Shown one piece after another: positions 1-64,000 of a DNA stretch of 64,000 bases. Where the stretch lies: positions 2,542,001-2,606,000 of the forward strand of contig NZ_CP037423.1 of NCBI RefSeq assembly GCF_007754155.1, in the 5' to 3' direction. A program made the translations under genes and the position numbers. Under the pieces are notes generated by a model. That model had not been told where the DNA came from, ran no database searches, and saw only the letters and a list, made by a program, of their open reading frames with translations. Source of the DNA: Stieleria neptunia. GTDB taxonomy: Bacteria; Planctomycetota; Planctomycetia; Pirellulales; Pirellulaceae. Position 1 is the stretch's first letter, and every line of letters starts with the position of its first letter.

Positions 1-2
1 GA

Positions 3-155
3 AACCTGTCGGACTTTCGAAACCGTGGTGAAGAATTTCATTTCGTGAACGCTGAAGGTGAACAACAAAAACGCAATATCGTCCTGGGGGTCGGCAGTAT
101 TGTGCTTGGACATCGAACGGTTCAACACTCAGTTCGAGCCGTTCTAGACGCGTAA
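3..155 (+). CDS. 3' end of a cassette ORF, hypothetical
   Basis: The frame is open from the window edge to a TAA at 153-155, giving about 50 codons with no start inside the window. The stop lies just 5' of the first attC (161), which is the usual position of a cassette gene. The visible C-terminus (ending HSVRAVLDA) is mixed hydrophobic and basic with no motif I recognise. The other two + frames close within the first 50 bases, which supports this one. Function unknown; the gene may be longer upstream. Confidence 0.45.
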   Translation, partial: NLSDFRNRGEEFHFVNAEGEQQKRNIVLGVGSIVLGHRTVQHSVRAVLDA

Positions 156-160
156 GAAAC

Positions 161-250
161 GGCGAACCAGCGGATGCACGTGAGTCGCCGAGTTGAGTTT
201 GTTGAAGTGGTAAGTCTTTCGCGGCGACCACGTGATCCGTATCGTTCGTG
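161..250 (+). other. attC site 1
   Basis: R'' box GGCGAAC and R' box GTTCGTG bracket an imperfect inverted repeat. The arm GATGCACGTGAGTCGCCG pairs with CGGCGACCACGTGATC, leaving an unpaired G after GAT, as expected for the extrahelical bases that IntI recognises. It lies directly after the stop codon of the partial ORF. Confidence 0.85.
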
Positions 251-676
251 GCGGTAGACGTGGCTGCGATCGACCAACGCCTGTCGTCCATGCTGCTGAT
301 TGGTGCGCTCGAAGTTGGCCCACTTGAAGTCATCGAACCTCCGTTTCCTAGGATTCGCTTTTGATGTCGCGGTTTGACGGGTGCGCGGTCGACTCGGCTG
401 ACGAAGGCAAACCGACGCCTGACGACTTCAGCGCTGGCGACCGACGCCTGACATGCCGGCTGCAGATTGGGACGCTCGGATTTCCCTTGGCAAATCGAAT
501 CGAGTACATTGGCAAGCCGCGACGATGTTCCAAACCGGCGTGCCGACCGACGCCACGAACCCGGCGATGCACCCCAGCACACTCATTGTTGCGATACACA
601 AACTTTCACACCGACCGCCTTCATCACGCTCACGCCATCTCAATCGTAGTGGTCCGTGTGCGAGGTGATCGCTGAT
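251..676 (+). repeat. ORF-less cassette A1
   Basis: Between attC1 and attC2 I see no convincing gene. The stretch 331-421 is a diverged copy of the module that begins with the bases CCTCCGTTTCCT and contains GTGCGCGGTCGACTCGG. The stretch 463-540 matches the pre-attC module seen in other ORF-less cassettes (TTGGGACGCTCG, GAGTACATTGGCAA). Short ORFs here overlap one another in several frames and follow the repeat, so they are treated as noise. Confidence 0.6.
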
Positions 677-683
677 GTTATTT
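554..683 (+). other. attC site 2 (long form)
   Basis: R'' CACGAAC and R' GTTATTT, with arms GCGATGCACC and GGTGATCGC that differ by one extrahelical G. At about 130 bp it is longer than every other attC here (87-93 bp), because the central loop is expanded. Its R' box overlaps a possible ATG (675) for the next gene. Confidence 0.7.
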
Positions 684-698
684 GCACGGACGCTTCCA

Positions 699-1211
699 AT
701 GTTCGCACCCGCTGCCATCCTAAAGACGTTTGTCGCTTTGGTGCTGATCGCGCCCCCGGCATTTGAATCAACTGACGCCACCGTCGCACGGTTGCGATCG
801 CACGGGATCCAGCTCTCCGGCCGAGACCCGTGCGAGGGCACCGGTCTTCATTGTGCGTTGCTTCCTGTCTATACGGCGGGCGACGTTTGCTCTGTCTTTC
901 TACCCCGACGCGGATACACGGTTGCCGATCTTCGTACGCTTTCTCGTCTTACCAACCTGCAGCATGTCCGATCAAATCGGATGCTGTCGGAACGCGAATA
1001 CAACATTCTCAATGCGTCTGTACCCAGAAGCGTATGGCTGTTCTGCAATGTGCGGCTCGATGATGGTACACTCAAGCGGTTGGGCACTCGCTATAGTCGT
1101 CAACCCAACACTTACGAAGACGTAAACGGCGACGGCGTTGTTGACGAACATGATGGATTTGATTCCGCCGCCGGTCCGGCTGTTCCACCGCGTATCGAAA
1201 ACGGCAAATAA
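699..1211 (+). CDS. secreted cassette protein with EF-hand-like C-terminus
   Basis: A 170-residue protein with a hydrophobic N-terminal segment (AILKTFVALVLIAPPAF) that looks like a signal peptide or anchor. Near the C-terminus it has DVNGDGVVDEHDGF, an acidic EF-hand or dockerin-like loop that planctomycete secreted proteins often carry. Several cysteines in the middle fit an extracytoplasmic location. An in-frame ATG at 675 exists but lies inside attC2, so the ATG at 699 is preferred; neither has a clear ribosome binding site. The TAA stop at 1209-1211 forms part of the R'' box of attC3. It is the only gene of its cassette. I do not recognise the family; calcium binding is inferred from the loop alone. 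Confidence 0.6.
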   Translation: MFAPAAILKTFVALVLIAPPAFESTDATVARLRSHGIQLSGRDPCEGTGLHCALLPVYTAGDVCSVFLPRRGYTVADLRTLSRLTNLQHVRSNRMLSEREYNILNASVPRSVWLFCNVRLDDGTLKRLGTRYSRQPNTYEDVNGDGVVDEHDGFDSAAGPAVPPRIENGK

Positions 1212-1298
1212 CCATGAAATGCACGCGAGGACGGGAGTCGCGGTTTTTGGTCTGCTTGCATGTTTTTCGCCCGTCCCGCGTGATTTCTACCGTTCACG
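1206..1298 (+). other. attC site 3
   Basis: R'' AAATAAC (containing the TAA of the preceding gene) and R' GTTCACG. The arms GAAATGCACGCGAGGACGGG and CCCGTCCCGCGTGATTTC are nearly perfect apart from an extrahelical G and A, which makes this one of the clearest attC hairpins in the array. Confidence 0.9.
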
Positions 1299-1971
1299 CT
1301 GCTAGCCGACGCCTGACGACAGCGCCCACTTCTTCTTTTGCGTCTTCTCGCGTTCTCTTGTGGCAATTGATTCGCCGTCGTTTGATCGTGACTCGAAGGT
1401 CGCCCACCGGATGTCATCGAACCTCCGTTTACTGGGTTTCGCATTTGATGTCACGGTTCGATAGGTGCGCGGTCGACTCGGCCGAGGAAGACAAACCGAC
1501 GCCTGTTGATTCGGGTACGAGCACGAGTACCGCGGTGCTGAGTACGAGGGCGGCTTTCAGGCCCGGAGGGCCGGTAGAGTGTCTGCCGGTGGCGTGAGCC
1601 ACCGGGGGTGGATTCAAAGGCACGCCCTAGGCCCAGCGGGTCGACACAATATCCGGGCTTGGAGTGGACCCGGAGCCACATTGTGCCGGCCTTCCAGGCC
1701 TCCGCAAATCCGTTCTTTCGATACCGGTGGCTGACACCACCGGCAAGCATTGTGCCAGCCCTCCGGGCTTCATCCCGACTCCACATAGAAATCGGTTCAG
1801 CGAGGGGAGTGAAAGTTTCCACGGCGATTTCGATGGAGTACATTGGCAAGCAGCGGCGATGGCTCGGGCTGTCGCCATGGCCGGACGCGTGAACCATGTA
1901 GTGCACCGCAGTCGGCGAGTTGAGTTTGTTTTTGAGTTCAGGTCGATCGCGCCGACGCGGTGACCACCGCC
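1299..1971 (+). repeat. ORF-less cassette A2
   Basis: This 670-bp cassette carries no credible gene. It contains, in order: a module with the bases CTTCTTCTTTTGCGTCTTCT (1339 on), the GTGCGCGGTCGACTCGG module (to about 1506), a GAGTAC-rich arm (1512-1551), and a GC-rich dispersed repeat starting GGCCCGGAGGGCCGG (1560 on) with TGTGCCGGCCTTCCAGGCCT. It ends with the pre-attC module. The same order recurs at 17838-18415. Confidence 0.75.
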
Positions 1972-1978
1972 GTTCTGC
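1888..1978 (+). other. attC site 4
   Basis: R'' CGTGAAC and R' GTTCTGC. The arms are TGCACCGCAGTCGGCG and CGCCGACGCGGTG with an unpaired A. The central spacer contains GAGTTTGTTTTTGAGTTCAG. It belongs to the most homogeneous attC subtype, shared by nearly all ORF-less cassettes. Confidence 0.9.
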
Positions 1979-2002
1979 CATGGAGTTTTTGTCCACCACA
2001 AA

Positions 2003-2530
2003 ATGAGAATCAAACGGCGAGATAGTTCAGCAGTCACATTCAGTTTGCGCTCGTGCTTGGGTTGGATGACGATTTCGGCGTTTTTGATTTGGGTGGGCGC
2101 CGCCTTCTATTTGGCGATCATTGCAGTGATTGCACTTCAGTACCTTGCACTGGCCTACGCTGCGTTGCTTGCGCGTCAAACCGGTCGACTGACCAATGCC
2201 TCGCCGTTCGTTCGATACCGAACCCCGGTTCGCGAATTGCCGACGCTTCGATTTTGCGTCGTAGTATTCTTGGGCGTCCTCTGTTTGATGCATTTGTCCA
2301 TGGAACTGACCTTCTACCCGATTGCTTTTCCAACGATTTGGCACTCACCATCAGTCGTTTCGCTGACTTTGGCCCAAATTGAGCGATTGTCTATCGCGGG
2401 ATTTACATTGTTGCTTGTGATTTCCTTTTTGCTTGGCGCATACAGTGGTGACCGATTTCCACGCCGAGTTTGCGTTGAGACGTCTGGGGCGTTAACTTTA
2501 CTACATGCTTCTCACGTCATGGTTCCGTAG
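2003..2530 (+). CDS. cassette-encoded integral membrane protein
   Basis: A 175-residue protein with about four hydrophobic segments (residues 15-38, 38-57, 83-105 and 128-148), separated by basic loops such as RQTGRLTN and RYRTPVRELP. The first segments follow a positively charged N-terminus (MRIKRR), so the N-terminus is probably cytoplasmic. ATG 2003 is 25 bases after the R' box of attC4, the usual distance for a cassette gene. The stop falls 10 bases before attC5. There is no catalytic motif; family not recognised. Confidence 0.65.
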   Translation: MRIKRRDSSAVTFSLRSCLGWMTISAFLIWVGAAFYLAIIAVIALQYLALAYAALLARQTGRLTNASPFVRYRTPVRELPTLRFCVVVFLGVLCLMHLSMELTFYPIAFPTIWHSPSVVSLTLAQIERLSIAGFTLLLVISFLLGAYSGDRFPRRVCVETSGALTLLHASHVMVP

Positions 2531-2539
2531 CAAGTGAAG

Positions 2540-2630
2540 GCAGAACCAAGCCGTGCACACGAAGGACGGCTTGCGCGGTTTCACCGATGGAAAATCAATC
2601 GTCCGTCCTCGGTGACGGCGGCCGTTCACG
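2540..2630 (+). other. attC site 5
   Basis: R'' GCAGAAC and R' GTTCACG. Arms AAGCCGTGCACACGAAGGACGG and CCGTCCTCGGTGACGGC pair with extrahelical bases. The arm sequence differs from attC4 while size and layout are the same. Confidence 0.9.
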
Positions 2631-3308
2631 CTCCTGAATCGTACTCGTACTTCGGCGTCAGCCGGTACTCGTGCTCGATAGGATGGCAAACAGACCAACA
2701 TCGGTCGGCCACGCTGCTGAACGTTGTGGCTGAACTCGGCCCATCTGATTTCACCAGACCTCTGTTTCCTAAGATTCGCATTTGATGTCACGGTTCGATA
2801 GGTGCGCGGTCGACTCGGCTGATGAAGACAAACCAATGCCTGTCGATTCGAGTAGAAGTACGAGTACCGCGTTGCTGAGTACGAGGACGGCTTTCAGGCC
2901 CGGAGGGCCGGTAGAGTGTCTGCCGGTGGCGTCAGCCACCGGGGGTGGATTCAAAGGAATGCTCAAGGCCCAGCGGGCCGACACAATGCCCGCGTTTGGA
3001 GTGGACCGGGAAACCCATTGTGCCGGCCTTCCAGGCCTCAGCAAATTCGTACTTTCGATACCGGTGGCTGACACCACCGGCAAGCATTGTGCCAGCCCTC
3101 CGGGCTTCATCCCGACTCCACAATGAGATCGGTACAGCAAGGGGAGTGAAATTTCCCAAGGCGATTTCGATGGAGTACATTGGCACAGACCGATGCTGGC
3201 TCGGGCTGTCGTCGTGGCCGACCGCGTGAACCATGTGGTGCACCGCAGTCGGCGAGTGGAGTTTGTTTTTGAGTTCAGGTCGATCGCGCCGACGCGGTGA
3301 CCACCGCC
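2631..3308 (+). repeat. ORF-less cassette A3
   Basis: The cassette starts with a GTACTC-rich arm (2636-2680) and has the inverse GAGTAC-rich arm at 2846-2887, with the GTGCGCGGTCGACTCGG module between them. The GC-rich GGCCCGGAGGGCCGG repeat (2896 on) and the pre-attC module follow. No ORF stands out; minus-strand ORFs across it are repeat-driven and recur in the other copies. Confidence 0.75.
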
Positions 3309-3315
3309 GTTCACG
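3225..3315 (+). other. attC site 6
   Basis: R'' CGTGAAC and R' GTTCACG. Arms GTGGTGCACCGCAGTCGGCG and CGCCGACGCGGTGACCAC with one extrahelical G and one A. Almost identical to attC4 and attC19. Confidence 0.9.
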
Positions 3316-3737
3316 CTGCTAACCGGCGCCTGACGACAGCGTCCACTTCTTCTTTTGCGTCTTCTCGCGTTCTTTTGTGGCAATTGATTTACGGTCGTTT
3401 GATCGTGACCCGAAGGTCGCCCACCGGAATTCGTCGAACCTCCGTTTCCTGGGATTCGCATTTGATGTCATCGTTCGATAGGTGCGCGGTCGACTCGGCC
3501 GAAGAAGACAAACCGACGCCTGTTGATTGCAACGCCGACAACCGACGCCTGAAGTGCCGACCACAGATTGGGACGCTCGATTTCCCACGGCGATTCCGAT
3601 CGAGTACATTGACAAAGAGCGGCAATGGCTCGGGCTGTCGTCGTGGCCGGACGCGTGAACTATGTGGTGCACCGCAGTCGGCGAGTTGAGTTTGTTTTTG
3701 AGATCAGGTCATTCGCGCCGACGCGGTGACCACCGCC
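3316..3737 (+). repeat. ORF-less cassette A4
   Basis: A 420-bp short form: the CTTCTTCTTTTGCGTCTTCT module, the GTGCGCGGTCGACTCGG module and the pre-attC module are present, but the GC-rich GGCCCGGAGGGCCGG repeat is absent. No credible gene. Cassette A6 has a similar layout. Confidence 0.75.
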
Positions 3738-3744
3738 GTTATTG
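3654..3744 (+). other. attC site 7
   Basis: R'' CGTGAAC and R' GTTATTG, same arm sequences as attC6. The spacer has GAGATCAG in place of GAGTTCAG. Confidence 0.9.
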
Positions 3745-3750
3745 GCGTCC

Positions 3751-4068
3751 ATGCCAATGACGTCGCGGTTCAGGCGGTTTGATCCTTTGGGATCGGACCA
3801 CTGGACCAACCTTGATGGACTTGATCAGCCATCAAGTAGAGTACGGCGTTTCGCCGTGCTAATGATCAGTCCGGCTTTCACGAGCAGGATTGATGCCACG
3901 CAGCGATGCCTTGGCATTGTCTGCTTCACTCTCGCTTCGCCGTGGACCGATGGTGCTCGGTGGAACGGGACACGCCGACCCGAGACGGTCGGTTACACTG
4001 TTATTGAACTGCCCGAGAGCAACGCAGACGCACCGATGCGGACGCCCTCCGTGATGGACAGCCAATAA
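3751..4068 (+). CDS. possible cassette ORF, hypothetical
   Basis: A 105-residue ORF starting with ATG 7 bases after attC7 and ending with TAA inside the R'' box of attC8, exactly where a cassette gene is expected. An in-frame TTG at 3742 lies within attC7. The product has no signal peptide, membrane segment or motif I recognise. The N-terminal half overlaps the small inverted repeat AGTACGGCGTTTCGCCGTGCT, so it could be chance coding. The position is the main argument for it. Confidence 0.4.
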   Translation: MPMTSRFRRFDPLGSDHWTNLDGLDQPSSRVRRFAVLMISPAFTSRIDATQRCLGIVCFTLASPWTDGARWNGTRRPETVGYTVIELPESNADAPMRTPSVMDSQ

Positions 4069-4154
4069 CCAGCCGTTGCAGGGGAATTCGCGGTCAAGGT
4101 GCCATGCGAAGGCTTGCTTGTCGGGCGCGAACCCCCTGAACCGCGACGTTCGCC
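4063..4154 (+). other. attC site 8
   Basis: R'' CAATAAC (with the TAA of the preceding ORF) and R' GTTCGCC. Arms GTTGCAGGGGAATTCGCGG and GCGCGAACCCCCTGAACCGC pair with mismatches and one extrahelical base. Confidence 0.8.
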
Positions 4155-4242
4155 GACTTTGAGATTTCGCGCTCTCTGTTGCTAGATTCCGGGCCCCATA
4201 ACCTGCTGGGATACGACTCCAAACGCTTGCCACTGGAAAAGC

Positions 4243-4902
4243 ATGACGGCTGACGACAAGCGAAACGAACTTTACGCACAAACTCGCGACGACCTACTCA
4301 AACGTCAACTCTCCAACAACGAGAACTTTGACCGCGCGATTCTGACCTTATCGAGCGCAGGGCTCGCAACCAGCGTCGCGTTTCTACGTGGAATGGCCGC
4401 AGAGTACGGCACTTGGTGGTTAGTGTTGTCCTGGGTCGCATTTGTAGGGGCAATAATCGCAACGCTCGTCTCGTTCCAGACCAGCCAAGCTGGAATCAAG
4501 CGTCAGCTCGAGCTCGCCGAGGATTACTACCTCAAGAAAAACGACGACGCCTTAACGGCGTCGAACAAAGCCGCAGAATGGACGGATCGACTTGCCGGGT
4601 GGTCGGCGATTTCATTTATTTGCGGTATAATTCTGCTGCTATGTTTTTTCGGATCAAACCTTCATCAAAACACGCCGGAGGCGGACATGACCAAGGAAAT
4701 CCCAGGGTCGCAAAAGAAGGGCGCGTCAGTAAACCGTATGCAACAAATCGAGGGTGGAGCAACTGTTCCGAACATGCAACAGGCGCCTACCGACGATTTG
4801 GGCTCGAGCATTCCACCGATGCAACAGCTTCCCGAGCAACGGACGGACGCACCATCAGGCGGTACCACGAACACCGATTCCTCGACGCAATCAAGTGACT
4901 AA
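4243..4902 (+). CDS. membrane protein with C-terminal GAxVPxMQ repeats
   Basis: A 219-residue protein in two parts. Residues 1-145 have an acidic/basic helical start, two adjacent hydrophobic segments (about 40-60 and 63-85), a charged helix, and a third membrane segment (about 122-142). Residues 150-219 are polar and low-complexity with three copies of a repeat at about 20-residue spacing: GASVNRMQQ, GATVPNMQQ, GSSIPPMQQ. A GGAAAAG sequence lies 5 bases before the ATG. The next gene, 17 bases downstream in the same cassette, encodes the same repeat, so the two products probably work or bind together. I do not recognise the family. Confidence 0.75.
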   Translation: MTADDKRNELYAQTRDDLLKRQLSNNENFDRAILTLSSAGLATSVAFLRGMAAEYGTWWLVLSWVAFVGAIIATLVSFQTSQAGIKRQLELAEDYYLKKNDDALTASNKAAEWTDRLAGWSAISFICGIILLLCFFGSNLHQNTPEADMTKEIPGSQKKGASVNRMQQIEGGATVPNMQQAPTDDLGSSIPPMQQLPEQRTDAPSGGTTNTDSSTQSSD

Positions 4903-4919
4903 ACGCAAGGAGCTTCTTC

Positions 4920-5129
4920 ATGGCTGACGACGATTCTAGAACCACCGACCGCTACGGTGCTGCCGTGCCCAGAATGGTGCGCGTTGAAAATGGCGCTTCA
5001 GTGCCATCTATGCAAGCGGTGCCAACCGAAGAACGCGGTGCCAGCGTTCCGCCAATGCAACAAGTGCAACAGACCTCGGCTCCCAACCAGTCGGACGGAG
5101 GCTCATCCTCCGGAACGGGGTCATCCTAA
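4920..5129 (+). CDS. small repeat protein with GAxVPxMQ units
   Basis: A 69-residue soluble protein made almost wholly of three repeats, GAAVPRMVRVE, GASVPSMQAVP and GASVPPMQQVQ, with a Ser/Gly-rich tail (GGSSSGTGSS). The AAGGAG eight bases before the ATG is the best ribosome binding site in the array. It forms a two-gene cassette with the preceding membrane protein, whose tail carries the same units. No enzymatic motif; an interaction module or assembly partner is an inference from the shared repeat. Confidence 0.75.
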   Translation: MADDDSRTTDRYGAAVPRMVRVENGASVPSMQAVPTEERGASVPPMQQVQQTSAPNQSDGGSSSGTGSS

Positions 5130-5140
5130 CGCAGGATCGC

Positions 5141-5230
5141 GGCGAACCATGCCGTGCACACGGAGGACGGCGTCGCGCGTTTAAAAATGGAGAATCCACT
5201 TGCCGTCCCCGGTGACGGCTGCCGTTCGCC
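5141..5230 (+). other. attC site 9
   Basis: R'' GGCGAAC and R' GTTCGCC. Arms GCCGTGCACACGGAGGACGGC and GCCGTCCCCGGTGACGGC, with an extrahelical G. Confidence 0.9.
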
Positions 5231-5244
5231 GACAAAGAGAGTTA

Positions 5245-5883
5245 ATGGGACGCAAGATCGCGTGGGTCAGCCTCTTCATGCTGGGCGCTCTTCTGGCCAG
5301 CGACATTGGACTTTCTACCTTCCGCTTGTCAGAGGCAGTGACGCGGAACCCGCTGACTATCGAATTGACATCATTCCTTTCCAGCAACGGCCCCGCTTCT
5401 CTCTATGAGCTCGAGCAAGACTTCCTACTTTTCGCGCCGATAAGCGTCATCGCGGTAATGTCTGGATTGGTCGCTTCGTTGATCCTTTCATACGATCGGG
5501 CAGTTCGCGGTTTTTCATTCTGGGCGGGATATGCGATCGTGCATGCTTGCATGCTTACGTATTACGCGGACATTGAATCCAGATTCGTTACCACAGAGGT
5601 CCTTATCCCATTCGTGATTGGGATATTCTGCACGATTCCCAGCTATGGTGTCGGAATCGAAGTCATCCGTTTGGCGCGAATCGGGTGTCTGCTGACTTGC
5701 TCGCTTAGGGACATGCTCACTCTTACCGGTGCATGTGCTATTCTTGCGTTTGCTTCAATCGCGGATGTGGCTTGGATTTCCACGTGCGTTTTTCTAGCGA
5801 TCGCGATTGCGCTTTATTTACGGCTACACCTTGTATCACGCAAGAGTGGCGAACCAGACGATGCACCTGAGTCGCCGAGTTGA
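5245..5883 (+). CDS. cassette-encoded six-helix membrane protein
   Basis: A 212-residue protein with about six hydrophobic segments (residues 5-25, 50-75, 83-103, 110-133, 150-168 and 172-192). The first Met of the longer frame (5200) lies in attC9, so the ATG at 5245, preceded by AAGAGAG, is chosen. The last residues (GEPDDAPESPS) are encoded by the 5' arm of attC10, so the coding region runs into the recombination site. No transporter signature is visible; family unknown. Confidence 0.7.
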   Translation: MGRKIAWVSLFMLGALLASDIGLSTFRLSEAVTRNPLTIELTSFLSSNGPASLYELEQDFLLFAPISVIAVMSGLVASLILSYDRAVRGFSFWAGYAIVHACMLTYYADIESRFVTTEVLIPFVIGIFCTIPSYGVGIEVIRLARIGCLLTCSLRDMLTLTGACAILAFASIADVAWISTCVFLAIAIALYLRLHLVSRKSGEPDDAPESPS

Positions 5884-5937
5884 GTTTACTGAAGTGGTTG
5901 ATCGCTCGCGGCGACCACGTGATCGTTAACGTTCTGT
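5848..5937 (+). other. attC site 10
   Basis: R'' GGCGAAC and R' GTTCTGT; arms GATGCACCTGAGTCGCCG and CGGCGACCACGTGATC. The stop codon of the preceding gene (5881-5883) is inside the site. Confidence 0.9.
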
Positions 5938-5949
5938 CGACAAGTGCAG

Positions 5950-6693
5950 ATGCTGAAGTGTTTCCGAATCGACACGCCTTTTCCTCTTCGCATTCCGTTT
6001 CCTAGACGTGGTGTCCCTGACAGCAATTTGCTTCCGCCCACATCTCTTGCATTTGATCCTGACGACGATCGTGGCGTCGTACGGATGATGTTTGCACCTC
6101 CAACGAAATGGGTTGAATGGTCTCGCAAAGATGTTCCAGGCGAATTTCTATGGATGCCGCACGTCCGTACAAAAGTAGACGCGTTTCAATGGTGGAAAGA
6201 GGGATGGATTCATATCGTAGAAAGAAGGGAAACCGGAATGAAAACGAGACTCGATCGGCGTTTGGCCGATGCAAGCGACGACGGCGAGCGAGAGCGCATT
6301 CGAAGCACGTACCAACATTGGTTTTCCGAACAAGAGAACATCTCGCGGCGTCCTGCGGAATGGACGATCGAGCATTGGACGGCTCCCAGCGGTTCTGGAA
6401 TGCGATCTTGGCGCTGTGGCGACGGGATAGCGGTCACGTTTGAATCGCAGGTGCTGGGTTTCGTGCCCGGCAGCCCAGTGCTTCTGCTGATCTCGCCCGA
6501 CTCAGGTGCGATTTATGTTCCGAATGGCGGGCTGGACTTCCTGCACAGCGCCTTTAGCATCGGCAATCCACATGATCTATACTCACCGTCACTGGCAGAT
6601 AAACCTCTAGACGTTACCGACGTCGTTTGGGAACGCGAGGAGGCAACGACAGAACCACGCGATGATACGGAGCGGCGGTGGTCGCCGGTTTGA
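5950..6693 (+). CDS. cassette-encoded hypothetical protein
   Basis: A 247-residue soluble protein rich in Trp and Arg (KWVEWSRKDVPGEFLW, FQWWKEGWIHIVERR). It has an acidic C-terminus that enters attC11 (TEPRDDTERRWSPV). ATG 5950 is 12 bases past attC10; a GTG two codons earlier is also possible. The middle (PVLLLISPDSGAIYVPNG) suggests a beta-rich fold. There is no signal peptide or membrane segment. Not recognised. The stop lies inside attC11. Confidence 0.65.
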   Translation: MLKCFRIDTPFPLRIPFPRRGVPDSNLLPPTSLAFDPDDDRGVVRMMFAPPTKWVEWSRKDVPGEFLWMPHVRTKVDAFQWWKEGWIHIVERRETGMKTRLDRRLADASDDGERERIRSTYQHWFSEQENISRRPAEWTIEHWTAPSGSGMRSWRCGDGIAVTFESQVLGFVPGSPVLLLISPDSGAIYVPNGGLDFLHSAFSIGNPHDLYSPSLADKPLDVTDVVWEREEATTEPRDDTERRWSPV

Positions 6694-6738
6694 AGTGGTT
6701 AGTCAACTGCCGCCGCCCGCATATCGCCACCGTTGAAC
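6649..6738 (+). other. attC site 11, bordering an IS91-type element
   Basis: R'' ACAGAAC and R' GTTGAAC. Arms GCGATGATACGGAGCGGCGG and CCGCCGCCCGCATATCGC pair with two extrahelical bases. The next cassette gene does not follow directly; an IS91-type element intervenes and a second GTTC is found at its far end (9454). Confidence 0.85.
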
Positions 6739-7013
6739 TTAATCGGCAGCGACTTCATTGGCGTGACCGTTTTCTCTTGTCAGTGCGGTGAGTGTGTGAG
6801 GGTCACAACGTGTCTGTCTTTCGGCGCGCCTGTAGGCGCTTTTGCGGTTAGCCAGTTGTGCGCGCTAGGCGTTCTTTCTGTCTCTTTCTTTAAGCCTTGC
6901 CTGGCGTTTTAACTTGCGCTTTTTGCTCGTTGACGCACCCTTGTTGTGTTCCCCGCACGCTGCGGCGCGAACTTCTTTTGAACTCTGTTTCACAACAAGG
7001 ACAAGCAACCGTG

Positions 7014-7934
7014 ATGTCACACAAAAAACGAACCTGCAAACTCACCAAGCGGCTCGCCGAAGACATGATGATCCGCAACATGGCCGAAGCCACCATCGAC
7101 GCCTACACCTATCACGTGCGAAAGTTTGCCGACTTTATCCAAAAACCGCTCGACCAGGCAACCGTCGAAGACGTTAGAACCTTCCAGCTCCATCTGATCC
7201 GAGAACGAAAGCTTGCATACGGATCGTTCAACCAGGCCGTTTGTGCTTTACGGTTTTACTATCGCTACACCCAGCCCATGCCCTGGCCGGTCACGATGGT
7301 TCCCTTCGGCAAACGGCCCAAGAAGCTGCCTACCGTGCTCGGCCGACAAGAAGTCGACCAGCTGATTCAATGCACGGCCAATCTGAAACACCGAACCTTT
7401 CTGATGACGCTCTACTCCGGAGGGCTGCGGTTCGCCGAAGCGGCCAACTTGAGGATCCACGACATCGACTCCAAACGGATGATGATTCGAGTCGCCAATG
7501 GGAAGGGCAAAAAGGAACGCTTGATCCCTCTCTCACCGAGGCTCTTGAAAGAGCTCAGGATCTACTGGCTCAAGTACAAGCCGACCGACTTGTTGTTCCC
7601 GGGAAAGATTCCGGGAAAACCCTACGCCGACACCACGATTCGCAAAGCGATGAAGGATGCAGGGGAGAAGGCGGGGATCAAACGCAGGATTTATCCTCAT
7701 GTCCTGAGACACTCCTACGCGACGGGACTGCTGGAAGCTGGCGTGGACCTGTTGACGATCAGCAAGCTCCTTGGTCACGCGAGCTTCATCACGACGATGG
7801 TCTATCTGCATTGCCGCCGGGAGCACCTGCACAGTGCCCCGAGTCCACTGGACTGGTTGCCGGTCAAGCAACTTCCGACTTACACGCCGCCGACGGAGAA
7901 CGGCGAACAGGACGATTCAGGCAAGAAAAGCTAA
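7014..7934 (+). CDS. tyrosine recombinase of the IS91-type element
   Basis: A 306-residue XerC/D-like recombinase. An N-terminal SAM-like core-binding domain (residues about 10-95, IDAYTYHVRKFADFI) precedes the catalytic domain. All catalytic residues are visible: Arg in SGGLRFAEA, Lys in NGKGKKERL, HxxR in HVLRHSYAT, His in LGHAS and Tyr in TTMVYLHC. It lacks the extra helix insert between the Arg and HxxR boxes that marks integron integrases, so it is not IntI. Start ATG 7014 (GTG 7011 adjacent) follows AAGGACAAG. It overlaps the start of the transposase reading frame, and such pairs are common in this IS91 subgroup. Its role in transposition is not established. Confidence 0.9.
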   Translation: MSHKKRTCKLTKRLAEDMMIRNMAEATIDAYTYHVRKFADFIQKPLDQATVEDVRTFQLHLIRERKLAYGSFNQAVCALRFYYRYTQPMPWPVTMVPFGKRPKKLPTVLGRQEVDQLIQCTANLKHRTFLMTLYSGGLRFAEAANLRIHDIDSKRMMIRVANGKGKKERLIPLSPRLLKELRIYWLKYKPTDLLFPGKIPGKPYADTTIRKAMKDAGEKAGIKRRIYPHVLRHSYATGLLEAGVDLLTISKLLGHASFITTMVYLHCRREHLHSAPSPLDWLPVKQLPTYTPPTENGEQDDSGKKS

Positions 7935-8002
7935 CCGTCCATCAACTCATTCGTCGCGGTGCTGAACGTTACGTCAACGAGCACCGCGACGGGGGAGCCA
8001 GC

Positions 8003-9361
8003 ATGACGGTCCAAAGCGTGTTGGCCAAGACCAGCCTCTGCCGTACTTCGGCACTCGGTGGTCGTTGGTATCAGTGTGATGATTGTGATCGCCTGACGAA
8101 ACGACACAACTCCTGTGGCGATCGGCACTGTCCGCAATGTAGTGGCGGAAAACGCCAGAACTTCTCCGATAGAGCTTCGAAACTGATCCTCGACGGTGTG
8201 AACTACTACCAAGTCGTCTTCACGTTGCCGGAGGTGGTCTCGACGATGGCACTGGCGAATCGTCAAGAGATCGCGGAGTTGCTGTTCCACTCTGCTTGGA
8301 AGTCTCTCAAAAAGACGGTTGAAACAGAACAGCAATATGAGCTCGCTGCGCTGATGGTGCTTCACACCTGGAACCAGAAGCTGGATGCTCATTGGCATGT
8401 TCACGCATTGGTTCCGGGGGCGGGGCCCAGTTTAAGCGATGGAGGTTGGATTAAAGCCAGGGCGCCGCAAGTCGACGGCTATGAAGATGACCGCCAGTAC
8501 CTCGTCGATGCGATCAATCTTCGAAGATCGTTTCGGAAGATCGCGGTGGCTCACCTACAGCGTCTTCGTAAGAACGACAAATTGAAACTCGACGGCTCGC
8601 TGGCGTATCTGCAAGGTGACGAAGCCTGGGAGGAGATGATCGATCAGCTCGAATCAAAGGAATGGGTCAGCTACATCGAACCCCCTCCGACCGAAAGCAG
8701 TCGCGGCGAGCACGTGGTTCGTTACTTAACGCGTTATCTGACCGGTGGGCCGATCAGTGACTACCGCATCATCGCCGCGGACGACCACGAGGTCACATTT
8801 TGGGCCCGCGAAGGCCGCACCACCGGTGGTGAATCGCTTCAAGTTCCGTTCACTCTCTCGACATCGGAGTTCATCCGTCGCTGGTGCCTGCACATTCTGC
8901 CAAAAGAGTTGACCAAAACACGTCAGTTTGGAGGCTGGTCGAATACAAAAGCTGAAGAATATCTCGCGAAGTGCCGAGCGTCACTCACCGATGCCGACCG
9001 ATCGCAGGCGGGGACTCTCGACTTGCTCTCTGATGAAGTCGACTCGGTCGAGGCCGAGCCCGAATCGACGTTGTGCTGTGAGCACTGTGGCAGCGAATCG
9101 CTTCGTCTGACGCACGAGTATGAGAAGCGACCGTGGAGCGAAATCTTCCGGCGGGACTCGAAAGATAGCCCACTTTGGTACCGCGAGAGTCAAGAAAAAG
9201 ATGACATTCGCTTTTGGGACGGGGCAATGGGTGAGGGCTTTTCGGAATGGTACGCGTGGTATCTGAAAAGTGGCATTGAAAGTGCAAGGGAGCGGACGGC
9301 CCCCGAAACCGCACCCGAATCAAACGCCAGAGCTGGCACGCGGCAACTGCAGCTATTCTAA
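8003..9361 (+). CDS. tnpA: IS91-family HUH transposase
   Basis: A Rep-like single-strand transposase. The N-terminus has a four-Cys zinc finger (CDDC, CGDRHCPQC), followed by the HUH motif in AHWHVHALVPGAG. The catalytic tyrosine region is YLTRYLTGGPISDYRI. A C-terminal CEHCG motif may be a second metal site. The first ATG in frame is 8003. Homology-like sequence (TVHQLIRRGAERYVNEH) continues upstream to about 7932, where the recombinase ends, and no standard start is available there, so translation may be coupled or frameshifted. The frame is also open further upstream, as an overlap of the recombinase gene. Full length for the family. Confidence 0.92.
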   Translation: MTVQSVLAKTSLCRTSALGGRWYQCDDCDRLTKRHNSCGDRHCPQCSGGKRQNFSDRASKLILDGVNYYQVVFTLPEVVSTMALANRQEIAELLFHSAWKSLKKTVETEQQYELAALMVLHTWNQKLDAHWHVHALVPGAGPSLSDGGWIKARAPQVDGYEDDRQYLVDAINLRRSFRKIAVAHLQRLRKNDKLKLDGSLAYLQGDEAWEEMIDQLESKEWVSYIEPPPTESSRGEHVVRYLTRYLTGGPISDYRIIAADDHEVTFWAREGRTTGGESLQVPFTLSTSEFIRRWCLHILPKELTKTRQFGGWSNTKAEEYLAKCRASLTDADRSQAGTLDLLSDEVDSVEAEPESTLCCEHCGSESLRLTHEYEKRPWSEIFRRDSKDSPLWYRESQEKDDIRFWDGAMGEGFSEWYAWYLKSGIESARERTAPETAPESNARAGTRQLQLF

Positions 9362-9410
9362 TAGCGGTCTACCCGAACCCGGCCAAGTCGAGCCGACAAA
9401 CTTCAACGCA

Positions 9411-9447
9411 CGATCTATCCCTGCACGTCCCGTGCCCGGATAGATCG
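9411..9447 (+). other. oriIS-like hairpin of the IS91-type element
   Basis: The 10-base arms CGATCTATCC and GGATAGATCG are perfect complements. They enclose a second 5-base stem (GCACG/CGTGC). The structure ends six bases before GTTC, matching the layout of IS91 replication-origin ends. Confidence 0.65.
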
Positions 9448-9513
9448 CATTTCGTTCCCCGAAAGAGTCGCACTCTACTTTTGGATCCAACGTTGCACTG
9501 ACGCTTTAGCCCC

Positions 9514-10092
9514 ATGACACAGTTTCGCCACAAGACGCTCGGCACGTTTACCCAACGCGAAGAGTTCGACGACCTTCGTTGGGAGGCCGATCTCGAATTA
9601 CCGGCTTTCGCTGTATTCTCGTATGTCCGAAACGGTAAACGCAGGCGATCCAAGAAGGTTCCTGTCGCGATCTACGACGATGGCGAACCGTCACAAGCTG
9701 CGATCAAAATGCTTCAGGCGATCAAGCGGTCGCAGAAGCAACTCGTGAAAAACATCTGCACGACATTTTTTGATGACTTGCGACAACAGGGCTATGATGA
9801 CTCAGGTCGCCACGAAGGACATGGCATGTGGTGGAGCCGTGATCCTGTAACCGTCGCTCTCGCGTGTCGCGAAGTGCTTCTTAAACGACTCAAGCGTGAC
9901 CGTATGTGGGAACCGGAAGACCTTTTTGCTGTCCTGTATGAGCCTAGAATTGAGATCTTTCCTTCGGACACCGATGATGGCATTCCGCGAACCTTGATTG
10001 ATTTTGGTGCCGAGTTTGAGGATGAGCATGGTGTCAGCGTTCGTACGGATGGTAAACGAGTGCTGAATCTTGGATACTCTGGCGAAGCATAG
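9514..10092 (+). CDS. cassette-encoded protein, DUF6985-like
   Basis: A 192-residue soluble protein. It begins LGTFTQREEFDDLRWEADLEL, followed by an alpha-helical segment (SQAAIKMLQAIKRSQKQL), and ends with EDEHGVSVRTDGKRVLNLGYS. This arrangement (short beta-rich N-terminus, helical middle, terminal D-x-E-H-G motif) recalls the uncharacterised DUF6985 proteins, which are often found as scattered single genes; the match is by eye only. It is separated from its upstream attC by the IS91-type element. The stop is 13 bases before attC12. Confidence 0.6.
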   Translation: MTQFRHKTLGTFTQREEFDDLRWEADLELPAFAVFSYVRNGKRRRSKKVPVAIYDDGEPSQAAIKMLQAIKRSQKQLVKNICTTFFDDLRQQGYDDSGRHEGHGMWWSRDPVTVALACREVLLKRLKRDRMWEPEDLFAVLYEPRIEIFPSDTDDGIPRTLIDFGAEFEDEHGVSVRTDGKRVLNLGYSGEA

Positions 10093-10104
10093 CCGCAAGA
10101 AATC

Positions 10105-10195
10105 GGGGAACCATCCGATGCACCCGAGTCGCCGAGTCGGGCGTTTTGAAAATGGAAGATCTCTCGCGGCGACCGGGTGATCGGTACCGTTATCG
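10105..10195 (+). other. attC site 12
   Basis: R'' GGGGAAC and R' GTTATCG. Arms CCGATGCACCCGAGTCGCCG and CGGCGACCGGGTGATCGG. Confidence 0.9.
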
Positions 10196-10217
10196 GACAG
10201 ACACAGCACGTTGAAAC

Positions 10218-10718
10218 ATGAGCTTGACCTACATCACAGAGCCGCTCACGCAAGCTGCTGCAGGAATGTTCGAGCATCTTCCAACGGGGGTGGTACCGTC
10301 TAACGACAACCGCTTTCCTTCTCCCAATGAGATGCTTGCCATTTGCAGTTCTCTTCCGGGCTACACGGTCGTTCGAAATGATGTGCTTAGTGCCGCATTC
10401 TACGTTGAGATCGAAAGGTGCTCCGATAGTGCACATTGGGCCGCAATCAATTTCAGCGTGGATCCGAACGACTTGGATTTACCCGCTAGATTCGTCTTCG
10501 ATCGCTGCGATCCCAAAACAGCTTTTTCTGTATTGAAGGCCGTCGCGGCACTCTGCGGCCCACATGTCTACCTTGATGACACGCTGGTCGAGCCCCTAAT
10601 TGTTCAAGGGAGTGACAGTGTTGACGACTTGCTCGAGTATTATGACGCATACCAGATTGGAGACCAGGATCAAGTCGATGGTGATGAGGGACCGACTTTG
10701 ATGCATCCAACGTGGTAG
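10218..10718 (+). CDS. cassette-encoded hypothetical protein
   Basis: A 166-residue acidic soluble protein without signal peptide or membrane segment. The middle (SAHWAAINFSVDPNDLDLPARFVFD) looks beta-rich and the C-terminus is strongly acidic (QIGDQDQVDGDEG). ATG 10218 is 23 bases after the R' of attC12, and the stop is 12 bases before attC13. Not recognised. Confidence 0.6.
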   Translation: MSLTYITEPLTQAAAGMFEHLPTGVVPSNDNRFPSPNEMLAICSSLPGYTVVRNDVLSAAFYVEIERCSDSAHWAAINFSVDPNDLDLPARFVFDRCDPKTAFSVLKAVAALCGPHVYLDDTLVEPLIVQGSDSVDDLLEYYDAYQIGDQDQVDGDEGPTLMHPTW

Positions 10719-10729
10719 ACTGCATGGGC

Positions 10730-10820
10730 CGATAACAACGCGATGCACGACGAGTCACCGAGTCGTGGTTTTTGAAGTGGATGATCACTCGCGGCGACCG
10801 CGTGATCGCAGACGTTCCCC
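10730..10820 (+). other. attC site 13
   Basis: R'' CGATAAC and R' GTTCCCC. Arms GCGATGCACGACGAGTCACCG and CGGCGACCGCGTGATCGC pair with one mismatch and extrahelical bases. Confidence 0.85.
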
Positions 10821-11092
10821 GACACCAGAGAGTTTCACATTTTCTTCGATGGTGCCACCCGAACCCAAAGATCGATTTGTAGTACCGAACGCCAGGAAAT
10901 GGCTTGATGGCGTGTTCGGATTTTCTGCCGATGCTTACATGCAAGACTGGGAGATTGAACTCTCTGATGGCCAGCGGCTACGAGAATTTGTCGAAGCGTA
11001 CGACACACTCAGTCTTAATGAGGACGAGCGGTTCGCATTGATGGCATTGATAGTTGCATCCGCCCACGACGCCTTGGACTTTCACGGACTAA

Positions 11093-12418
11093 GGACCGCC
11101 GGAACAATTAGTGTCGGTTAATTGGCGAGAATCGATAGTTCCATCTCGGTATTTGTTCGTCAAAAACTGTACGCAGAGCTGCTTTCATTGTTGCGGTCGC
11201 GTTCTCACCCGTCTCGTACAACCCTCGCAAGACGTTGACCGTAGTGCGAAGGCCGGTCCGAGTCGATGTGTTCCGCATCAACTTGACAACTGTTTCCAAC
11301 TTATCGAAAAGCATCCCGGAGCAAGCACGTCCAAGATGCGGAAAAAAACGGCGTTCAATCGGATTGTATTTTGAACAGTAGCTTGGATAGTGGGCTACCC
11401 GAATTTCGATGCCGATCGTGTCGACCAACTTTTGAAGGTAGTGCTTGAAGATGTATTTTGAAGCTGAGTTGCTACCGCCGCAATCGCACAATAGCAAAAT
11501 GGAATTGGTATCCGGATAACAACGTTTCCCTATCCGGTTCCAGTACCATTTGAGGCTATCGGTCGCGAAGCGACTCGTCTCGTGAGAGAGTCCAATGTTG
11601 ACGTGCCCAGCATTTCGTCCGATGTCGTAGATTCCGTGAGGAATCACAACGCCATCAGCCCAACTCGGAAAGTCGTGGTCGAACGCTTCAATGGGCTCTG
11701 TGGTGCGAATGCGACCGGCCCGGTAAAGACGGCCCAGGAATTCTTTGCTTTTTGTGTCGATCGAAAAGACCGGATTGCCGGCAGCCTGATAGCTCTCCAC
11801 ATGTCCTGCGATGAGATCAAACTGCTGCTCGCGATCCGCTGACAAGCCACCGGAAATAGTTTTGATCATTTTTCGAAAACCGATCTTCAAGCTATTCAGC
11901 CAAGCGGAGACCGTCTTGTCGCTCACAGGGGTGCCGGCCTCGGCCGCCTTCTCAGCCATTTCAGTGGAGGCCAGGTTTGTGTAAACCACGTCGGGCTCAT
12001 CAGGATCGCCTCCAACACGAACGCTCAATAGTTCGTTCAGATTGTCTTCGAGGTCGGGATCGGTTTCGATCTTTTTTTTCGTCCAGCACCTGGCCGCCGT
12101 ATCCTACCTTTCGCCGGATCATTGGAGAGTTGATCGAGCTCAGCGATACCTCGTTCGATGGTGCGAGTCGAGCAGCCCAGTAATTGACTGATGTACGGTA
12201 CACCTCCTCGCCCGAGACGCTGTGCCTCGACAGCCGCGAACCGACGGCGATCCTTTTCGGACAAGGTTGAATAAAAATCGACTGCTCGCTTGGCAGCCAG
12301 ATCGTCAAGCTGATTTTCGAATACAAACGCCATCCTTGGCACCCTCGCTGGTGGATTGAGACGCGGAAAGTCTACCCCATCCAGCGAAAACCCGCGACAC
12401 TAATTGTTCCGGCGGTCC
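11093..12418 (-). mobile_element. ISAzo13-family insertion sequence
   Basis: A 1326-bp element with perfect terminal inverted repeats of about 24 bp, beginning GGACCGCCGGAACAATTAGT. It is flanked on both sides by TAA (11090-11092 and 12419-12421), a 3-bp target duplication. The single transposase is read on the minus strand. The perfect ends and the intact reconstructed target gene point to a recent insertion. Confidence 0.92.
11108..12342 (-). CDS. ISAzo13-family DDE transposase, two frames
   Basis: The product is split over two frames. The N-terminal part (12342 to 12037) has a helix-turn-helix region (YISQLLGCSTRTIERGIAEL) and the C-terminal part runs to 11108. They join at a run of eight A residues on the coding strand (about 12070-12077): a -1 shift there gives GRKKKIETDPDLEDNLNELL and continues into SVRVGGDPDEPDVVYTNLAS. 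The C-terminal part has the DDE elements of the Rhodopirellula transposase family (PF07592-like): FSIDTKSKE, LLLCDCGGSNSA, and the closing E in YNPIERRFFPH. The A8 run could be a programmed slippage site or an inactivating mutation; the sequence cannot tell. Confidence 0.85.
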
Positions 12419-12615
12419 TAACAGATTCCGAATGGCGCGTGATCCATGACCGGCTTGTGCGCGATGCAAACATTCACGCGAGCACGATATACTATTGGTG
12501 CTGCATAGACGCAACTTGCGATGACGAGTGCTTCACGCTTACATCTCGAATGCGGGCGGTTTGGAACGACGCGTTTGACACGATGGAGCAGCAAATGCCC
12601 GTGATGCCAGGAAGC

Positions 12616-12705
12616 GGGGAACCATCCGATGCACCGAAGGACCGGGCATCGCGTTTTGACAATGGAAACTCAACCGCCGGTCCTCGGTGATCGGTACCGT
12701 TCGTC
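12616..12705 (+). other. attC site 14
   Basis: R'' GGGGAAC and R' GTTCGTC. Arms CCGATGCACCGAAGGACCGG and CCGGTCCTCGGTGATCGG. Confidence 0.9.
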
Positions 12706-12742
12706 GAATGATGAAAAACTGCAATTGAATGACGCTTTACTG

Positions 12743-13141
12743 ATGAGACGCGCACGATTCGGGATTCACGCATTGCTGGCCGGGGCGGCGATTTACGCGG
12801 TCATCTTCGCGTGGCATTGGCGACCAGAGGACCTAACCGTGTCCCTTCGTCATGACCTCAATCTCCCCGCTACTACGAAGATCGAATTGATTGACAAACG
12901 GATCGAACATTCGTTTGCCGACTTTCAGAAGGCATGGTTTCTGGTGCAACAGGGTTCGCAATACCGGTTGGTCGCTGCAAGCAGATGCACCGATCTGAGT
13001 AGGCAAGGCTACGGTTCGTGGTCCAGGCCGGGTTTAGCACCAGGCATGGTGACTCCTGCGCCGTTTGACCATGCCTTCGGCGCAAGGCCCAGTGAGTCAG
13101 AGATCGAACAATGCATGCGATACTCGGACGATTGGTGGTAG
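12743..13141 (+). CDS. cassette protein with one N-terminal membrane anchor
   Basis: A 132-residue protein with a basic start (MRRARFG) and one hydrophobic segment (HALLAGAAIYAVIFAW, residues 8-24), so it is probably an anchored extracytoplasmic protein. The mature part has two cysteines (RCTDL, EQCMRY). The longer frame from 12629 starts inside attC14, so ATG 12743 is preferred; an in-frame TTG lies at 12725. No family recognised. Confidence 0.6.
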   Translation: MRRARFGIHALLAGAAIYAVIFAWHWRPEDLTVSLRHDLNLPATTKIELIDKRIEHSFADFQKAWFLVQQGSQYRLVAASRCTDLSRQGYGSWSRPGLAPGMVTPAPFDHAFGARPSESEIEQCMRYSDDWW

Positions 13142-13199
13142 CGTATAGTGCATGATTTGATTGACACAATGGTCACGTTACGCACATCACCAAAGCCAC

Positions 13200-13289
13200 G
13201 ACGAACCATGCGATTCACACGAAGCACCGCATGACGGTTTTACAAATGGAAACCACATTGGCGGTGCTCGGTGATCGCCGCCGTTCGTC
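13200..13289 (+). other. attC site 15
   Basis: R'' GACGAAC and R' GTTCGTC. Arms GCGATTCACACGAAGCACCGC and GCGGTGCTCGGTGATCGC. Confidence 0.9.
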
Positions 13290-13330
13290 GAGACTTCCGA
13301 GCCATTCTGCACCTTCCTTGAATTTGTGAT

Positions 13331-13759
13331 TTGAGTGACAAGATCATCAAGCGCCTGACTTGGGATGCCGGAATTCAGGCATACCTTGGCAACATAGACT
13401 TCACAGGCCGAAGAGTTGGCGTCACGGTTTGGGCTGAGAAAGATTCTCGGGACTACAAACACCTCCGTCAGGCAGCCGAAGACGTGCTCCAGTCTTGGCC
13501 CAAGCTCAAGCCAAAACTCTTCACATTGGCAAAGGAGCAACTCAGAGCGACCGGGTGGTTTGCACCAGAGACTCGAATAATTTGGCGGCAGTTTCACCTG
13601 TTTTCCTTCGGTATTCAACGCGACATGTCCGACGATGCAAAGGTCTTCTATGATTTTGGCTTTACTGTTCCGAGATTCCTGCGTGAAGAAGACTTCATAG
13701 AGGTGATGAGGTATCTTGATGGCACTAGCGAATCCGCGGAGGTGCGGTCATTCCTATGA
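13331..13759 (+). CDS. cassette-encoded protein, DUF6985/DUF2262-like N-terminus
   Basis: A 142-residue soluble protein. The N-terminus (LTWDAGIQAYLGNIDFTGRRV) followed by a helix with a Trp-Pro (AAEDVLQSWPKLKPK) resembles uncharacterised DUF6985/DUF2262-type proteins by eye. It may be a distant relative of the product at 9514-10092. The start is TTG at 13331; no ATG is available near the N-terminus, so initiation is uncertain. The stop is 9 bases before attC16. Confidence 0.55.
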   Translation: MSDKIIKRLTWDAGIQAYLGNIDFTGRRVGVTVWAEKDSRDYKHLRQAAEDVLQSWPKLKPKLFTLAKEQLRATGWFAPETRIIWRQFHLFSFGIQRDMSDDAKVFYDFGFTVPRFLREEDFIEVMRYLDGTSESAEVRSFL

Positions 13760-13768
13760 TGACGGCAC

Positions 13769-13858
13769 GACGAACCATGGCATGAACCGAAGTGGCGGAG
13801 TCGTGGTTTTTGAAGTGGAGAATCGTTCGCCGCCACTCGGTTATGCCTACCGTTCGTC
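13769..13858 (+). other. attC site 16
   Basis: R'' GACGAAC and R' GTTCGTC. Arms GGCATGAACCGAAGTGGCGG and CCGCCACTCGGTTATGCC. Confidence 0.9.
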
Positions 13859-13897
13859 GCACGAAAAGCCTTCCATGCCCCAGAGGATACAGCTCGT

Positions 13898-14260
13898 TTG
13901 TGGCGTATCATCAGCACAGCAATTGAACTCGTTATCGTGATTTTTTCGCTGCCGATGTACGCGGTTGCGATACCTCTCATGATTCGGAGCGACCGAAAGT
14001 CGGCAAACACGATCGCGTCAATGGACTGCCCATGGTGCGGGAATGCATTATCCGATATTGCAAAACATGACTTAACCCGCTGTGGTGTGAAACTGACACT
14101 ATCCCCGGGAACGAAGGTCGAATGGGATCGTCTTCCTTCGCTCCTGGTTTCATGTCCTCAATGTGGTAAAGACATTTGTTTTGATCGACGTCTACGGACA
14201 ACTGCGTGCGATCGGTCGGATGCAATCACGCGACGCCGTCCCGCGGCGGAAAATCGATAG
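13898..14260 (+). CDS. membrane-anchored double zinc-ribbon cassette protein
   Basis: A 120-residue protein with one N-terminal membrane segment (residues 4-29, IELVIVIFSLPMYAVAIPLM). Two CxxC pairs follow (CPWCG near residue 44 and CPQCG near residue 86) and probably bind one zinc ion. The C-terminus is basic. TTG 13898 is preceded by AGAGGA at a good distance, which supports this non-ATG start. Function not recognised; the zinc knuckles suggest nucleic acid or protein binding, but this is inference. Confidence 0.65.
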   Translation: MWRIISTAIELVIVIFSLPMYAVAIPLMIRSDRKSANTIASMDCPWCGNALSDIAKHDLTRCGVKLTLSPGTKVEWDRLPSLLVSCPQCGKDICFDRRLRTTACDRSDAITRRRPAAENR

Positions 14261-14328
14261 ACGACTCACGTTCGGCATCGTGCTACAATCATGAGTCGCG
14301 TTCTTGCGTCTTTACTGGCACAGATGCC

Positions 14329-14418
14329 GACGAACCATCGGTTGCAACGGAGGCCGCGAGTAGACGTTCTTGAAGTGGTTGATTTCGCGTCGCCGCCGCG
14401 TGATCCTTATCGTTCACG
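14329..14418 (+). other. attC site 17
   Basis: R'' GACGAAC and R' GTTCACG. Arms CGGTTGCAACGGAGGCCGCG and CGTCGCCGCCGCGTGATCC pair with several mismatches, a more diverged site than its neighbours. Confidence 0.8.
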
Positions 14419-14857
14419 TTCCCAAATCGTACTCGTACTCGTACTCAGGCGTCAGCCGGTACTCCTACTCGTACTCGACTGGAAGGCAAACAAACCGATG
14501 CCGGACGCCCACGCTGCTGAACGTTGTGACTGAACTCGGCCCACCTGATGTCATCGAACCTTCGTTTCCTAAGATTCGCATTCGATGTCACGGTTCGATA
14601 GGTGCGCGGTCGACTCGGCCGACGAAGACAAACCGACGCCAGTCGATGCCAACGCTGACTACCAACCCCTGAAGTGCCGACCACAGATTGGGACGCTCGA
14701 TTTCCCACGACGATTCCGATCGAGTACATTGGCAAACAGCGGCGATGGCTCGGGCTGTCGTCGTGGCCGACCGCGTGAACCAAGTGGTGCACCGCAGTCG
14801 GCGAGTTGAGTTTGTTTTTGAGTTCAGGTCGATCGCGCCGACGCGGTGACCACCGCC
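14419..14857 (+). repeat. ORF-less cassette A5
   Basis: Begins with a GTACTC-rich arm (14425-14480), then the GTGCGCGGTCGACTCGG module (14562-14645) and the pre-attC module with TTGGGACGCTCGATTTCCCA. The inverse GAGTAC arm seen in A3 is missing. No credible ORF. Confidence 0.75.
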
Positions 14858-14864
14858 GTTCACG
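14774..14864 (+). other. attC site 18
   Basis: R'' CGTGAAC and R' GTTCACG, arms GTGGTGCACCGCAGTCGGCG and CGCCGACGCGGTGACCAC, the ORF-less-cassette subtype. Confidence 0.9.
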
Positions 14865-15325
14865 CTGCTAACCGGCGCCTGACGACAGCGCCCACTTCTT
14901 CTTTTGCGTCTTCTCGCGTTCTTTTGTGGCAAGCGATTTACTGTCGTTTGATCGTGACCCGAAGGTCGCCCACCGGATGTCATCGAACCTCCGTTTCCTG
15001 GGTTTCGCATTTGAGGTCACGGTTCGATAGGTGCGCGGTCGACTCGACCGACGAAGACAAACCGGCGCCTGTTGATCGAGTACGAGCACGAGTACCGCGA
15101 TGCTGAGTACGAGTACGATTCAAGACAGACCGACGCCTGAAGTGCCGACCGCAGATTGGGACACTCGATTTCCCACGGCGATTCCGATCGAGTACATTGA
15201 CAAACAGCGGCGATGGAACGGGCTGTCGTCGTGGCCGAACGCGTGAACCATGTGGTGCACCGCAGTCGGCGAGTCGAGTTTGTTTTTGAGTTCAGGTCGA
15301 TCGCGCCGACGCGGTGACCACCGCC
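14865..15325 (+). repeat. ORF-less cassette A6
   Basis: Holds the CTTCTTCTTTTGCGTCTTCT module, the GTGCGCGGTCGACTCGG module, a GAGTAC-rich arm (15073-15118) and the pre-attC module, directly after the similar cassette A5. No credible ORF. Confidence 0.75.
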
Positions 15326-15332
15326 GTTCTGG
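15242..15332 (+). other. attC site 19
   Basis: R'' CGTGAAC and R' GTTCTGG, same arms as attC6. Confidence 0.9.
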
Positions 15333-15340
15333 CATTGAAA

Positions 15341-15845
15341 ATCGTACTCGTACTCAGGGCGCCGCCCGGTACTCGTACTCCTACTCGACTCGGGGCACCA
15401 ATGTGCCGAACCCATCTTCGACCACGATCGACTAGACGTTTACCGTTTCTCTATCGAATACGTTGCTTCGTCATTCGCCGCCGCGAGAGATTTGAGCGAC
15501 TGTCATCGCCACGCTCGTGATCAATGGCTTCGCGCCGCTCAATCCATACCGCTGAACATCGCCGAGGGCAACGGGAAGCGAAGCCTCAAAGATCGTAGTC
15601 GATTTCTTGACATCGCTCGTGGCTCGGCGCTGGAATGTGTCGCAATTCAAGACGTGCTTGCCGCAACCGATGGACTGGATGTTGAACGCCACCACGAACT
15701 GAAACGTTCGCTTCATCGGATCGTTTCGATGCTGACTCGGTTGATCGCGAGATCCGATGCCGTGGCCGAATCGCCGGTGGAGTACAATGCAGGGACCGAG
15801 TACGAGTACCGCGATGCTGAGTACGAGTACGAGTACGATCAAGGC
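15341..15845 (+). repeat. inverted GTACTC/GAGTAC arms around a four-helix-bundle gene
   Basis: The left arm (15341-15395) is rich in TACTCG and the right arm (15797-15845) is its approximate reverse complement (TACGAGTACCGCGATGCTGA). The arms flank the four-helix-bundle gene, and the right arm encodes its Tyr/Glu-rich tail. Arms of the same kind without the gene occur at 2636-2887. Single arms occur at 1512-1551, 14425-14480, 15073-15118 and 18035-18078. Confidence 0.65.
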
Positions 15846-15926
15846 AGGAAACCAGAACCAAGCCGTGCACCTGAGGACGGCTTGCGCGGTTTCACAAGTG
15901 GAAAATCACTCGTCCGTCCCAGGTGA
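15414..15926 (+). CDS. four-helix-bundle (S23/TIGR02436-like) protein, start codon unclear
   Basis: The frame from 15414 reads IFDHDRLDVYRFSIEYVASS and continues ARDQWLRAAQSIPLNIAEGN and FLDIARGSALECVAIQDVL, the hallmark helices of four-helix-bundle proteins (PF05635/TIGR02436). These occur in 23S rRNA intervening sequences and as the Avd protein of diversity-generating retroelements. The family normally starts with Met just before Phe; here the codon is ATC and no ATG, GTG or TTG precedes it before the stop at 15336. The first standard start, TTG 15492, would remove helix 1. The C-terminus has EYEYRDAEYEYEYD from a GAGTAC repeat and then runs into attC20. It may be a decayed gene. Confidence 0.75.
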   Translation: MFDHDRLDVYRFSIEYVASSFAAARDLSDCHRHARDQWLRAAQSIPLNIAEGNGKRSLKDRSRFLDIARGSALECVAIQDVLAATDGLDVERHHELKRSLHRIVSMLTRLIARSDAVAESPVEYNAGTEYEYRDAEYEYEYDQGRKPEPSRAPEDGLRGFTSGKSLVRPR

Positions 15927-15941
15927 CGGCAACCGTTATCG
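15852..15941 (+). other. attC site 20
   Basis: R'' CCAGAAC and R' GTTATCG. Arms AAGCCGTGCACCTGAGGACGG and CCGTCCCAGGTGACGGC. The C-terminus of the preceding frame is encoded inside the site. Confidence 0.9.
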
Positions 15942-15969
15942 TGCAAGAACATCTGATCCGAATCACCCA

Positions 15970-16581
15970 ATGCCATGGCAATACCAAACTCCGCCGGACC
16001 TTACGACCGCTGATGAGCGGTTCGCACATTTTCGGTCAATCATGGACAGGCGCGCTGCCGACTTGCAGCAGGTGGGCTGGCGTCAACTGTCGCCGGTCGA
16101 GGACGCGCAACTCGAGGCAAAATTGCGAATCCGCTACCCATTAGACAACTCCCAGCCACCTGAACCGCACGCGACATGGGATATATCCGTAATCTACGCA
16201 TCGGAATCTAATTACACCGAATTGGAGACAGACCTCAACCTGCGAATGCTGGAAGCGCTGCGTGAATGCACCGAGCCAACTGAAGAAATATATGCGATAG
16301 ACTGGCAGCATGATTGGTACAGCTTCAATCCTCATAATCTTCGATCAGATGGGGCACCGTATGAATGGGCAGTTCCAATTCTTCCCGACGGCGATTTCTA
16401 CCTGTTCATTCCAAATGACCACCGCTTTGGGGTTTACGGATTCCCGCAAACCAATTCGATCGTGATCTGTGGCCACGAATTTCTCGCCGCCATTGATTCA
16501 AATCCACCCAAAGTGTTTTCCCGTCGGCTCACTGATTGTCGCTCACACGTCCCACCGAAACGCACGATAACAAAGCCGTGA
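15970..16581 (+). CDS. DUF2716 family protein
   Basis: A 203-residue soluble protein. The conserved core of DUF2716 is clear: WDISVIYASESNYTELETDL, then IYAIDWQHDWYSFNPH, and EWAVPILPDGDFYLFIPNDH followed by RFGVYGFPQTNSIVICG. Length and domain order fit a complete family member; its biochemical function is unknown. The frame is open further upstream through attC20, but ATG 15970, 29 bases after the R' box, is the sensible start. The stop lies within attC21. Confidence 0.82.
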   Translation: MPWQYQTPPDLTTADERFAHFRSIMDRRAADLQQVGWRQLSPVEDAQLEAKLRIRYPLDNSQPPEPHATWDISVIYASESNYTELETDLNLRMLEALRECTEPTEEIYAIDWQHDWYSFNPHNLRSDGAPYEWAVPILPDGDFYLFIPNDHRFGVYGFPQTNSIVICGHEFLAAIDSNPPKVFSRRLTDCRSHVPPKRTITKP

Positions 16582-16654
16582 ACCGGAGCACTCAATCACG
16601 CGGCAACTGAAATCAAAGTCTTCCGTTCGTTCCCGGTTACGGCAGGCGTTCCTC
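16565..16654 (+). other. attC site 21
   Basis: R'' CGATAAC and R' GTTCCTC. Arms GCCGTGAACCGGAGCACTC and GTTCGTTCCCGGTTACGGC with two extrahelical bases. The stop of the DUF2716 gene is inside the site. Confidence 0.82.
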
Positions 16655-16666
16655 GTCGGAAAATGA

Positions 16667-17161
16667 ATGCTCATGAGCCATCGTGCCAACTACGTCATCG
16701 TGGAAGATGGGGTCGCGGTCGCCTATTTCAACAGCTACGGAGCAATGGGAGCCATTTACGGGGCCGCCAAGGGGCCAGACGAATTCAGCGATGAACTTAC
16801 GTATGAGGCGGAAGAAGTTGATGAGCTAATGGACAGCGCTTTCGCGGAAGCGGCTATCCTCATTGATCACGACGCAAAACAGTGCATTCTTTACGGCTAT
16901 TCTTGGGGGCCGGAATACTGGGTTGACGGTGATGGCAATCCGTTTCCAGATCTTGTTGAATTGGATGAATTGCTAGCGGAATCACCCGATAAGTTCATTG
17001 CAAAGATTCAACCAGCATGGGATGGATGGGATCTGAAATTCGATGAACGTGGCATCGATGCGGTTGTCGAATATTTACGGGACAATGACTTGTCGCTTAA
17101 GGCAGCAACGAAGCGGCAATCAAAGAAGGTCGCGAAGAAAAAGGCCGCGAGAAAAAAATAA
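16667..17161 (+). CDS. cassette-encoded acidic protein with Lys-rich tail
   Basis: A 164-residue soluble protein. Residues 1-145 are acidic (DEFSDELTYEAEEVDELMD, WVDGDGNPFPDLVELDELL); the last 20 are very basic (SKKVAKKKAARKK), a histone-H1-like tail seen in several bacterial nucleoid or DNA-associated proteins. ATG 16667 and an in-frame ATG at 16673 are both possible. The stop is 25 bases before attC22. Not recognised; DNA or RNA contact by the tail is inference. Confidence 0.65.
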   Translation: MLMSHRANYVIVEDGVAVAYFNSYGAMGAIYGAAKGPDEFSDELTYEAEEVDELMDSAFAEAAILIDHDAKQCILYGYSWGPEYWVDGDGNPFPDLVELDELLAESPDKFIAKIQPAWDGWDLKFDERGIDAVVEYLRDNDLSLKAATKRQSKKVAKKKAARKK

Positions 17162-17186
17162 TTGCGTACTGCCACTCGATGACAGC

Positions 17187-17277
17187 GAGGAACCAAGTGG
17201 TGCACCGCAGTCGGCGAGTTGAGTTTATTTTTGAGTTCAGGTCACTCGCGCCGACGCGGTGACCACCGCCGTTCCCC
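17187..17277 (+). other. attC site 22
   Basis: R'' GAGGAAC and R' GTTCCCC. The arms are those of the ORF-less-cassette subtype (TGCACCGCAGTCGGCG), although the preceding cassette has a gene. Confidence 0.9.
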
Positions 17278-17290
17278 GACCGGACAGCAC

Positions 17291-17560
17291 CTACGCGGTG
17301 ATGGCCTCGCGATCCAGTTCGACACGCTTGACCGCCAAGCCGCACTGCTCGACCTGTGCCACTGCGGAACGCATTGCCTCGTCACGTGATTCTGCCTCGC
17401 GATCAAACACGATTTCGATACCGTCGTCATGCCCCGCGAGATGACCGTCATCGCACCCCGCTGCCGCCAATTTATCCGCCAGATCGAGAATCTGCTGTTC
17501 GGACATCACTTGGTGAGGTACCACCACTCGAAATCGGTATTCCGTCATTTGATTGCTCAC
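17291..17560 (-). CDS. HicB-like antitoxin candidate
   Basis: An 89-residue protein in the reverse orientation, starting one base after the stop of the HicA-like gene, so the two are surely co-transcribed. It begins MTEYRFRVVVPHQVMSEQQI (second Met) and has a central GIEIVFDREAESRDEAMRSA, an alpha/beta pattern typical of short partner proteins that sit next to HicA-like toxins. The order toxin then antitoxin is that of hicAB. The antitoxin role is inferred from context. Confidence 0.65.
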   Translation of the reverse strand: MSNQMTEYRFRVVVPHQVMSEQQILDLADKLAAAGCDDGHLAGHDDGIEIVFDREAESRDEAMRSAVAQVEQCGLAVKRVELDREAITA

Positions 17561-17561
17561 T

Positions 17562-17789
17562 TTAGTTATCGGGTCCGGGGCACGCGGCTACTTTTCGTCC
17601 AATTTGCTTTGCATGGTTCTGGGGGTTCTTCGGTGTCGAGTAGATCGCCATCCAGCAGGGACGGTGCCCGTATCCACATTTAATTGTACCCCACGCATGG
17701 GCTCTTGGCCCACTTTTCTTTACTGTCCATCCGGCGGCTTCGGCCAGCGTCAGGGCCGCTCGAATCTCTTTGTTCCGATGGTTTGCCAT
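17562..17789 (-). CDS. HicA-like toxin candidate
   Basis: A 75-residue basic protein. NKEIRAALTLAEAAGWTVKK followed by HAWGTIKC and the C-terminal STPKNPQNHAKQIGRKV matches the short double-stranded-RNA-binding-fold mRNA interferases of the HicA type. The conserved His is in HAWG. The longer open frame upstream is repeat sequence; this ATG has CAGGAG eight bases before it. It is reversed relative to the array and therefore probably uses its own promoter, as toxin-antitoxin cassettes do in large integrons. Confidence 0.7.
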   Translation of the reverse strand: MANHRNKEIRAALTLAEAAGWTVKKSGPRAHAWGTIKCGYGHRPCWMAIYSTPKNPQNHAKQIGRKVAACPGPDN

Positions 17790-17837
17790 GCTTTGCTCCT
17801 GCCGATATTCTAACGGGAGCTGTTGCCCACAGCGAAC

Positions 17838-18415
17838 CCCTGAACGACAGCGCCCACTTCTTCTTTTGCGTCTTCTCGCGTTCTTTTGTGGCAATTGATT
17901 CGCCGTCGTTGGATCGTGACCCATAGGACGCTCCTCTGATTTCATCGAGCTTCTGTTTCCTGAGATTCGCATTTGATGTCACGGTTCGATAGATGCGCGG
18001 TCGACTCGGCCGAGGAAGACAAACCGACGCCTGTTGATTCGAGTACGAGCACGAGTACCACGGTGCTGAGTACGAGGGCGGCTTTCAGGCCCGGAGGGCC
18101 GGTAGAGTGTCTGCCGGTGGCGTGAGCCACCGGGGGAGGATTCAAAGGCACGCCCTAGGCCCAGCGGGTCGACACAATGCCCGGGCTTGGCGTGGCCCCG
18201 GAGCCCCATTGTGCCGGCCTTCCAGGCCTCAGCAAATCCGTTCTTTCGATACCGGTGGCTGACACCACCGGCAAGCATTGTGCCAGCCCTCCGGGCTTCA
18301 TCCCGACTCCACATAGAAATCGGTTCAGCGAGGGGAGTGAAAGTTTCCACGGCGATTTCGATGGAGTACATTGGCACCGAGCGACGATGGCTCAAGCCGT
18401 CGTCGAGGCCGGACG
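17838..18415 (+). repeat. ORF-less module A7 fused to the toxin-antitoxin cassette
   Basis: From about 17838 the sequence is the standard ORF-less cassette (CTTCTTCTTTTGCGTCTTCT module, GTGCGCGGTCGACTCGG module, GAGTAC arm at 18035-18078, GC-rich repeat from 18085, pre-attC module). There is no attC between it and the HicA-like gene, so the two form one composite cassette ending at attC23. Confidence 0.7.
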
Positions 18416-18506
18416 CGTGAACTAAGTGGTGCACCGCAGTCGGCGAGTGGAGTTTGTTTTTGAGTTCTGGTCCATCGCGCCGACGCGATGACCACCGCCG
18501 TTCACG
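18416..18506 (+). other. attC site 23
   Basis: R'' CGTGAAC and R' GTTCACG, arms TGCACCGCAGTCGGCG and CGCCGACGCGATG; ORF-less-cassette subtype. Confidence 0.9.
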
Positions 18507-19445
18507 CTGCTGCCCCACGCCTGACGACAGCGTCCACTTCTTCTTTTGTGTCTTCTTGTGCTTTTTGTGGCACGTGATCTGCGGCGGTTTGACTGGTGCG
18601 CTGACGTACTCGCTGGAAGGGGCTCACGCAAAGTCGCAAAGCCGCAAAGATTAGAACCCATTCCTTGGCGGCTTTGCGTGGTCCTTGTTCCCCTTGACCA
18701 CGCTGATGCCGCAATGAGTACGCAGCGAACTGCGCCCACCGGATTTCGTCAGACCTCTGTTTCCTGGGATTCGCATTTGATGTCACCGTTCGGTAGGTGC
18801 GCGGTCGACTCGGCCGAGGAAAACGAACCGACGCCCGAAATGGTGACTGCTTAGCGTTTCCGAATCCGAAGGGATCGGTGGAGCGGATTTGGCTGGCGGG
18901 GCGATGTGTCTTAGGCCCGGAGGGCCGGTGAAGTGTCTGCCGGTGGCGTCAGCCCAATGCCATCTACTTTGACGCCAAGCGGGGTGTTTTTGTTAGCGGT
19001 AGGGCGCGAGCCCTCCGGTCTTTCACGGTGTTTTTGAAGCGCAACCGGACGACTCGTGCCATTCCGCTAACACCTCTCGTGCCAAAGTAGATGGCATTGG
19101 GCGTCAGCCATCGGGGGTGGATTCAAAGGAATCCCCAAGGCCCAGCGGGTCGACACAATGCCCGGCTTGGAGTGGACCGGGAGCCCCATTGTGCCGGCCT
19201 TTCAGGCCTCAGCAAATCCGTTCTTTCGATACCGGTGGCTGTTGCCACCGGCAAGCATTGTGCCAGCCCTCCGGGCTTCATCGCGACTTCAAGAAGAAAT
19301 CGGTACAGCAAGGCGGGTGAAATTTCCCTCGATGATTCCGATCGAGTACATTGGCCGTCAGCGGCGATGGTTCGGTGCACCGCAGTCGGTGAGTCGAGTT
19401 TGTTTTTGAGTTCAGGTCCATCGCGCCGACGCGGTGACCACCGCC
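18507..19445 (+). repeat. ORF-less module A8 with a MITE, fused to the next gene
   Basis: The usual ORF-less modules, but with an inserted stretch rich in GCAAAGTCGCAAAGCCGCAAAG (18629 on) and a 149-bp MITE (18953-19101) inside the GC-rich repeat. It ends in an attC remnant, so it is locked to the gene at 19478. Confidence 0.7.
18953..19101 (+). mobile_element. MITE copy 1, 149 bp
   Basis: Perfect 19-bp terminal inverted repeats (CCCAATGCCATCTACTTTG) and a 6-bp direct repeat CGTCAG on both sides (18947-18952 and 19102-19107). The interior contains the dispersed GGGCGCGAGCCCTCCGG repeat and no ORF. Confidence 0.82.
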
Positions 19446-19452
19446 GTTCGTC
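19374..19452 (+). other. attC remnant lacking R'' (copy 1)
   Basis: Compared with attC23, a deletion of about 38 bases removed the R'' box and the first part of the left arm: the sequence passes from GCGGCGATGGTTC straight to GGTGCACCGCAGTCGG. The right half and R' GTTCGTC are intact. Without R'' the hairpin cannot form the R box, so this site should be dead for IntI. Confidence 0.8.
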
Positions 19453-19477
19453 GCAAATGGTGATTCCGCCATCCTCA

Positions 19478-19924
19478 ATGAACCTTTTCTACATACTCGC
19501 TCACGGGCATTCGTTCGACGTCGAACGGTTTATTGGGAGTTCAACGTTGATACCGTCACTGACGTGGAATGTCGGACAGCGGTCGCACGGAATGGTTCGG
19601 GCAGATACGGACGGGTTTATCATTTACCTCACTGAGGAAGCACTTGGCTATCAAGCTCAGCAGACAATAGCGGTGGAATTCATCCGTAAGAATCAGGAGG
19701 AACTACGACGCTGTTGTAACTTTCCAGGAGTCGACTACTTTCTGCTTTCACTTCATGTCGTTTTGCCGCTAACCGATTCGACTTTCGGCTTTGGGGCGAA
19801 TGCGAATATGGATCTGCTTGAAGCGTGTGTAGGAGTAGGACTTAACCCAACCATATTCGTTGAATTCGACCGTGGGACTGGCGATTCCAATTTGCTTGAC
19901 ACGAATCAAGGCAACGCCGAATAA
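19478..19924 (+). CDS. duplicated cassette protein, copy 1
   Basis: A 148-residue soluble protein starting MNLFYILAHGHSFDVERFIG. The open frame is longer upstream, but that part is repeat sequence. An ATG at 19457 is changed to AAG in copy 2, so ATG 19478 is the shared start. The pattern of a short N-terminal strand, a helix (FIRKNQEELRRCC) and a C-terminal EACVGVGLNPTIFVEFDRG resembles small alpha/beta cassette proteins such as DUF4279, but I cannot assign it. A virtually identical copy lies 1387 bases downstream. Confidence 0.75.
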   Translation: MNLFYILAHGHSFDVERFIGSSTLIPSLTWNVGQRSHGMVRADTDGFIIYLTEEALGYQAQQTIAVEFIRKNQEELRRCCNFPGVDYFLLSLHVVLPLTDSTFGFGANANMDLLEACVGVGLNPTIFVEFDRGTGDSNLLDTNQGNAE

Positions 19925-19926
19925 TG

Positions 19927-20017
19927 GACGAACCATGGATTGCAACGAAGTGCTCGATCGGCTGTTTCACCTCGCGTAGAATCAACTGCTCGCACTCGCT
20001 GAATCCGAACGTTCACG
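19927..20017 (+). other. attC site 24
   Basis: R'' GACGAAC and R' GTTCACG. Arms GGATTGCAACGAAGTGCTCG and TGCTCGCACTCGCTGAATCC. Confidence 0.88.
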
Positions 20018-20832
20018 CTGACAACCGGCGTCTGACGACAGCGCCCACTTCTTCTTTTGCGTCTTCTCGCGTTCTTTTGTGGCAATTGATTTGCTGTCGT
20101 TTGATCGTGGCCCGAAGGGCGCCCACCGGAATTCGTCGAACCTCCGTTTCCTGGGTTTCGCATTTGACGTCACCGTTCGCTAGGTGCGCGGTCGACTCGG
20201 CCGAGGAAAACGAACTGACGCCCGAAATGGTGACTGCTTAGCGTTTCCGAATCCGAAGGGATCGGTGGAGCGGATTTGGCTGGCGGGGCGATGTGTCTTA
20301 GGCCCGGAGGGCCGGTGAAGTGTCTGCCGGTGGCGTCAGCCCAATGCCATCTACTTTGACGCCAAGCGGGGTGTTTTTGTTAGCGGTAGGGCGCGAGCCC
20401 TCCGGTCTTTCACGGTGTTTTTGAAGCGCAACCGGACGACTCGTGCCATTCCGCTAACACCTCTCGTGCCAAAGTAGATGGCATTGGGCGTCAGCCATCG
20501 GGGGTGGATTCAAAGGAATCCCCAAGGCCCAGCGGGTCGACACAATGCCCGGCTTGGAGTGGACCGGGAGCCCCATTGTGCCGGCCTTTCAGGCCTCAGC
20601 AAATCCGTTCTTTCGATACCGGTGGCTGACGCCACCGGCAAGCATTGTGCCAGCCCTCCGGGCTTCATCGCGACTTCAAGAAGAAATCGGTACAGCAAGG
20701 CGGGTGAAATTTCCCTCGATGATTCCGATCGAGTACATTGGCCGTCAACGGCGATGGTTCGGTGCACCGCAGTCGGTGAGTCGAGTTTGTTTTTGAGTTC
20801 AGGTCCATCGCGCCGACGCGGTGACCACCGCC
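20018..20832 (+). repeat. ORF-less module A9 with MITE, fused to the next gene
   Basis: Second copy of the A8-type module within the tandem repeat, but with the standard CTTCTTCTTTTGCGTCTTCT 5' part. The MITE is at 20340-20488 and the module ends in the second attC remnant. Confidence 0.75.
20340..20488 (+). mobile_element. MITE copy 2
   Basis: Identical position within the second tandem unit, same 19-bp terminal repeats and CGTCAG flanks. It was copied by the tandem duplication, not by a new insertion. Confidence 0.82.
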
Positions 20833-20839
20833 GTTCGTC
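20761..20839 (+). other. attC remnant lacking R'' (copy 2)
   Basis: Same deletion as the remnant at 19374, with one base change upstream (CGTCAACGGCG). R' GTTCGTC is kept. Confidence 0.8.
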
Positions 20840-20864
20840 GCAAAAGGTGATTCCGCCATCCTCA

Positions 20865-21311
20865 ATGAACCTTTTCTACATACTCGCTCACGGGCATTCG
20901 TTCGACGTCGAACGGTTTATTGGGAGTTCAACGTTGATACCGTCACTGACGTGGAATGTCGGACAGCGGTCGCACGGAATGGTTCGGGCAGATACGGACG
21001 GGTTTATCATTTACCTCACTGAGGAAGCACTTGGCTATCAAGCTCAGCAGACAATAGCGGTGGAATTCATCCGTAAGAATCAGGAGGAACTACGACGCTG
21101 TTGTAACTTTCCAGGAGTCGACTACTTTCTGCTTTCACTTCATGTCGTGTTGCCGCTAACCGATTCGACTTTCGGCTTTGGGGCGAATGCGAATATGGAT
21201 CTGCTTGAAGCGTGTGTAGGAGTAGGACTTAACCCAACCATATTCGTTGAATTCGACCGTGGGACTGGCGATTCCAATTTGCTTGACACGAATCAAGGCA
21301 ACGCCGAATAA
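20865..21311 (+). CDS. duplicated cassette protein, copy 2
   Basis: Same 148-residue product as at 19478-19924. The one difference I noted within the gene (T to G in the Val codon of VVLPL, 21150) is silent. The two copies each sit in a complete cassette with its own attC, so one could be excised alone. Confidence 0.75.
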   Translation: MNLFYILAHGHSFDVERFIGSSTLIPSLTWNVGQRSHGMVRADTDGFIIYLTEEALGYQAQQTIAVEFIRKNQEELRRCCNFPGVDYFLLSLHVVLPLTDSTFGFGANANMDLLEACVGVGLNPTIFVEFDRGTGDSNLLDTNQGNAE

Positions 21312-21313
21312 TG

Positions 21314-21404
21314 GACGAACCATGGATTGCAACGAAGTGCTCGATCGGCTGTTTCACCTCGCGTAGAATCAACTGCTCGCACTCGCTGAATCCGAACGTT
21401 CACG
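21314..21404 (+). other. attC site 25
   Basis: Identical to attC24: R'' GACGAAC and R' GTTCACG. Confidence 0.88.
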
Positions 21405-22257
21405 CTGACAACCGGCGTCTGACGACAGCGCCCACTTCTTCTTTTGCGTCTTCTCGCGTTCTTTTGTGGCAATTGATTTGCTGTCGTTTGATCGTGGCCC
21501 GAAGGGCGCCCACCGGAATTCGTCGAACCTCCGTTTCCTGGGTTTCGCATTTGACGTCACCGTTCGCTAGGTGCGCGGTCGACTCGGCCGAGGAAAACGA
21601 ACTGACGCCCGAAATGGTGACTGCTTAGCGTTTCCGAATCCGAAGGGATCGGTGGAGCGGATTTGGCTGGCGGGGCGATGTGTCTTAGGCCCGGAGGGCC
21701 GGTGAAGTGTCTGCCGGTGGCGTCAGCCCAATGCCATCTACTTTGACGCCAAGCGGGGTGTTTTTGTTAGCGGTAGGGCGCGAGCCCTCCGGTCTTTCAC
21801 GGTGTTTTTGAAGCGCAACCGGACGACTCGTGCCATTCCGCTAACACCTCTCGTGCCAAAGTAGATGGCATTGGGCGTCAGCCATCGGGGGTGGATTCAA
21901 AGGAATCCCCAAGGCCCAGCGGGTCGACACAATGCCCGGCTTGGAGTGGACCGGGAGCCCCATTGTGCCGGCCTTTCAGGCCTCAGCAAATCCGTTCTTT
22001 CGATACCGGTGGCTGACGCCACCGGCAAGCATTGTGCCAGCCCTCCAGGCTTCATCGCGACTTCACAAAGAAATCGGTCCAACAAGGGGAGTGAAGTTTT
22101 TCAAGGCGATTCCGATGGGGTACATTGGCACAGAGCGGCGATGGCTCGGGCTGTCGTCGTGGCCGGACGCGCGAACCATCCGCCCGCACACGCAGGCACG
22201 GAGTCGGCGTCAATCGAAAACGCAATGTCGTTCGCCGTGCCGCGGTGAACGTTGGAC
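21405..22257 (+). repeat. ORF-less cassette A10 with MITE
   Basis: The third tandem unit. It follows copies 1 and 2 to about 22045, then has its own pre-attC module (TACATTGGCACAGAGCGG) and a normal attC. It carries the MITE at 21727-21875 but no gene. Confidence 0.75.
21727..21875 (+). mobile_element. MITE copy 3
   Basis: Same 19-bp terminal repeats and CGTCAG flanks as copies 1 and 2, within the third tandem unit. Confidence 0.82.
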
Positions 22258-22264
22258 GTTCTGT
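22170..22264 (+). other. attC site 26
   Basis: R'' CGCGAAC and R' GTTCTGT. Arms CCCGCACACGCAGGCACGG and CCGTGCCGCGGTGAACG with extrahelical bases. The arms differ from those of the ORF-less subtype although the preceding sequence is that of an ORF-less cassette, which suggests a hybrid. Confidence 0.8.
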
Positions 22265-22285
22265 CACTTGGAGAACCTTTACGCA

Positions 22286-22906
22286 ATGGCACTACCGATT
22301 GACTTGTGGCTGATTCATCCAGAAGCGGAAATGTGCGATGCGTTCCGCGATCGCTTCGAAGGACTACCACGTGTCACGGTCATTCAATCACGTTTCGAGG
22401 ATTTGCCACCGCACGACTGCTTCGTTACCGCTGCAAACGCATTCGGAATCATGAATGCTGGCATCGACGCTGCCGTCGTTCGATTTCATGGTGACGAATT
22501 GATGCGTCGCGTGCAGGCTCGAATCATGGATGAATACCTTGGCGAACAACCGATCGGCACCTCATTCATCGAATCCACTGGCACTGCTGGCTATCCATTC
22601 ATTGCTCACTCTCCAACAATGCGGGTTCCGGGATCAATTGAGGGCACCGACAAAGTGTATGCCGCAACATGGGCATCGCTTCTTGCGGTCTACCGCCACA
22701 AAGCTTCAAGCCAAACGCAGATCGAGACAGTGGTGTTTCCTGCCATGGGGGCGGGGTTCGGCGGTGTGCCCTTCCTTGAGGTCGCCCGGCAAATGGCTGT
22801 CGCATACCGACACTATCTCAGCCCGCCGCATCGAATGGATTGGGACATGGTTGCTGGCCGACAGCGAGCGATACACTATGATGGCAAGCGTCAGGTCAGC
22901 AGATGA
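22286..22906 (+). CDS. macrodomain protein
   Basis: A 206-residue protein made of a single macrodomain. The ADP-ribose-binding elements are visible: CFVTAANAFGIMNAGIDAAVV (the N-A-x-G-x-M-x-x-G-I-D loop), AHSPTMRVPGSI, and the glycine-rich VVFPAMGAGFGGVPF. This type of macrodomain binds or hydrolyses ADP-ribose derivatives and occurs in ADP-ribosylation toxin-antitoxin and phage-defence settings; no partner toxin is seen here. GGAG lies upstream of ATG 22286. The open frame upstream is repeat sequence. It is the last gene of the array, furthest from the presumed integrase. Confidence 0.88.
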   Translation: MALPIDLWLIHPEAEMCDAFRDRFEGLPRVTVIQSRFEDLPPHDCFVTAANAFGIMNAGIDAAVVRFHGDELMRRVQARIMDEYLGEQPIGTSFIESTGTAGYPFIAHSPTMRVPGSIEGTDKVYAATWASLLAVYRHKASSQTQIETVVFPAMGAGFGGVPFLEVARQMAVAYRHYLSPPHRMDWDMVAGRQRAIHYDGKRQVSR

Positions 22907-22910
22907 CGGG

Positions 22911-22997
22911 ACAGAACCATCGCGTGTATCCGAGTACGCGAGTCGGCGTTTATGAGTTGAAATCTTCTCGCGTACCGGGTGACGCGTGCCGTTGAAC
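22911..22997 (+). other. attC site 27, last of the array
   Basis: R'' ACAGAAC and R' GTTGAAC. Arms CGCGTGTATCCGAGTACGCG and CGCGTACCGGGTGACGCG. No attC-like structure is seen downstream, so this marks the distal end of the cassette array. Confidence 0.88.
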
Positions 22998-24115
22998 TTG
23001 ATCGAATTGCTTTCCGCTTCGAAGGTTGACGCGCGGTCACGGTGGGCCGGGGTTGCGTGAGGTTCGCCAACGCAAGGCTGGCGCCAGCTTCTTGAATCCT
23101 CTGGCCGTAGGTCGTCAGCGTTATGGTTCGGCAGCCGTCTTGATCTCTTGTGGCCCACCCGAGTGATCCGGCGGCGCATGACTCCCCCGTCACTCGCGTT
23201 GTGTGGTCCGAGGGTGTTTTTCTTTGACGAAGAGACGAATCCGATTGAACGCACGCTCACGCCGATCCTTGGGAGTCGAGCGCCTTGGGATGTTTGAAGT
23301 GCACCCATGAGATCAGAACGCGGTCGGCACAATCCACCAGACGTCTGGCAAGGAGAGAGAGCCACAATAGAGCGCAAAGGACGCAAAAGGTGCGCGCGGA
23401 TAGCGTTCTTCCCTTTTGTGCTCTTTGAGCTCTTTCGCGGCCAAACGCTCCACGTCTTGACGCGTCCCGCCGGAAGGCTGGCTTCTCGGCGATAAAACGC
23501 GACAGCTTCCTCGGTCAGATCGGATCGAATTCGGATTGCCATTTCAGTTGTCGACGTGGTGAGCCAGACGTTTTCCTACTTCGTCACTGCTTCAAGACTG
23601 CGAGCGAGTTTTGGGACAAGACGCTCTCGACCCAACTTTTCTGCGGACGAGGCATTTTTCAACAGCCCTTTTCCCTACCCGAAATTTTCCTCTCTTCTGT
23701 CTGCATCTGGCTGGTTGGGAAAACGACTTGCGCCCAGTGTGTCGTTCCTGAGTTTCCGGTCGGTCTCGGGGGTTTCCGTTTAGCCGGCGGTTGCGTACGG
23801 CGGAGTGATGGGATTCGCTGCGACCCCGTCCGGGGTCGAGGCGCGTAATTGGGGGCATGGTCCGAAGGTGGCGCTGCGCTGACCTCCGGCTACTCGCTGC
23901 AATCCCTCCGGGATACCGGCCCACGTGAAGGCCGACAGAGTTCTGTCGCCCGGTCTTTCCCCGGTTCTCCTGAACCCGGATAAATCGCAATTCGTTCGGC
24001 GTGCAAGTCAATGAGCGTCTCACTCATCGTGCCGGTATGGATGTTTCGAGTGCACCGATGAGATTAAAACGCGGTTAGCGCCGCGACGCCGATGAACGGC
24101 GTGCAGGCCAACAAA
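22998..24115. other. array-chromosome junction region without a confident gene
   Basis: The sequence just after attC27 (TTGATCG) resembles that after attC11. A minus-strand start at 23542 gives MAIRIRSDLTEEAVAFYRRE, which looks like the start of a small antitoxin-type protein, but after about 27 residues it runs into a dispersed repeat (GAGCGCAAAGGACGCAAAAG on the + strand, 23363 on). It may be a truncated gene. From 23816 there is another dispersed GC-rich repeat containing GACCCCGTCCGGGGTCGAGG. Nothing else is recognisable. Confidence 0.5.
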
Positions 24116-24131
24116 TGTTAGAAAAATAACA
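24116..24131 (+). promoter_or_regulatory. BlaI-type operator 1
   Basis: TGTTAGAAAAATAACA, an imperfect dyad with the same half-sites as operator 2, 97 bases before the blaI-like start. Two similar dyads in front of a BlaI/MecI-type gene are typical of autoregulation. Confidence 0.6.
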
Positions 24132-24159
24132 AAAAAGGTTTGTCGGCGGACCTTCAACT

Positions 24160-24175
24160 TGTTAGATTTCTAACA
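24160..24175 (+). promoter_or_regulatory. BlaI-type operator 2
   Basis: TGTTAGATTTCTAACA: the 7-base arms TGTTAGA and TCTAACA are perfect complements around a 2-base centre. It lies 37 bases before GTG 24213, where binding would block the promoter of the regulator-peptidase operon. Confidence 0.68.
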
Positions 24176-24212
24176 CTTGGATTCGACCGCCCTGTTCGCC
24201 CCGGAGCATCAC

Positions 24213-24596
24213 GTGCGTTCTGACCTTTCCCGCCGCGAGCGGCAGATCATGGAAGTGATCTATCAGCTCGGCGAACCGACGGCCAACGAGATCGTCGCTG
24301 CGATGCCCGACGAGCTTGCCAACGCGACCGTGCGGACGCAGCTTCGCACGCTGGAATCCAAGGGCGTCGTCAAACACCGCCGCGAAGGCAAACAATTCGT
24401 GTACTTGCCCGCGGTGCCGCGCAAGAGTGCCGCGGCCAAGGCGTTTCGCAAAGTCTTGGAGATTTTCTTTGGCGGTTCAGTGGAAGACGCCCTCGCCACG
24501 CACCTTGCCGATCCCAAGACGGAATTGAGCGACGAGCAAGTCAAACGTCTGCGTCGATTGTTGAACCAACACCAAACCAAAGGCGGCAAGCAATGA
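24213..24596 (+). CDS. blaI: BlaI/MecI-family transcriptional repressor
   Basis: About 127 residues. The N-terminal winged helix is clear: RRERQIMEVIYQLGEPTANE, then VRTQLRTLESKGVVKHRREG and KQFVYLPAVPRKSA. The C-terminal part (FFGGSVEDALATHL) is the dimerisation region of Penicillinase_R (PF03965). The frame extends to TTG 24177, but that overlaps operator 2; GTG 24213 has GGAG seven bases upstream and fits the usual protein length. It overlaps the next gene by ATGA, so repressor and sensor peptidase are translationally coupled. Signal cleavage by the M56 protein is expected to relieve repression. Confidence 0.9.
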   Translation: MRSDLSRRERQIMEVIYQLGEPTANEIVAAMPDELANATVRTQLRTLESKGVVKHRREGKQFVYLPAVPRKSAAAKAFRKVLEIFFGGSVEDALATHLADPKTELSDEQVKRLRRLLNQHQTKGGKQ

Positions 24597-27500
24597 GCGG
24601 TCACATGAATCACTGGTTGATCGACGGTCCTCTGTCGCTGTGCGTGGTCGTAGTCGTCCAGGTCGCGATCGTCTCGGCCATCGCGTGGCTGGTCGCATCG
24701 CGGATCAAACGCGTCGACGCCGGACGCACGTATGCCGTCTGGCTGACAGCGGTTTGTCTGACGCTGGCGATTCTGCCGGCGCACCTGCTGGTCGGTGGGT
24801 GGCGGATTCCGTTGGCTTCCGCCGGAGTCGATCTGGCGACGCGATCGGTCGCGACGACACCGGCCGAAGGACAACTCAATGACCCAGCGATGCAAGACAA
24901 TCCGGTCATGCCAAGCGTCGCGGGTTCCATCGATAGCTCAACACCCGCGGATCGTGCATCGCAAACGCATCCGAATCGACTTTCGCATGCATCACCCACG
25001 ACAGCACGACCGGCATCCGGCTTTCCAGAAACGGAGCTTCCGCAAACAGCGGGTGTTGTCGGCCAAACGTCTGTTGCCGCTGACTTCATGTCCGGCGGGG
25101 CAGCCATGCGAATCCTACTCGCATGTGCATACGCGATCGGATTTGCGTTCGTGGCGTTACGTTTGTCGGTCGGGATGATTCGGTTGCGGAGCACCGCGTC
25201 GAAGGGAGGGCGTGTCGGTGGACCGATCGTCGACACCGCGGACGAGATTTCGAGGACGATCGGCTTGTCCAAAACGCCAACGATCGTTCGCACGGATCAA
25301 ACATCGATGCCATTGGTCTTTGGGCTGTTCCGATCGGTCATCTTGGTTCCGACGGACTTTGAAACGTGGGATGACCATGAAATCCGATCCACTCTCCTTC
25401 ACGAACTGACGCACGTGCGCCGGCGTGACAGCGTCGGCCAGTTGTTGGCGTCGGTGAACCTGATGGTCTACTGGTTTCATCCGGCCGTCTGGCTGGTCGA
25501 TCGGCGATTGACCGAATCGCGGGAATGGGCGACCGATCGCGACGTACTGGAAAACTCGTCTTCGATCGACGGCGAACTGACTTCGGGGCGATACGCGGAG
25601 AGTTTGCTGAACATCGTGACGCGATTTCGAGCCGCTGATGCGACACGTCGTCTGCCGGATCATGCAGCCATCGCGATGAGCCGCCACGCGGAGATTGAAG
25701 ACCGCTTGAGATTGATTCTCGGCGGCGTCCCGGGGCTTTCCCGTTGGCGGATCGCGTCGCTGCGTTTGATGGTCGCGATGCTGGCCGTCACTGCGGTCGC
25801 AACGACGGTGCGGCTGGATCGCTCGGTCGCACAAGAGACTTCCACCGAGGACACCAAGCCGGCTGCGACGAAACCGGTTCAAGCGGAAACAGATGATGCA
25901 ACGTCCTTGATCGAGCCGATTCGACCGGAAGACAACGATTTGATCGCCAGAATCGTGACGTGCAAACCGATCGTGGGCGAGCCGGAGGATGTCGCGGTGA
26001 TCGTCAGTGTCTCCGGCAAAGTCCTCTCGCCCGACGGCCAGCCGGTTGCTGGGGCAACGGTGGTTCTGAGGGAATCAAGCGGGCGTCGTGCGTCCAGCGA
26101 TCTCAACAAATATCTGCTCTCAGTCGACCGAAACCTCATTCGCGTTCCAGACGCGATTGCTCTGGTGGAGACGAACGCGAGCGGCGAATTTGAGTTCTCT
26201 CATCTCAAGGCCCCAGCGTTTCCACGTGATCGATCCGGCCGTTGGGTCGGATCGTTGGTCGCTGCGATGCCGGGCGTGGGCGTCGCGACGTCGCAGCTGA
26301 TCATCGAAAAGTCAAATCCGACGCCGCTCGAAGCGGTCGCCCTGCAGCTCACGACAACGAACTCGGTCAGCGGCCGTTTTGTCACGCCCGATGGCCAACC
26401 CCTTGCCGGGGCGATCGTCAACTTGGCGGGCTTGTTCACTCCGACGGCCGACCCCTGGGACGCTCCGGAGCGATTCGAATTGTCGATGAGCCAATTGGCA
26501 CCGAGGGCCACGACCGATAAATCCGGCTACTTCGAATTCGAAAACATTCCCGCCGGTTTGATCGCATCGATCCACGCCGCTCATGATGACTGGGAGAATG
26601 GATTCGCCGCGGTTCGCACCAGTGATGAAGTCGCGATCGGAGAATTTGAACGCCCGAACCCTTGGCTTCCTAGCGGAGAGGTCGTGGCGAGCCCGGCAAC
26701 GATCGTCGCCGATCCCGGTTACACACTCCACGGCCACGTAAGCGACGAACAAGGGATGGGGATCGCGGAAATCACCGTTTATCCAGCGTCCAGCGTGGAT
26801 CGCCACCAGACCGATTCGGAGGGCCGTTTTCGATTTCGCGTCCCGACGCACCTGATCAAAGACTATTTGGATCGCGACGATCGGCCGATGAAGTTTTCTG
26901 TCGTAACGCCCGAGGAAACCCCGTTTCTGTCGAAACAGATCGAGCTTTCCCAGGGGCAAGTGACAGGGAAAGAGCCGATCAACGTTGTGCTTCCACGTGC
27001 CGTCGCGATCAGGGGGAAGATGGTGGACGCGTCGGGAATTCCCGTAAAAGGGATCTCGGTTCGTTCGCTCGACAGCCCATCGCCCTATGGGGCCAATTCG
27101 AAAGAGGATGGAACATTCAGTCTGAAACTCCCCCTTGGAGAGCATTTCTTGGTGTTGGCAACCAGGGAACCGGGGTACGCGATCCCTTCGTCTTCGTATG
27201 GAATGACGAAGCAGGAGGCCGAATCGCTACTCCATCGAAAAATCACGATCACGGACCTTACTCCTCGCGAGCTGGAACCGATCGTGGTCCCCAAGCTTTC
27301 CACCTACCAGGTCATCGTGTCGCTGCCCGATGGCAGTCCCGCCGTCGGTGCGTCGGTGATCTTGCGTGATGAAGTACCGGCGAGCCCGAACGCTGCGGAA
27401 ATCGACCGGGGGACTCGCACCGTCGATCGATCCGAGACCGAGACTACGAATTCACTCGGGCGTGTCACGCTGGTACCCAATGGGATGACGTCCCCCAAAG

Positions 27501-28264
27501 CGTTCATCGACGTCAAGTACCTCGGCGACGTCGACGCCTTCGACGGCACGGTCAAGCTGAGCGAAGCCAAGGACGGCGTGGTCCATTTGGTGCTGAATTC
27601 CTCCGCGATCGTCGAAGGCCGCGTGCTGGTCGACGGAGAACCGGTCGCCGGGGCTCGGGTGCAGGTCAGCCTGACGAAGCCTGTCCAGCGGACGGCCAAC
27701 GGCAGGACGATGACGTTTTATCAATCCAGCGGTCACCAATTCGTCACGACGAACTCCCAAGGTGTGTATCGGGCCTCGGTGCCGGCCGGAAAACGGGTCA
27801 GCGTCAGTCTGAGCAGCGTTCCGAATCTTAATGTCCGATCAGGGATCGGCTACTACGCGCAACCCGCCGGCGACGGAAAGCTGATCGTCAAAGACTTCGA
27901 ATTGATCCGCGGTGATCAAGCCATCGCCGGACGTGTCATTGATGCTGATGGCAGCCCCGTCGCCAAGGCGATGGTTTCTATCCGCCGTGACCGAGACGTC
28001 ATCCCAAATTTCTGGGTCGATCATGATCGTGAGAGTCAATCGACCACCGATGCAAATGGACGCTTTCACCTCAAAAACGTCCCGCAAGGAAACTATCAAC
28101 TGATGGTCCGCGGCCCCCGTGGCGAAAGCTCCGTCTCGGCGACACGGATCTCGACCATGGTTTCGGTCAGCACCGGCGAGACGGATCTGGAGATCACGCT
28201 CAACCTTCCGAGTTCTCCCGCGATCCCGGTGTTGGTGCCGATCGAGATCACGCCAAAACGGTAG
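24593..28264 (+). CDS. BlaR1-type M56 peptidase with CarboxypepD_reg-like repeats
   Basis: A 1223-residue membrane protein. N-terminal membrane segments (residues 8-34, 43-64, 172-192) lead to the metalloprotease motif HELTH in TLLHELTHVRRRDS (about residue 270), with WLVDRRLTESREWATD nearby. A last membrane segment (about 393-410) places the C-terminal 800 residues outside. These contain several CarboxypepD_reg-like beta-sandwich units (for example SGKVLSPDGQPVAGATVVL, SGRFVTPDGQPLAGAIVNL, AGRVIDADGSPVAKAMVSI) and no penicillin-binding domain. Together with the adjacent repressor it forms a BlaR1/BlaI-like signal pair; the ligand is unknown. Such long fusions are typical of planctomycetes. 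Confidence 0.88.
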   Translation: MSGHMNHWLIDGPLSLCVVVVVQVAIVSAIAWLVASRIKRVDAGRTYAVWLTAVCLTLAILPAHLLVGGWRIPLASAGVDLATRSVATTPAEGQLNDPAMQDNPVMPSVAGSIDSSTPADRASQTHPNRLSHASPTTARPASGFPETELPQTAGVVGQTSVAADFMSGGAAMRILLACAYAIGFAFVALRLSVGMIRLRSTASKGGRVGGPIVDTADEISRTIGLSKTPTIVRTDQTSMPLVFGLFRSVILVPTDFETWDDHEIRSTLLHELTHVRRRDSVGQLLASVNLMVYWFHPAVWLVDRRLTESREWATDRDVLENSSSIDGELTSGRYAESLLNIVTRFRAADATRRLPDHAAIAMSRHAEIEDRLRLILGGVPGLSRWRIASLRLMVAMLAVTAVATTVRLDRSVAQETSTEDTKPAATKPVQAETDDATSLIEPIRPEDNDLIARIVTCKPIVGEPEDVAVIVSVSGKVLSPDGQPVAGATVVLRESSGRRASSDLNKYLLSVDRNLIRVPDAIALVETNASGEFEFSHLKAPAFPRDRSGRWVGSLVAAMPGVGVATSQLIIEKSNPTPLEAVALQLTTTNSVSGRFVTPDGQPLAGAIVNLAGLFTPTADPWDAPERFELSMSQLAPRATTDKSGYFEFENIPAGLIASIHAAHDDWENGFAAVRTSDEVAIGEFERPNPWLPSGEVVASPATIVADPGYTLHGHVSDEQGMGIAEITVYPASSVDRHQTDSEGRFRFRVPTHLIKDYLDRDDRPMKFSVVTPEETPFLSKQIELSQGQVTGKEPINVVLPRAVAIRGKMVDASGIPVKGISVRSLDSPSPYGANSKEDGTFSLKLPLGEHFLVLATREPGYAIPSSSYGMTKQEAESLLHRKITITDLTPRELEPIVVPKLSTYQVIVSLPDGSPAVGASVILRDEVPASPNAAEIDRGTRTVDRSETETTNSLGRVTLVPNGMTSPKAFIDVKYLGDVDAFDGTVKLSEAKDGVVHLVLNSSAIVEGRVLVDGEPVAGARVQVSLTKPVQRTANGRTMTFYQSSGHQFVTTNSQGVYRASVPAGKRVSVSLSSVPNLNVRSGIGYYAQPAGDGKLIVKDFELIRGDQAIAGRVIDADGSPVAKAMVSIRRDRDVIPNFWVDHDRESQSTTDANGRFHLKNVPQGNYQLMVRGPRGESSVSATRISTMVSVSTGETDLEITLNLPSSPAIPVLVPIEITPKR

Positions 28265-28271
28265 GACAAGT

Positions 28272-28359
28272 GGGATCGGCTGGAAGCCAATCCCACTGTG
28301 ATTGACAGGCTGGAAGCCTATCCCACTGTGATTGACGAGCCTGGAAGCCTATCCCACTT
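28272..28359 (+). repeat. three imperfect ~30-bp tandem repeats
   Basis: GGCTGGAAGCCAATCCCACT, GGCTGGAAGCCTATCCCACT and a third diverged copy follow one another between the peptidase gene and the next gene. No clear stem or coding potential. Confidence 0.6.
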
Positions 28360-28391
28360 TTTCAATTCCCCTTCACCCTCGGACACGCAAA

Positions 28392-29609
28392 ATGCTTTCG
28401 ATCAAATTTCTGTTGTCGTTGTTGCTGACCGCGGGGACGGCCGAACTGTCGGGCCGCGTGGTCGATTCCGAGGAGGCTCCCGTTGCCGGAGCGATCGTCG
28501 TCGTCAGCACCGCCAAGCCTCGCGTCGGCCCGGCCACGACTTGCCCGTCGTGCTACCGCGATTGCACCAAACGCACGGTCACCGACGAAAACGGGGCGTT
28601 TTCGATCACCGAGTTGTCCGATCAACTGCTGTTCAGCTTGGCCGCCGGCGGCGCAGGCTATCAAGGCCAGGTCTCCGAGCACTTTGATCCGGAACAAAAT
28701 CCCGAGATCCAATTCGAACTCGAACCGATCCAGCGCACCGAAAAGATTGAAGTGCTTCGTGGCCGCGTGATCAACCTCGACGGTGACCCGATCGCGGGCG
28801 CCCAAGTCAGGCCACACACCATCTTTCGCAACAACGGAATCGGTGGCGGATCCGACCGCTCGGTGACTCCGCTGACGCTGACCGATGCCGAAGGCGTCTT
28901 TGAAATGTCGGTGGGAAATCACATCGAATGGATCGACCTGCGGATCAACGCATCCGCCTACGCGCCGGCACAAACTCGGTGGACTCGTGCGGGCGACGAC
29001 GGACTCACCATCTCGCTCGGGTCTGGCGCAGGCCTGCGCGGAAAATTGGTGTTTCGTGACAAGCCCGTCGCGGGCGTCGAAGTCGGACTGGTCCAAAAGA
29101 TTCGCATGATGGGCAACATCGTGACGCCCCAAGAGGTTTACACCGACGAAGCAGGTGTGTTTACCTTTGACCAGCTTCCTCCGGGGCTCGACTACGCCGT
29201 CTACACCCACACCGGCCAGGCTGCATCGGCGGTGCTGCCGCTGAGTTTGATCGAGGCACCTCGACACGGTGAAATGGCGGACCTGGGGGAGATTGCGGCG
29301 GTCGAACCGAGGCGGTTGTTGGTGACCGTGACGACCAGCGACGGATCGCCACTTCCGAAAGACAGTTACGTCTACATCGGACGACGCTACGGTTGGCGCG
29401 GTTCCCAGTTGCCGCTGGAACAAAAGACGACGTCGAAGGTTTCTATTCTCGACGCGGCCCCCGAAGTCTATGAGGTCGGAGTGCGGACGAAAGGGTACAC
29501 CGTGTTGGAAACCCAGCCGAAGTTAAACGTCGATCTCAATCGAAGTTATTCGGTAGACGCGAGACGTGAATCAAGTGTCGTGTTGATTTTGGAGCCGACA
29601 GGGGATTGA
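28392..29609 (+). CDS. secreted CarboxypepD_reg-like protein
   Basis: A 405-residue protein with a signal peptide (MLSIKFLLSLLLTAGTAE). The first beta-sandwich (LSGRVVDSEEAPVAGAIVVV) contains a CPSCYRDC cluster; the second (LRGRVINLDGDPIAGAQVRP) and third (LRGKLVFRDKPVAGVEVGLV) follow. The units resemble those of the neighbouring M56 peptidase, so it may be its extracellular partner. The longer frame from 28332 covers tandem repeats and is unlikely to be the start. Binding role inferred; no enzymatic motif. Confidence 0.75.
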   Translation: MLSIKFLLSLLLTAGTAELSGRVVDSEEAPVAGAIVVVSTAKPRVGPATTCPSCYRDCTKRTVTDENGAFSITELSDQLLFSLAAGGAGYQGQVSEHFDPEQNPEIQFELEPIQRTEKIEVLRGRVINLDGDPIAGAQVRPHTIFRNNGIGGGSDRSVTPLTLTDAEGVFEMSVGNHIEWIDLRINASAYAPAQTRWTRAGDDGLTISLGSGAGLRGKLVFRDKPVAGVEVGLVQKIRMMGNIVTPQEVYTDEAGVFTFDQLPPGLDYAVYTHTGQAASAVLPLSLIEAPRHGEMADLGEIAAVEPRRLLVTVTTSDGSPLPKDSYVYIGRRYGWRGSQLPLEQKTTSKVSILDAAPEVYEVGVRTKGYTVLETQPKLNVDLNRSYSVDARRESSVVLILEPTGD

Positions 29610-29955
29610 AGTCGCACACCGTTGGTGTCCGGCCTTGAGAGACCGTCCAGCTTAAGGCGATCGCTTTTCTGATGTACGATGGCCCTTCCGGGCCGTCGCC
29701 CGTGGGGCTCTGCGCGACGACCTAGAAAGGACGTCGTACAACGGTCCGTTGGACTCCCGACGACGACCTAGAAAGGACGTCGTACAACGGTCCGTTGGAC
29801 TCCCGACGACGACCTAGAAAGGACGTCGTACTGGTGATCCGCTGACCGCGTCTCATCACGCGTCACCTCGTTGCAAGGCTCCGCCTTGGAACGCGATGGA
29901 GGCGGAGCCTCTGGTCATGTGTGTTCCCAGGCGGAGCCTGGGAACAAGACGTGGT
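29610..29955. other. intergenic repeats
   Basis: No gene. It contains a dispersed palindromic repeat (GATGGCCCTTCCGGGCCGTCG, 29679 on), the 46-bp tandem repeat and a GGCGGAGCCT repeat (29900-29945). The divergent neighbours converge here, so it may serve as a transcription end. Confidence 0.6.
29715..29831 (+). repeat. 46-bp tandem repeat, 2.5 copies
   Basis: Units begin CGACGACCTAGAAAGGACGT at 29715, 29761 and 29807 with an exact period of 46; the third is truncated. The core (GACGTCGTAC) also occurs at other intergenic sites (34271, 44760), so it is a local expansion of a dispersed repeat. Confidence 0.85.
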
Positions 29956-31434
29956 TCACTCTCCCTTGGAGTACCAATCGGGCGTGCCGAACCAATCGTG
30001 CATCTCTTTTTCGAAGGGAGCGACGACGCTCTGCGGTTCAGGGATCTCTCCGCGGTCTCCGGTTTCGACGATCCAGGTGTCGAGCGCTGCTCGCATTCGA
30101 AGCAAGGCTTCTTGATGCGATGCGTCGTCGGAATCGGTCAGGTTCTGAATCTCGTACGGATCGGCTTGTGTGTCGTAAAGCTGTTCGTCGGGGAACGGCT
30201 TCATCAACTCCGCCGGCGGTCCCGTCAACTTTCCTTCGGCGTGTAGTTTCCGCATCAACGGCTTGACCAAGAAACACTTTTCCTTGTAGCGATTCAGCGT
30301 CGTGAATCCGGCTCCGGGCGTGAAGTTACGAACGTAGTGGTAACGTTTGTCGCGGACGCTGCGCAATCGAATCTCGGTTTCATCAATACGATCGCGGGCG
30401 CTGAAGACGTACTTGCGTGATGGTCCGATGGCATCACCGAGGAAGCGACGGCCTTGCATACCGACGGGCGGCTCGATGCCGGCCATCCAAAGTGTCGTGG
30501 CCGTCAGATCGATCAGGCTAATCAGCTCATCGCTGACCGCGCCGGGTTTGATTTGCTTCGGCGCGGGATAATTTTTGGGCCAACGAATCACCATCGGGAC
30601 GTGCAACCCCGAATCCCAGCACCAGTGAATCCCGCGTGCTTCCAGTCGGCCGTTGTCGGAAAAGAAAACGACGATCGTGTCGTCGGCCAATCCGTCTTGT
30701 TCGAGCCGATCCAAGATCCAGCCGACTCGGACGTCGGTTCCGGTGACCGAATTGAGATACCGCGCCCATTCCTGACGCGTGATCGGGTGATCGGGGTAAT
30801 ACGGCGGCGGCGTCACGTTTTCCGGCGTCGCGACTTTGGGATGCCACTCTTCTCCGACCCACTTCACGCGATCCTTTTCCGCCGACTTGCGGTCGTAAAT
30901 GTCATACTCCGCTTCGGGCATGTTGATCTGGGCGAAGAACGGCTGGCCGGGCTTGAGTTTCTCCCAGTCATCGGTCGTGTACAACTGGCCTTCGTTGACG
31001 AAGTTCAAATCCAGTTTTCCCGTGCCGATGACGCGATCACCGATTGTTTTTAGGTTGGCGGTGATGTAACCGGCGTCGTGCAATCGTTGGGTGATCGGAC
31101 GCACGCCCGGCGGCAAACGGAAATCATCGCTGCGATGCGAACGCATGTGGTGCGTGTCCGTCGTCGTCTGGTACATGCCGGTCATGAACGCCGAACGACT
31201 GGGGGCGCAGACCGGTGAGGTCGAAAAGACGTTGGTGTAGCGAATGCCTGCCGTGGCCAAAGAGTCGACGTTCGGGGTGTGAACGTTCTTCGCGCCGTAG
31301 CATCCAAAATCCAAGTCAAAATTTTCGCCGATGATCCAGAGGATGTTCGGTGGTTGGGTGGGGGATTGCGCGCGGGCCGAGGTGAAGCCCGAGCAAACAA
31401 CAAGGAATAGGATGAGAAGGCGTAGGATCATCAT
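29956..31434 (-). CDS. secreted sulfatase (formylglycine-dependent)
   Basis: A 492-residue arylsulfatase-family protein. A signal peptide (residues 1-22, ending TSARA) precedes NILWIIGENFD, the first metal-binding strand. The sulfatase signature C-A-P-S-R at residues 76-80 supplies the cysteine that becomes formylglycine, followed by SAFMTGMYQT. A second metal region, VVFFSDNGRLEARG, and the lysine-containing VIRWPKNYPAP are present. Sulfatase families are greatly expanded in planctomycetes, where they act on sulfated polysaccharides; the substrate cannot be told. MMILRLL could start at either Met. Confidence 0.88.
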   Translation of the reverse strand: MMILRLLILFLVVCSGFTSARAQSPTQPPNILWIIGENFDLDFGCYGAKNVHTPNVDSLATAGIRYTNVFSTSPVCAPSRSAFMTGMYQTTTDTHHMRSHRSDDFRLPPGVRPITQRLHDAGYITANLKTIGDRVIGTGKLDLNFVNEGQLYTTDDWEKLKPGQPFFAQINMPEAEYDIYDRKSAEKDRVKWVGEEWHPKVATPENVTPPPYYPDHPITRQEWARYLNSVTGTDVRVGWILDRLEQDGLADDTIVVFFSDNGRLEARGIHWCWDSGLHVPMVIRWPKNYPAPKQIKPGAVSDELISLIDLTATTLWMAGIEPPVGMQGRRFLGDAIGPSRKYVFSARDRIDETEIRLRSVRDKRYHYVRNFTPGAGFTTLNRYKEKCFLVKPLMRKLHAEGKLTGPPAELMKPFPDEQLYDTQADPYEIQNLTDSDDASHQEALLRMRAALDTWIVETGDRGEIPEPQSVVAPFEKEMHDWFGTPDWYSKGE

Positions 31435-31604
31435 GGAGTTCTTTGGTGGGAAACGAAGGGTCGGACGCGAGGGACGAGTTGCCGGGGAGGGTTTGTTGTG
31501 GCTTGGAGTTGCTCAATGGCAATCGTTCGACCTCCCCTCGCTTCGCTCGATCCTCCTGCCAGGAGGGTGACTTTAAACTGCACGACATCTTGTACACGGG
31601 CTGG
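31435..31604. repeat. dispersed intergenic repeat
   Basis: Contains CCTCCCCTCGCTTCGCTCGA and CCTCCTGCCAGGAGGGTGAC, which recur at 39920-39965. No gene. Confidence 0.6.
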
Positions 31605-32468
31605 CTAATCCAGCCGGCTGCGAATCCAGTCCGCAATCAGTTTCAAGTGCTGGTCATCATAGAATGCATTTCCGCCGTGGGCGGCGCCGTGGAGGACATG
31701 AAACGTGACATCCAATCCGGCACGCTGGTAGGCTCCTTCGAGTTCGTGCGATTGGTTGATCGGCATTTGCGGGTCTTGATCGCCGTGAATCAACAGTAGC
31801 GGCGGGTCGCTGGGATCGACGTGCTGGACCGGACTGGCCAGCCGAGCCGCCTCGGGAGCGCCGGTCGGCAAGTCACCGAGTAGTAGCTTCAGTGCCGGCT
31901 CGCGATCGCTCAAACCATGCGGCGTCGATTGGCTGAGGATTGTCAGCAAGTTGCTCGCTCCGTACAAGGAAACGATTGCCGAGACGTGAGACGAAATCTC
32001 TGCGTTTCCCATCGCCAGATTTTCCACGGTTTGCACGCCGTCGCTGACGCCGACCAATGCGGCCAGATGGCCACCGGCAGACGCGCCGGCAATCACGATT
32101 CGATCGGGATCGATTTCAAACCTTGCTGCGTGTGCACGCAGAAAACGGATTCCCGCTTTGATGTCTTCGGTTTGCGCGGGAAACCGTGCCGTCCCGCTCA
32201 AGCGGTAGTTCAGAGTTGCGATCGAAAATCCTTGACCGGTCAAGCGTTTGATCGGCACGTTGCGTTTGTCACCGGCTCGCCAGGCACCGCCATGGACCCA
32301 AACGATCAACGGCGACACGCCATCGGCCTGGCTGGGGTAGAAATCCAGTTTCAGATCGACGCCGTTGATCTTGGCATACGAAAGATCTCGTTGAATCGCA
32401 GGTTCTGCTGAATAGGCGGGACGTCCGATGGAGAAAACCAGCAACAGGCAAAATGAAAATCGGCGCAT
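31605..32468 (-). CDS. secreted alpha/beta-hydrolase, BD-FAE-like esterase
   Basis: A 287-residue protein with a signal peptide (MRRFSFCLLLVFSIGRPAYS). The oxyanion-hole motif HGGAW occurs in VWVHGGAWRAGDK, the nucleophile elbow G-A-S-A-G-G in IVIAGASAGGHLA, the catalytic Asp near HGDQDPQMPINQS and the catalytic His in HGAAHGG. This is the BD-FAE/acetyl-esterase type of hydrolase (PF20434-like), which removes acetyl or feruloyl groups from polysaccharide. It follows the sulfatase gene on the same strand, so the two may act on the same glycan. The frame extends to 32504, but ATG 32468 starts the signal peptide. Confidence 0.82.
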   Translation of the reverse strand: MRRFSFCLLLVFSIGRPAYSAEPAIQRDLSYAKINGVDLKLDFYPSQADGVSPLIVWVHGGAWRAGDKRNVPIKRLTGQGFSIATLNYRLSGTARFPAQTEDIKAGIRFLRAHAARFEIDPDRIVIAGASAGGHLAALVGVSDGVQTVENLAMGNAEISSHVSAIVSLYGASNLLTILSQSTPHGLSDREPALKLLLGDLPTGAPEAARLASPVQHVDPSDPPLLLIHGDQDPQMPINQSHELEGAYQRAGLDVTFHVLHGAAHGGNAFYDDQHLKLIADWIRSRLD

Positions 32469-32833
32469 GACAACGACGTTAGAGGACGCGAATAAAACGG
32501 GCATGGTTGTTGGTGTCTAGGCTTTAGCCGATCCCGTTTAAGGCGATCGCGAGACACGACAAATATGGCAATCTCGCCGATTGTGGTTGATGCGTTCAGC
32601 AACTCGTTGTGCGACGTCCTTTCGAGGTCGTCGGGGCGAGCCCTCCGGACGACGGCCCGGAAGGGCCGTCGTACAGATGAAAGGCGGTCGCCCAAAGCTG
32701 GGCACCAACGGACGCATGCTGACGCCTATTATACACGGCCGCCGGACGAACGATTGGCGGTTTGAAGAAGTGACGCAAGCCTGCGGCTTGCGATTCAGGG
32801 GACGCAAGCTGGAAGCTTACGCCACGCAAGAAT
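32469..32833. other. intergenic repeats
   Basis: No gene. A dispersed palindrome (GACGGCCCGGAAGGGCCGTCG, 32652 on) and a CAAGCTGGAAGCTTACGCCAC repeat (32806 on) lie between the esterase and the nap-linked operon. Confidence 0.6.
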
Positions 32834-34114
32834 TCAACTCGTCGCCGTCGGCTGTTTCGAACTCACCTGATCGGTAAAGACGCTGACGACTAATTTGATC
32901 AGTACGGTCAGGATCAGCATTCCAAACGCCCAAATGCCGACGGTGACTTTCCACTCGATCAGGCTGGGTGTGTACTCGACGATCTCATGAAGCGTCGAAG
33001 GAATGAATCCTGGAATGATCAGACCCATCCCTTTTTCGATCCAAATGCCGACGATGCAGCATAGGCAAGCGACGATGCGGACGGTACTGCGTTCCATGGC
33101 TGACGGCATGAAGAACAAAAACGTGCCGAGCAAATTCAGTGTGATGGCGGACCACATCCAAGGCACCAAACCGTAGTGACCGTGGGCGCCAAAGAACAGA
33201 TACTTGGCCGAGGACGCATGCCCACCACCGGTGTAAAAGAGCGTGAAGATCTCGCTGGCCAGCATCACCAGGTTGACCACCATCGCAACGCGAATGATTT
33301 GAACTAGCGTCCTGGCCGGTCCCACCGGTGCGGTGTAACCGGTGGTGATCCGTATCACGCGCATCACCAGGATGATGAAGGCGGGGCCGCTGACAAACGC
33401 CGAGGCCAGGAATCGTGGCGCCAGCAGGGCGGTGTTCCAAAACGGTCGTCCGCCCAGTCCGCAGTACAAGAATGCCGTGACCGTATGAATGCTGATCGCC
33501 CAGAAGATCGACAAGAAGACAAACGGAATGTACCACTTGGGGTTCGGTTTGCGACCCAAGTAACGCATGTAGAGCAAGTAGCCGACGACGTGCAAGTTGA
33601 TCAGCAGGTAGCCATTGAGCACGATCACGTCCCAGGTCAACATCGACATCGGCCAATTGAATTCGCCGATGCCGGGAATCATGTGCCAAAACCGATCCGG
33701 ACGGCCCAGGTCGACGACCACGCTCAGCGTGCACATCACGATCGCGGCGATCGCCACCATTTCACCGATGATCACGACCTTGTGCATGTCTTCGTCGTCA
33801 TAAAGGTAGGCCGGGATCACCATCATCACGCCGCCGGCAGCCAGCCCGACACAGAAGGTGAAATTGGCAATGTACAATCCCCAGCTGACGTGATCGGTCA
33901 TGTTGGTGCCGATCATGCCGCCGGCGACCTGATTGGCCCAGGCATTGGCTCCCACCAAAGACAAGGCGGTCAAAACCGTCATCCAGGCGTAAAATCCAAA
34001 CGATCCTTCGGTTGCCAGCGAGAGGATGCGTTTGAGGAACCGTGGGTAGGTCAGCAGATGGGAGTCTTCGCTCCGATGATCATCGCTTGTGGGAATGGCC
34101 GTCGTGCTGCTCAT
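32834..34114 (-). CDS. NrfD-family quinol dehydrogenase membrane subunit
   Basis: A 426-residue protein with about ten membrane helices and the NrfD/PsrC signature (SWGLYIANFTFCVGLAAGG, then FNWPMSMLTWDVIVLNGYLL). NrfD subunits oxidise quinol and pass electrons to a periplasmic Fe-S partner. Here that partner is encoded just upstream, and beyond it a tetrahaem cytochrome, so the three form an electron-input module for the divergent nitrate reductase. ATG 34114 begins MSSTTAIPTSDD after GGAATA; the frame is open upstream into repeats. Confidence 0.88.
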   Translation of the reverse strand: MSSTTAIPTSDDHRSEDSHLLTYPRFLKRILSLATEGSFGFYAWMTVLTALSLVGANAWANQVAGGMIGTNMTDHVSWGLYIANFTFCVGLAAGGVMMVIPAYLYDDEDMHKVVIIGEMVAIAAIVMCTLSVVVDLGRPDRFWHMIPGIGEFNWPMSMLTWDVIVLNGYLLINLHVVGYLLYMRYLGRKPNPKWYIPFVFLSIFWAISIHTVTAFLYCGLGGRPFWNTALLAPRFLASAFVSGPAFIILVMRVIRITTGYTAPVGPARTLVQIIRVAMVVNLVMLASEIFTLFYTGGGHASSAKYLFFGAHGHYGLVPWMWSAITLNLLGTFLFFMPSAMERSTVRIVACLCCIVGIWIEKGMGLIIPGFIPSTLHEIVEYTPSLIEWKVTVGIWAFGMLILTVLIKLVVSVFTDQVSSKQPTATS

Positions 34115-34478
34115 GCTATTCCTTGATTCGCTTGCCGAAGCATTGGGTTGGTGGGCGTTGATCGTTGGTGCCCCGCCTTGAGGGACCGTCCAGTTTAAGG
34201 CGACTGCTTTTCGCACGTACGATGGCCCTTCGGGGCCGTCGTCCGTCGGGCTCTGCCCGACGACCTAAAAAGGACGTCGTACAACGATCTGCTGACCGCA
34301 TCGTTACTCAACCGTCCAGTTCGTTGGTCTTTGTCGCGTTTCGTGTCTTTCCAAAGCAGGACGGTCCCTTGAGGCGTTTCCACGGATGCCTTTCGGCATC
34401 CCGTACAGGCGGCAGCCGCGACGCGGCTGCGAGGAGGCGGCTAAAGCCTGGACACCAACGGTTTGGATGTTGTGAGTG
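34115..34478. other. intergenic repeats between nrfD-like and Fe-S genes
   Basis: No gene. It holds dispersed repeats (GATGGCCCTTCGGGGCCGTCG at about 34221; GGACGTCGTACAACG at 34271). The 360-bp gap is unusual within an expected operon and suggests later repeat insertion. Confidence 0.6.
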
Positions 34479-35441
34479 TTAGTCGAAGTAGTAAAAGAAC
34501 GCCGGTTTGGTCCCCAGTTCTTCCTTCAGGATGTAGACCCGTTTGTTTTCCAGGATCCAACGGATGTTCGAATCGGGGTCCAAAATGTTTCCGAACACGC
34601 GGGCGCCGGTCGGGCAAGCTTCCAAGCAGGCGGGCAGCTTGCCGCGCCGTGTCCGATGCAGACAATACGTGCACTTTTCCACCACCCCGACCGGGCGAAG
34701 GCGATTGCTCAGGTAACTTTGGTCCGGATTGATCTCCTCGGCCGGAATCTCCGCCTGTTTCCAATTGAAACGCCGGGCGTGGTAGGGACAGGCCGCTTCA
34801 CAGTACCGGCAACCGATGCACCAGTTGTAATCGACCACGACGATCCCATCCTCTTCCTTCCAGGTCGCTTTGACCGGACAAACATCGACGCAAGGCGGTT
34901 CGTCACACTGCTGGCACTGGACCGGCAAGTAAAATTTGTCGTCCTTGGGGACCACGCCGCTGTACGTCGTGTTGCCCTCTTCCATGTCCATCGTGCCCTT
35001 GGGCATTTCCAAAACACGGATGTACGACTGGCCGGTCGAACGGTCGTGATTGTTCTCTTTGTGACAGGCTTCGACGCACTTTCCGTTGCCGTTGCAAACA
35101 CTCAAGTTGATCGCGTAGACAAACTTGGTACCCGGAATCGGACGGTCGTCAGCGATCTCGACCTCGACGCCATGGTTTTCTTTCGCCTCCGCTTCCAGCC
35201 GCTCGATGATTTTGCGTTTGTCTTCATCGGTCAAGCGTTTGTAGTGGGACTGCATGAATTCGGCCGCCGAGGTCCGCTCGGCGGCTTGCCGCAACGGGGA
35301 AACCGCGGCGACAAAGGCGGCGGCGCCCAGGGTCGCGAATGCGCCTTTGACCGCGGTGCGACGGCTGGGATTTGCGATGACAGGCAGCGACCGATCACGC
35401 CCGTCCTCTCCCTTCGGTGGCGAATCATTCGTGGTCGTCAT
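34479..35441 (-). CDS. Tat-exported periplasmic Fe-S protein (NrfC/NapG-like)
   Basis: A 320-residue protein with a twin-arginine signal (NPSRRTAVKGAFATLGAA). Four ferredoxin-type clusters are visible: CNGNGKCVEAC, CQQCDEPPCVDVC, CIGCRYCEAAC, and CTYCLHRT with CLEAC. This is the NrfC/DsrO type of subunit that takes electrons from NrfD. ATG 35441 has AAGGA 12 bases upstream inside the preceding gene, with which it overlaps by 17 bases, so the two are translationally coupled. An in-frame ATG at 35453 is less likely. Confidence 0.88.
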   Translation of the reverse strand: MTTTNDSPPKGEDGRDRSLPVIANPSRRTAVKGAFATLGAAAFVAAVSPLRQAAERTSAAEFMQSHYKRLTDEDKRKIIERLEAEAKENHGVEVEIADDRPIPGTKFVYAINLSVCNGNGKCVEACHKENNHDRSTGQSYIRVLEMPKGTMDMEEGNTTYSGVVPKDDKFYLPVQCQQCDEPPCVDVCPVKATWKEEDGIVVVDYNWCIGCRYCEAACPYHARRFNWKQAEIPAEEINPDQSYLSNRLRPVGVVEKCTYCLHRTRRGKLPACLEACPTGARVFGNILDPDSNIRWILENKRVYILKEELGTKPAFFYYFD

Positions 35442-36123
35442 GCGTCGTTTCATCCTTCAGAAAGCGATCCCGTGGCTTGAAGCCGACGATCATCTTGGGG
35501 TAACTCGGCTCGTGGGGGTCGTGGCAATCGATGCAGTTGTTTTTCGTTTGCGGACCACGCGACAGATCCCAATGACCGTTCATTCCGCCGTGGGCACCAT
35601 GTCGAAATGCGGTCGCCTGGGCGGCATGGCATTGCGAACACAATGTCATCACGTCGCGATACTCGACCAAACTGCCATCGGCCAGTCGCAAGGCGTCGGA
35701 CTGGTCGGGGTTGTGGCAGGCATAACACGCCAACGTGCCGTGATTGAACGTCAAACCCTGGTGGAACTCGTCCAGCGAGGCGCTGGTTCGGTTGGCAAGG
35801 TTGGGTTTACGGACGCTATGACAGGTCGAGCAGGCGACCTTGCCCGTCCGCCCTTGCGGGTCCGTTTCGGCCAGCTCGATCAACGGTGGGCCTTCGGGCT
35901 GGCGGACGACGACGGCGTGATGCGCTGTCTCACCGACGGTGCGTTGCGCCTCAGCGGATGCGTGAGCCGGTCCGCCGGATGGCGCTGAAGAGATCGACTG
36001 CGCCGCAACGTCGCGCTCGCTGTGCGATTTGTCGCGCGGCGGTGCGCCGTCCCAGCACACCACCACCATCAGCACGGCTGTACAAACGACACCGGCTGAA
36101 AGAAGACTGGCGATTCGCGTCAT
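35425..36123 (-). CDS. tetrahaem c-type cytochrome
   Basis: A 232-residue protein with an N-terminal membrane segment or signal (RIASLLSAGVVCTAVLMVVV) and four CxxCH haem sites (CSTCH, CYACH, CSQCH, CIDCH). Many histidines could serve as distal ligands. It is the first gene of the leftward operon and probably carries electrons from the NrfD/Fe-S pair to the nitrate reductase. ATG 36123 is preferred over TTG 36150, which lacks support. I do not recognise a closer family; no NapC is encoded in the window. Confidence 0.8.
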   Translation of the reverse strand: MTRIASLLSAGVVCTAVLMVVVCWDGAPPRDKSHSERDVAAQSISSAPSGGPAHASAEAQRTVGETAHHAVVVRQPEGPPLIELAETDPQGRTGKVACSTCHSVRKPNLANRTSASLDEFHQGLTFNHGTLACYACHNPDQSDALRLADGSLVEYRDVMTLCSQCHAAQATAFRHGAHGGMNGHWDLSRGPQTKNNCIDCHDPHEPSYPKMIVGFKPRDRFLKDETTHDDHE

Positions 36124-36168
36124 GCATTTTCTGGCGGAGATTGGGTTCAACGGACGAGATAAAACCTA

Positions 36169-36182
36169 TACACTGCAGTGTA
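36169..36182. promoter_or_regulatory. perfect 14-bp palindrome in the divergent nap promoter
   Basis: TACACTGCAGTGTA reads the same on both strands and is centred in the 94-bp gap between the leftward cytochrome gene and napD. It is a likely operator for a dimeric regulator that would control both operons; the regulator is not encoded next to it. It does not match the FNR/CRP consensus (TTGAT-N4-ATCAA). Confidence 0.6.
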
Positions 36183-36217
36183 GATTAAACACTACTCCAG
36201 AATAAGAAGCAAGCGAA

Positions 36218-36493
36218 GTGCCAATCAGCGGCTTGGTGATCACTTTCGATCAAACGTTCGACGACGTCGGCGAAACGATTGCGATGTTGCGTTCCGAACC
36301 CACGATCGAAATCGGCGCACGCGACGAGCAACAATGTGCGATCGTGGTCGACACGCCTTCCAAAGCGGACGACAAAAAGATTTACCAGTGGGTACAGGAC
36401 TTGCCTGGGGTAGCGAGCATTCAGATTGCATTCGTCGGATTCGATGACGAAGCGATCGCAGACTCCTCTTCAACGACCGATTCGGCGGACTGA
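36218..36493 (+). CDS. napD: NapD-like chaperone
   Basis: A 91-residue protein. It starts MPISGLVITFD and has the ferredoxin-like fold pattern of NapD (PF03927), with PGVASIQIAFVGFDDEA near the end. NapD binds the Tat signal of NapA and delays export until the cofactor is inserted. The start is GTG 36218 with GAAGCAAG upstream. napA begins 16 bases downstream, the usual order. Confidence 0.82.
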   Translation: MPISGLVITFDQTFDDVGETIAMLRSEPTIEIGARDEQQCAIVVDTPSKADDKKIYQWVQDLPGVASIQIAFVGFDDEAIADSSSTTDSAD

Positions 36494-36509
36494 CCAGTAG
36501 GGAACAGAA

Positions 36510-38927
36510 ATGGATTCAAAGCGACGTGGTTTTCTCAAGTCCGCCGCGATGGCTGCGGCCAGTTCGATGGTGCTCGGCGACGCAGAGTTTTCCTTGCCGG
36601 TGCTCGGCGCGGCCGATCCGCCCACCGACGGTGATGAATTGACGTGGAACAAGGCGCCGTGTCGATTCTGCGGAACCGGTTGCCACGTCCAAGTCGGTGT
36701 GCACGACGGCCGCGTTGTGGCGGTCGCCGGCGACAAAGCCGCTGAGGTCAACAAGGGGCTGTTGTGCGTCAAGGGCTATCACGTCGGCGGCATCTTGTAT
36801 GGTGACGATCGATTGACCAAACCGTTGCTTCGCAAAGACGGCCGTTTGGTCGAAATCGAGTGGGACGAAGCGCTCGACATCGTCGCCCAGCGCATCATGG
36901 CGGCTCCCGAGAAGTTCGCGTTCTACGGCAGCGGTCAATGGACCATCCCCGAAGGTTACGCGGCACAGAAGTTCATGAAAGGTGGTTTGTCCAACAATCA
37001 TATCGATCCCAATGCGCGGTTGTGCATGGCGTCGGCCGTGACCGGGTTTCTGGCGACGTACGGGGTCGACGAGCCGGCCGGATGCTACGACGATCTGGAC
37101 GCCTGCGATGTCCTGATCACCTGGGGCAATAACCCCGCGGAAATGCATCCGATTCTGTTTTCGCGGGTGACCGATCGACGCTCCCGCGGGGAAAACGTTC
37201 GCATCATCGACATTTCCACCCGCCGAACGCGGACCACCGACGCGGCCAACGACTATCTGGAAATGGCCCCCCACGGCGACGTGGCGATCTCGTTGGGGAT
37301 CATGAATCAGTTGATCGCTTCGGATTCCTACGACAAAGACTTTGTTGCAAAACACTGCGCGTTTCGGGCGCCCGAATCCGATACCCCGACGCTGCAAGGT
37401 GAGGCGATTTCGGAGGACGAGTTTCGCAAACGGATCGCGGCGTACACCCCCGAACGTGTCGAAGAGCTTTCGGGCGTTCCCGCCGACCAGATCCGCATGT
37501 TGGGCAAACTGTTCGGGGACCGCGACCTGCGGATCACCAGTTTGTGGTGCATGGGGATGAACCAACACACGATGGGCACGGCAATCAACTCGCTGGTCCA
37601 CGGCGTCCATCTGCTGAGCGGTCACTTCGGACGTCCCGGCGATGCGCCGACCAGTCTGACCGGGCAACCGTCCGCCTGTGGGACGGTTCGCGAAGTCGGC
37701 ACGTTGGCCCATGCCTTGCCGGGCGGTCGGGTGGTCGCCAATCCGGATCACCGCGCCCAGTGTGAAGGGTTTTGGAACGTGCCGGCCGGACGCATCAGCC
37801 CCACGCCGGGCTATCACACCGTCAAGATGTTCGACCAGTTCACCAAATCTGCCGATGAAGGGGGCGACATCGACACGGTCTTTGTCCAGGTCACCAATCC
37901 GGGGCAAACCCTGCCCAACTTGAACAAATTGTTCAACGACAAAGAAAAGCTGAAAGACAAGTTCTTGATCGTCTCGGAGGTCTACCCGACGGCGACCACG
38001 CAATTGGCCGATCTGATTTTGCCGGCCGCGCTGTGGGTCGAAAAGAACGGGATCTTCGGCAACAGCGAACGCCGCACCCAACAGTGGTTCAAGATGGTCG
38101 ACCCGCCAGGGGAGGCCCGCGACGACACCTGGATGACGATCGCTATCGCGCACCGGTTGCTGGAACTCGGTCACGAAGGGATGAAAGACAAGGACGGTGA
38201 ATTTATCTTTGCGGTCAAAGATGAGCAGGGCGAAGAGGTCCCGATTTGGGAATTCGAACATTATTACGACGTCAATGTCGACAAGCATCTGTTCGAGGAG
38301 TATCGCCAGTTCACGACGATGAAACACAAGAACCTGGCGCCGTATGACGAGTATGTCAAAGCCCGTGGTTTGCGTTGGCCGGTCGTTCAACAGGACGATG
38401 GATCGTGGCGTGAAACGCGATTTCGTTTCGCCGGCTTCGACGACCCGTTCGTGGCCGAAGGTGAGGAATTCGACTTCTATCATTCCAGCAGCGGTGATGG
38501 ACGCGCCCAGGTTTGGTTCCACGATTACCAACCGCCGCCGGAGGTTCCCGACGACGACTATCCGATGTGGCTGTGCACCGGTCGAGTCTTGGAGCATTGG
38601 CACACCGGGACGATGACCCGGCGTCTGCCCCAGCTCAACCGCGCGATGCCGACCGGTTATGTCGAAATGAATCTGCAGGATGCTTTGGCGCAGAACATTC
38701 GCCAAGGTGAAACGGTGGTGATCGAATCCCGGCGCGGCACAACGCAGCTGCCGGTGTGGATCGACGGCCGCGGCCGGCCGCCACGCGGAACGGTCTTCGT
38801 CCCGTTCTTTGACGAAACAAAACTGATCAACAACTGCACCTTGGACGAACACGATCCGTTCTCCAAGCAACCCGATTACAAGAAGTGCGCCGTCCGGGTT
38901 CGCAAGCTCAGTGAGGCGTCATCATGA
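36510..38927 (+). CDS. napA: periplasmic nitrate reductase catalytic subunit
   Basis: An 805-residue molybdoprotein. It has a Tat signal (KRRGFLKSAAMAAASS), then the [4Fe-4S] ligands in CRFCGTGC and CVKGYHVGG, and the presumed Mo-ligand Cys in NARLCMASAVTG (about residue 172). The MGD-binding segments WGNNPAEMHPILF and the C-terminal LCTGRVLEHWHTGTMTRR, typical of NapA, are present. The reaction is nitrate to nitrite in the periplasm. napD is upstream and the tetrahaem NapB-like gene overlaps its end by four bases. It is probably fed by the divergent NrfD module because napC is not present. Confidence 0.95.
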   Translation: MDSKRRGFLKSAAMAAASSMVLGDAEFSLPVLGAADPPTDGDELTWNKAPCRFCGTGCHVQVGVHDGRVVAVAGDKAAEVNKGLLCVKGYHVGGILYGDDRLTKPLLRKDGRLVEIEWDEALDIVAQRIMAAPEKFAFYGSGQWTIPEGYAAQKFMKGGLSNNHIDPNARLCMASAVTGFLATYGVDEPAGCYDDLDACDVLITWGNNPAEMHPILFSRVTDRRSRGENVRIIDISTRRTRTTDAANDYLEMAPHGDVAISLGIMNQLIASDSYDKDFVAKHCAFRAPESDTPTLQGEAISEDEFRKRIAAYTPERVEELSGVPADQIRMLGKLFGDRDLRITSLWCMGMNQHTMGTAINSLVHGVHLLSGHFGRPGDAPTSLTGQPSACGTVREVGTLAHALPGGRVVANPDHRAQCEGFWNVPAGRISPTPGYHTVKMFDQFTKSADEGGDIDTVFVQVTNPGQTLPNLNKLFNDKEKLKDKFLIVSEVYPTATTQLADLILPAALWVEKNGIFGNSERRTQQWFKMVDPPGEARDDTWMTIAIAHRLLELGHEGMKDKDGEFIFAVKDEQGEEVPIWEFEHYYDVNVDKHLFEEYRQFTTMKHKNLAPYDEYVKARGLRWPVVQQDDGSWRETRFRFAGFDDPFVAEGEEFDFYHSSSGDGRAQVWFHDYQPPPEVPDDDYPMWLCTGRVLEHWHTGTMTRRLPQLNRAMPTGYVEMNLQDALAQNIRQGETVVIESRRGTTQLPVWIDGRGRPPRGTVFVPFFDETKLINNCTLDEHDPFSKQPDYKKCAVRVRKLSEASS

Positions 38928-39745
38928 GCGGTCAAGACAAACCCGCCCGACGCGGCCGCCTGATGTCTCTGTTTCTGTTCACCGCCATCGCGGTGGCCGC
39001 GATCGGCTATCTGGTCGGACTCTCCGACGGTGTGCCGATGCCCGATGGCGTGTCCGAGCGCTCTCCCACCGAGGTTGCCGAAACCTCCGCGGCCGATGCG
39101 TCGGGCAAGATCGTCCCGGCGGTCAACTATGCGGAGATTCCCGGCACGCCGATGGGGCCGACCGTCGCGTACCAATCCAAGCCCGTCGCGCTCTCGGATC
39201 AGCCGGAGTATGATCTGTTCAAGCAGATCGAGCCGAGTGAAGCCGACAAAGCGGCATCGAGTCGAATCCGGTCGTCTCGGAGGGCGTACAACGGGGCCCC
39301 GCCGATCATTCCGCACGCGGTAGAAAACACGACCGATGCGGCCTGCTACGCCTGCCACGGCGGTGGGATTCAAATGGCCGGGATGAAGGCCAGCGTGATG
39401 TCACACGCGTATTTGGCCAACTGCGTCCAGTGCCACGCACCGCCGCCGCCGACGCCGTTTCAAGATCAACCGCACGATGTCGAGAACAGCTTCGTCGGCC
39501 TGGCGGCACCCCAGGCCGGCAAACGGGCCTACCCCGGTGCGCCCCCGACGATTCCGCATTCGCAGTGGATGCGAGAGAGCTGTAACGCCTGTCACGGCGG
39601 ACCCAACGGTTGGGCCGGGATGGAATCGACGCACCCCTGGCGCACCAATTGCACTCAATGCCACGCGCCGTCGGCGATCCTGGATCAAGCCATTCCGGCT
39701 GAGACCGTTCCGATGTTGCCGCCGCTGGATGTGGTGGTGAATTAG
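38924..39745 (+). CDS. napB: NapB-like cytochrome with four haem sites
   Basis: A 273-residue protein with an N-terminal membrane anchor (SLFLFTAIAVAAIGYLVG). Four CxxCH motifs follow: CYACH (about residue 141), CVQCH (167), CNACH (220) and CTQCH (243). The two halves, GAPPIIPHAVENTTDAACYA and GAPPTIPHSQWMRESCNA, are clearly repeated, so the usual dihaem NapB domain is duplicated. NapB passes electrons to NapA. The start overlaps the end of napA (ATGAG), so the two are coupled. The duplication and membrane anchor are unlike classical soluble NapB. Confidence 0.88.
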   Translation: MSGQDKPARRGRLMSLFLFTAIAVAAIGYLVGLSDGVPMPDGVSERSPTEVAETSAADASGKIVPAVNYAEIPGTPMGPTVAYQSKPVALSDQPEYDLFKQIEPSEADKAASSRIRSSRRAYNGAPPIIPHAVENTTDAACYACHGGGIQMAGMKASVMSHAYLANCVQCHAPPPPTPFQDQPHDVENSFVGLAAPQAGKRAYPGAPPTIPHSQWMRESCNACHGGPNGWAGMESTHPWRTNCTQCHAPSAILDQAIPAETVPMLPPLDVVVN

Positions 39746-40106
39746 ATTCGGCCACCGGTCGTCGCCCCTATCGTCTGGAGGTCGTGTCGTTTGGGGCGTA
39801 TGGGATAAAGGGATTAGGTCACTCTCCCTATGGGAGAGTCGAGCGCAGCGAGGAGAGGGTTTGCGTTGTTGCTTGGGGTCGTCCAACAAGAGTGAAGTGA
39901 ACGCCGCGATTCACCGTTCTCGACCTCCCCTCGCTTCGCTCGACCCTCCTGCCAGGAGGGTGACTTTCATCATTGCACAACCTCCACACGGGAAGGTGAT
40001 CGCGTCTTGGATCACATCATTTCACAGCTCACACCTTCAGTGGACCAGCGCCACGCGATGCGGACCTGCCAACGGCCATCGACACCAAACCCGACGGATC
40101 GATCCA
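39746..40106. other. intergenic gap with dispersed repeats inside the nap cluster
   Basis: No gene; it contains a pair of related repeats (CTCTCCCTATGGGAGAGTCG and CCTCCTGCCAGGAGGGTGAC). The second recurs at about 31550. Confidence 0.55.
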
Positions 40107-40847
40107 ATGCCATCGCCGGCTGACGACAATCAATCCAATCGAAAACCGAGGCTCAATCGCCGCGATCTGCTACAGGGCAGACTGTGGAAATTGATTCGTC
40201 CCTCGGAGCGTCCGCCGCTGGTGATGCGTTATCCAAAAACACGCGCGGATGTCGACGCGTCGCCTCCAGAGACATCGCCTCCAGAAACACCGTCTGTTCC
40301 GCCCCGCAGCATCGGCGGCATCGCGATCGAACCGGTTCGACCGACCGAGTTCACCGACACGGCGCCGCCGAGATCGTTTCCGGTCTTTCGGCCTCCCGGT
40401 GCCGTCGCCGAGCCTCAGTTTCTGGCCGGTTGCACGCGCTGCAGCGATTGTGCGGATGCCTGTCCCTATGATGCGATCATCAAGGCACCGGAGCGGATGG
40501 GCGCCATCGCGGGGACGCCGACCATCGACGCCGATGCCAACGCGTGTCTGATGTGCGAGGACTTTCCTTGCATTAGCGCTTGCGAACCCGGCGTGCTGTC
40601 TCATGCGCTGCCCAAAACGATCGGCACCGCCAAGATCACCGAGCACCTGTGCCTAGCCCATCACTCGACGACCTGCACGGTTTGCAGCGAGCGTTGTCCG
40701 ACGGCAGGGGTGATCGAAGTGGTCGATGGAAAGCCGACGATTGATGAAGCCGCGTGCACCGGTTGCGGCGTCTGTCGTTATGTTTGTCCGGCACCAGAAA
40801 ACGCGATCCTGCTGATGCCGTTGTTCAATCGTCCGAGCTTGCCATGA
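40107..40847 (+). CDS. NapF/NapG-like polyferredoxin
   Basis: A 246-residue protein whose N-terminus (LNRRDLLQGRLWKLIRP) has a twin-arginine-like pair but little hydrophobic core. Ferredoxin clusters are CTRCSDCADACP, CLMCEDFPCISAC, CTVCSERCP and CTGCGVCRYVCP. The arrangement is that of NapF/NapG-type accessory ferredoxins in nitrate reductase clusters, involved in assembly or electron supply; which one it is cannot be decided. ATG 40107 starts MPSPADD; the frame upstream is repeat. It overlaps the next start by ATGA. Confidence 0.8.
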   Translation: MPSPADDNQSNRKPRLNRRDLLQGRLWKLIRPSERPPLVMRYPKTRADVDASPPETSPPETPSVPPRSIGGIAIEPVRPTEFTDTAPPRSFPVFRPPGAVAEPQFLAGCTRCSDCADACPYDAIIKAPERMGAIAGTPTIDADANACLMCEDFPCISACEPGVLSHALPKTIGTAKITEHLCLAHHSTTCTVCSERCPTAGVIEVVDGKPTIDEAACTGCGVCRYVCPAPENAILLMPLFNRPSLP

Positions 40848-41143
40848 TGACGCCCGAAGAGCCGCTTCCAGAAATCCTGCAGGCCGAATGGGCGCGGGAT
40901 CAGGTCATGGCGTTGTTCGCCGATCTAGAGGCCGGTTCGGAGATCCGGCACGTGCAACTGCGCACCGAATCGGACGATGCCGCGGTGACGTTGGCTGACG
41001 CCGAAGCGGCCTTCGCCCAGGGGACGGCCCGCGCGATCCAAGTCCGCTATCGTTTTGAGGGGGAACTCTGGAGCGACACCATCCTGCCCGGCGATCCGAC
41101 GACGAAGATCATTCGCAGCCGGTTGCCCGAGCAGGGGGCGTGA
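40844..41143 (+). CDS. small protein following the nap polyferredoxin
   Basis: A 99-residue acidic soluble protein starting MMTPEEPLPEILQAEWARDQ and overlapping the stop of the preceding gene. It has no cysteines and no signal peptide. The central strand pattern (AIQVRYRFEGELWSDTIL) suggests a small alpha/beta fold. Its coupling to the polyferredoxin suggests an accessory role in the nitrate reductase system; no family is recognised. Confidence 0.7.
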   Translation: MMTPEEPLPEILQAEWARDQVMALFADLEAGSEIRHVQLRTESDDAAVTLADAEAAFAQGTARAIQVRYRFEGELWSDTILPGDPTTKIIRSRLPEQGA

Positions 41144-41359
41144 CCGTGGAGCGGGACGCGGCGTGAACGTGTTCGGCGTGAGGCGGAGCCTCCGGGGCAT
41201 TGCGTTCCAAGGCGGAGCCTTGGAACGAGTCAATGGTGAGCCGCTGGCCGTAAGGCCTCGGGCGACGTCGGAGTGCCCGGCCGCTTACGCGTCGCGGCTC
41301 ACAATATCGACAGCCCGCATGCGCCGTTCCGCTTATCAATGACGAAAGCCGCTGGCCGT
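41144..41359. repeat. dispersed palindromic repeats
   Basis: Holds GGCGGAGCCT repeats (41173-41230) and a copy of the large palindromic repeat with GTGAGCCGCTGGCCGTAAGG at one end and GTCGCGGCTCAC at the other (41239-41302). It separates the nap cluster from fusA, both ending here. Confidence 0.65.
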
Positions 41360-43441
41360 CTACTTGCCTTCCTTCTCGCGGCGTTTCATTTCGATGATTT
41401 CGTCCTGAACGTTGGACGGTGTTTCGCGATACGTCGCCAATTCCATCGTGAACGTTCCTTGGCCTTGCGTCATGCTGCGCAGATCGGTCGAGTAGCCGAA
41501 GGTTTCGGCCAGCGGGATCTCAGCGATGATGACGCTGTTTCCGTCGACGATGTCGTTGCTGTTCATGATGCCACGGCGACGGATGACGTCACCGACGACG
41601 GTCCCTTGGAAATCTTCCGGGCACTCGATTTCGATCTTCATGATCGGTTCGAGCAGCTTCGGAGCGGCTTGTTTGAAGTACTCTCGGAAGCAACCTTGGG
41701 CGGCGGTGTAGAACGCCTTTTCCGACGAGTCGACTTCGTGGAACGAGCCGTCATCGAGGTCGATCTTGGTGCCCACGACGGGGTATTCCGCCAGCGGTCC
41801 CTTGCCCAGGATATCTCGGAACCCTTTTTCGATGGCCGGGATGTACTGCTTGGGGATTCGACCGCCGACGACGTGATCTTCGAATTCGAAGCTGTCTTCG
41901 CTGATCGAATCGAGCGGGCTGAGCTTGCCGACGATGTGGGCGTATTGTCCCGAACCACCGGTTTGCTTCTTGTGCTTGTAATTGAATTCGATGGCGCGGG
42001 TGGGGCTTTCGCGGTAGCTGACCTTGGGGGCCCCGACTTCGATTTCGACGTCGTACTCGCGACGGATCCGTTCGATGTAGACTTCCAGGTGCAATTCGCC
42101 CATGCCGCTGATCAAGATTTCGTTGGTTTCCTCGTCCGTCATGACGCGGAACGTGGGGTCTTCCTTGCGGAAACGCTGCAGCGCCTTGCTCATCTTGTCA
42201 CCGTCGCTGCGGTTCTTGGGCATGACCGCGATCTTGATGACAGGATCTGGGACGAACATCGATTCCAGCGTGCACTGATCACGCTCGATGCCGTAGGTAT
42301 CACCACTGGCCGAATCGATGCCGGTGACGGCGACGATATCGCCGGCGCAGGCCGAGTCGACTTTTTCGCGTTTGTCACTGTGCATTCGCACGATCTGACT
42401 GAAGCGTTCCTTGCGGCCGGTTCGCTGGTTGACGTAGGTGCCGGCTTTTTCGATCGTTCCCTGGTAGATCCGCATGAAGGTCAATTGGCCGAACTCGTCG
42501 TCGACGATCTTGAACGCCATGCCGACGAACGGTGCATCCGGATCGGGTTTCAGTTCGATCTTTTTGGTTTCGTCTTTGGGGTCGACGCCGCGGATTTCAC
42601 GATCCAGCGGGCTGGGCAGGTATCGGTTGACGGCATCCAACAGCGGTTGGACACCCTTGTTCTTGAAGGCACTGCCCATGTAGACCGGCGTGGCTCCGCC
42701 GAGGACGGCATCGCGGGTGACCTTGTAGATCATTTCCAACGGCACTTCTTCTTCGCTGAGCAACAGTTCCATCATCTCGTCGTTGTACATCGACAACTGT
42801 TCGAGCATGTGGATCCGTTGCGCTTGGCATTTTTCCAGCAGATCGGCGGGGACTTCGCCGACGTCGACGTTTTGGCCTTCGTCGCCGGAGAAGCGGTAGG
42901 ACTTCATTTCGATCAGGTCGACGACGCCTTCGAATTTGTCTTCGGCACCGATCGGATACTGCATCAAGAACGCTTCGGCACCGAGTTTGTCCCGGAGTTG
43001 TTCGACGACGCGGAAGGGGTTGGCACCGGTGCGGTCCATCTTGTTGATGAAGGCGACACGGGGCACCTGGTAGCGTTTCATTTGCCGGTCGACGGTGATC
43101 GATTGGCTTTGCACGCCGCCGACGCTGCAGAGCACCAGCACGGCGCCGTCGAGCACGCGGAGCGAGCGTTCAACTTCGACGGTGAAGTCGACGTGGCCGG
43201 GGGTATCGATCAAATTGACCTTGTAGCCTTTCCATTCCAGGCTGGTGGCGGCACTGGTGATCGTGATCCCACGTTCCTTTTCCAGTTCCATGTGGTCCAT
43301 CGTCGCGCCGTCGCCGCCGCCACGGACGTCTTCGATCTTGTGAATTCGACCAGCGTAGAACAAGATGCGTTCGCTGAGTGTGGTCTTGCCCGAGTCGATA
43401 TGGGCACTGATCCCAATGTTTCTAACTTTCTCCAATTTCAT
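41360..43441 (-). CDS. fusA: elongation factor G, mitochondrial/spdEFG1 type
   Basis: A 693-residue translation GTPase. G1 is AHIDSGKTT (Ser where canonical EF-G has Ala), G3 is DTPGHVDF and G4 is NKMD. Domain IV has the usual glycine-rich loops (GGRIPKQYIPA). The DSGKTT variant and the VLVLCSVGGVQSQSITVDRQ segment are shared with mitochondrial EF-G1 and the spd group of EF-Gs known from spirochaetes, planctomycetes and some deltaproteobacteria. The frame starts with GTG 43450, but ATG 43441 has AGGTGA before it and begins MKLEKVRNIG, the typical N-terminus. It lies alone, away from the str operon. It may serve as the translocase while another EF-G elsewhere has a different role. Confidence 0.95.
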   Translation of the reverse strand: MKLEKVRNIGISAHIDSGKTTLSERILFYAGRIHKIEDVRGGGDGATMDHMELEKERGITITSAATSLEWKGYKVNLIDTPGHVDFTVEVERSLRVLDGAVLVLCSVGGVQSQSITVDRQMKRYQVPRVAFINKMDRTGANPFRVVEQLRDKLGAEAFLMQYPIGAEDKFEGVVDLIEMKSYRFSGDEGQNVDVGEVPADLLEKCQAQRIHMLEQLSMYNDEMMELLLSEEEVPLEMIYKVTRDAVLGGATPVYMGSAFKNKGVQPLLDAVNRYLPSPLDREIRGVDPKDETKKIELKPDPDAPFVGMAFKIVDDEFGQLTFMRIYQGTIEKAGTYVNQRTGRKERFSQIVRMHSDKREKVDSACAGDIVAVTGIDSASGDTYGIERDQCTLESMFVPDPVIKIAVMPKNRSDGDKMSKALQRFRKEDPTFRVMTDEETNEILISGMGELHLEVYIERIRREYDVEIEVGAPKVSYRESPTRAIEFNYKHKKQTGGSGQYAHIVGKLSPLDSISEDSFEFEDHVVGGRIPKQYIPAIEKGFRDILGKGPLAEYPVVGTKIDLDDGSFHEVDSSEKAFYTAAQGCFREYFKQAAPKLLEPIMKIEIECPEDFQGTVVGDVIRRRGIMNSNDIVDGNSVIIAEIPLAETFGYSTDLRSMTQGQGTFTMELATYRETPSNVQDEIIEMKRREKEGK

Positions 43442-44012
43442 CTCATTCACCTAGCTGTCGCAGCCGACCGAAGACGTCTCGGGGACGCGGAAAACAATTC
43501 GCGTCAACTTGTTTATTGGAAAGACCGAGAATGGTGGGTCGGAACGAATTGTGTTGTGGGGCACCGATCTGTGTCGTCCGCGACGCCCCCTGAGAGGGCA
43601 AACGGTACAGCAGTTGTCGGTACAAGTCTCAGTAACGGGGAAGGGCCGATTCGGTCGCGGCAAAGGAGGCCGACTGAATCACGCCGAAAATTTTTGCGGA
43701 ATATGGCAAAGGTTTGTCCCAGCGGAAAGGGCAAATCCAACGGGAGCGGCCAACAATTCGACCGCTTTTCACACCGTTTTCACAAGACCCCGACCGGTTT
43801 CCTCTTGCCCAAGGGCGTCGGCCGCGGCATACTCCCCCGCTTCATTTGATCCTTTGGCGAGTCGCTGAGCCGCCCGCGGGAATGGTTTCCGCCCAAGCTC
43901 CTGTCTCACCGACCACTCGCGACGTCTTCACCGTGAACACCGCTTCAGCGATTTAAGGGTGTTGCACGCCGCCTTGAGTGTCCGATCGCCAGATTTTCCC
44001 TAGAGCCAAAAC
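43442..44012. other. divergent promoter region between fusA and rpsR
   Basis: About 570 bases without a gene. Both fusA (leftward) and rpsR (rightward) must start here, but no promoter boxes, terminator or riboswitch can be named with confidence. Confidence 0.5.
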
Positions 44013-44291
44013 ATGCCAGCCCGACCGATGAGCTCGCGTAGCCGAGCCCGAAAACGTTCACGCGTCCGCTCCCGCGCCAAGAAGCAAGACCCGATTTTTG
44101 TCGACGGTCAGCGTCCCCGTCCGATGTACGTGGATTACAAGGACGTCGAGCTATTGAAAAAGATGATCAATCGCCAAGGTCGGATCGTCGGACGACGCAA
44201 GAGCGGTTGCACGGCCGTCAGCCAGCACGCGGTGACCGCCGCCGTCAAACGCGCCCGCTACATGGCTCTGTTGCCCTTCCAGGGCGATTGA
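44013..44291 (+). CDS. rpsR: 30S ribosomal protein bS18
   Basis: A 92-residue protein. The bS18 core is clear: [20 protein letters not shown], then [20 protein letters not shown] and [10 protein letters not shown]. The N-terminus has a basic Arg/Ser extension ([18 protein letters not shown]). It is not next to rpsF or rplI as in most bacteria; its partner here is a thioesterase gene overlapping by one base. Confidence 0.93.
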
Positions 44292-44716
44292 TGAGTTTTC
44301 GGACTCGTCGCATTGTCGAGTTTCGTGACACGGATGCCGCCGGAATTGTTCATTTTTCGGCGTTTTTTCCGTGGATGGAATCCGCCGAGCACGAAATGCT
44401 GCGGTCGTTGGGAATCAAGGTCTTGCCCGATTCACACGACGACCCCTCGGTGACTTGGCCCCGCGTCAGCGTCAGTTGCGATTATGCGAACGCTGCGCGA
44501 TTCGAAGATTGGCTGGACATCGAGGTCTCGGTCGTCCACATCGGCCGCTCCAGCATCCGTTACGAGGTGACGTTTTCACGCCAAGACGGAAGCGGGGGTG
44601 CAGTCCCGGTCGCCAAAGGGGCGACGGTTGTTGTCTGCTGTCGTCTTCGGCCCCGGGGGGGACTGGAAAAAGTGGCAATCCCCGATGACATCCGCGTTAA
44701 GCTGGAGTCGCTGTAG
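44291..44716 (+). CDS. hotdog-fold acyl-CoA thioesterase
   Basis: A 141-residue protein of the 4-hydroxybenzoyl-CoA thioesterase type. The N-terminal motif EFRDTDAAGIVHFSAFFPWM holds the catalytic Asp region, followed by the central helix SAEHEMLRSLGI and strands EDWLDIEVSVVHIGRSSIRY. It probably hydrolyses a fatty or aromatic acyl-CoA. The frame is open further upstream within rpsR, but the ATG overlapping the rpsR stop (TGATG) is the natural start. Confidence 0.88.
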   Translation: MSFRTRRIVEFRDTDAAGIVHFSAFFPWMESAEHEMLRSLGIKVLPDSHDDPSVTWPRVSVSCDYANAARFEDWLDIEVSVVHIGRSSIRYEVTFSRQDGSGGAVPVAKGATVVVCCRLRPRGGLEKVAIPDDIRVKLESL

Positions 44717-45333
44717 GCGTCCGCGGCCGGTCAGTGAGAGGGTCAGCGGATCGTTTGTACGACGTCCTTTCGCGACTCGTTCCCAGGGCTCTGCCCTACG
44801 CCGTGAACGAATTCTTTCCCGTGTTTGACGAGGTTTAAGCCGCTGGACGCAAGCGGGCTGTCGGTTTAGTGAATGAGCCGCGGGCGCGTAAGCGGCCGGG
44901 CATCCAGGCGCCCGCCCGAGGCCTTACGGCCAGCGGCTCACATTGACTCAACCAATTCCACTCAATCGACAGCCGCGAGCTCTCCGGTTCCTTGTTATTG
45001 CCAACACACCGGAGGGCTCGCGCCCTGCCGCTAAAAAATCGTTCACGGCGTAGGGCTCCGCCGGCGGACCGCGGAGGCGGAGCCTCCAAGGCAGTGTGTT
45101 CCCAGACGGAGTCTGGGAACAAGTCTTGGACGACGGCCCGGAAGGGCCATCGTACATGCGCGCAAGGCGGTCGGCTGAAGCGGAAGGGTTCACGCTTGGT
45201 TTCCCTTCGCAGTGAAACTGAGAAATCTCGGGGAAGCCGGTCAACCATTTGGCGACTCGTTGCGTAGCGATCAGTCGGCGGAAAAGGTCCGTCGCTCGCG
45301 CTTGTCTCCCTTCACTTCGTTGCTGCCCTGCTC
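44717..45333. other. repeat-rich intergenic region
   Basis: No gene over about 600 bases. Dispersed repeats include GACGTCCTTTCGCGACTCGT (44761 on), the large palindrome GTGAGCCGC...GCGGCTCAC (44873-44941, inverted order), CCGGAGGGCTCGCGCCCTGC (45011 on) and GGCGGAGCCT (45076 on). This looks like a hotspot for nested repeat insertions. Confidence 0.6.
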
Positions 45334-47124
45334 ATGGCCCCGTCTGTGCTATCGGCTCCTGCCGCTATTTCTGGCTTACCGTTGGACGTTTCCAATTTGT
45401 TCCCCGGACCGATGCTGCTCGGACAAATTGCGGACTGGTTTCCAATCTGGGTCACACCGATCTACACGATCGCGGTCGGCCTGCTGGTCGGGGCGGGGGT
45501 CGCGGCGGTGTTCTATGCGGCCCTGGCGCTGCTGTCGTTCATTCCGCCGTTGGGGAAATTGGCCGATTCCTCGACCACCGGCAACGTCGCATCGCTCGTG
45601 ATCGGGGCGGTGATTGCGGTGCTGCTGTGCAGCCAGTACGCGTGGTCCGACGACGGCTTTTCGCAAACATTGATCCTGCCGCTGAGCCTGATCGGGGTGG
45701 TGATGGGCTATGCGATCATCTACGCGATGTGGTATCGCACGCGGGTGGAATGGGGAGAGATCTTGACCGAGGGCATCGTGCCTTACGTGTTGTCGGTGGC
45801 CGGAATTTTTGTCGTCGTCGGCTTGGCGGGCAGCTACTTCATTTCCGAGCCGATGCGGTTCGTCCGCTCGCTCTCGGAGGTCCATTGGGTCGGTGACGGC
45901 GTCACGGAAGTCGCGTTGACGATTCCGGGGGCGGATCCGTCGGTCAGCCCCGACGCGGCGACGTTTCACCCGCAGTCGATCGACTACGATTTGACCGGCA
46001 TTTCCGAGCTGAAGATTTCGACCGACAAGACCGTGATGTTGGCCGACGGCGCCGAGATGATTGATTTCGAACGCAACCCGACGCGCGTCGATGCCGGCGA
46101 GACGTTGGTGTTTCGCTATGAAGATCGTGACCAGCCGCCGCTGCCGCAAGACCCGTCTCGGTTCCACATCCAGAACCGCGAACTCGATCCGGCGACCGTC
46201 ACGATCACGATGACGTCGATCCCCCAAATTCCCGAGATCACTCAGGCGGCCGGCATCGGTGCCCTGGTGTTCTTTCTGTTCAGCGGGCTGGTCGCGTTTC
46301 GCCAAGCCGCACCACGTGTCTGGGCGTTGGCCTGGTCGACGGCCAAGAACGAGATGGCCCAGACGCTGTATTTGATCTTGTTGGTCATCGGGGTGGTCGG
46401 GGTGATCATTTTTTCGATCTACCCGTTCAACACGCTCGGCGATGACATTCGGATGTTCAAGGACAGCAGCGTGACGCTGATCATGGTGTTGGCCATGTTG
46501 CAGGCGGTCTGGAGTTCGGGAACCTCGGTCAGCGAAGAGATCGAAGGTCGAACGGCGTTGACGGTGCTCAGCAAACCGGTCTCGCGACGATCGTTTTTGC
46601 TGGGCAAGTATGCCGGGATCGTCATGTCGGTCGCGGTGATGTTTGTCATCATCGGAGCCGTGTTGTTGTTGTTGATGGCCTACAAGCCGATCTATGACGC
46701 CCGCGAGACGGCCAAGGCGACGCCGATCTGGGAAATCGGATTCAACGAAATCATGTCCACCGTTCCGGTCCTCGGGCTGTACTTCATGCAGACGATGGTG
46801 ATCGCGTCGATCGCCGTTGCCCTGGCCACCCGGCTGCCCCTGCTGGCCAATCTGATTCTGTGTTTCGTGATCTATGTGATCGGAAACCTGACGCAGCCGC
46901 TCGTCGCGTCCGCCCAGGGCGAAAACCCGTTGGTCGGCTTCTTTGGCAATCTGATCGCGGTCATTGTCCCGAATTTGAACATTTTTAACGTTCAAAGCGC
47001 CATGGATAGTGGAAGCCAGGTCCCTTGGATCTACTTGGCCGGTTCTTTTAACTATCTTGTGTGTTTCGCGGTCGCGATTTGGATGCTGGCGATGCTGTTG
47101 TTCGAAGACCGCGATTTGGCATAG
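45334..47124 (+). CDS. ABC-2 type transporter permease
   Basis: A 596-residue membrane protein. N-terminal helices (residues about 30-65, 85-115, 140-165) are followed by an extracytoplasmic domain (about 180-300) and then a typical ABC-2 permease region (AWSTAKNEMAQTLYLILLVI, then SEEIEGRTALTVLSKPVSRR and SFLLGKYAGIVM). The SKPVSR motif is seen in NosY/YhaP-like permeases. An ATPase partner would be needed; the next gene encodes an ABC-like protein, but a degenerate one. The substrate is not apparent. Confidence 0.83.
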   Translation: MAPSVLSAPAAISGLPLDVSNLFPGPMLLGQIADWFPIWVTPIYTIAVGLLVGAGVAAVFYAALALLSFIPPLGKLADSSTTGNVASLVIGAVIAVLLCSQYAWSDDGFSQTLILPLSLIGVVMGYAIIYAMWYRTRVEWGEILTEGIVPYVLSVAGIFVVVGLAGSYFISEPMRFVRSLSEVHWVGDGVTEVALTIPGADPSVSPDAATFHPQSIDYDLTGISELKISTDKTVMLADGAEMIDFERNPTRVDAGETLVFRYEDRDQPPLPQDPSRFHIQNRELDPATVTITMTSIPQIPEITQAAGIGALVFFLFSGLVAFRQAAPRVWALAWSTAKNEMAQTLYLILLVIGVVGVIIFSIYPFNTLGDDIRMFKDSSVTLIMVLAMLQAVWSSGTSVSEEIEGRTALTVLSKPVSRRSFLLGKYAGIVMSVAVMFVIIGAVLLLLMAYKPIYDARETAKATPIWEIGFNEIMSTVPVLGLYFMQTMVIASIAVALATRLPLLANLILCFVIYVIGNLTQPLVASAQGENPLVGFFGNLIAVIVPNLNIFNVQSAMDSGSQVPWIYLAGSFNYLVCFAVAIWMLAMLLFEDRDLA

Positions 47125-47254
47125 TGGGTGAACGAAAAAGCAGGTTTTCGCAGGGCGGCAAACGCCGGACGCACTGCGGGAACCCTCGGATTCGATCAAC
47201 AGACGTTTCGTTCCCCGCAGACTCAGTGGCGTTTATTATCGGGGAGCCGTTGCT

Positions 47255-49075
47255 TTGAATCGTTTTCACACCCTCTCGGCGGCCCGTCATGAACCGGAGG
47301 CGGGCCCGGGCAAACTCTTCTCGTTATTTTGGGCGACGCTCGCCGGGCTGCTGGTCCCGTGCGTGGTCTTGGTCGTCGGCTTGATTTCGCTGTTGCTGCA
47401 GTCGGGAGAGCTGAGCCAATCGACGGTGCGGCTGGGAGTCAATCTGTACGTTCGGTTGCCGGCGTCGTTTGTCGATCAGCCGCCGTTGGTCCAGCTGACC
47501 CAGCTGACCTCGCTGTCGTTTGCGATGGCGGTGGTGTTGAGCGTTGCGGTTTGGCGTCATCGCCGCTTGGCGGATCGTCGTGCCGCGGCGATCACCAAGT
47601 CGTTGCATCAGAAAGTCTTGAAACAGAGCGTGCGACGCGCCGAGCTGGAAGGCGCCGCTGCGCAATCGTTGAACGCTCAGAAGCTGATCGGTCGACACCT
47701 GCCGTCGGTCCAATCCGGGCTTTCACTTTGGTATCGTTCCTTGCCCCGCAGCCTGTTTTTGTTGCTGGGATGTGTGTCGCTGGCGTTACTGGTTCATATC
47801 TGGTTGGCCATCGTTGCGGTCATCAGCGGTGTGATGGTGTGGCGTTTGTATCGTCAGGTCCGTGGCGGTGACGCCGACGAAGCGGGGCGATGGGAGTTGC
47901 CGCAGTTGCGCGCCCAGATGGCGGCGTTGGTCGGTCGCGCCCCCAAGATGGCTCGCTTGCAGGCGCAAGGGATCGCCGAAGCGTCGTTTCAGCATGAGCT
48001 GGATCAGCTGTATCAGAAACTGGAGGAAAACGACGCCCATCGGGGACGCGTTTGGCCGCTGTTGTTTTTAGCCGCGTCGGCGGCCACCGCCATCATGGTC
48101 ATCGGCTTGGGCTTGAACCTGCTGGAAACCGATGCCGGATTGAGTCTTTCGTCGGCGGTGGTGTTGGGGTTGTCGCTGGCCGGCGCGGTGTCGGGGGTCT
48201 GGCGATTGCAGACGCTCGGCCGACGGTTGCGTGCCAGCGGGACGGCCTGCGATGCCGTCTATGCGTACTTGCGAAAAAGCGATGGAGCGACCCCGTCGGA
48301 ACAGCGGGTCGGTCTGGCGGGGCTGCGCGACGGCGTCGAGTTTCGCGACGTGACGCTGGTCGATTCCCACGGCCAAGCGATCCTCAATCACATCACGACG
48401 GAGTTCACGCCCAAGTCGTTGGTGACGCTGTTGGGCACCGATTCGGTGTCCCCACAAGCGATGGTCGAATTGTTGATGGGTTTTGGACGCCCCGGCTCGG
48501 GCGAGGTGCGGATCGATGGGCTAAAGCTGTTGGAAGTGCACCCCGCGTCGCTGGCCAAGAATGTGATGTGGATCGAACCGTCGGGGCCGTTGTGGGATGG
48601 GACGATCGAAGAGAACCTGTCGGCCGGAAGCGGCGGCTCGATCAGCAACGCGGACATCGTCGATGCGTTACGCGAAGTCGATGTGTATGAACAGATCCAG
48701 CGTCTTCCTGAGGGGCTTTCGACGTATGCATCGGTCGAAGGGTTCTCGTTGTCGACCGAAGCGACCTACGGGATCGGGCTGGCGCGGGCGCTGTTGCATC
48801 GCCCGCCGATCTTGCTGGTCAACGAACCGCCGGCACCGAACGCGCAACTGGCCGATGATCCGTGTTTGAAGGCGATCAAGAAACTGGTCGACCAAGGATC
48901 GTTGGTCGTCATGCTGCCACGACGGCTGCAAACATTGCGTACGGCCGATCGCGTGATTTTGCTCAACGGCCCCAATCTCGCCGGCGAAGGAAACCATTCC
49001 CAATTGCTCAGCGACAGCGATCTGTATCGCCATCTGAATTATCTGTTGTTCAACCCGTATCGCCCGGGACGGTGA
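47255..49075 (+). CDS. ABC exporter-like protein with degenerate ATPase domain
   Basis: A 606-residue protein with the outline of an ABC exporter half-transporter: membrane helices (residues 25-50, 75-98, 168-205, 260-310) then an ATPase-like domain (about 365-600). The domain is broken at its catalytic points. Walker A should be GxxGxGKST but reads LLGTDSVSPQAMVEL with no lysine. The signature LSGGQ is LSTEATYGIGLARALL. The Walker B strand PPILLVNEPPAPN keeps a Glu, but the aspartate is Asn. The start is TTG 47255. It follows the permease gene by 130 bases. It may regulate or scaffold transport rather than power it. Confidence 0.8.
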   Translation: MNRFHTLSAARHEPEAGPGKLFSLFWATLAGLLVPCVVLVVGLISLLLQSGELSQSTVRLGVNLYVRLPASFVDQPPLVQLTQLTSLSFAMAVVLSVAVWRHRRLADRRAAAITKSLHQKVLKQSVRRAELEGAAAQSLNAQKLIGRHLPSVQSGLSLWYRSLPRSLFLLLGCVSLALLVHIWLAIVAVISGVMVWRLYRQVRGGDADEAGRWELPQLRAQMAALVGRAPKMARLQAQGIAEASFQHELDQLYQKLEENDAHRGRVWPLLFLAASAATAIMVIGLGLNLLETDAGLSLSSAVVLGLSLAGAVSGVWRLQTLGRRLRASGTACDAVYAYLRKSDGATPSEQRVGLAGLRDGVEFRDVTLVDSHGQAILNHITTEFTPKSLVTLLGTDSVSPQAMVELLMGFGRPGSGEVRIDGLKLLEVHPASLAKNVMWIEPSGPLWDGTIEENLSAGSGGSISNADIVDALREVDVYEQIQRLPEGLSTYASVEGFSLSTEATYGIGLARALLHRPPILLVNEPPAPNAQLADDPCLKAIKKLVDQGSLVVMLPRRLQTLRTADRVILLNGPNLAGEGNHSQLLSDSDLYRHLNYLLFNPYRPGR

Positions 49076-49720
49076 AACGCGGCCCCCAGGGGCAACGTTG
49101 TAGCGCATTCCTTTCCTGTGGTTTGCGAGGGTGTAGCGGCAGGGCGCAAGCGGGCTGTTGATTTAGTCGGGTTCTGCTGAGTTAATGGTGAGCCGCTGGC
49201 CGTAAGGCCTCGGGCAACGTCGCAGTGCCCGGCCGCTTACGCGGCGCGCGGCTCACTAAATCGACAGCCCGCTGGCGCCCTACCGCTAACAAAAAGCACC
49301 CTGCTTGGCGTCAAAGTAGCACGACTTCTCTGTCCCTGCGATTTTGATCCTCAGGGAGAAAACCCACCGATGGCAGCGCGGACCCACGGATGTTTTGCTG
49401 CTCCCCATCGGCGGGTTCGCGCTGCTATCGGTGGGCTGGTGGTGTCGGGGGCAAAAATTAATCCCCCCCGGCGATCTGAAATCGGGCACAATGGAAGGGG
49501 GCGGCCGGTGATGCAGTGACGCATTTTTTAGCGGTCGGGCGCGAGCCCTCCGGTGTTTTGGCAGAGATGGAGAACCGGAGGGCTCGCGCCCTGCCGCTAA
49601 AACCTCAAGAAACACAAGGGAAAATGCTTCACAGCGTTGCCCAAGCGCTCGGACGCCACGTCGCTGGTTTCTGAGCTAGTCTTTCCGAACCACTGAATCC
49701 TCCAACGATGACGCGATGAG
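49076..49720. other. repeat-rich intergenic region
   Basis: No gene. Contains the large palindrome (GTGAGCCGCTGGCCGTAAGG at 49190 to GCGGCTCAC at 49256), the GGGCGCGAGCCCTCCGG repeat (49538) and its inverse (49577). A segment at 49350-49450 has an inverted pair (ACCCACCGATGGCAGCGCGG / CGCGCTGCTATCGGTGGGCT). Confidence 0.6.
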
Positions 49721-51376
49721 ATGAATCGACGACACAAAATCTTTTGTCTTCTGGCTGCCGCTGGAACACTCACCGCGTTTCCGTCTGCTTCTTCGGGGCA
49801 GGACATCATCGGCGAAGCGTTGGGGAAAATCATCTTGCCGGCGGTCGGCCCTGTCATCCTGGATCGTGCCGGCGGCCAGATCCTGGAGAAGGGATTGAAC
49901 GGAGGATTCGGAAAAGGCGGAATGCTTCCCGGACGTGGCGGTCGAGTGCCGACGCGTCCTTCACGACGTCAGGGATCGCCGCAAGTCATCCGTTCCCAGC
50001 CCTCTTCGCAAACGGTCCCCTCGGGTTCGTACCAAAGTCAGCCGCCATCCGACGTCGCCCCGGCGCCGAACGCTCCGCCGCCGGTTGATCCGCCGGAAAA
50101 CCGAATCGTGACGCGACCGTCGGTTTCGCCCAACCCGTCGCCGACCGAAATGGCACTGACCCATGTCGTTTCCGCAGGCCCGCAATTGACCGGTCAAGTG
50201 ATACGCGCCGAAGCGACCCAAATCGCCAACCAGCTCGACCAAGCCGTGATGCGATCCCTTGACCAATCGCGTGGCGATTCGACAGTGGAAGCGTTGCGCC
50301 GCGACTATCGCAACCTCGCGCACAACGAGCATCGAGACAACGCTCGCGCCGCCTTGCTGGTCAACCACGAATCGGCACTGACCGCCACGGGGACCGGCCA
50401 ATCCTGGTCGCCCCTCTTCAAAGCGGCTGATGCTGCCGATCGGATCGCGGCGTTGCCGCCGGAATCCGACCGGCAAACGCTGACGCAAGCGATCGAAGCG
50501 TTGCGAAGTGAACTGACCGGCGTCACGGGGTCGGTGCTCAGCGGCAATGAGATCGCGGTGATTGCCCAGCGCGCCAAGAACATCCGCAACATGGGCGTGC
50601 TGAGCGAGATCGCGCGAGTGCTGGGGGCTCAGCGCCGCGACGACCTGTTCGCGCGGATCGCCGAAGCGGCGGCCAAGAGCGATGCGCCGGATGAAGCCGT
50701 CACGGGATTGCTGGGCGTCAGCTTGGCAGCCGGCGGCAATGCCGTCACCGACATGCAGCTTCCCGAAGGGATTCCAGCGGTGGTGCTCTACAGCCCCGAG
50801 ATCAACACGGCACCGATCAGCTTTGTCTGTGACGACGCGTTGGAGATCACGCTTGCCCCGGGTGAGATGGTACCGTTGGACCAATCGTTTGTCGTCGCGT
50901 TTCAAAACGGGAAAGGCGTTGTCAAGCGATACACGATCAACGACGGCATGTATCGCTGGGTGGTCGATCAAGACGGCTGGGATGTTCGTCAAAAGACCGC
51001 TGTGGAAGTCAGCATCGACGCCAATCATTCGCCCGCAGCGTTCCATTACCTGCTCAATGGTCAGCCGCAGATCGCCGCAGCCGGCACGGTGATGCAGCAT
51101 CGGTTGGACGGGCCGGCACGCATCGATTTCGATCGCGGACTCGGTGACGGCAGCAGCAAGTCGACACTGGTCACTCCCGGCGACTATGTGGTCGGCGTCG
51201 ACCCCGAAACGGCAGGCTGGGACTTGCACCTGCGGCCGCGACAAGCGGCGACCGCGGAGTCGACGACGGCGATTGCCAAGCAGCATTGGCGAAGCAGCGT
51301 CTTGCAAGCCCAACGCTCAGCCTCGATCGATCCCGCCGAAGCCAAAGTCGACGCCCTGTTGGATCTGATCGAATAA
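49721..51376 (+). CDS. secreted hypothetical protein
   Basis: A 551-residue protein with a signal peptide (MNRRHKIFCLLAAAGTLTAF, cleavage near SSG-Q). A Pro/Ser-rich linker (residues 70-130) is followed by a helical domain (about 140-330: AIEALRSELTGVTGSVLSGN) and a beta-rich C-terminal region (PISFVCDDALEITLAPGEMV, GMYRWVVDQDGWDV). It has no catalytic motif. It is probably an extracytoplasmic structural or cell-envelope protein specific to planctomycetes; function unknown. Confidence 0.72.
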   Translation: MNRRHKIFCLLAAAGTLTAFPSASSGQDIIGEALGKIILPAVGPVILDRAGGQILEKGLNGGFGKGGMLPGRGGRVPTRPSRRQGSPQVIRSQPSSQTVPSGSYQSQPPSDVAPAPNAPPPVDPPENRIVTRPSVSPNPSPTEMALTHVVSAGPQLTGQVIRAEATQIANQLDQAVMRSLDQSRGDSTVEALRRDYRNLAHNEHRDNARAALLVNHESALTATGTGQSWSPLFKAADAADRIAALPPESDRQTLTQAIEALRSELTGVTGSVLSGNEIAVIAQRAKNIRNMGVLSEIARVLGAQRRDDLFARIAEAAAKSDAPDEAVTGLLGVSLAAGGNAVTDMQLPEGIPAVVLYSPEINTAPISFVCDDALEITLAPGEMVPLDQSFVVAFQNGKGVVKRYTINDGMYRWVVDQDGWDVRQKTAVEVSIDANHSPAAFHYLLNGQPQIAAAGTVMQHRLDGPARIDFDRGLGDGSSKSTLVTPGDYVVGVDPETAGWDLHLRPRQAATAESTTAIAKQHWRSSVLQAQRSASIDPAEAKVDALLDLIE

Positions 51377-51466
51377 ACGTGGGGTAAGCTTCTAGCTTGC
51401 CGTCCAGAGTGCGTCAGCACTCTGCGTTCCTTGCAGGCACGGATCGCAAGCTGGAAGCTTACGCCA

Positions 51467-54400
51467 CTAGGGGCTGGCGAGTTGGAATTCCGCCGGCAGT
51501 TCGTACTTGTCTTTCGCGGCATCGCGGGTCGTGATCAGAATCTCGGTTTCCTCGGGCGGTTTCCCCTTCGGATGCACGACCCAAACGAGCGATTGTTTTT
51601 CATCGCTCGGACCCGTCGCCGTCTTGTCGGGATTGGCGCCCAAGACCAGGTCGGTCAGCACCTTTCGCAGCGGTTGTTCATCGCGTTGGAAGTTGCGGAT
51701 CTGTTGGTTTTGGGTGATCCCATTTTTCTCCAGATCGGCGCCGATGATCCGGACGCCCGGCATCGTGGACCCGGCCGGCAGGGATTGTTTGAATTCATCG
51801 ACGACGGCATCGACGGCGAACTGCAGGGAAAGTTGCAGGAACGAAACCGACATCGGGCGATCCAGCAATTCGTCCACCGTCAGCGGGTCTGCGGTCGGGG
51901 TTTGGGCCAGGCTTTCTTGTCCGGGTTCGGTGTTCATGGCCAGGAATGTGGCCAACGCGACTTGGGTTCCGGCATCGGTGGGCAGGTAAGTCGATGCGAC
52001 GACCGTTTCGCCCAGAATCGTGCTGCGTGTTTGTTCATTGACGAATCGCAACATCAGCGGCAAGCGGGTGGCCAACAAGCGCCACGAGGGGTCGGGCACC
52101 GAATTCAAAATGAAGTTGTCGGCCCAATCGGGCCACGTTTGGGCGGTTTGTTTGAGTGACTTCAGCAGCGTCGCCGCGGTCGCGCCGCCACTGGGCAGTT
52201 CGCGCAATTCCAGATACAGCGCACCGTCCTGTGCCGACGCGGCGAAGGAGAACGCGGCGACATCGGGGATCAGCCAGCGTTTCAGAGGGTCTCTGAATTC
52301 CGGCAACGACGATGCCAACATCTCGCGGCCGTCGGCGAACAGAAAGTTGGGGGTGACCAGGGCGACCAGATCACTGTCGACACTCGTTTGATTCCACAGG
52401 GTTTGCATGCTGCGGACCAACGGAATCGAAGCGCCTTCGGTTTCGGCGACCTCGCGAATGCGATCCAGCGAGGCGATGGCGAACCGTTGGACCTTGCCAT
52501 CTTCGGGCGGTTTCCCTTTTTCGCCGCCGCCGACGAAATACGCATCCCCGTCCAGGTCTTCGCCGGCGTAGAGGATCACGCCCTTGTCGGTGCGGGATTT
52601 CAAGGCTTGCCATTTTTCGCTCAAGCCGTCCAATTCGACCGGTGCAACCAAGTCGATCGCCAAGGCGACTTCGGGCCACCCCTGCTGGCCGGGGAACAGG
52701 GCAGCGGTACAGCGCTGGATTTGGTCCCGCGTCACGCCGGCACGCTGTTCGATCATGGCGATCAACGGTGACAGCTCGGCATCGAAGGTCGTCGTCAACG
52801 TTTGCGCATCAGGGCTGGCCGTGACCCGCGCCAGGGGAATCGAAACGATCACCGCCGGCCCGGGTGGCAAAAGCTCCAACGAGGGCGGTGGGGAATCGGC
52901 GGCATAGGGTGGCACCCAAAGCAAGCGATCGCTGTCGACAATTTCATAGCCATTGACGAGCGTCGGCTCGTCGCTGGGCACTTCGCGTCTTGACTCACGG
53001 ACTTCTGGGACGCGGTTGACGATCGAGGGATTGGGCCGCGGTCGGGCGGGCGGTTTGACGGGGCCGCGTCCGCGCAGCACGATGGCCAGCCCCACCATCA
53101 TCAGCGGCACGATCATCATGCCGGCCAGGATCGGAATCCGATTCTTCTTGCGCTTGCGTCGCTTCCGTCTCGGGGGCGTCGCCGGCTGGTCGGTTGCCGA
53201 CTCCGTTGTCGCAGGCGCCTGCTCGGTGGGGGCTTTCTCGGTGGGGGCTCGATCCGCAGGTGCTCCCGCTGCCGGTGCGGGCGCTGCTGCTGCGGGCGCT
53301 AACGGCGGCTGATCGCGCGGCGGCTGGGGCTCGATCGCCGGAGGCTGGGGAGGAGTCGGGGCGGGGGCTGCTTGCGTCGGCGCTTCGACCGGCGGAGAGG
53401 ACGGGGCTTCGACCGGCGGAGCGGACGGGGCTTCGACCGGCGGCGGCGAGGCCACGTCGGCCGGTGGAGCCGAGGGTGTCTTCCGAGGTTTCGGTTTCGG
53501 TTGGCGGGTGGGTTTCGGTTGGCTGTCGAGCAGCTCACCGGCTCGCGCGAGCGCTTCGGCCATCGCTCCGGCGGATCCGAATCGGGCGGCGGGGTCTTTT
53601 GCCATCGCGTAGGCGAGCACGCGCAGCAGCGGATTTCCGGCGGCACCTTGTTCGACCGCCTCGATCAGTTCCGGTGGCAGCACTTCGTTGTGGGCGGCGA
53701 ACAAGTCTCGGTCGTCGTCGCCGGAAAAGGCGGGGCGTCCCAGCAGCAACGAGAACAGCAAGCATCCCAACGAATAGACATCCGACGCCGGGGTCGGCAT
53801 GGCGGCCGGATCGGCCAGCTCGGGTGCGGCGTAGAGCGCAGGCGGCTCAATGCGTTCGATCCAACTGGTGGAAAGGTCACCGCGCGGCGATCGGGCGGGG
53901 GAGGAGGGGTCGCGGAGCAGGATCGCGCGCCCCTTGGGCGTCACCCAGACGTGGTCGGCGGCCACGGCCCCGTGTGCCATCACCCATCCGGAGTCGAGTG
54001 GTTGGTGCAGCGTTTGGAGTGCGTTGGCGAGATCGACGCCGATGCGAATGGTCTTGCGGGGGCTGAGGGGTGGCTTGGATTGCAGCACGGTCAGCAGCGA
54101 GGTGCCGTCGGGGAGCGGCGCAAAAATCTCGACGGTTTGCTCGGCGTTTCCCGCTTGGGCGCCGCCGGACAATTCGATCGCCTGCAGCGATTCCGCTTGG
54201 ATTTCGCTATGCACGGCCAGCCAGCCGCGTCGCGTTTCATCCAGACTGGCCAGGGGGACGCGGAGCAGGAATCCGTACCGCGGGACCGGTGCGGATTCGG
54301 TCACCGGCGTTTGGACGGGAATCCAGTGAGAGAACGGCGCGGTCGGCGCGTCGCTGGTCATCACGAACGAACCGACTCGCAGCGTCGCAGCTTGCGGTTG

Positions 54401-54592
54401 AAGCAACTCGTCGGCCTGGAACTTGGTCAGAACGCCGCTGCGGACCAGAAAGGCTGCCAGCGGTTTGGCGTCCTCGCCCGTCGATTTGTCCGGCGACTGT
54501 TCGAACGCGGCCGAGTACCGTTGGCAACTCCCCGCATCGGCGAGCCCGGATTGGACCAAACGAGACCAGAATTCGCTCTGTGCGATCGACAT
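51467..54592 (-). CDS. large membrane protein with degenerate protein-kinase domain
   Basis: A 1041-residue protein. Residues about 1-65 resemble the short N-terminal module of planctomycete kinases (FWSRLVQSGLADAGSCQRYS, LVRSGVLTKFQADELL). Residues about 75-360 follow a Ser/Thr kinase fold, but the catalytic loop is HGAVAADHVWVTP in place of HRDLKPxN, and the DFG position reads LRDPSSP. The APE region (YAAPELAD) and SDVYSLGCLLFSLLLGRPAF are kept. A Pro/Ala-rich linker with EAPSAPP-like repeats, one membrane helix (about 490-510, RIPILAGMMIVPLMMVGLAI) and a 500-residue extracytoplasmic part follow. It is a pseudokinase sensor candidate; partner unknown. Confidence 0.82.
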   Translation of the reverse strand: MSIAQSEFWSRLVQSGLADAGSCQRYSAAFEQSPDKSTGEDAKPLAAFLVRSGVLTKFQADELLQPQAATLRVGSFVMTSDAPTAPFSHWIPVQTPVTESAPVPRYGFLLRVPLASLDETRRGWLAVHSEIQAESLQAIELSGGAQAGNAEQTVEIFAPLPDGTSLLTVLQSKPPLSPRKTIRIGVDLANALQTLHQPLDSGWVMAHGAVAADHVWVTPKGRAILLRDPSSPARSPRGDLSTSWIERIEPPALYAAPELADPAAMPTPASDVYSLGCLLFSLLLGRPAFSGDDDRDLFAAHNEVLPPELIEAVEQGAAGNPLLRVLAYAMAKDPAARFGSAGAMAEALARAGELLDSQPKPTRQPKPKPRKTPSAPPADVASPPPVEAPSAPPVEAPSSPPVEAPTQAAPAPTPPQPPAIEPQPPRDQPPLAPAAAAPAPAAGAPADRAPTEKAPTEQAPATTESATDQPATPPRRKRRKRKKNRIPILAGMMIVPLMMVGLAIVLRGRGPVKPPARPRPNPSIVNRVPEVRESRREVPSDEPTLVNGYEIVDSDRLLWVPPYAADSPPPSLELLPPGPAVIVSIPLARVTASPDAQTLTTTFDAELSPLIAMIEQRAGVTRDQIQRCTAALFPGQQGWPEVALAIDLVAPVELDGLSEKWQALKSRTDKGVILYAGEDLDGDAYFVGGGEKGKPPEDGKVQRFAIASLDRIREVAETEGASIPLVRSMQTLWNQTSVDSDLVALVTPNFLFADGREMLASSLPEFRDPLKRWLIPDVAAFSFAASAQDGALYLELRELPSGGATAATLLKSLKQTAQTWPDWADNFILNSVPDPSWRLLATRLPLMLRFVNEQTRSTILGETVVASTYLPTDAGTQVALATFLAMNTEPGQESLAQTPTADPLTVDELLDRPMSVSFLQLSLQFAVDAVVDEFKQSLPAGSTMPGVRIIGADLEKNGITQNQQIRNFQRDEQPLRKVLTDLVLGANPDKTATGPSDEKQSLVWVVHPKGKPPEETEILITTRDAAKDKYELPAEFQLASP

Positions 54593-54835
54593 GCAGGCAA
54601 CACAACTACTGATTTGGACGAGAAGACCAGATTACAACTGTTTACCTGAAAGTTTAGCTGATGCGGGGGAATTCTGGCGTCTTGGCCCCCCGCGCTTTGC
54701 GGCTCGACCGTTAATTGCGACCAATAATTCCACACGGGTGGGTGGGAACGCTGTAAATCCTTGGCCCGTTGAATTAACTTCGGCCGTGACCCGCATCTGT
54801 CGGGTGACGTCCGGCTCCGACTCAGGTACCAAGTT

Positions 54836-56338
54836 TTGAATATTGTCTACGTAACTTCCGAAGCAGTACCGTTGGCGAAAACGGGCGGGCTGGCCGACGT
54901 CTGCGGCACGCTGCCCCGCGAAGTCGCCGCGTTGGGACATCGCTGTGCCGTGATTCTGCCGGCGTTTCGCAGTGTTTACCGGGCCGGTCTCAAGATCGAC
55001 ACGACCGATATCAGTTTTGCCATCCCGATGTCGCCCGGAAAGCTGGTGGGGGGAAGGCTGTTGCGGTGTCTGCTGCCGGACAGCAACGTGGTGGTTTGGC
55101 TGATCGACCAGCCCCAGTACTTCGACCGCGAATCACTCTACGGGGACGAACTCGGCGATTATCGGGACAATGCCGAACGCTTCACCTTCTTTTGCCGCGC
55201 CGCGCTGGCCGCCCTGTCGCGGATCGAGATGGACGTCGATGTGCTGCATTGCAACGACTGGCAATCCGGATTGATCCCCGCGTTGCTGCAGGCATCCCCG
55301 AAAGCCTTCGGGACGCTCGGCAAGGCCGCGACCTTGATGACCATTCACAACATGGCCTACCAGGGGCAGTTTCATCGTGACGCGTTCGGCTGGACGGGCT
55401 TGGATTGGAAACACTTCACCCACGAGTCCTTTGAGTACTACGGACAGCTCAACTTTCTGAAAACCGGAATCGTCAGCGCGGACCATGTCACCACCGTCAG
55501 TCCGCGTTATGCGATGGAGATCTGTACGCCCCAGCACGGCTGTGGTCTGGATGGCGTGCTTGCGTCAAAGGGTGGGCGAGTGACCGGCATCACCAATGGG
55601 ATCGATGAGACCGTTTGGAATCCGGCGACCGATGTTCACCTGAGCGCAAATTACGACGCCAACAACTGGCCCTCGGGAAAAGTCGCCAACAAGCGTTCGC
55701 TGCAGCTCGAATTCGGGCTCGAAGAATCAGCCGACGTGCCGATGATCGGGTTGGTGGGGCGTTTAGCCGAACAGAAAGGATGGGATTTGATTCTGCCGGT
55801 GATTCGGCAACATGTTCAAGAAGGCCGACCGACGCAATGGATGATACTCGGCAGCGGTGACAAACAGATCGAAGCCGAGTTGACCGCGTTGGCGGCACAG
55901 GCGCCCCAGCAGGTCGCCGCACACATCGGCTTTCACGACGCCTTGGCGCACCGGATTGAAGCCGGTGCGGATCTGTTTGTGATGCCCAGTCACTACGAGC
56001 CTTGTGGACTGAATCAACTGTACAGTCTCCGTTACGGAACGATACCCATTGTTACCGCGACGGGCGGGTTGGCCGATACGGTGGTCGACACGACTTCCGA
56101 AACCTTGTCCAACGAAACGGCGACCGGATTCCAACTGCGCGAGGTTTCCCCGCGCGGACTGGACGAAGCGATCGGTCGAGCCTTGAAATTGCGATATCAC
56201 GATCAAAAAATTTGGAATAATTTGGTGCAGCGGGCGATGGACGCTGACTGGTCTTGGAGGAAAAGTGCATACCAGTATGTAGAGCTTTACGACAACGCAG
56301 TTTCCCTTAAGAGGGGCAAGCCTCTCGTGCCAAAATGA
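54836..56338 (+). CDS. glgA: glycogen synthase
   Basis: A 500-residue GT5 enzyme that extends alpha-1,4-glucan from ADP-glucose. The sugar-nucleotide-binding motif KTGGLADV is at residues 15-22. The domain interface has HCNDWQSGLIPAL, TTVSPRYA and the C-terminal FVMPSHYEPCGLNQLYSLRY with the retaining-GT glutamate. The start is TTG 54836 (MNIVYVTSEAVPLAKTGG), which matches the normal N-terminus. It is the first of three sugar-metabolism genes on this strand. Confidence 0.93.
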   Translation: MNIVYVTSEAVPLAKTGGLADVCGTLPREVAALGHRCAVILPAFRSVYRAGLKIDTTDISFAIPMSPGKLVGGRLLRCLLPDSNVVVWLIDQPQYFDRESLYGDELGDYRDNAERFTFFCRAALAALSRIEMDVDVLHCNDWQSGLIPALLQASPKAFGTLGKAATLMTIHNMAYQGQFHRDAFGWTGLDWKHFTHESFEYYGQLNFLKTGIVSADHVTTVSPRYAMEICTPQHGCGLDGVLASKGGRVTGITNGIDETVWNPATDVHLSANYDANNWPSGKVANKRSLQLEFGLEESADVPMIGLVGRLAEQKGWDLILPVIRQHVQEGRPTQWMILGSGDKQIEAELTALAAQAPQQVAAHIGFHDALAHRIEAGADLFVMPSHYEPCGLNQLYSLRYGTIPIVTATGGLADTVVDTTSETLSNETATGFQLREVSPRGLDEAIGRALKLRYHDQKIWNNLVQRAMDADWSWRKSAYQYVELYDNAVSLKRGKPLVPK

Positions 56339-56549
56339 GGGCCGGCAGACGATTTTATTTTTTTGGCCAGAGAAGACTGGAAATTGCTCAGAAATTGGTA
56401 GAGTGAGGAAAGTCGGGTCCGCAAACAGCACTCCCAATCTGGATGACTTGGGACGGCTCAAGTGGACGAGAGGCTGATGGACAGACAAAGGGTGGCAGCA
56501 CCCGTGTTCAGGCATCCTCACCAATCCCAACCTACCCCTGCTGCGACGC

Positions 56550-57956
56550 ATGTCTTCCGATTCTGAGCCACAACCGCAAATCGTCTCGGCAGAATCAAAT
56601 CTGCCCCATCAAGTCAGCGAAGCGGTCTCAGAATATCAAGCGAAGCCGGTGACCATCGACACCGACACGCGTCTGGCTTCGGCCGGCGAGACCGAAGCGA
56701 TGTGGCCGGGACGACCGGCACGGCGTTCGGTCATGCGTTCACTCAAACGCTCCGATGCCGATACCAAAAGCCGTCAAGAAGCGGCTGCCTATCGGGGCAG
56801 CAGCGCGACCTCACACACGCGGCGCGACTTGCTGACCGGCGACTGGACGATTTTTGCGCCCAAACGCGATCTCCGTCCCAACGATTACGAATCGACCAAG
56901 CAGGCGATCGCTGCGGAGCACCCGGCGGTCCAACTTCCCGCCGTCCAGGTCCCGGCGGTCGATGAAGCCTGTCCATTTTGTGTCGGTGCGGAGAACCGCA
57001 CCCCCGAAGCGGTCTGGTCGGCCAAATTGGGCGACCAGGGAACGACGCCCCTGGATAGCGCGGCGACCCGCTTTGCCGGACCGGTGGTCGAGGTCGTTCC
57101 GGGGGAACAGCAGAACTGGGACGTGCGTGTCGTGCCCAACAAGTTCCCGGCGGTCAGCCCCTGCGATGCCGAGAAAGGTGACCACGGCGATCGACACAAC
57201 CTGTTTCCGATCAGCGATGTGGTCGGTGGCCACGAAGTGGTGGTCGAATCCTCGCTGCACGCCGAGTCGATCACGCAGTATGACCCTGCCCTGGTCTACA
57301 TGACATTGCTGGCCTTTCGCGACCGGATTCGTCATTGGCGACAGGTCCGTGGGATCAACTACATCAGCGTGTTTAAGAATTGCGGACCCGAGGCCGGCGC
57401 ATCGCTGCGACACAGCCATAGCCAGCTGATCGCCACCAGCCTGATGCCGCACCATGTCCGCACCACGTTGCTCCGCTGCGAGCACCATCGGGCACGGACC
57501 GGATGCACGCTCGCCTGCGATTTGTTGCGGGCCGAATTGGCCGAACGCAGTCGGGTGATCGACCGGACCGATTCGTTTGTCGCATTCTGCCCGTTCTCCA
57601 GCCGCTTCGGCGGCATGATTCGCATGACGTCCCTGGAACATCAGCCCCACTTTGATCAGATGACCGAGACGTCCCTGGACCAGTTGTCCAGTTTCCTGTG
57701 GCGTGTGCTCTGCTGGGTCAACGAAGCGTTCCCGGGCAAAGCCTTCAATTACCTGCTGCACACCTGCCCTCCCGGGTGCCAACAGCCCGAAGCCTTTCAG
57801 TGGTCGCTCGATGTCTTTCCCCGGTTGAACAAGACCGCCGGATTCGAATGGAGCTGTGACTGCATGATCAATTCACTGCTGCCGGAATCCGCCGCGCTGC
57901 GTTACCGCGAGATCGCCAGACGGCATGATCCGCGAAACGTTCTGCTGACGCGGTGA
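56550..57956 (+). CDS. galT: galactose-1-phosphate uridylyltransferase-like protein
   Basis: A 468-residue HIT-superfamily nucleotidyltransferase. After a 90-residue low-similarity N-terminus the GalT core begins (TSHTRRDLLTGDWTIFAPKR). The zinc cysteines are in ACPFCVGAENRTPE and the active-site motif is GASLRHSHSQLIA (HxHxQ with Ser in place of the Pro of classical HPHxQ). It lacks the longer N-terminus of eukaryotic GalT but is longer than the usual 350 residues. Between glgA and a GH57 enzyme it may instead act on ADP-glucose; the exact substrate is open. Confidence 0.82.
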   Translation: MSSDSEPQPQIVSAESNLPHQVSEAVSEYQAKPVTIDTDTRLASAGETEAMWPGRPARRSVMRSLKRSDADTKSRQEAAAYRGSSATSHTRRDLLTGDWTIFAPKRDLRPNDYESTKQAIAAEHPAVQLPAVQVPAVDEACPFCVGAENRTPEAVWSAKLGDQGTTPLDSAATRFAGPVVEVVPGEQQNWDVRVVPNKFPAVSPCDAEKGDHGDRHNLFPISDVVGGHEVVVESSLHAESITQYDPALVYMTLLAFRDRIRHWRQVRGINYISVFKNCGPEAGASLRHSHSQLIATSLMPHHVRTTLLRCEHHRARTGCTLACDLLRAELAERSRVIDRTDSFVAFCPFSSRFGGMIRMTSLEHQPHFDQMTETSLDQLSSFLWRVLCWVNEAFPGKAFNYLLHTCPPGCQQPEAFQWSLDVFPRLNKTAGFEWSCDCMINSLLPESAALRYREIARRHDPRNVLLTR

Positions 57957-58667
57957 CGCATTTTCCAATGTGTCTCTCGAGGGCTCGCGCCCCATGCCAT
58001 CTACTTTGGCTCTTAGGGTGTGAGCGGAACGGCGCGAGCGGGCTGTCGATTGAGTCGGGATCTGCTGAGACACTGGTGAGCCGCTGGCCGTCAGGCCTCG
58101 GGCAGCGTCGCAGTGCCCGGCCGCTTACGCGTCGCGGCTCACAAATTCGACGGCCCGCGAGCCGTCCGGTCGCGCTTCAAAAAAAACGTGAAAGACCGGA
58201 GGGCTCGCGCCCTGCCGCTAACATAAACCACCTGCTTGATGCCAAAGTAAGTGGCATTGACTGAGGCCCCCCACATCAATTCTTCCGCTGTCGAGCCACT
58301 GCAAGGGCGCGCACAGTCACCTACACCACCCAGACGGCTGGTATGCCCGGGCGGTGGGGCAACAATCGCTGTGAAAATTTGCCGATTCTGACTGTTGTTA
58401 GCCCCTACGGTCATGCCGATAGAAGCGGTGGGTCGCCGTTAACGATTAGGGGAAGAAGTCCAAACTGGGAAACCTTTTGCTTCAGCGCCTGGTCGATTTC
58501 GTGCAACCGGACGGATCGGTCCGGGCTGGCCATTCGGAAACGTCCACTCGTTTCATACAATTCGCTCAGTAATCACGTCCGGCAAACCGGTTGACTCCTC
58601 ACACGGTGCGACAACGCACGGTGTCGTCGATCGTTGCTACCAATTCACGACTTTAACTCCTGCGAAC
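57957..58667. other. repeat-rich intergenic region
   Basis: No gene over 710 bases. A stretch at 57990-58258 begins ATGCCATCTACTTTGGCTC and ends GCCAAAGTAAGTGGCAT, a diverged relative of the MITE in the cassette array, with the GTGAGCCGC palindrome (58076-58142) and the CCGGAGGGCTCGCGCCCTGC repeat nested inside. The last 300 bases before the GH57 gene show nothing clear. Confidence 0.55.
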
Positions 58668-60833
58668 ATGTCTGCTCACGTTCATCTTTGCTTGGTTTTG
58701 CACAATCATCAGCCGATCGGAAACTTTGACGGCGTGTTTGAGCAGGCATACCAAGATAGCTATCGACCGTTTTTGGATGTCTTTGAGCCCTACGACAAGT
58801 TGCAGATTTCGCTGCACACGTCGGGACCGCTGATGATGTGGCTGGCCGAGCGACATCCGGAGTATCTCGATCGGTTGCGGCTGTTGGTCGAAGCGGGACG
58901 GATCGAGATCGTCGGTGGTCCGCAATACGAGCCGATTTTGACGATGCTGCCTTCGCGGGATCGGATCGGCCAAATCGAAGCGTACGGACGATGGCTGGAA
59001 CGGCATTTGGGCAGCACGCCGGCCGGGATGTGGACGCCGGAGCGGGTTTGGGAATCGACGCTGACGCGTGACGTCGCCGATGCCGGTATCCGCTACACCG
59101 TGCTGGATGATTATCACTTCCGCGCCGCGGGCGTTGATGAGAATCAATTGACCGGTTACTTCATCACCGAAGACGACGGGCGACTGCTACGCATTTTTCC
59201 CGGTTCGGAACATCTGCGTTACACGATCCCGTTTCAGCCGGTCCAGGCAACGATCGATTATTGTCGCAGCGTGGCCGAGCGAGCCCCCGGCGCGGTGCTG
59301 ACGTTTGGCGATGACGGCGAGAAATTTGGCACCTGGCCCGACACCAAAGTGCACGTCTACGAGAGGGGCTGGTTGAAATCGCTGTTCAACGCCCTAACAG
59401 AAAACGCCTCGTGGTTGCACAGCGTCGCGCTGGGCGAAGCGATCAACCGCACCGCACCGGTGGGGAAAATCTATCTGCCCGATTGCAGCTATCGCGAGAT
59501 GACCGAGTGGTCGTTGCCGACCGAGTCACAGATCATGCTCGATGACGTGACCCACACACTGGATGCCCACGAACGTTGGGATGATCTCAAAACGTTTGTC
59601 CGCGGCGGGTATTGGCGGAACTTCAAATCGAAGTACGAAGAAACCAACGAGATGTACGCGCGGATGATGCACGTCAGTCGCCGTCTGGCCGATGCCGAAT
59701 CGGCCGGCATCGATGCCGGGCAATTGGCGGTGATTCGCGATCATCTCTACCGCGGCCAGTGCAATTGCCCTTACTGGCACGGAGCGTTTGGTGGGATCTA
59801 TCTGCCGCACCTCCGCAACGCCGTCTATCAACACCTGATCACGGCCGACAATCTGCTCAGCAAACTGACCGGCGAGCTATCCGGTGCCGTCCAGGCGACC
59901 GCCGACGATTACGACTTTGATGGGCTGCAGGAAGTCCGCTTGAGCAACGACAAGCTGTGTGTCTGGGTCGCGCCGGGGCGCGGCGGTCGAATCTATGAAT
60001 TGGATGTGCGTGAGATCAGCCACAATCTGCTCGCAACGCTGCAGCGCCGTTCGGAAAGCTATCACCAGAAAGTGCTTGCCGGTCCGAACGTCGATGGCGA
60101 AAACGTCGCCAGTATCCACGACCGCGTGGTGTTCAAACAAGCCGATCTGGACCAGCGGTTGCAATACGATCGCTACCCGCGAAAGAGTTTGATGGACCAC
60201 TTCTATGACGTCGACACGGATCTGGAATCGGTCGCCCGCGGCGAAGCGATGGAACGCGGCGATTTCGTTGAACTTCCGTTTGAGGCGAAACTGCGTCGGG
60301 GTTCCGACCGCGTCCAAGTCCAGATGCGCCGCGAAGGCAACGCCTGGGGGATCCCGATCGTGCTGACCAAAGCCGTCACGATGGTCAGCGGAAGCGATGC
60401 GTTGGAGATCACCTACCTGCTGGAAAACCTGCCGCAAGATCGGGATCTGCATTTCGCGATCGAGATGAATTTTGCCGGGCTGCCTTCCGGTGCCGACGAT
60501 CGCTACTTCAGCGACCAAGACGGCCAGCAGCTCGGGCAACTCGGCGAGAAGCTGGATTTGGAACACGCCTCACAGTTATCGCTTTCGGATCGCTGGCTGG
60601 GGATCGACGTGTCGATGAAGCTGGATCGCCCCAGCGGCATCTGGGCCTTCCCCGTCGAAACGGTCAGCCAGAGTGAAGCGGGGTTTGAACTGGTGCATCA
60701 AAGCGTCTGCGTGCAGCCGCACTGGTTGGTCCGTGGTGACGCCGAAGGCCGCTGGCACGCCAAGATCGAACTGGCCGCAAGCTGCGAATCCCACGCCGAA
60801 ACGGTCAACGAAGAGCAGGTGATTCAGCTGTAG
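58668..60833 (+). CDS. GH57 alpha-glucanotransferase/amylase
   Basis: A 721-residue family-57 glycoside hydrolase. The N-terminal HNHQP (residues 11-15) and the nucleophile region WTPERVWE (Glu about residue 125) are present. The acid/base region FGDDGEKFG (Asp about residue 216) closely matches the spacing in Thermococcus litoralis 4-alpha-glucanotransferase. Two C-terminal beta-domains (DUF1925/DUF1926-type: VFKQADLDQRLQYDRYPRKS) complete the architecture. It would rearrange or trim glycogen chains made by the nearby GlgA. Confidence 0.9.
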   Translation: MSAHVHLCLVLHNHQPIGNFDGVFEQAYQDSYRPFLDVFEPYDKLQISLHTSGPLMMWLAERHPEYLDRLRLLVEAGRIEIVGGPQYEPILTMLPSRDRIGQIEAYGRWLERHLGSTPAGMWTPERVWESTLTRDVADAGIRYTVLDDYHFRAAGVDENQLTGYFITEDDGRLLRIFPGSEHLRYTIPFQPVQATIDYCRSVAERAPGAVLTFGDDGEKFGTWPDTKVHVYERGWLKSLFNALTENASWLHSVALGEAINRTAPVGKIYLPDCSYREMTEWSLPTESQIMLDDVTHTLDAHERWDDLKTFVRGGYWRNFKSKYEETNEMYARMMHVSRRLADAESAGIDAGQLAVIRDHLYRGQCNCPYWHGAFGGIYLPHLRNAVYQHLITADNLLSKLTGELSGAVQATADDYDFDGLQEVRLSNDKLCVWVAPGRGGRIYELDVREISHNLLATLQRRSESYHQKVLAGPNVDGENVASIHDRVVFKQADLDQRLQYDRYPRKSLMDHFYDVDTDLESVARGEAMERGDFVELPFEAKLRRGSDRVQVQMRREGNAWGIPIVLTKAVTMVSGSDALEITYLLENLPQDRDLHFAIEMNFAGLPSGADDRYFSDQDGQQLGQLGEKLDLEHASQLSLSDRWLGIDVSMKLDRPSGIWAFPVETVSQSEAGFELVHQSVCVQPHWLVRGDAEGRWHAKIELAASCESHAETVNEEQVIQL

Positions 60834-61012
60834 GGCATGCGGTGCATGCCAATCGTCACGCACACAGTGGGGTAAGCATCCTGCTTGCCACCCTTACCGG
60901 CGAAGCCGGTGGATCGCGAGGCGGAGCCTCCAAGACAGTGTGTTCCCAGGCGGAGCCTGGGAACAAGTGTTGAGGTGCATGCTAATCGTCACGCACAGCG
61001 TGACCTACCTTT
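60834..61012. repeat. dispersed repeats
   Basis: Contains GGGGTAAGCATCCTGCTTGCC (60872), GGCGGAGCCTCC/GGCGGAGCCTGG units (60920-60960) and CTAATCGTCACGCACAGCGTG, all repeats seen elsewhere in the window. Confidence 0.55.
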
Positions 61013-62293
61013 TTACTGCAGCACCGGCAACTCACTCTTGGACGGCTCGTTATCCGGGGCATCTTTGTCCGGGTCACGATACTTCGCGGCGTCGAAGTGC
61101 CGTGCGTAGGTTCCGAAATCGTTGAAGGCGTACTTCTTGGCCCAGCGATAAACAAAGCTCCGTTCGGGAATCTCATCACCGGGTTGGAACTGGCTCCGCC
61201 GCGGCGTGACGTTTTTCAGTTCCTCGATCACCGCGCCCCGAGCGGTCGTGTCGCGGGCACCATGCTTTTCGGCCAACTCGACCAGTAGGTCGGGGCGTTC
61301 CATGATCACGCAGCCGCGTGTGTGCTCGGCCGTCAGCGATCGGAACTCCTTCAAGAACTGTGACTGATTGAACGTTTCGGCCAACGGACGATCATCGTGG
61401 ATCGATTCGGTGGCCAGCTGGATCACCGGACAGGGTTCGAGGTCGCCCCAGGGGCCGACGTGGTGGGTGAACCCGGTCGCGGCCGGACACAGAGCGTTTC
61501 CGGCGTCATCGTGATAGGCGTCGATGACGATGATCGGCTTGGTCGCGCGGGTGTCCACGACGAACTGTCGCACGCGCCGTTGCTGGTCACTGTTGAGCGC
61601 CAGCTGGGCATTGGATTCCGGACCGACCGGTCGATAGATGTGGAACCAGCAATACATCACCCCCATCTCGATCAAGCGATCGACCCAGGCGTCGTTGACA
61701 AGGTCATCGATGTTGGACTTGCAAACGCTCGTGCACACGCCGACCAACAGGTTGTGCTTCAGTGCAGTCTTCAGCCCTTCCATCGTTTGATTCAAGACGC
61801 CGGCACGACCCCGTCGCTCGTCGCTGATGATCTCCGATCCTTCGACGCTGATCAGCGGTGTGACGTTGCCCAGCCGTTTTAATTCCGCCGCCACCTCGTC
61901 GGTAATGAAGTGACCGTTGGTGAACACTTGAAAATAGACGTCGCGATTCTGTTCAAAGATTTTTAGCAGATCCTTGTGCATGAAGGGCTCACCCCCCAAG
62001 ATGCCGAAGAAACTGTTGCCCATCGCCTTGGCTTGCCGAATCGTCTCGTTCGCCGCATCCAGTTCGATCCGCTGTTGTTTGGCGGCCACGTCGACCCAAC
62101 AACCCTGACAGCGCAGATTGCAGCTGTTGATCACCGACAGATACAGAAACGGCGGAAAGAACTCGCCGCGTTTCAGCCGCCGCTTGTGCTTGTGCACACT
62201 CCAAAGTCCCTTCACTCCAAGCGTCCACGCCGCTTTGGCAAGCAATCGCTTGTCGGTTTCGAAAAGGAATCGCGAAGCCAAACGAAGATACAT
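61013..62293 (-). CDS. radical SAM protein
   Basis: A 426-residue radical S-adenosylmethionine enzyme. The cluster motif C-N-L-R-C-Q-G-C (about residues 57-64) is followed by the glycine-rich FFGILGGEPFMHKDLL and the strand PLISVEGSEIIS. Additional cysteines in CTSVCKS, NALCPAATGF and EPCPVIQ could bind auxiliary clusters. The N-terminus and C-terminus (ARHFDAAKYRDPDKD) suggest a membrane-lipid or hopanoid-type subgroup, but I cannot assign one. ATG 62293 is chosen; the frame upstream has tandem CTTGGAA repeats. Confidence 0.82.
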   Translation of the reverse strand: MYLRLASRFLFETDKRLLAKAAWTLGVKGLWSVHKHKRRLKRGEFFPPFLYLSVINSCNLRCQGCWVDVAAKQQRIELDAANETIRQAKAMGNSFFGILGGEPFMHKDLLKIFEQNRDVYFQVFTNGHFITDEVAAELKRLGNVTPLISVEGSEIISDERRGRAGVLNQTMEGLKTALKHNLLVGVCTSVCKSNIDDLVNDAWVDRLIEMGVMYCWFHIYRPVGPESNAQLALNSDQQRRVRQFVVDTRATKPIIVIDAYHDDAGNALCPAATGFTHHVGPWGDLEPCPVIQLATESIHDDRPLAETFNQSQFLKEFRSLTAEHTRGCVIMERPDLLVELAEKHGARDTTARGAVIEELKNVTPRRSQFQPGDEIPERSFVYRWAKKYAFNDFGTYARHFDAAKYRDPDKDAPDNEPSKSELPVLQ

Positions 62294-62340
62294 AAAGCAA
62301 CAAACCGAACTTGGAACTTGGAACTTGAAACTTGGAACTA

Positions 62341-63579
62341 TTATGCCCGCCCGGGCAGGTCCGTGCACGACAAATCCCCGGCTGCGAAATCCCGCCACAC
62401 CTGATTCAGGCGTTTGGCGGTCGTGGGAACCAAAACCAGCGGCTGGTGACGGATCCGCCCGGGTTGGATTCTCCCAAATTGAGATCCGGCGCCTAGCAAG
62501 GCATCCGATCCGGCCAGTGTCGCCATTTCCAGCACCGCCTGCGGATCGAGATCCGGCCGATGATCGAGCAGAAATTGCACTTCTTTCCAGACGCTTAGGT
62601 CGGGGTTGCTGGCCCGCGAATCCGTACCGATGGCGACTCGGATCCCCGCGTCGAGCAGTTTTTGGACGCCGTGACGGGGGTGAGAGAAAAAGTGGTGCGT
62701 TCGCGGGCAGTAGACAACGGTCAGTTGGGGGTGCCGAGAGATTCGCTCGATTTCATCGTCTTGAAGATCATTGCCGTGGATCAATAACGCTCTGGGCGCT
62801 TCGGCGATCCAGCCGATCAGATCCATCAGCGGCTGCGCGCCGGGCCAGGGAAACAGCCCCTCGGGCCACAGGCCGGCCCCGCGGAGGGCGTCGGCAAACG
62901 GCCCGCTGCCCCGTCGCAGTAGCGGGCGCTCGTCGGGCGACTCGGCAACATGCATCGCCAATGCGGCACCGGACGGCTTGGCCAAATCGACGCAGCGGCG
63001 AATCAATTCAGGCGGCGTCGAATAGGGCGCGTGGGGGCTGACGCCGAAGTCAATCGACGGGTTTGCCGCCAATGTCTCTGCGTGTGCCTGGGCGGATTGA
63101 AATCGCTCGCGACCTCGGTTGTCACTCAAACCCAGCACTTCGGCAAACGAGACGATGCGGGCGCCCGCGTCGCTCGGATAGGTGCAGGGTGTGGTCGCGA
63201 TGTCCCCGATCAATCCCACGCCGGCGGCGACCGATTCGGCGATCCCCGCGCGGATGTTGGCCTGACGCTCCTCAGCCGTTGCCACTCCGCGGGCAGCGAT
63301 GACGCTGCCGATCCACTCGGCCAATGCGATTCCGGGGCGGCCGATCGGAGTCTGGCAATCCGAAAACTCTAAGTGCGTGTGCGCATTGACCATTCGGGGA
63401 AGCACCGCCACCTCGCCCAGATCCACGACATCTTGGCTTCGGTAGTCGCCATCGCGCAGCGCCCCGATCTCCACGATTCGGTCCTCGACCACACGCAAAA
63501 ATCCACCATTGATCGGCGGTCGGCAGATGGGGAAAATCCAACCCGCGGTATAGATTGTTTCACGGCCTGTCGAATTCAC
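62341..63579 (-). CDS. amidohydrolase-superfamily deaminase-like protein
   Basis: A 412-residue metal-dependent hydrolase of the TIM-barrel amidohydrolase superfamily. The metal-binding motifs are NAHTHLEF (about residues 64-71), ALAMHVAES, ALLIHGND and the conserved Asp in AIGTDSRASNPDLSV. The substrate-binding pattern resembles SAH/aminodeoxyfutalosine deaminases (MqnX-like), so a role in menaquinone biosynthesis is possible. There is no signal peptide. It ends 48 bases before the start of the preceding radical SAM gene on the same strand and is probably co-transcribed with it. Confidence 0.83.
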   Translation of the reverse strand: MNSTGRETIYTAGWIFPICRPPINGGFLRVVEDRIVEIGALRDGDYRSQDVVDLGEVAVLPRMVNAHTHLEFSDCQTPIGRPGIALAEWIGSVIAARGVATAEERQANIRAGIAESVAAGVGLIGDIATTPCTYPSDAGARIVSFAEVLGLSDNRGRERFQSAQAHAETLAANPSIDFGVSPHAPYSTPPELIRRCVDLAKPSGAALAMHVAESPDERPLLRRGSGPFADALRGAGLWPEGLFPWPGAQPLMDLIGWIAEAPRALLIHGNDLQDDEIERISRHPQLTVVYCPRTHHFFSHPRHGVQKLLDAGIRVAIGTDSRASNPDLSVWKEVQFLLDHRPDLDPQAVLEMATLAGSDALLGAGSQFGRIQPGRIRHQPLVLVPTTAKRLNQVWRDFAAGDLSCTDLPGRA

Positions 63580-63604
63580 AGCGTCATTTCATCGAATGTC
63601 TTGA

Positions 63605-64000
63605 ATGGTCCAACGTCTCTCGCCACCGACCCGGTTGCTTTCCGATCGCCTCGACGCAGCGTTCTACGGCCGGCCGACGGCGGTCGTGGCGCGAGAATTG
63701 ATCGGCAAAGCACTGCTTCATCACGTCGATGGTCAATGGCTGGGCGGCTGGATCGTCGAGACAGAAGCGTATCTGGACCACGGCGATCCGGCCAGTCACT
63801 CGGCGCGAGGAAAAACGGCCAGCAATGCGTCGATGTTTTCCGATCCCGGGACGCTGTACGTTTATCCGATCCATGCGAAACACTGTTTGAACGCGGTCAC
63901 CCAACCGGCCGACCAGGGGGCCGCGGTCTTGATCCGAGCCATCGAACCGGTTTGGGGCCTCGATGTCATGCGTCGCCACCGCGGCTATGACGACGTCCGC
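63605..64000 (+). CDS. mpg: DNA-3-methyladenine glycosylase, 5' part
   Basis: The first 132 codons of an AAG/Mpg-type base-excision repair glycosylase (PF02245), cut by the window end. Conserved parts are VARELIGKALLHHV, VETEAYLDHGDPASHSARGK, MFSDPGTLYVYPIHAKHCLN and AAVLIRAIEPVWGLDVM, with the active-site Glu/Asp region in ETEAYL. ATG 63605 is the first in frame after the divergent amidohydrolase gene (26-bp gap). Confidence 0.93.
   Translation, partial: MVQRLSPPTRLLSDRLDAAFYGRPTAVVARELIGKALLHHVDGQWLGGWIVETEAYLDHGDPASHSARGKTASNASMFSDPGTLYVYPIHAKHCLNAVTQPADQGAAVLIRAIEPVWGLDVMRRHRGYDDVR

Follow-up and report, generated by a model that had tools for sequence, protein, structure and literature searches.

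A leader-headed attC array in Stieleria neptunia as a probable part of a distributed chromosomal integron

Features of the locus

The window is a stretch of 64,000 nucleotides of the Stieleria neptunia chromosome (contig NZ_CP037423.1) whose position 1 is genome position 2,542,001; genome coordinates are marked as such. It holds 29 of the 39 attC sites of an integron cassette array. The sites were called with a covariance model (R1) trained on the bottom strand of 25 of them, and the four left out of the training set are indicated below.

161–22997 (+ for the cassette genes), part of the integron cassette array
161–250 (−), attC, 92.8 bits
554–683 (−), long attC (130 bp), 34.3 bits, not in training set; closes ORF-less-family cassette 247–679
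1206–1298 (−), attC
1888–1978 (−), attC
2540–2630 (−), attC
3225–3315 (−), attC
3654–3744 (−), attC closing ORF-less-family cassette 3312–3740
4063–4154 (−), attC
5141–5230 (−), attC
5848–5937 (−), attC
6649–6738 (−), attC, GTT end adjoining the next element
6735–9456 (+), 2722-bp element with tyrosine recombinase and IS91-family transposase genes, exactly at the attC crossover; one of 10 copies
7014–7934 (+), its tyrosine recombinase gene (PF00589; TIGR02249 178 bits, below the cut-off of 265)
8003–9361 (+), its IS91-family transposase gene (NF033538 259 bits, cut-off 125)
9405–9456 (+), its right end, an AAC...GTT hairpin (z about −6 on either strand)
10105–10195 (−), attC
10730–10820 (−), attC
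11108–12028 (−), ISAzo13-family transposase within a cassette (profile match)
12616–12705 (−), attC
13200–13289 (−), attC
13769–13858 (−), attC
14329–14418 (−), attC
14774–14864 (−), attC closing ORF-less-family cassette 14415–14860
15242–15332 (−), attC closing ORF-less-family cassette 14861–15328
15852–15941 (−), attC
15970–16581 (+), cassette gene, DUF2716 (Pfam match)
16565–16654 (−), attC
17187–17277 (−), attC
18416–18506 (−), attC
19363–19452 (−), attC with degenerate R'' end, 51 bits, not in training set
19927–20017 (−), attC
20750–20839 (−), attC with degenerate R'' end, 51 bits, not in training set
21314–21404 (−), attC, copy of 19927–20017, not in training set
22170–22264 (−), attC
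22286–22906 (+), last cassette gene of the array, macro domain (Pfam match)
22911–22997 (−), last attC of the array

The R1 scores of these sites are no test of the model, since 25 of the 29 trained it and 21314–21404 copies a training site. Independent support came from the rest of the chromosome, where R1 found 272 more attC; a control of 400 kb (20 stretches away from arrays) gave none at E ≤ 1. In a covariation test on the bottom strand, 92.2% of 500 cells were paired as compared with 67.5% in shuffles, 15 of the 20 pairs displayed two-sided changes, and controls with a slid alignment were 29–43% paired. An Rfam scan at gathering thresholds yielded no match. Repeated attC with a bottom-strand hairpin, AAC and GTT ends and unpaired bases on one arm, all in the same orientation and separating units that end at GTT, identify the locus as an integron cassette array. 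The preliminary description, made from the sequence of the window, had proposed attC-type repeats with such ends, paired arms and a bottom-strand fold, including one site of 130 bp (554–683), and the covariance-model search that it called for bore this out; the single orientation and the span held, and its count of 27 sites rises to 29.

Most of the cassette proteins had been described as unrecognisable, and indeed, when transposon genes are set aside, a Pfam cut-off was passed by only three of 15 cassette ORFs. PADLOC found no defence-gene match among 10 cassette ORFs. The ORF-less cassette family has 67 members. Coding was considered for this family and rejected: the best frames contained at most one stop in 28 of the 67 members, and 85 of 98 internal deletions were not multiples of three.

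Start of the array and integrase genes

The full array extends over genome positions 2535029–2564997. Upstream of the window lie ten further attC, the first cassette (genome 2533605–2535115) and an attI-like leader (genome 2533494–2533607; 112.9 bits with the type-A leader model R2), which is situated 8.4 kb before the window and has no integrase. The leader contains promoter-like boxes (TTGAAC-N17-TAAGAT) and a GTT insertion point at genome 2533602–2533604, and is assigned as a putative attI by sequence similarity and position only. The boxes are largely kept in the leader alignment; a consensus promoter scan called one promoter at the leader beside intI and none at the window leader. Beyond the leader are two reading frames that we take to be transposase-like. 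The first cassette is the same as the first cassette beside intI (100% identity over 1511 bp); it carries a transposase gene of its own and could have moved itself.

The only intact intI was located at genome 9036705–9038063, 6.5 Mb from the window array and beside a different array, where intI, leader and array show the usual divergent layout. Its product scored 379 bits with TIGR02249 (cut-off 265) and 266 bits with NF011946, below the cut-off of 435, and aligns with IntI4, whose structure is solved, along the catalytic half, which identifies it as an integron integrase. When the 10.98-Mb Stieleria-like chromosome was searched with this IntI at E ≤ 1e-30, the sole match was the gene itself, and tblastn found no match in the 60 kb upstream of the window. 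The earlier proposal of a sedentary chromosomal integron is supported as to a chromosomal cassette array in a planctomycete whose 5' end lies before position 1, and is not supported as to an intI upstream: the array ends at its leader. Having no adjacent intI, the locus is not a complete integron; it is a CALIN, i.e. two or more attC without a neighbouring intI.

Leaders and arrays across the chromosome

The chromosome contains at least 301 attC in at least 12 arrays, with uniform orientation within each (150 of 6448 candidates were scored in the whole-genome search); arrays without intI have up to 44 attC. At least 10 of the 12 arrays are headed by an attI-like leader of one of two unrelated types, seven of type A and three of type B. 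Type A was searched for in the whole genome with R2 (150 of 2767 candidates scored), and type B in the fetched loci. The array at 2.715 Mb has a weak type-A leader (30.4 bits), and with these searches no leader was found at the arrays at 5.39 and 10.44 Mb.

In five genomes, the type-A leader element and an intact intI are 162–163 bp apart. Three single-contig genomes have type-A leaders (this genome, G001 and G012), and in these all 22 leaders found were upstream of correctly oriented attC, within 2.7 kb, one of them overlapping. The element is not universal, because R2 detected no type-A leader in G003 and G011, the other two single-contig genomes of the genus, in which IntI is present, nor beside the intI of G003, G004, G006, G007 and G011. 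A conserved hairpin in the type-A leader is not claimed, since covariation was weak (energy term +0.56, double change in 2 of 14 pairs). In G001, sequence homologous to the type-B leader lies beside an IntI of a second lineage, and in the present chromosome fragments of this IntI adjoin two of the three type-B leaders (88% identity over 68 aa and 86% over 37 aa). No IntI-A remnant was found by tblastn alongside the type-A leaders that lack intI. Partial IntI matches adjoin arrays in G001 and G012.

Near-identical cassettes are shared between arrays megabases apart. At ≥95% identity there were 108 cross-array pairs, many of which stem from one 21-member cluster, and 88 of them had no homologous neighbour. 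The median attC identity was 0.96 for the cassettes' own sites, 0.55 for the upstream sites and 0.57 for random pairs; the own attC was ≥0.95 identical in 64 of 103 pairs as compared with 8 of 103 for the upstream attC. Clusters at this threshold spanned more than one array in 18 of 20 cases.

The recombinogenic strand is stated to lie on the leading-strand template in the relevant passages of PMC11023631. Nine of 11 arrays agree with this rule (binomial p 0.033), with the origin only roughly placed from the GC skew of sampled stretches and the 5.39-Mb array excluded because of its closeness to the terminus; of the two arrays that disagree, one is the intI array. The result covers this genome alone, as the skew samples from G001 and G012 were too noisy to locate the origin.

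IS91-family elements at attC

In three species, IS91-family elements were found to coincide precisely with attC crossover points, and the profile score of the element at 6735–9456 places it in the family. Type 1, the element with the tyrosine recombinase gene, carries no attC recognised by R1. Of its 10 copies, eight are in arrays or at a leader; at the remaining two, which lie outside arrays, no convincing attC was seen, even with filters off. Segments downstream of nine of the 10 copies were searched for empty sites, and no element-free relative was seen in the fetched stretches. In type 2, the IS91-like transposase gene ends at an attC, and all eight copies occupy attI or attC positions in arrays or at a leader. 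Among the first cassettes of the ten leader-headed arrays, two contain an IS91 gene and the other eight are 474–923 bp long.

Discussion

The window contains most of one attC array, and the chromosome holds its leader, one intact intI, the other arrays and a signature of single-cassette movement between them. The arrays look like a single distributed integron, and service in trans by one IntI would be the simplest account of them. In the reading that we consider likely, the window array has its own leader with promoter-like boxes and has either lost its integrase gene or never had one; cassettes would enter at this leader and would move between the window array and at least 11 others through folded attC sites, with the intact IntI, encoded 6.5 Mb away, acting in trans. 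IntI may act on the window leader, the leader may drive expression, and the array may once have been a complete integron. Fragments pointing to intI loss were seen at two type-B arrays; at the type-A array of the window no remnant was seen.

Ordinary CALINs, in which IntI inserts cassettes at secondary (attG-like) sites and arrays grow by attC × attC insertion with no part for leaders, would agree with the absence of a detected leader at two of the 12 arrays, and off-target insertion has been proposed for CALINs and attG-site insertion reported in parts of PMC8618304 and PMC12444791. We find this explanation improbable, as the other ten arrays begin at a conserved leader that adjoins intI in other genomes, and two leaders have IntI-B fragments beside them. 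These fragments, and the partial IntI matches adjoining arrays of G001 and G012, could instead mark the arrays as relics of several old integrons, each frozen after intI loss, but single cassettes near-identical across arrays, the multi-array clusters (18 of 20) and the first cassette common to the window and intI arrays make this slightly less probable still. A model in which IS91-family elements, and not IntI, dispersed the arrays by rolling-circle transposition (one-ended events of the ISCR kind) would fit the positions of the elements (8/10 and 8/8 in arrays or at a leader). It is, however, very improbable: what the arrays share is mostly single cassettes together with the attC of each, only two of ten first cassettes have an IS91 gene, the rest being 474–923 bp long, and only one of 18 cross-array clusters has the length of the IS91 cassette.

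A wider extension of the distributed-integron reading appears to us evenly balanced. It holds, jointly, that throughout the genus many attI-plus-promoter platforms, whose attI belong to two or more unrelated types within a single chromosome, are all served in trans by the surviving intI while cassettes flow among them, and that the IS91/tyrosine-recombinase elements use the attC crossover as a landing site, perhaps through an AAC...GTT hairpin that mimics attC.

The usual picture of an integron combines a single integrase with a single entry site and a single array. Integrons as such are known; new are the layout of several leaders with one intI and the association of IS91 elements with attC. 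The literature searched gave nothing on a single intI accompanied by several arrays with attI leaders, on attC as a target of IS91 elements, or joining Stieleria and integrons. With ten leaders and one integrase, it becomes testable whether multiplied entry sites provide several high-expression positions, and, with arrays megabases apart on one chromosome, whether IntI works across such distances. The findings also bear on the origin of CALINs, as intI loss at two arrays has left fragments still visible. The elements at attC crossovers bring rolling-circle transposases together with tyrosine recombinases and hairpin recombination sites, and are a naturally occurring example of a transposon that targets an integron site.

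Insertion sequences of the IS1111-attC group were reportedly the subject of earlier work by Tetu and Holmes (2008) and Post and Hall (2009). As described in the relevant part of PMC11187229, members of this group likewise target one end of attC; their transposase is of the DEDD type, whereas the elements seen here belong to the IS91 family and lie at the crossover GTT. ISCR28 is followed by an attC and, according to a suggestion in the corresponding section of PMC12772301, is shuffled as a passive cassette; the type-2 element resembles it in having an IS91-like transposase gene that ends at attC. Unlike ISCR28 as presented there, type 2 has eight copies in attI or attC positions of chromosomal arrays, and there is also type 1, with its tyrosine recombinase gene and without an attC recognised by R1. 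The passages on CALINs in PMC12444791 define them as attC clusters without intI, report them at seven loci in Xanthomonas and describe them as mobilisable in trans by IntI. The present arrays are similar in lying away from intI, but have up to 44 attC without intI and are mostly headed by attI-like leaders, which those passages do not mention. Compared with sedentary chromosomal integrons of the Vibrio cholerae type, as outlined in parts of PMC11023631, the long array, the similar attC, the mostly unknown small proteins and the divergent layout at 9.04 Mb are shared, whereas at least 12 arrays, ten of them with a leader, together with one intact intI set the Stieleria chromosome apart.

Attachment sites and their arrays

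We built a covariance model of attC from 25 hand-picked sites of the window, aligned on the bottom strand and folded. With this model, 29 attC sites in uniform orientation were found in the window (161–22997) and another 10 in the 20 kb upstream, giving a window array of 39 sites (genome 2535029–2564997). Because the model was built from window sites, its scores there are no independent test. Double changes occurred in 15 of 20 pairs, and paired cells in the fold amounted to 92.2%, versus 67.5% when shuffled and 29–43% when slid. Outside the window the chromosome gave 272 matches; 400 kb of control stretches away from arrays gave none at E≤1.

The genome is a single contig of 10,975,817 bases, of which the window covers 2542001–2606000. 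A chromosome-wide scan with the model, in which the best 150 of 6448 candidates were scored, followed by scans of selected stretches, revealed at least 301 attC in at least 12 arrays, together 262 kb or 2.4% of the chromosome; 270 of the 301 scored at least 40 bits. Orientation was uniform inside each of the 12 arrays, and an isolated match at 6521679 (42 bits) was excluded from the array count. Since chromosome-wide scoring covered the best 150 candidates, further small arrays may exist. Every one of 12 additional genus genomes gave matches (16 to at least 150 each), against two of seven genomes from other families of the order (1 and 8). Three tandem repeats (period 1387 bases, 97% identity) occupy window positions 18726–21799, and two attC lie back to back, a cassette consisting of attC alone, in another stretch compared (L034:14734–14908). 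The two best DnaA-domain matches were at genome 118–582 and 4772059–4772526, the stronger being far removed from position 1, near which GC skew roughly places the origin.

One integrase and the type-A leader

The tyrosine recombinase matches of the chromosome included one IntI, here IntI-A (9036705–9038063, minus strand), which scored 379 bits against TIGR02249 (cut-off 265), aligned with IntI4 across the catalytic region, and was 99% identical to an IntI of Stieleria sedimenti, which puts the genus at Stieleria or close by. Catalysis would rest on the conserved R, HxxR, H and Y of IntI-A. The sole chromosomal match to IntI-A at E≤1e-30 was its own gene, which adjoins a separate array of 61 attC. 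No intI was found at the window array, where the preliminary description had expected one upstream of position 1; the chromosome's one IntI is 6.5 Mb from the window. IntI-A (L033:16705–18063) carries about 135 additional N-terminal residues ahead of the integron integrase model start, most of which align with about a dozen planctomycete IntI and two proteins of proteobacterial MAGs (L124, L136).

The sequence from the intI start to the first cassette was repeated at other array starts. Twenty copies of this type-A leader, from six genomes, aligned over 115 columns, with TTGAC and TAnnAT boxes mostly conserved about 17 apart across a variable spacer; 19 of the 20 end in GTT, after which differing cassettes start. 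A leader covariance model, applied to the highest-ranking candidates of each genome (here the best 150 of 2767), matched seven leaders in the chromosome (six at 95–130 bits, the seventh at 30 bits). It also matched nine leaders in G001 and six in G012, and with matches in five more genomes the total came to 8 of 14 genus genomes. All 22 leaders of the first three genomes lie upstream of correctly oriented attC, within 2.7 kb, one overlapping. The element is regarded as a putative attI because it lies 162–163 bp from an intact intI in five genomes. The window array has such a leader:

2533494–2533607 (genome), type-A leader, no intI adjoining

Beyond it are two further reading frames, which we take to be IS110-like and IS630-like.

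No type-A leader was found by the model in the single-contig genomes G003 and G011, nor at the intI of G003, G004, G006, G007 and G011; the intI of G010 and of some more distant planctomycetes gave weak matches only. The G003 chromosome, lacking a detected type-A leader, has six IntI-like matches, three with near-identical scores. We consider it probable that this is a distributed integron, whose arrays, the window array included, are served in trans by the distant IntI-A; our confidence was lowered slightly because no type-A leader was found in two of five single-contig genomes.

The type-B leader

Three arrays without type A (1.216, 1.439 and 8.197 Mb) share an unrelated leader, roughly 140 bp long, whose last bases are AAACAAGTT. 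The same sequence adjoins a second integrase lineage, IntI-B, in G001 (43% identity to IntI-A). The IntI-A search, which did detect IntI-B in G001, found no intact IntI-B in the chromosome under study; with tblastn, fragments were found adjoining two of the three leaders:

near 8.198 Mb, IntI-B fragment, 88% over 68 residues
near 1.2154 Mb, IntI-B fragment, 86% over 37 residues

Given these fragments, at least these two type-B arrays are former complete integrons that have lost intI. G001, with its intact IntI-B, has partial pieces closer to IntI-A (53–70% identity) at two arrays, which carry weak type-A leaders. No leader of either type was found at the arrays at 5.39 and 10.44 Mb.

Cassettes shared between arrays

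Clustering (at least 95% identity over at least 90% of length) placed 72 of 289 cassettes in 20 clusters, 18 of which span more than one array. Among 108 cross-array pairs, which are non-independent when drawn from one cluster, 88 had no homologous neighbour on either side and 20 had one. In the 103 pairs with both sites, median identity was 0.96 for the cassette's own attC and 0.55 for the upstream attC (random pairs, 0.57), and identity reached 0.95 in 64 and 8 pairs, respectively. This pattern is characteristic of movement of single cassettes bounded by attC rather than of block duplication, although not all pairs fit.

Over its full 1511 bases, the first cassette of the window array matches exactly the one that directly follows the intI leader; two further identical copies lie in the 9.84–9.88-Mb array. 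It may be able to move itself, since it encodes an IS91-type transposase; the shared unit extends beyond that gene through the attC.

Three of 15 cassette ORFs exceeded the Pfam cut-off (DUF6985, DUF2716, macro domain), and PADLOC matched none of 10. The largest cassette family (67 members, eight arrays, 427–506 bp) is ORF-less and perhaps comprises promoter or RNA cassettes. Its members in the window are:

247–679, ORF-less cassette
3312–3740, ORF-less cassette
14415–14860, ORF-less cassette
14861–15328, ORF-less cassette

IS91 elements at attC

A type-1 element occurs in ten copies. It encodes a tyrosine recombinase and an IS91 transposase, and its right end forms an AAC...GTT hairpin; one copy lies in the window:

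6735–9456, type-1 element, exactly at the attC crossover point

Eight of the ten measure 2717 or 2722 bp; one is 4046 bp, and for one no right end was found within its stretch. In eight copies the left end abuts the attC GTT with zero intervening bases and in constant direction, and the two copies outside arrays are preceded by CGTT with no attC. Diverged copies in G003 (five) and G004 (two) showed the attC GTT placement in 7/7 testable cases; the G006 copy has a flank of just 8 bases. Of eight transposase-only (type-2) copies, six follow an attC and two a type-A leader, each then with an attC on the far side. Arrays make up 2.4% of the chromosome, and the probability that chance put the copies there is about 5e-12 (type 1) and 1e-13 (type 2), assuming independent copies, which cassette-moved copies are not. 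Placement may be due to IntI, if it recognises the terminal hairpin, to the recombinase that the element encodes, or to the IS91 transposase, if CGTT is its target.

Comparison with known integrons

We did not find the combination of ten leaders, two types and one integrase in the literature searched, which covered few subscription papers, and this layout is the unusual part. Its parts are known, since intI loss, multiple intI per genome and CALINs are already described in PMC2426708, PMC8618304 and PMC12444791. The window array itself is a fresh example of an already known type of integron cassette array.
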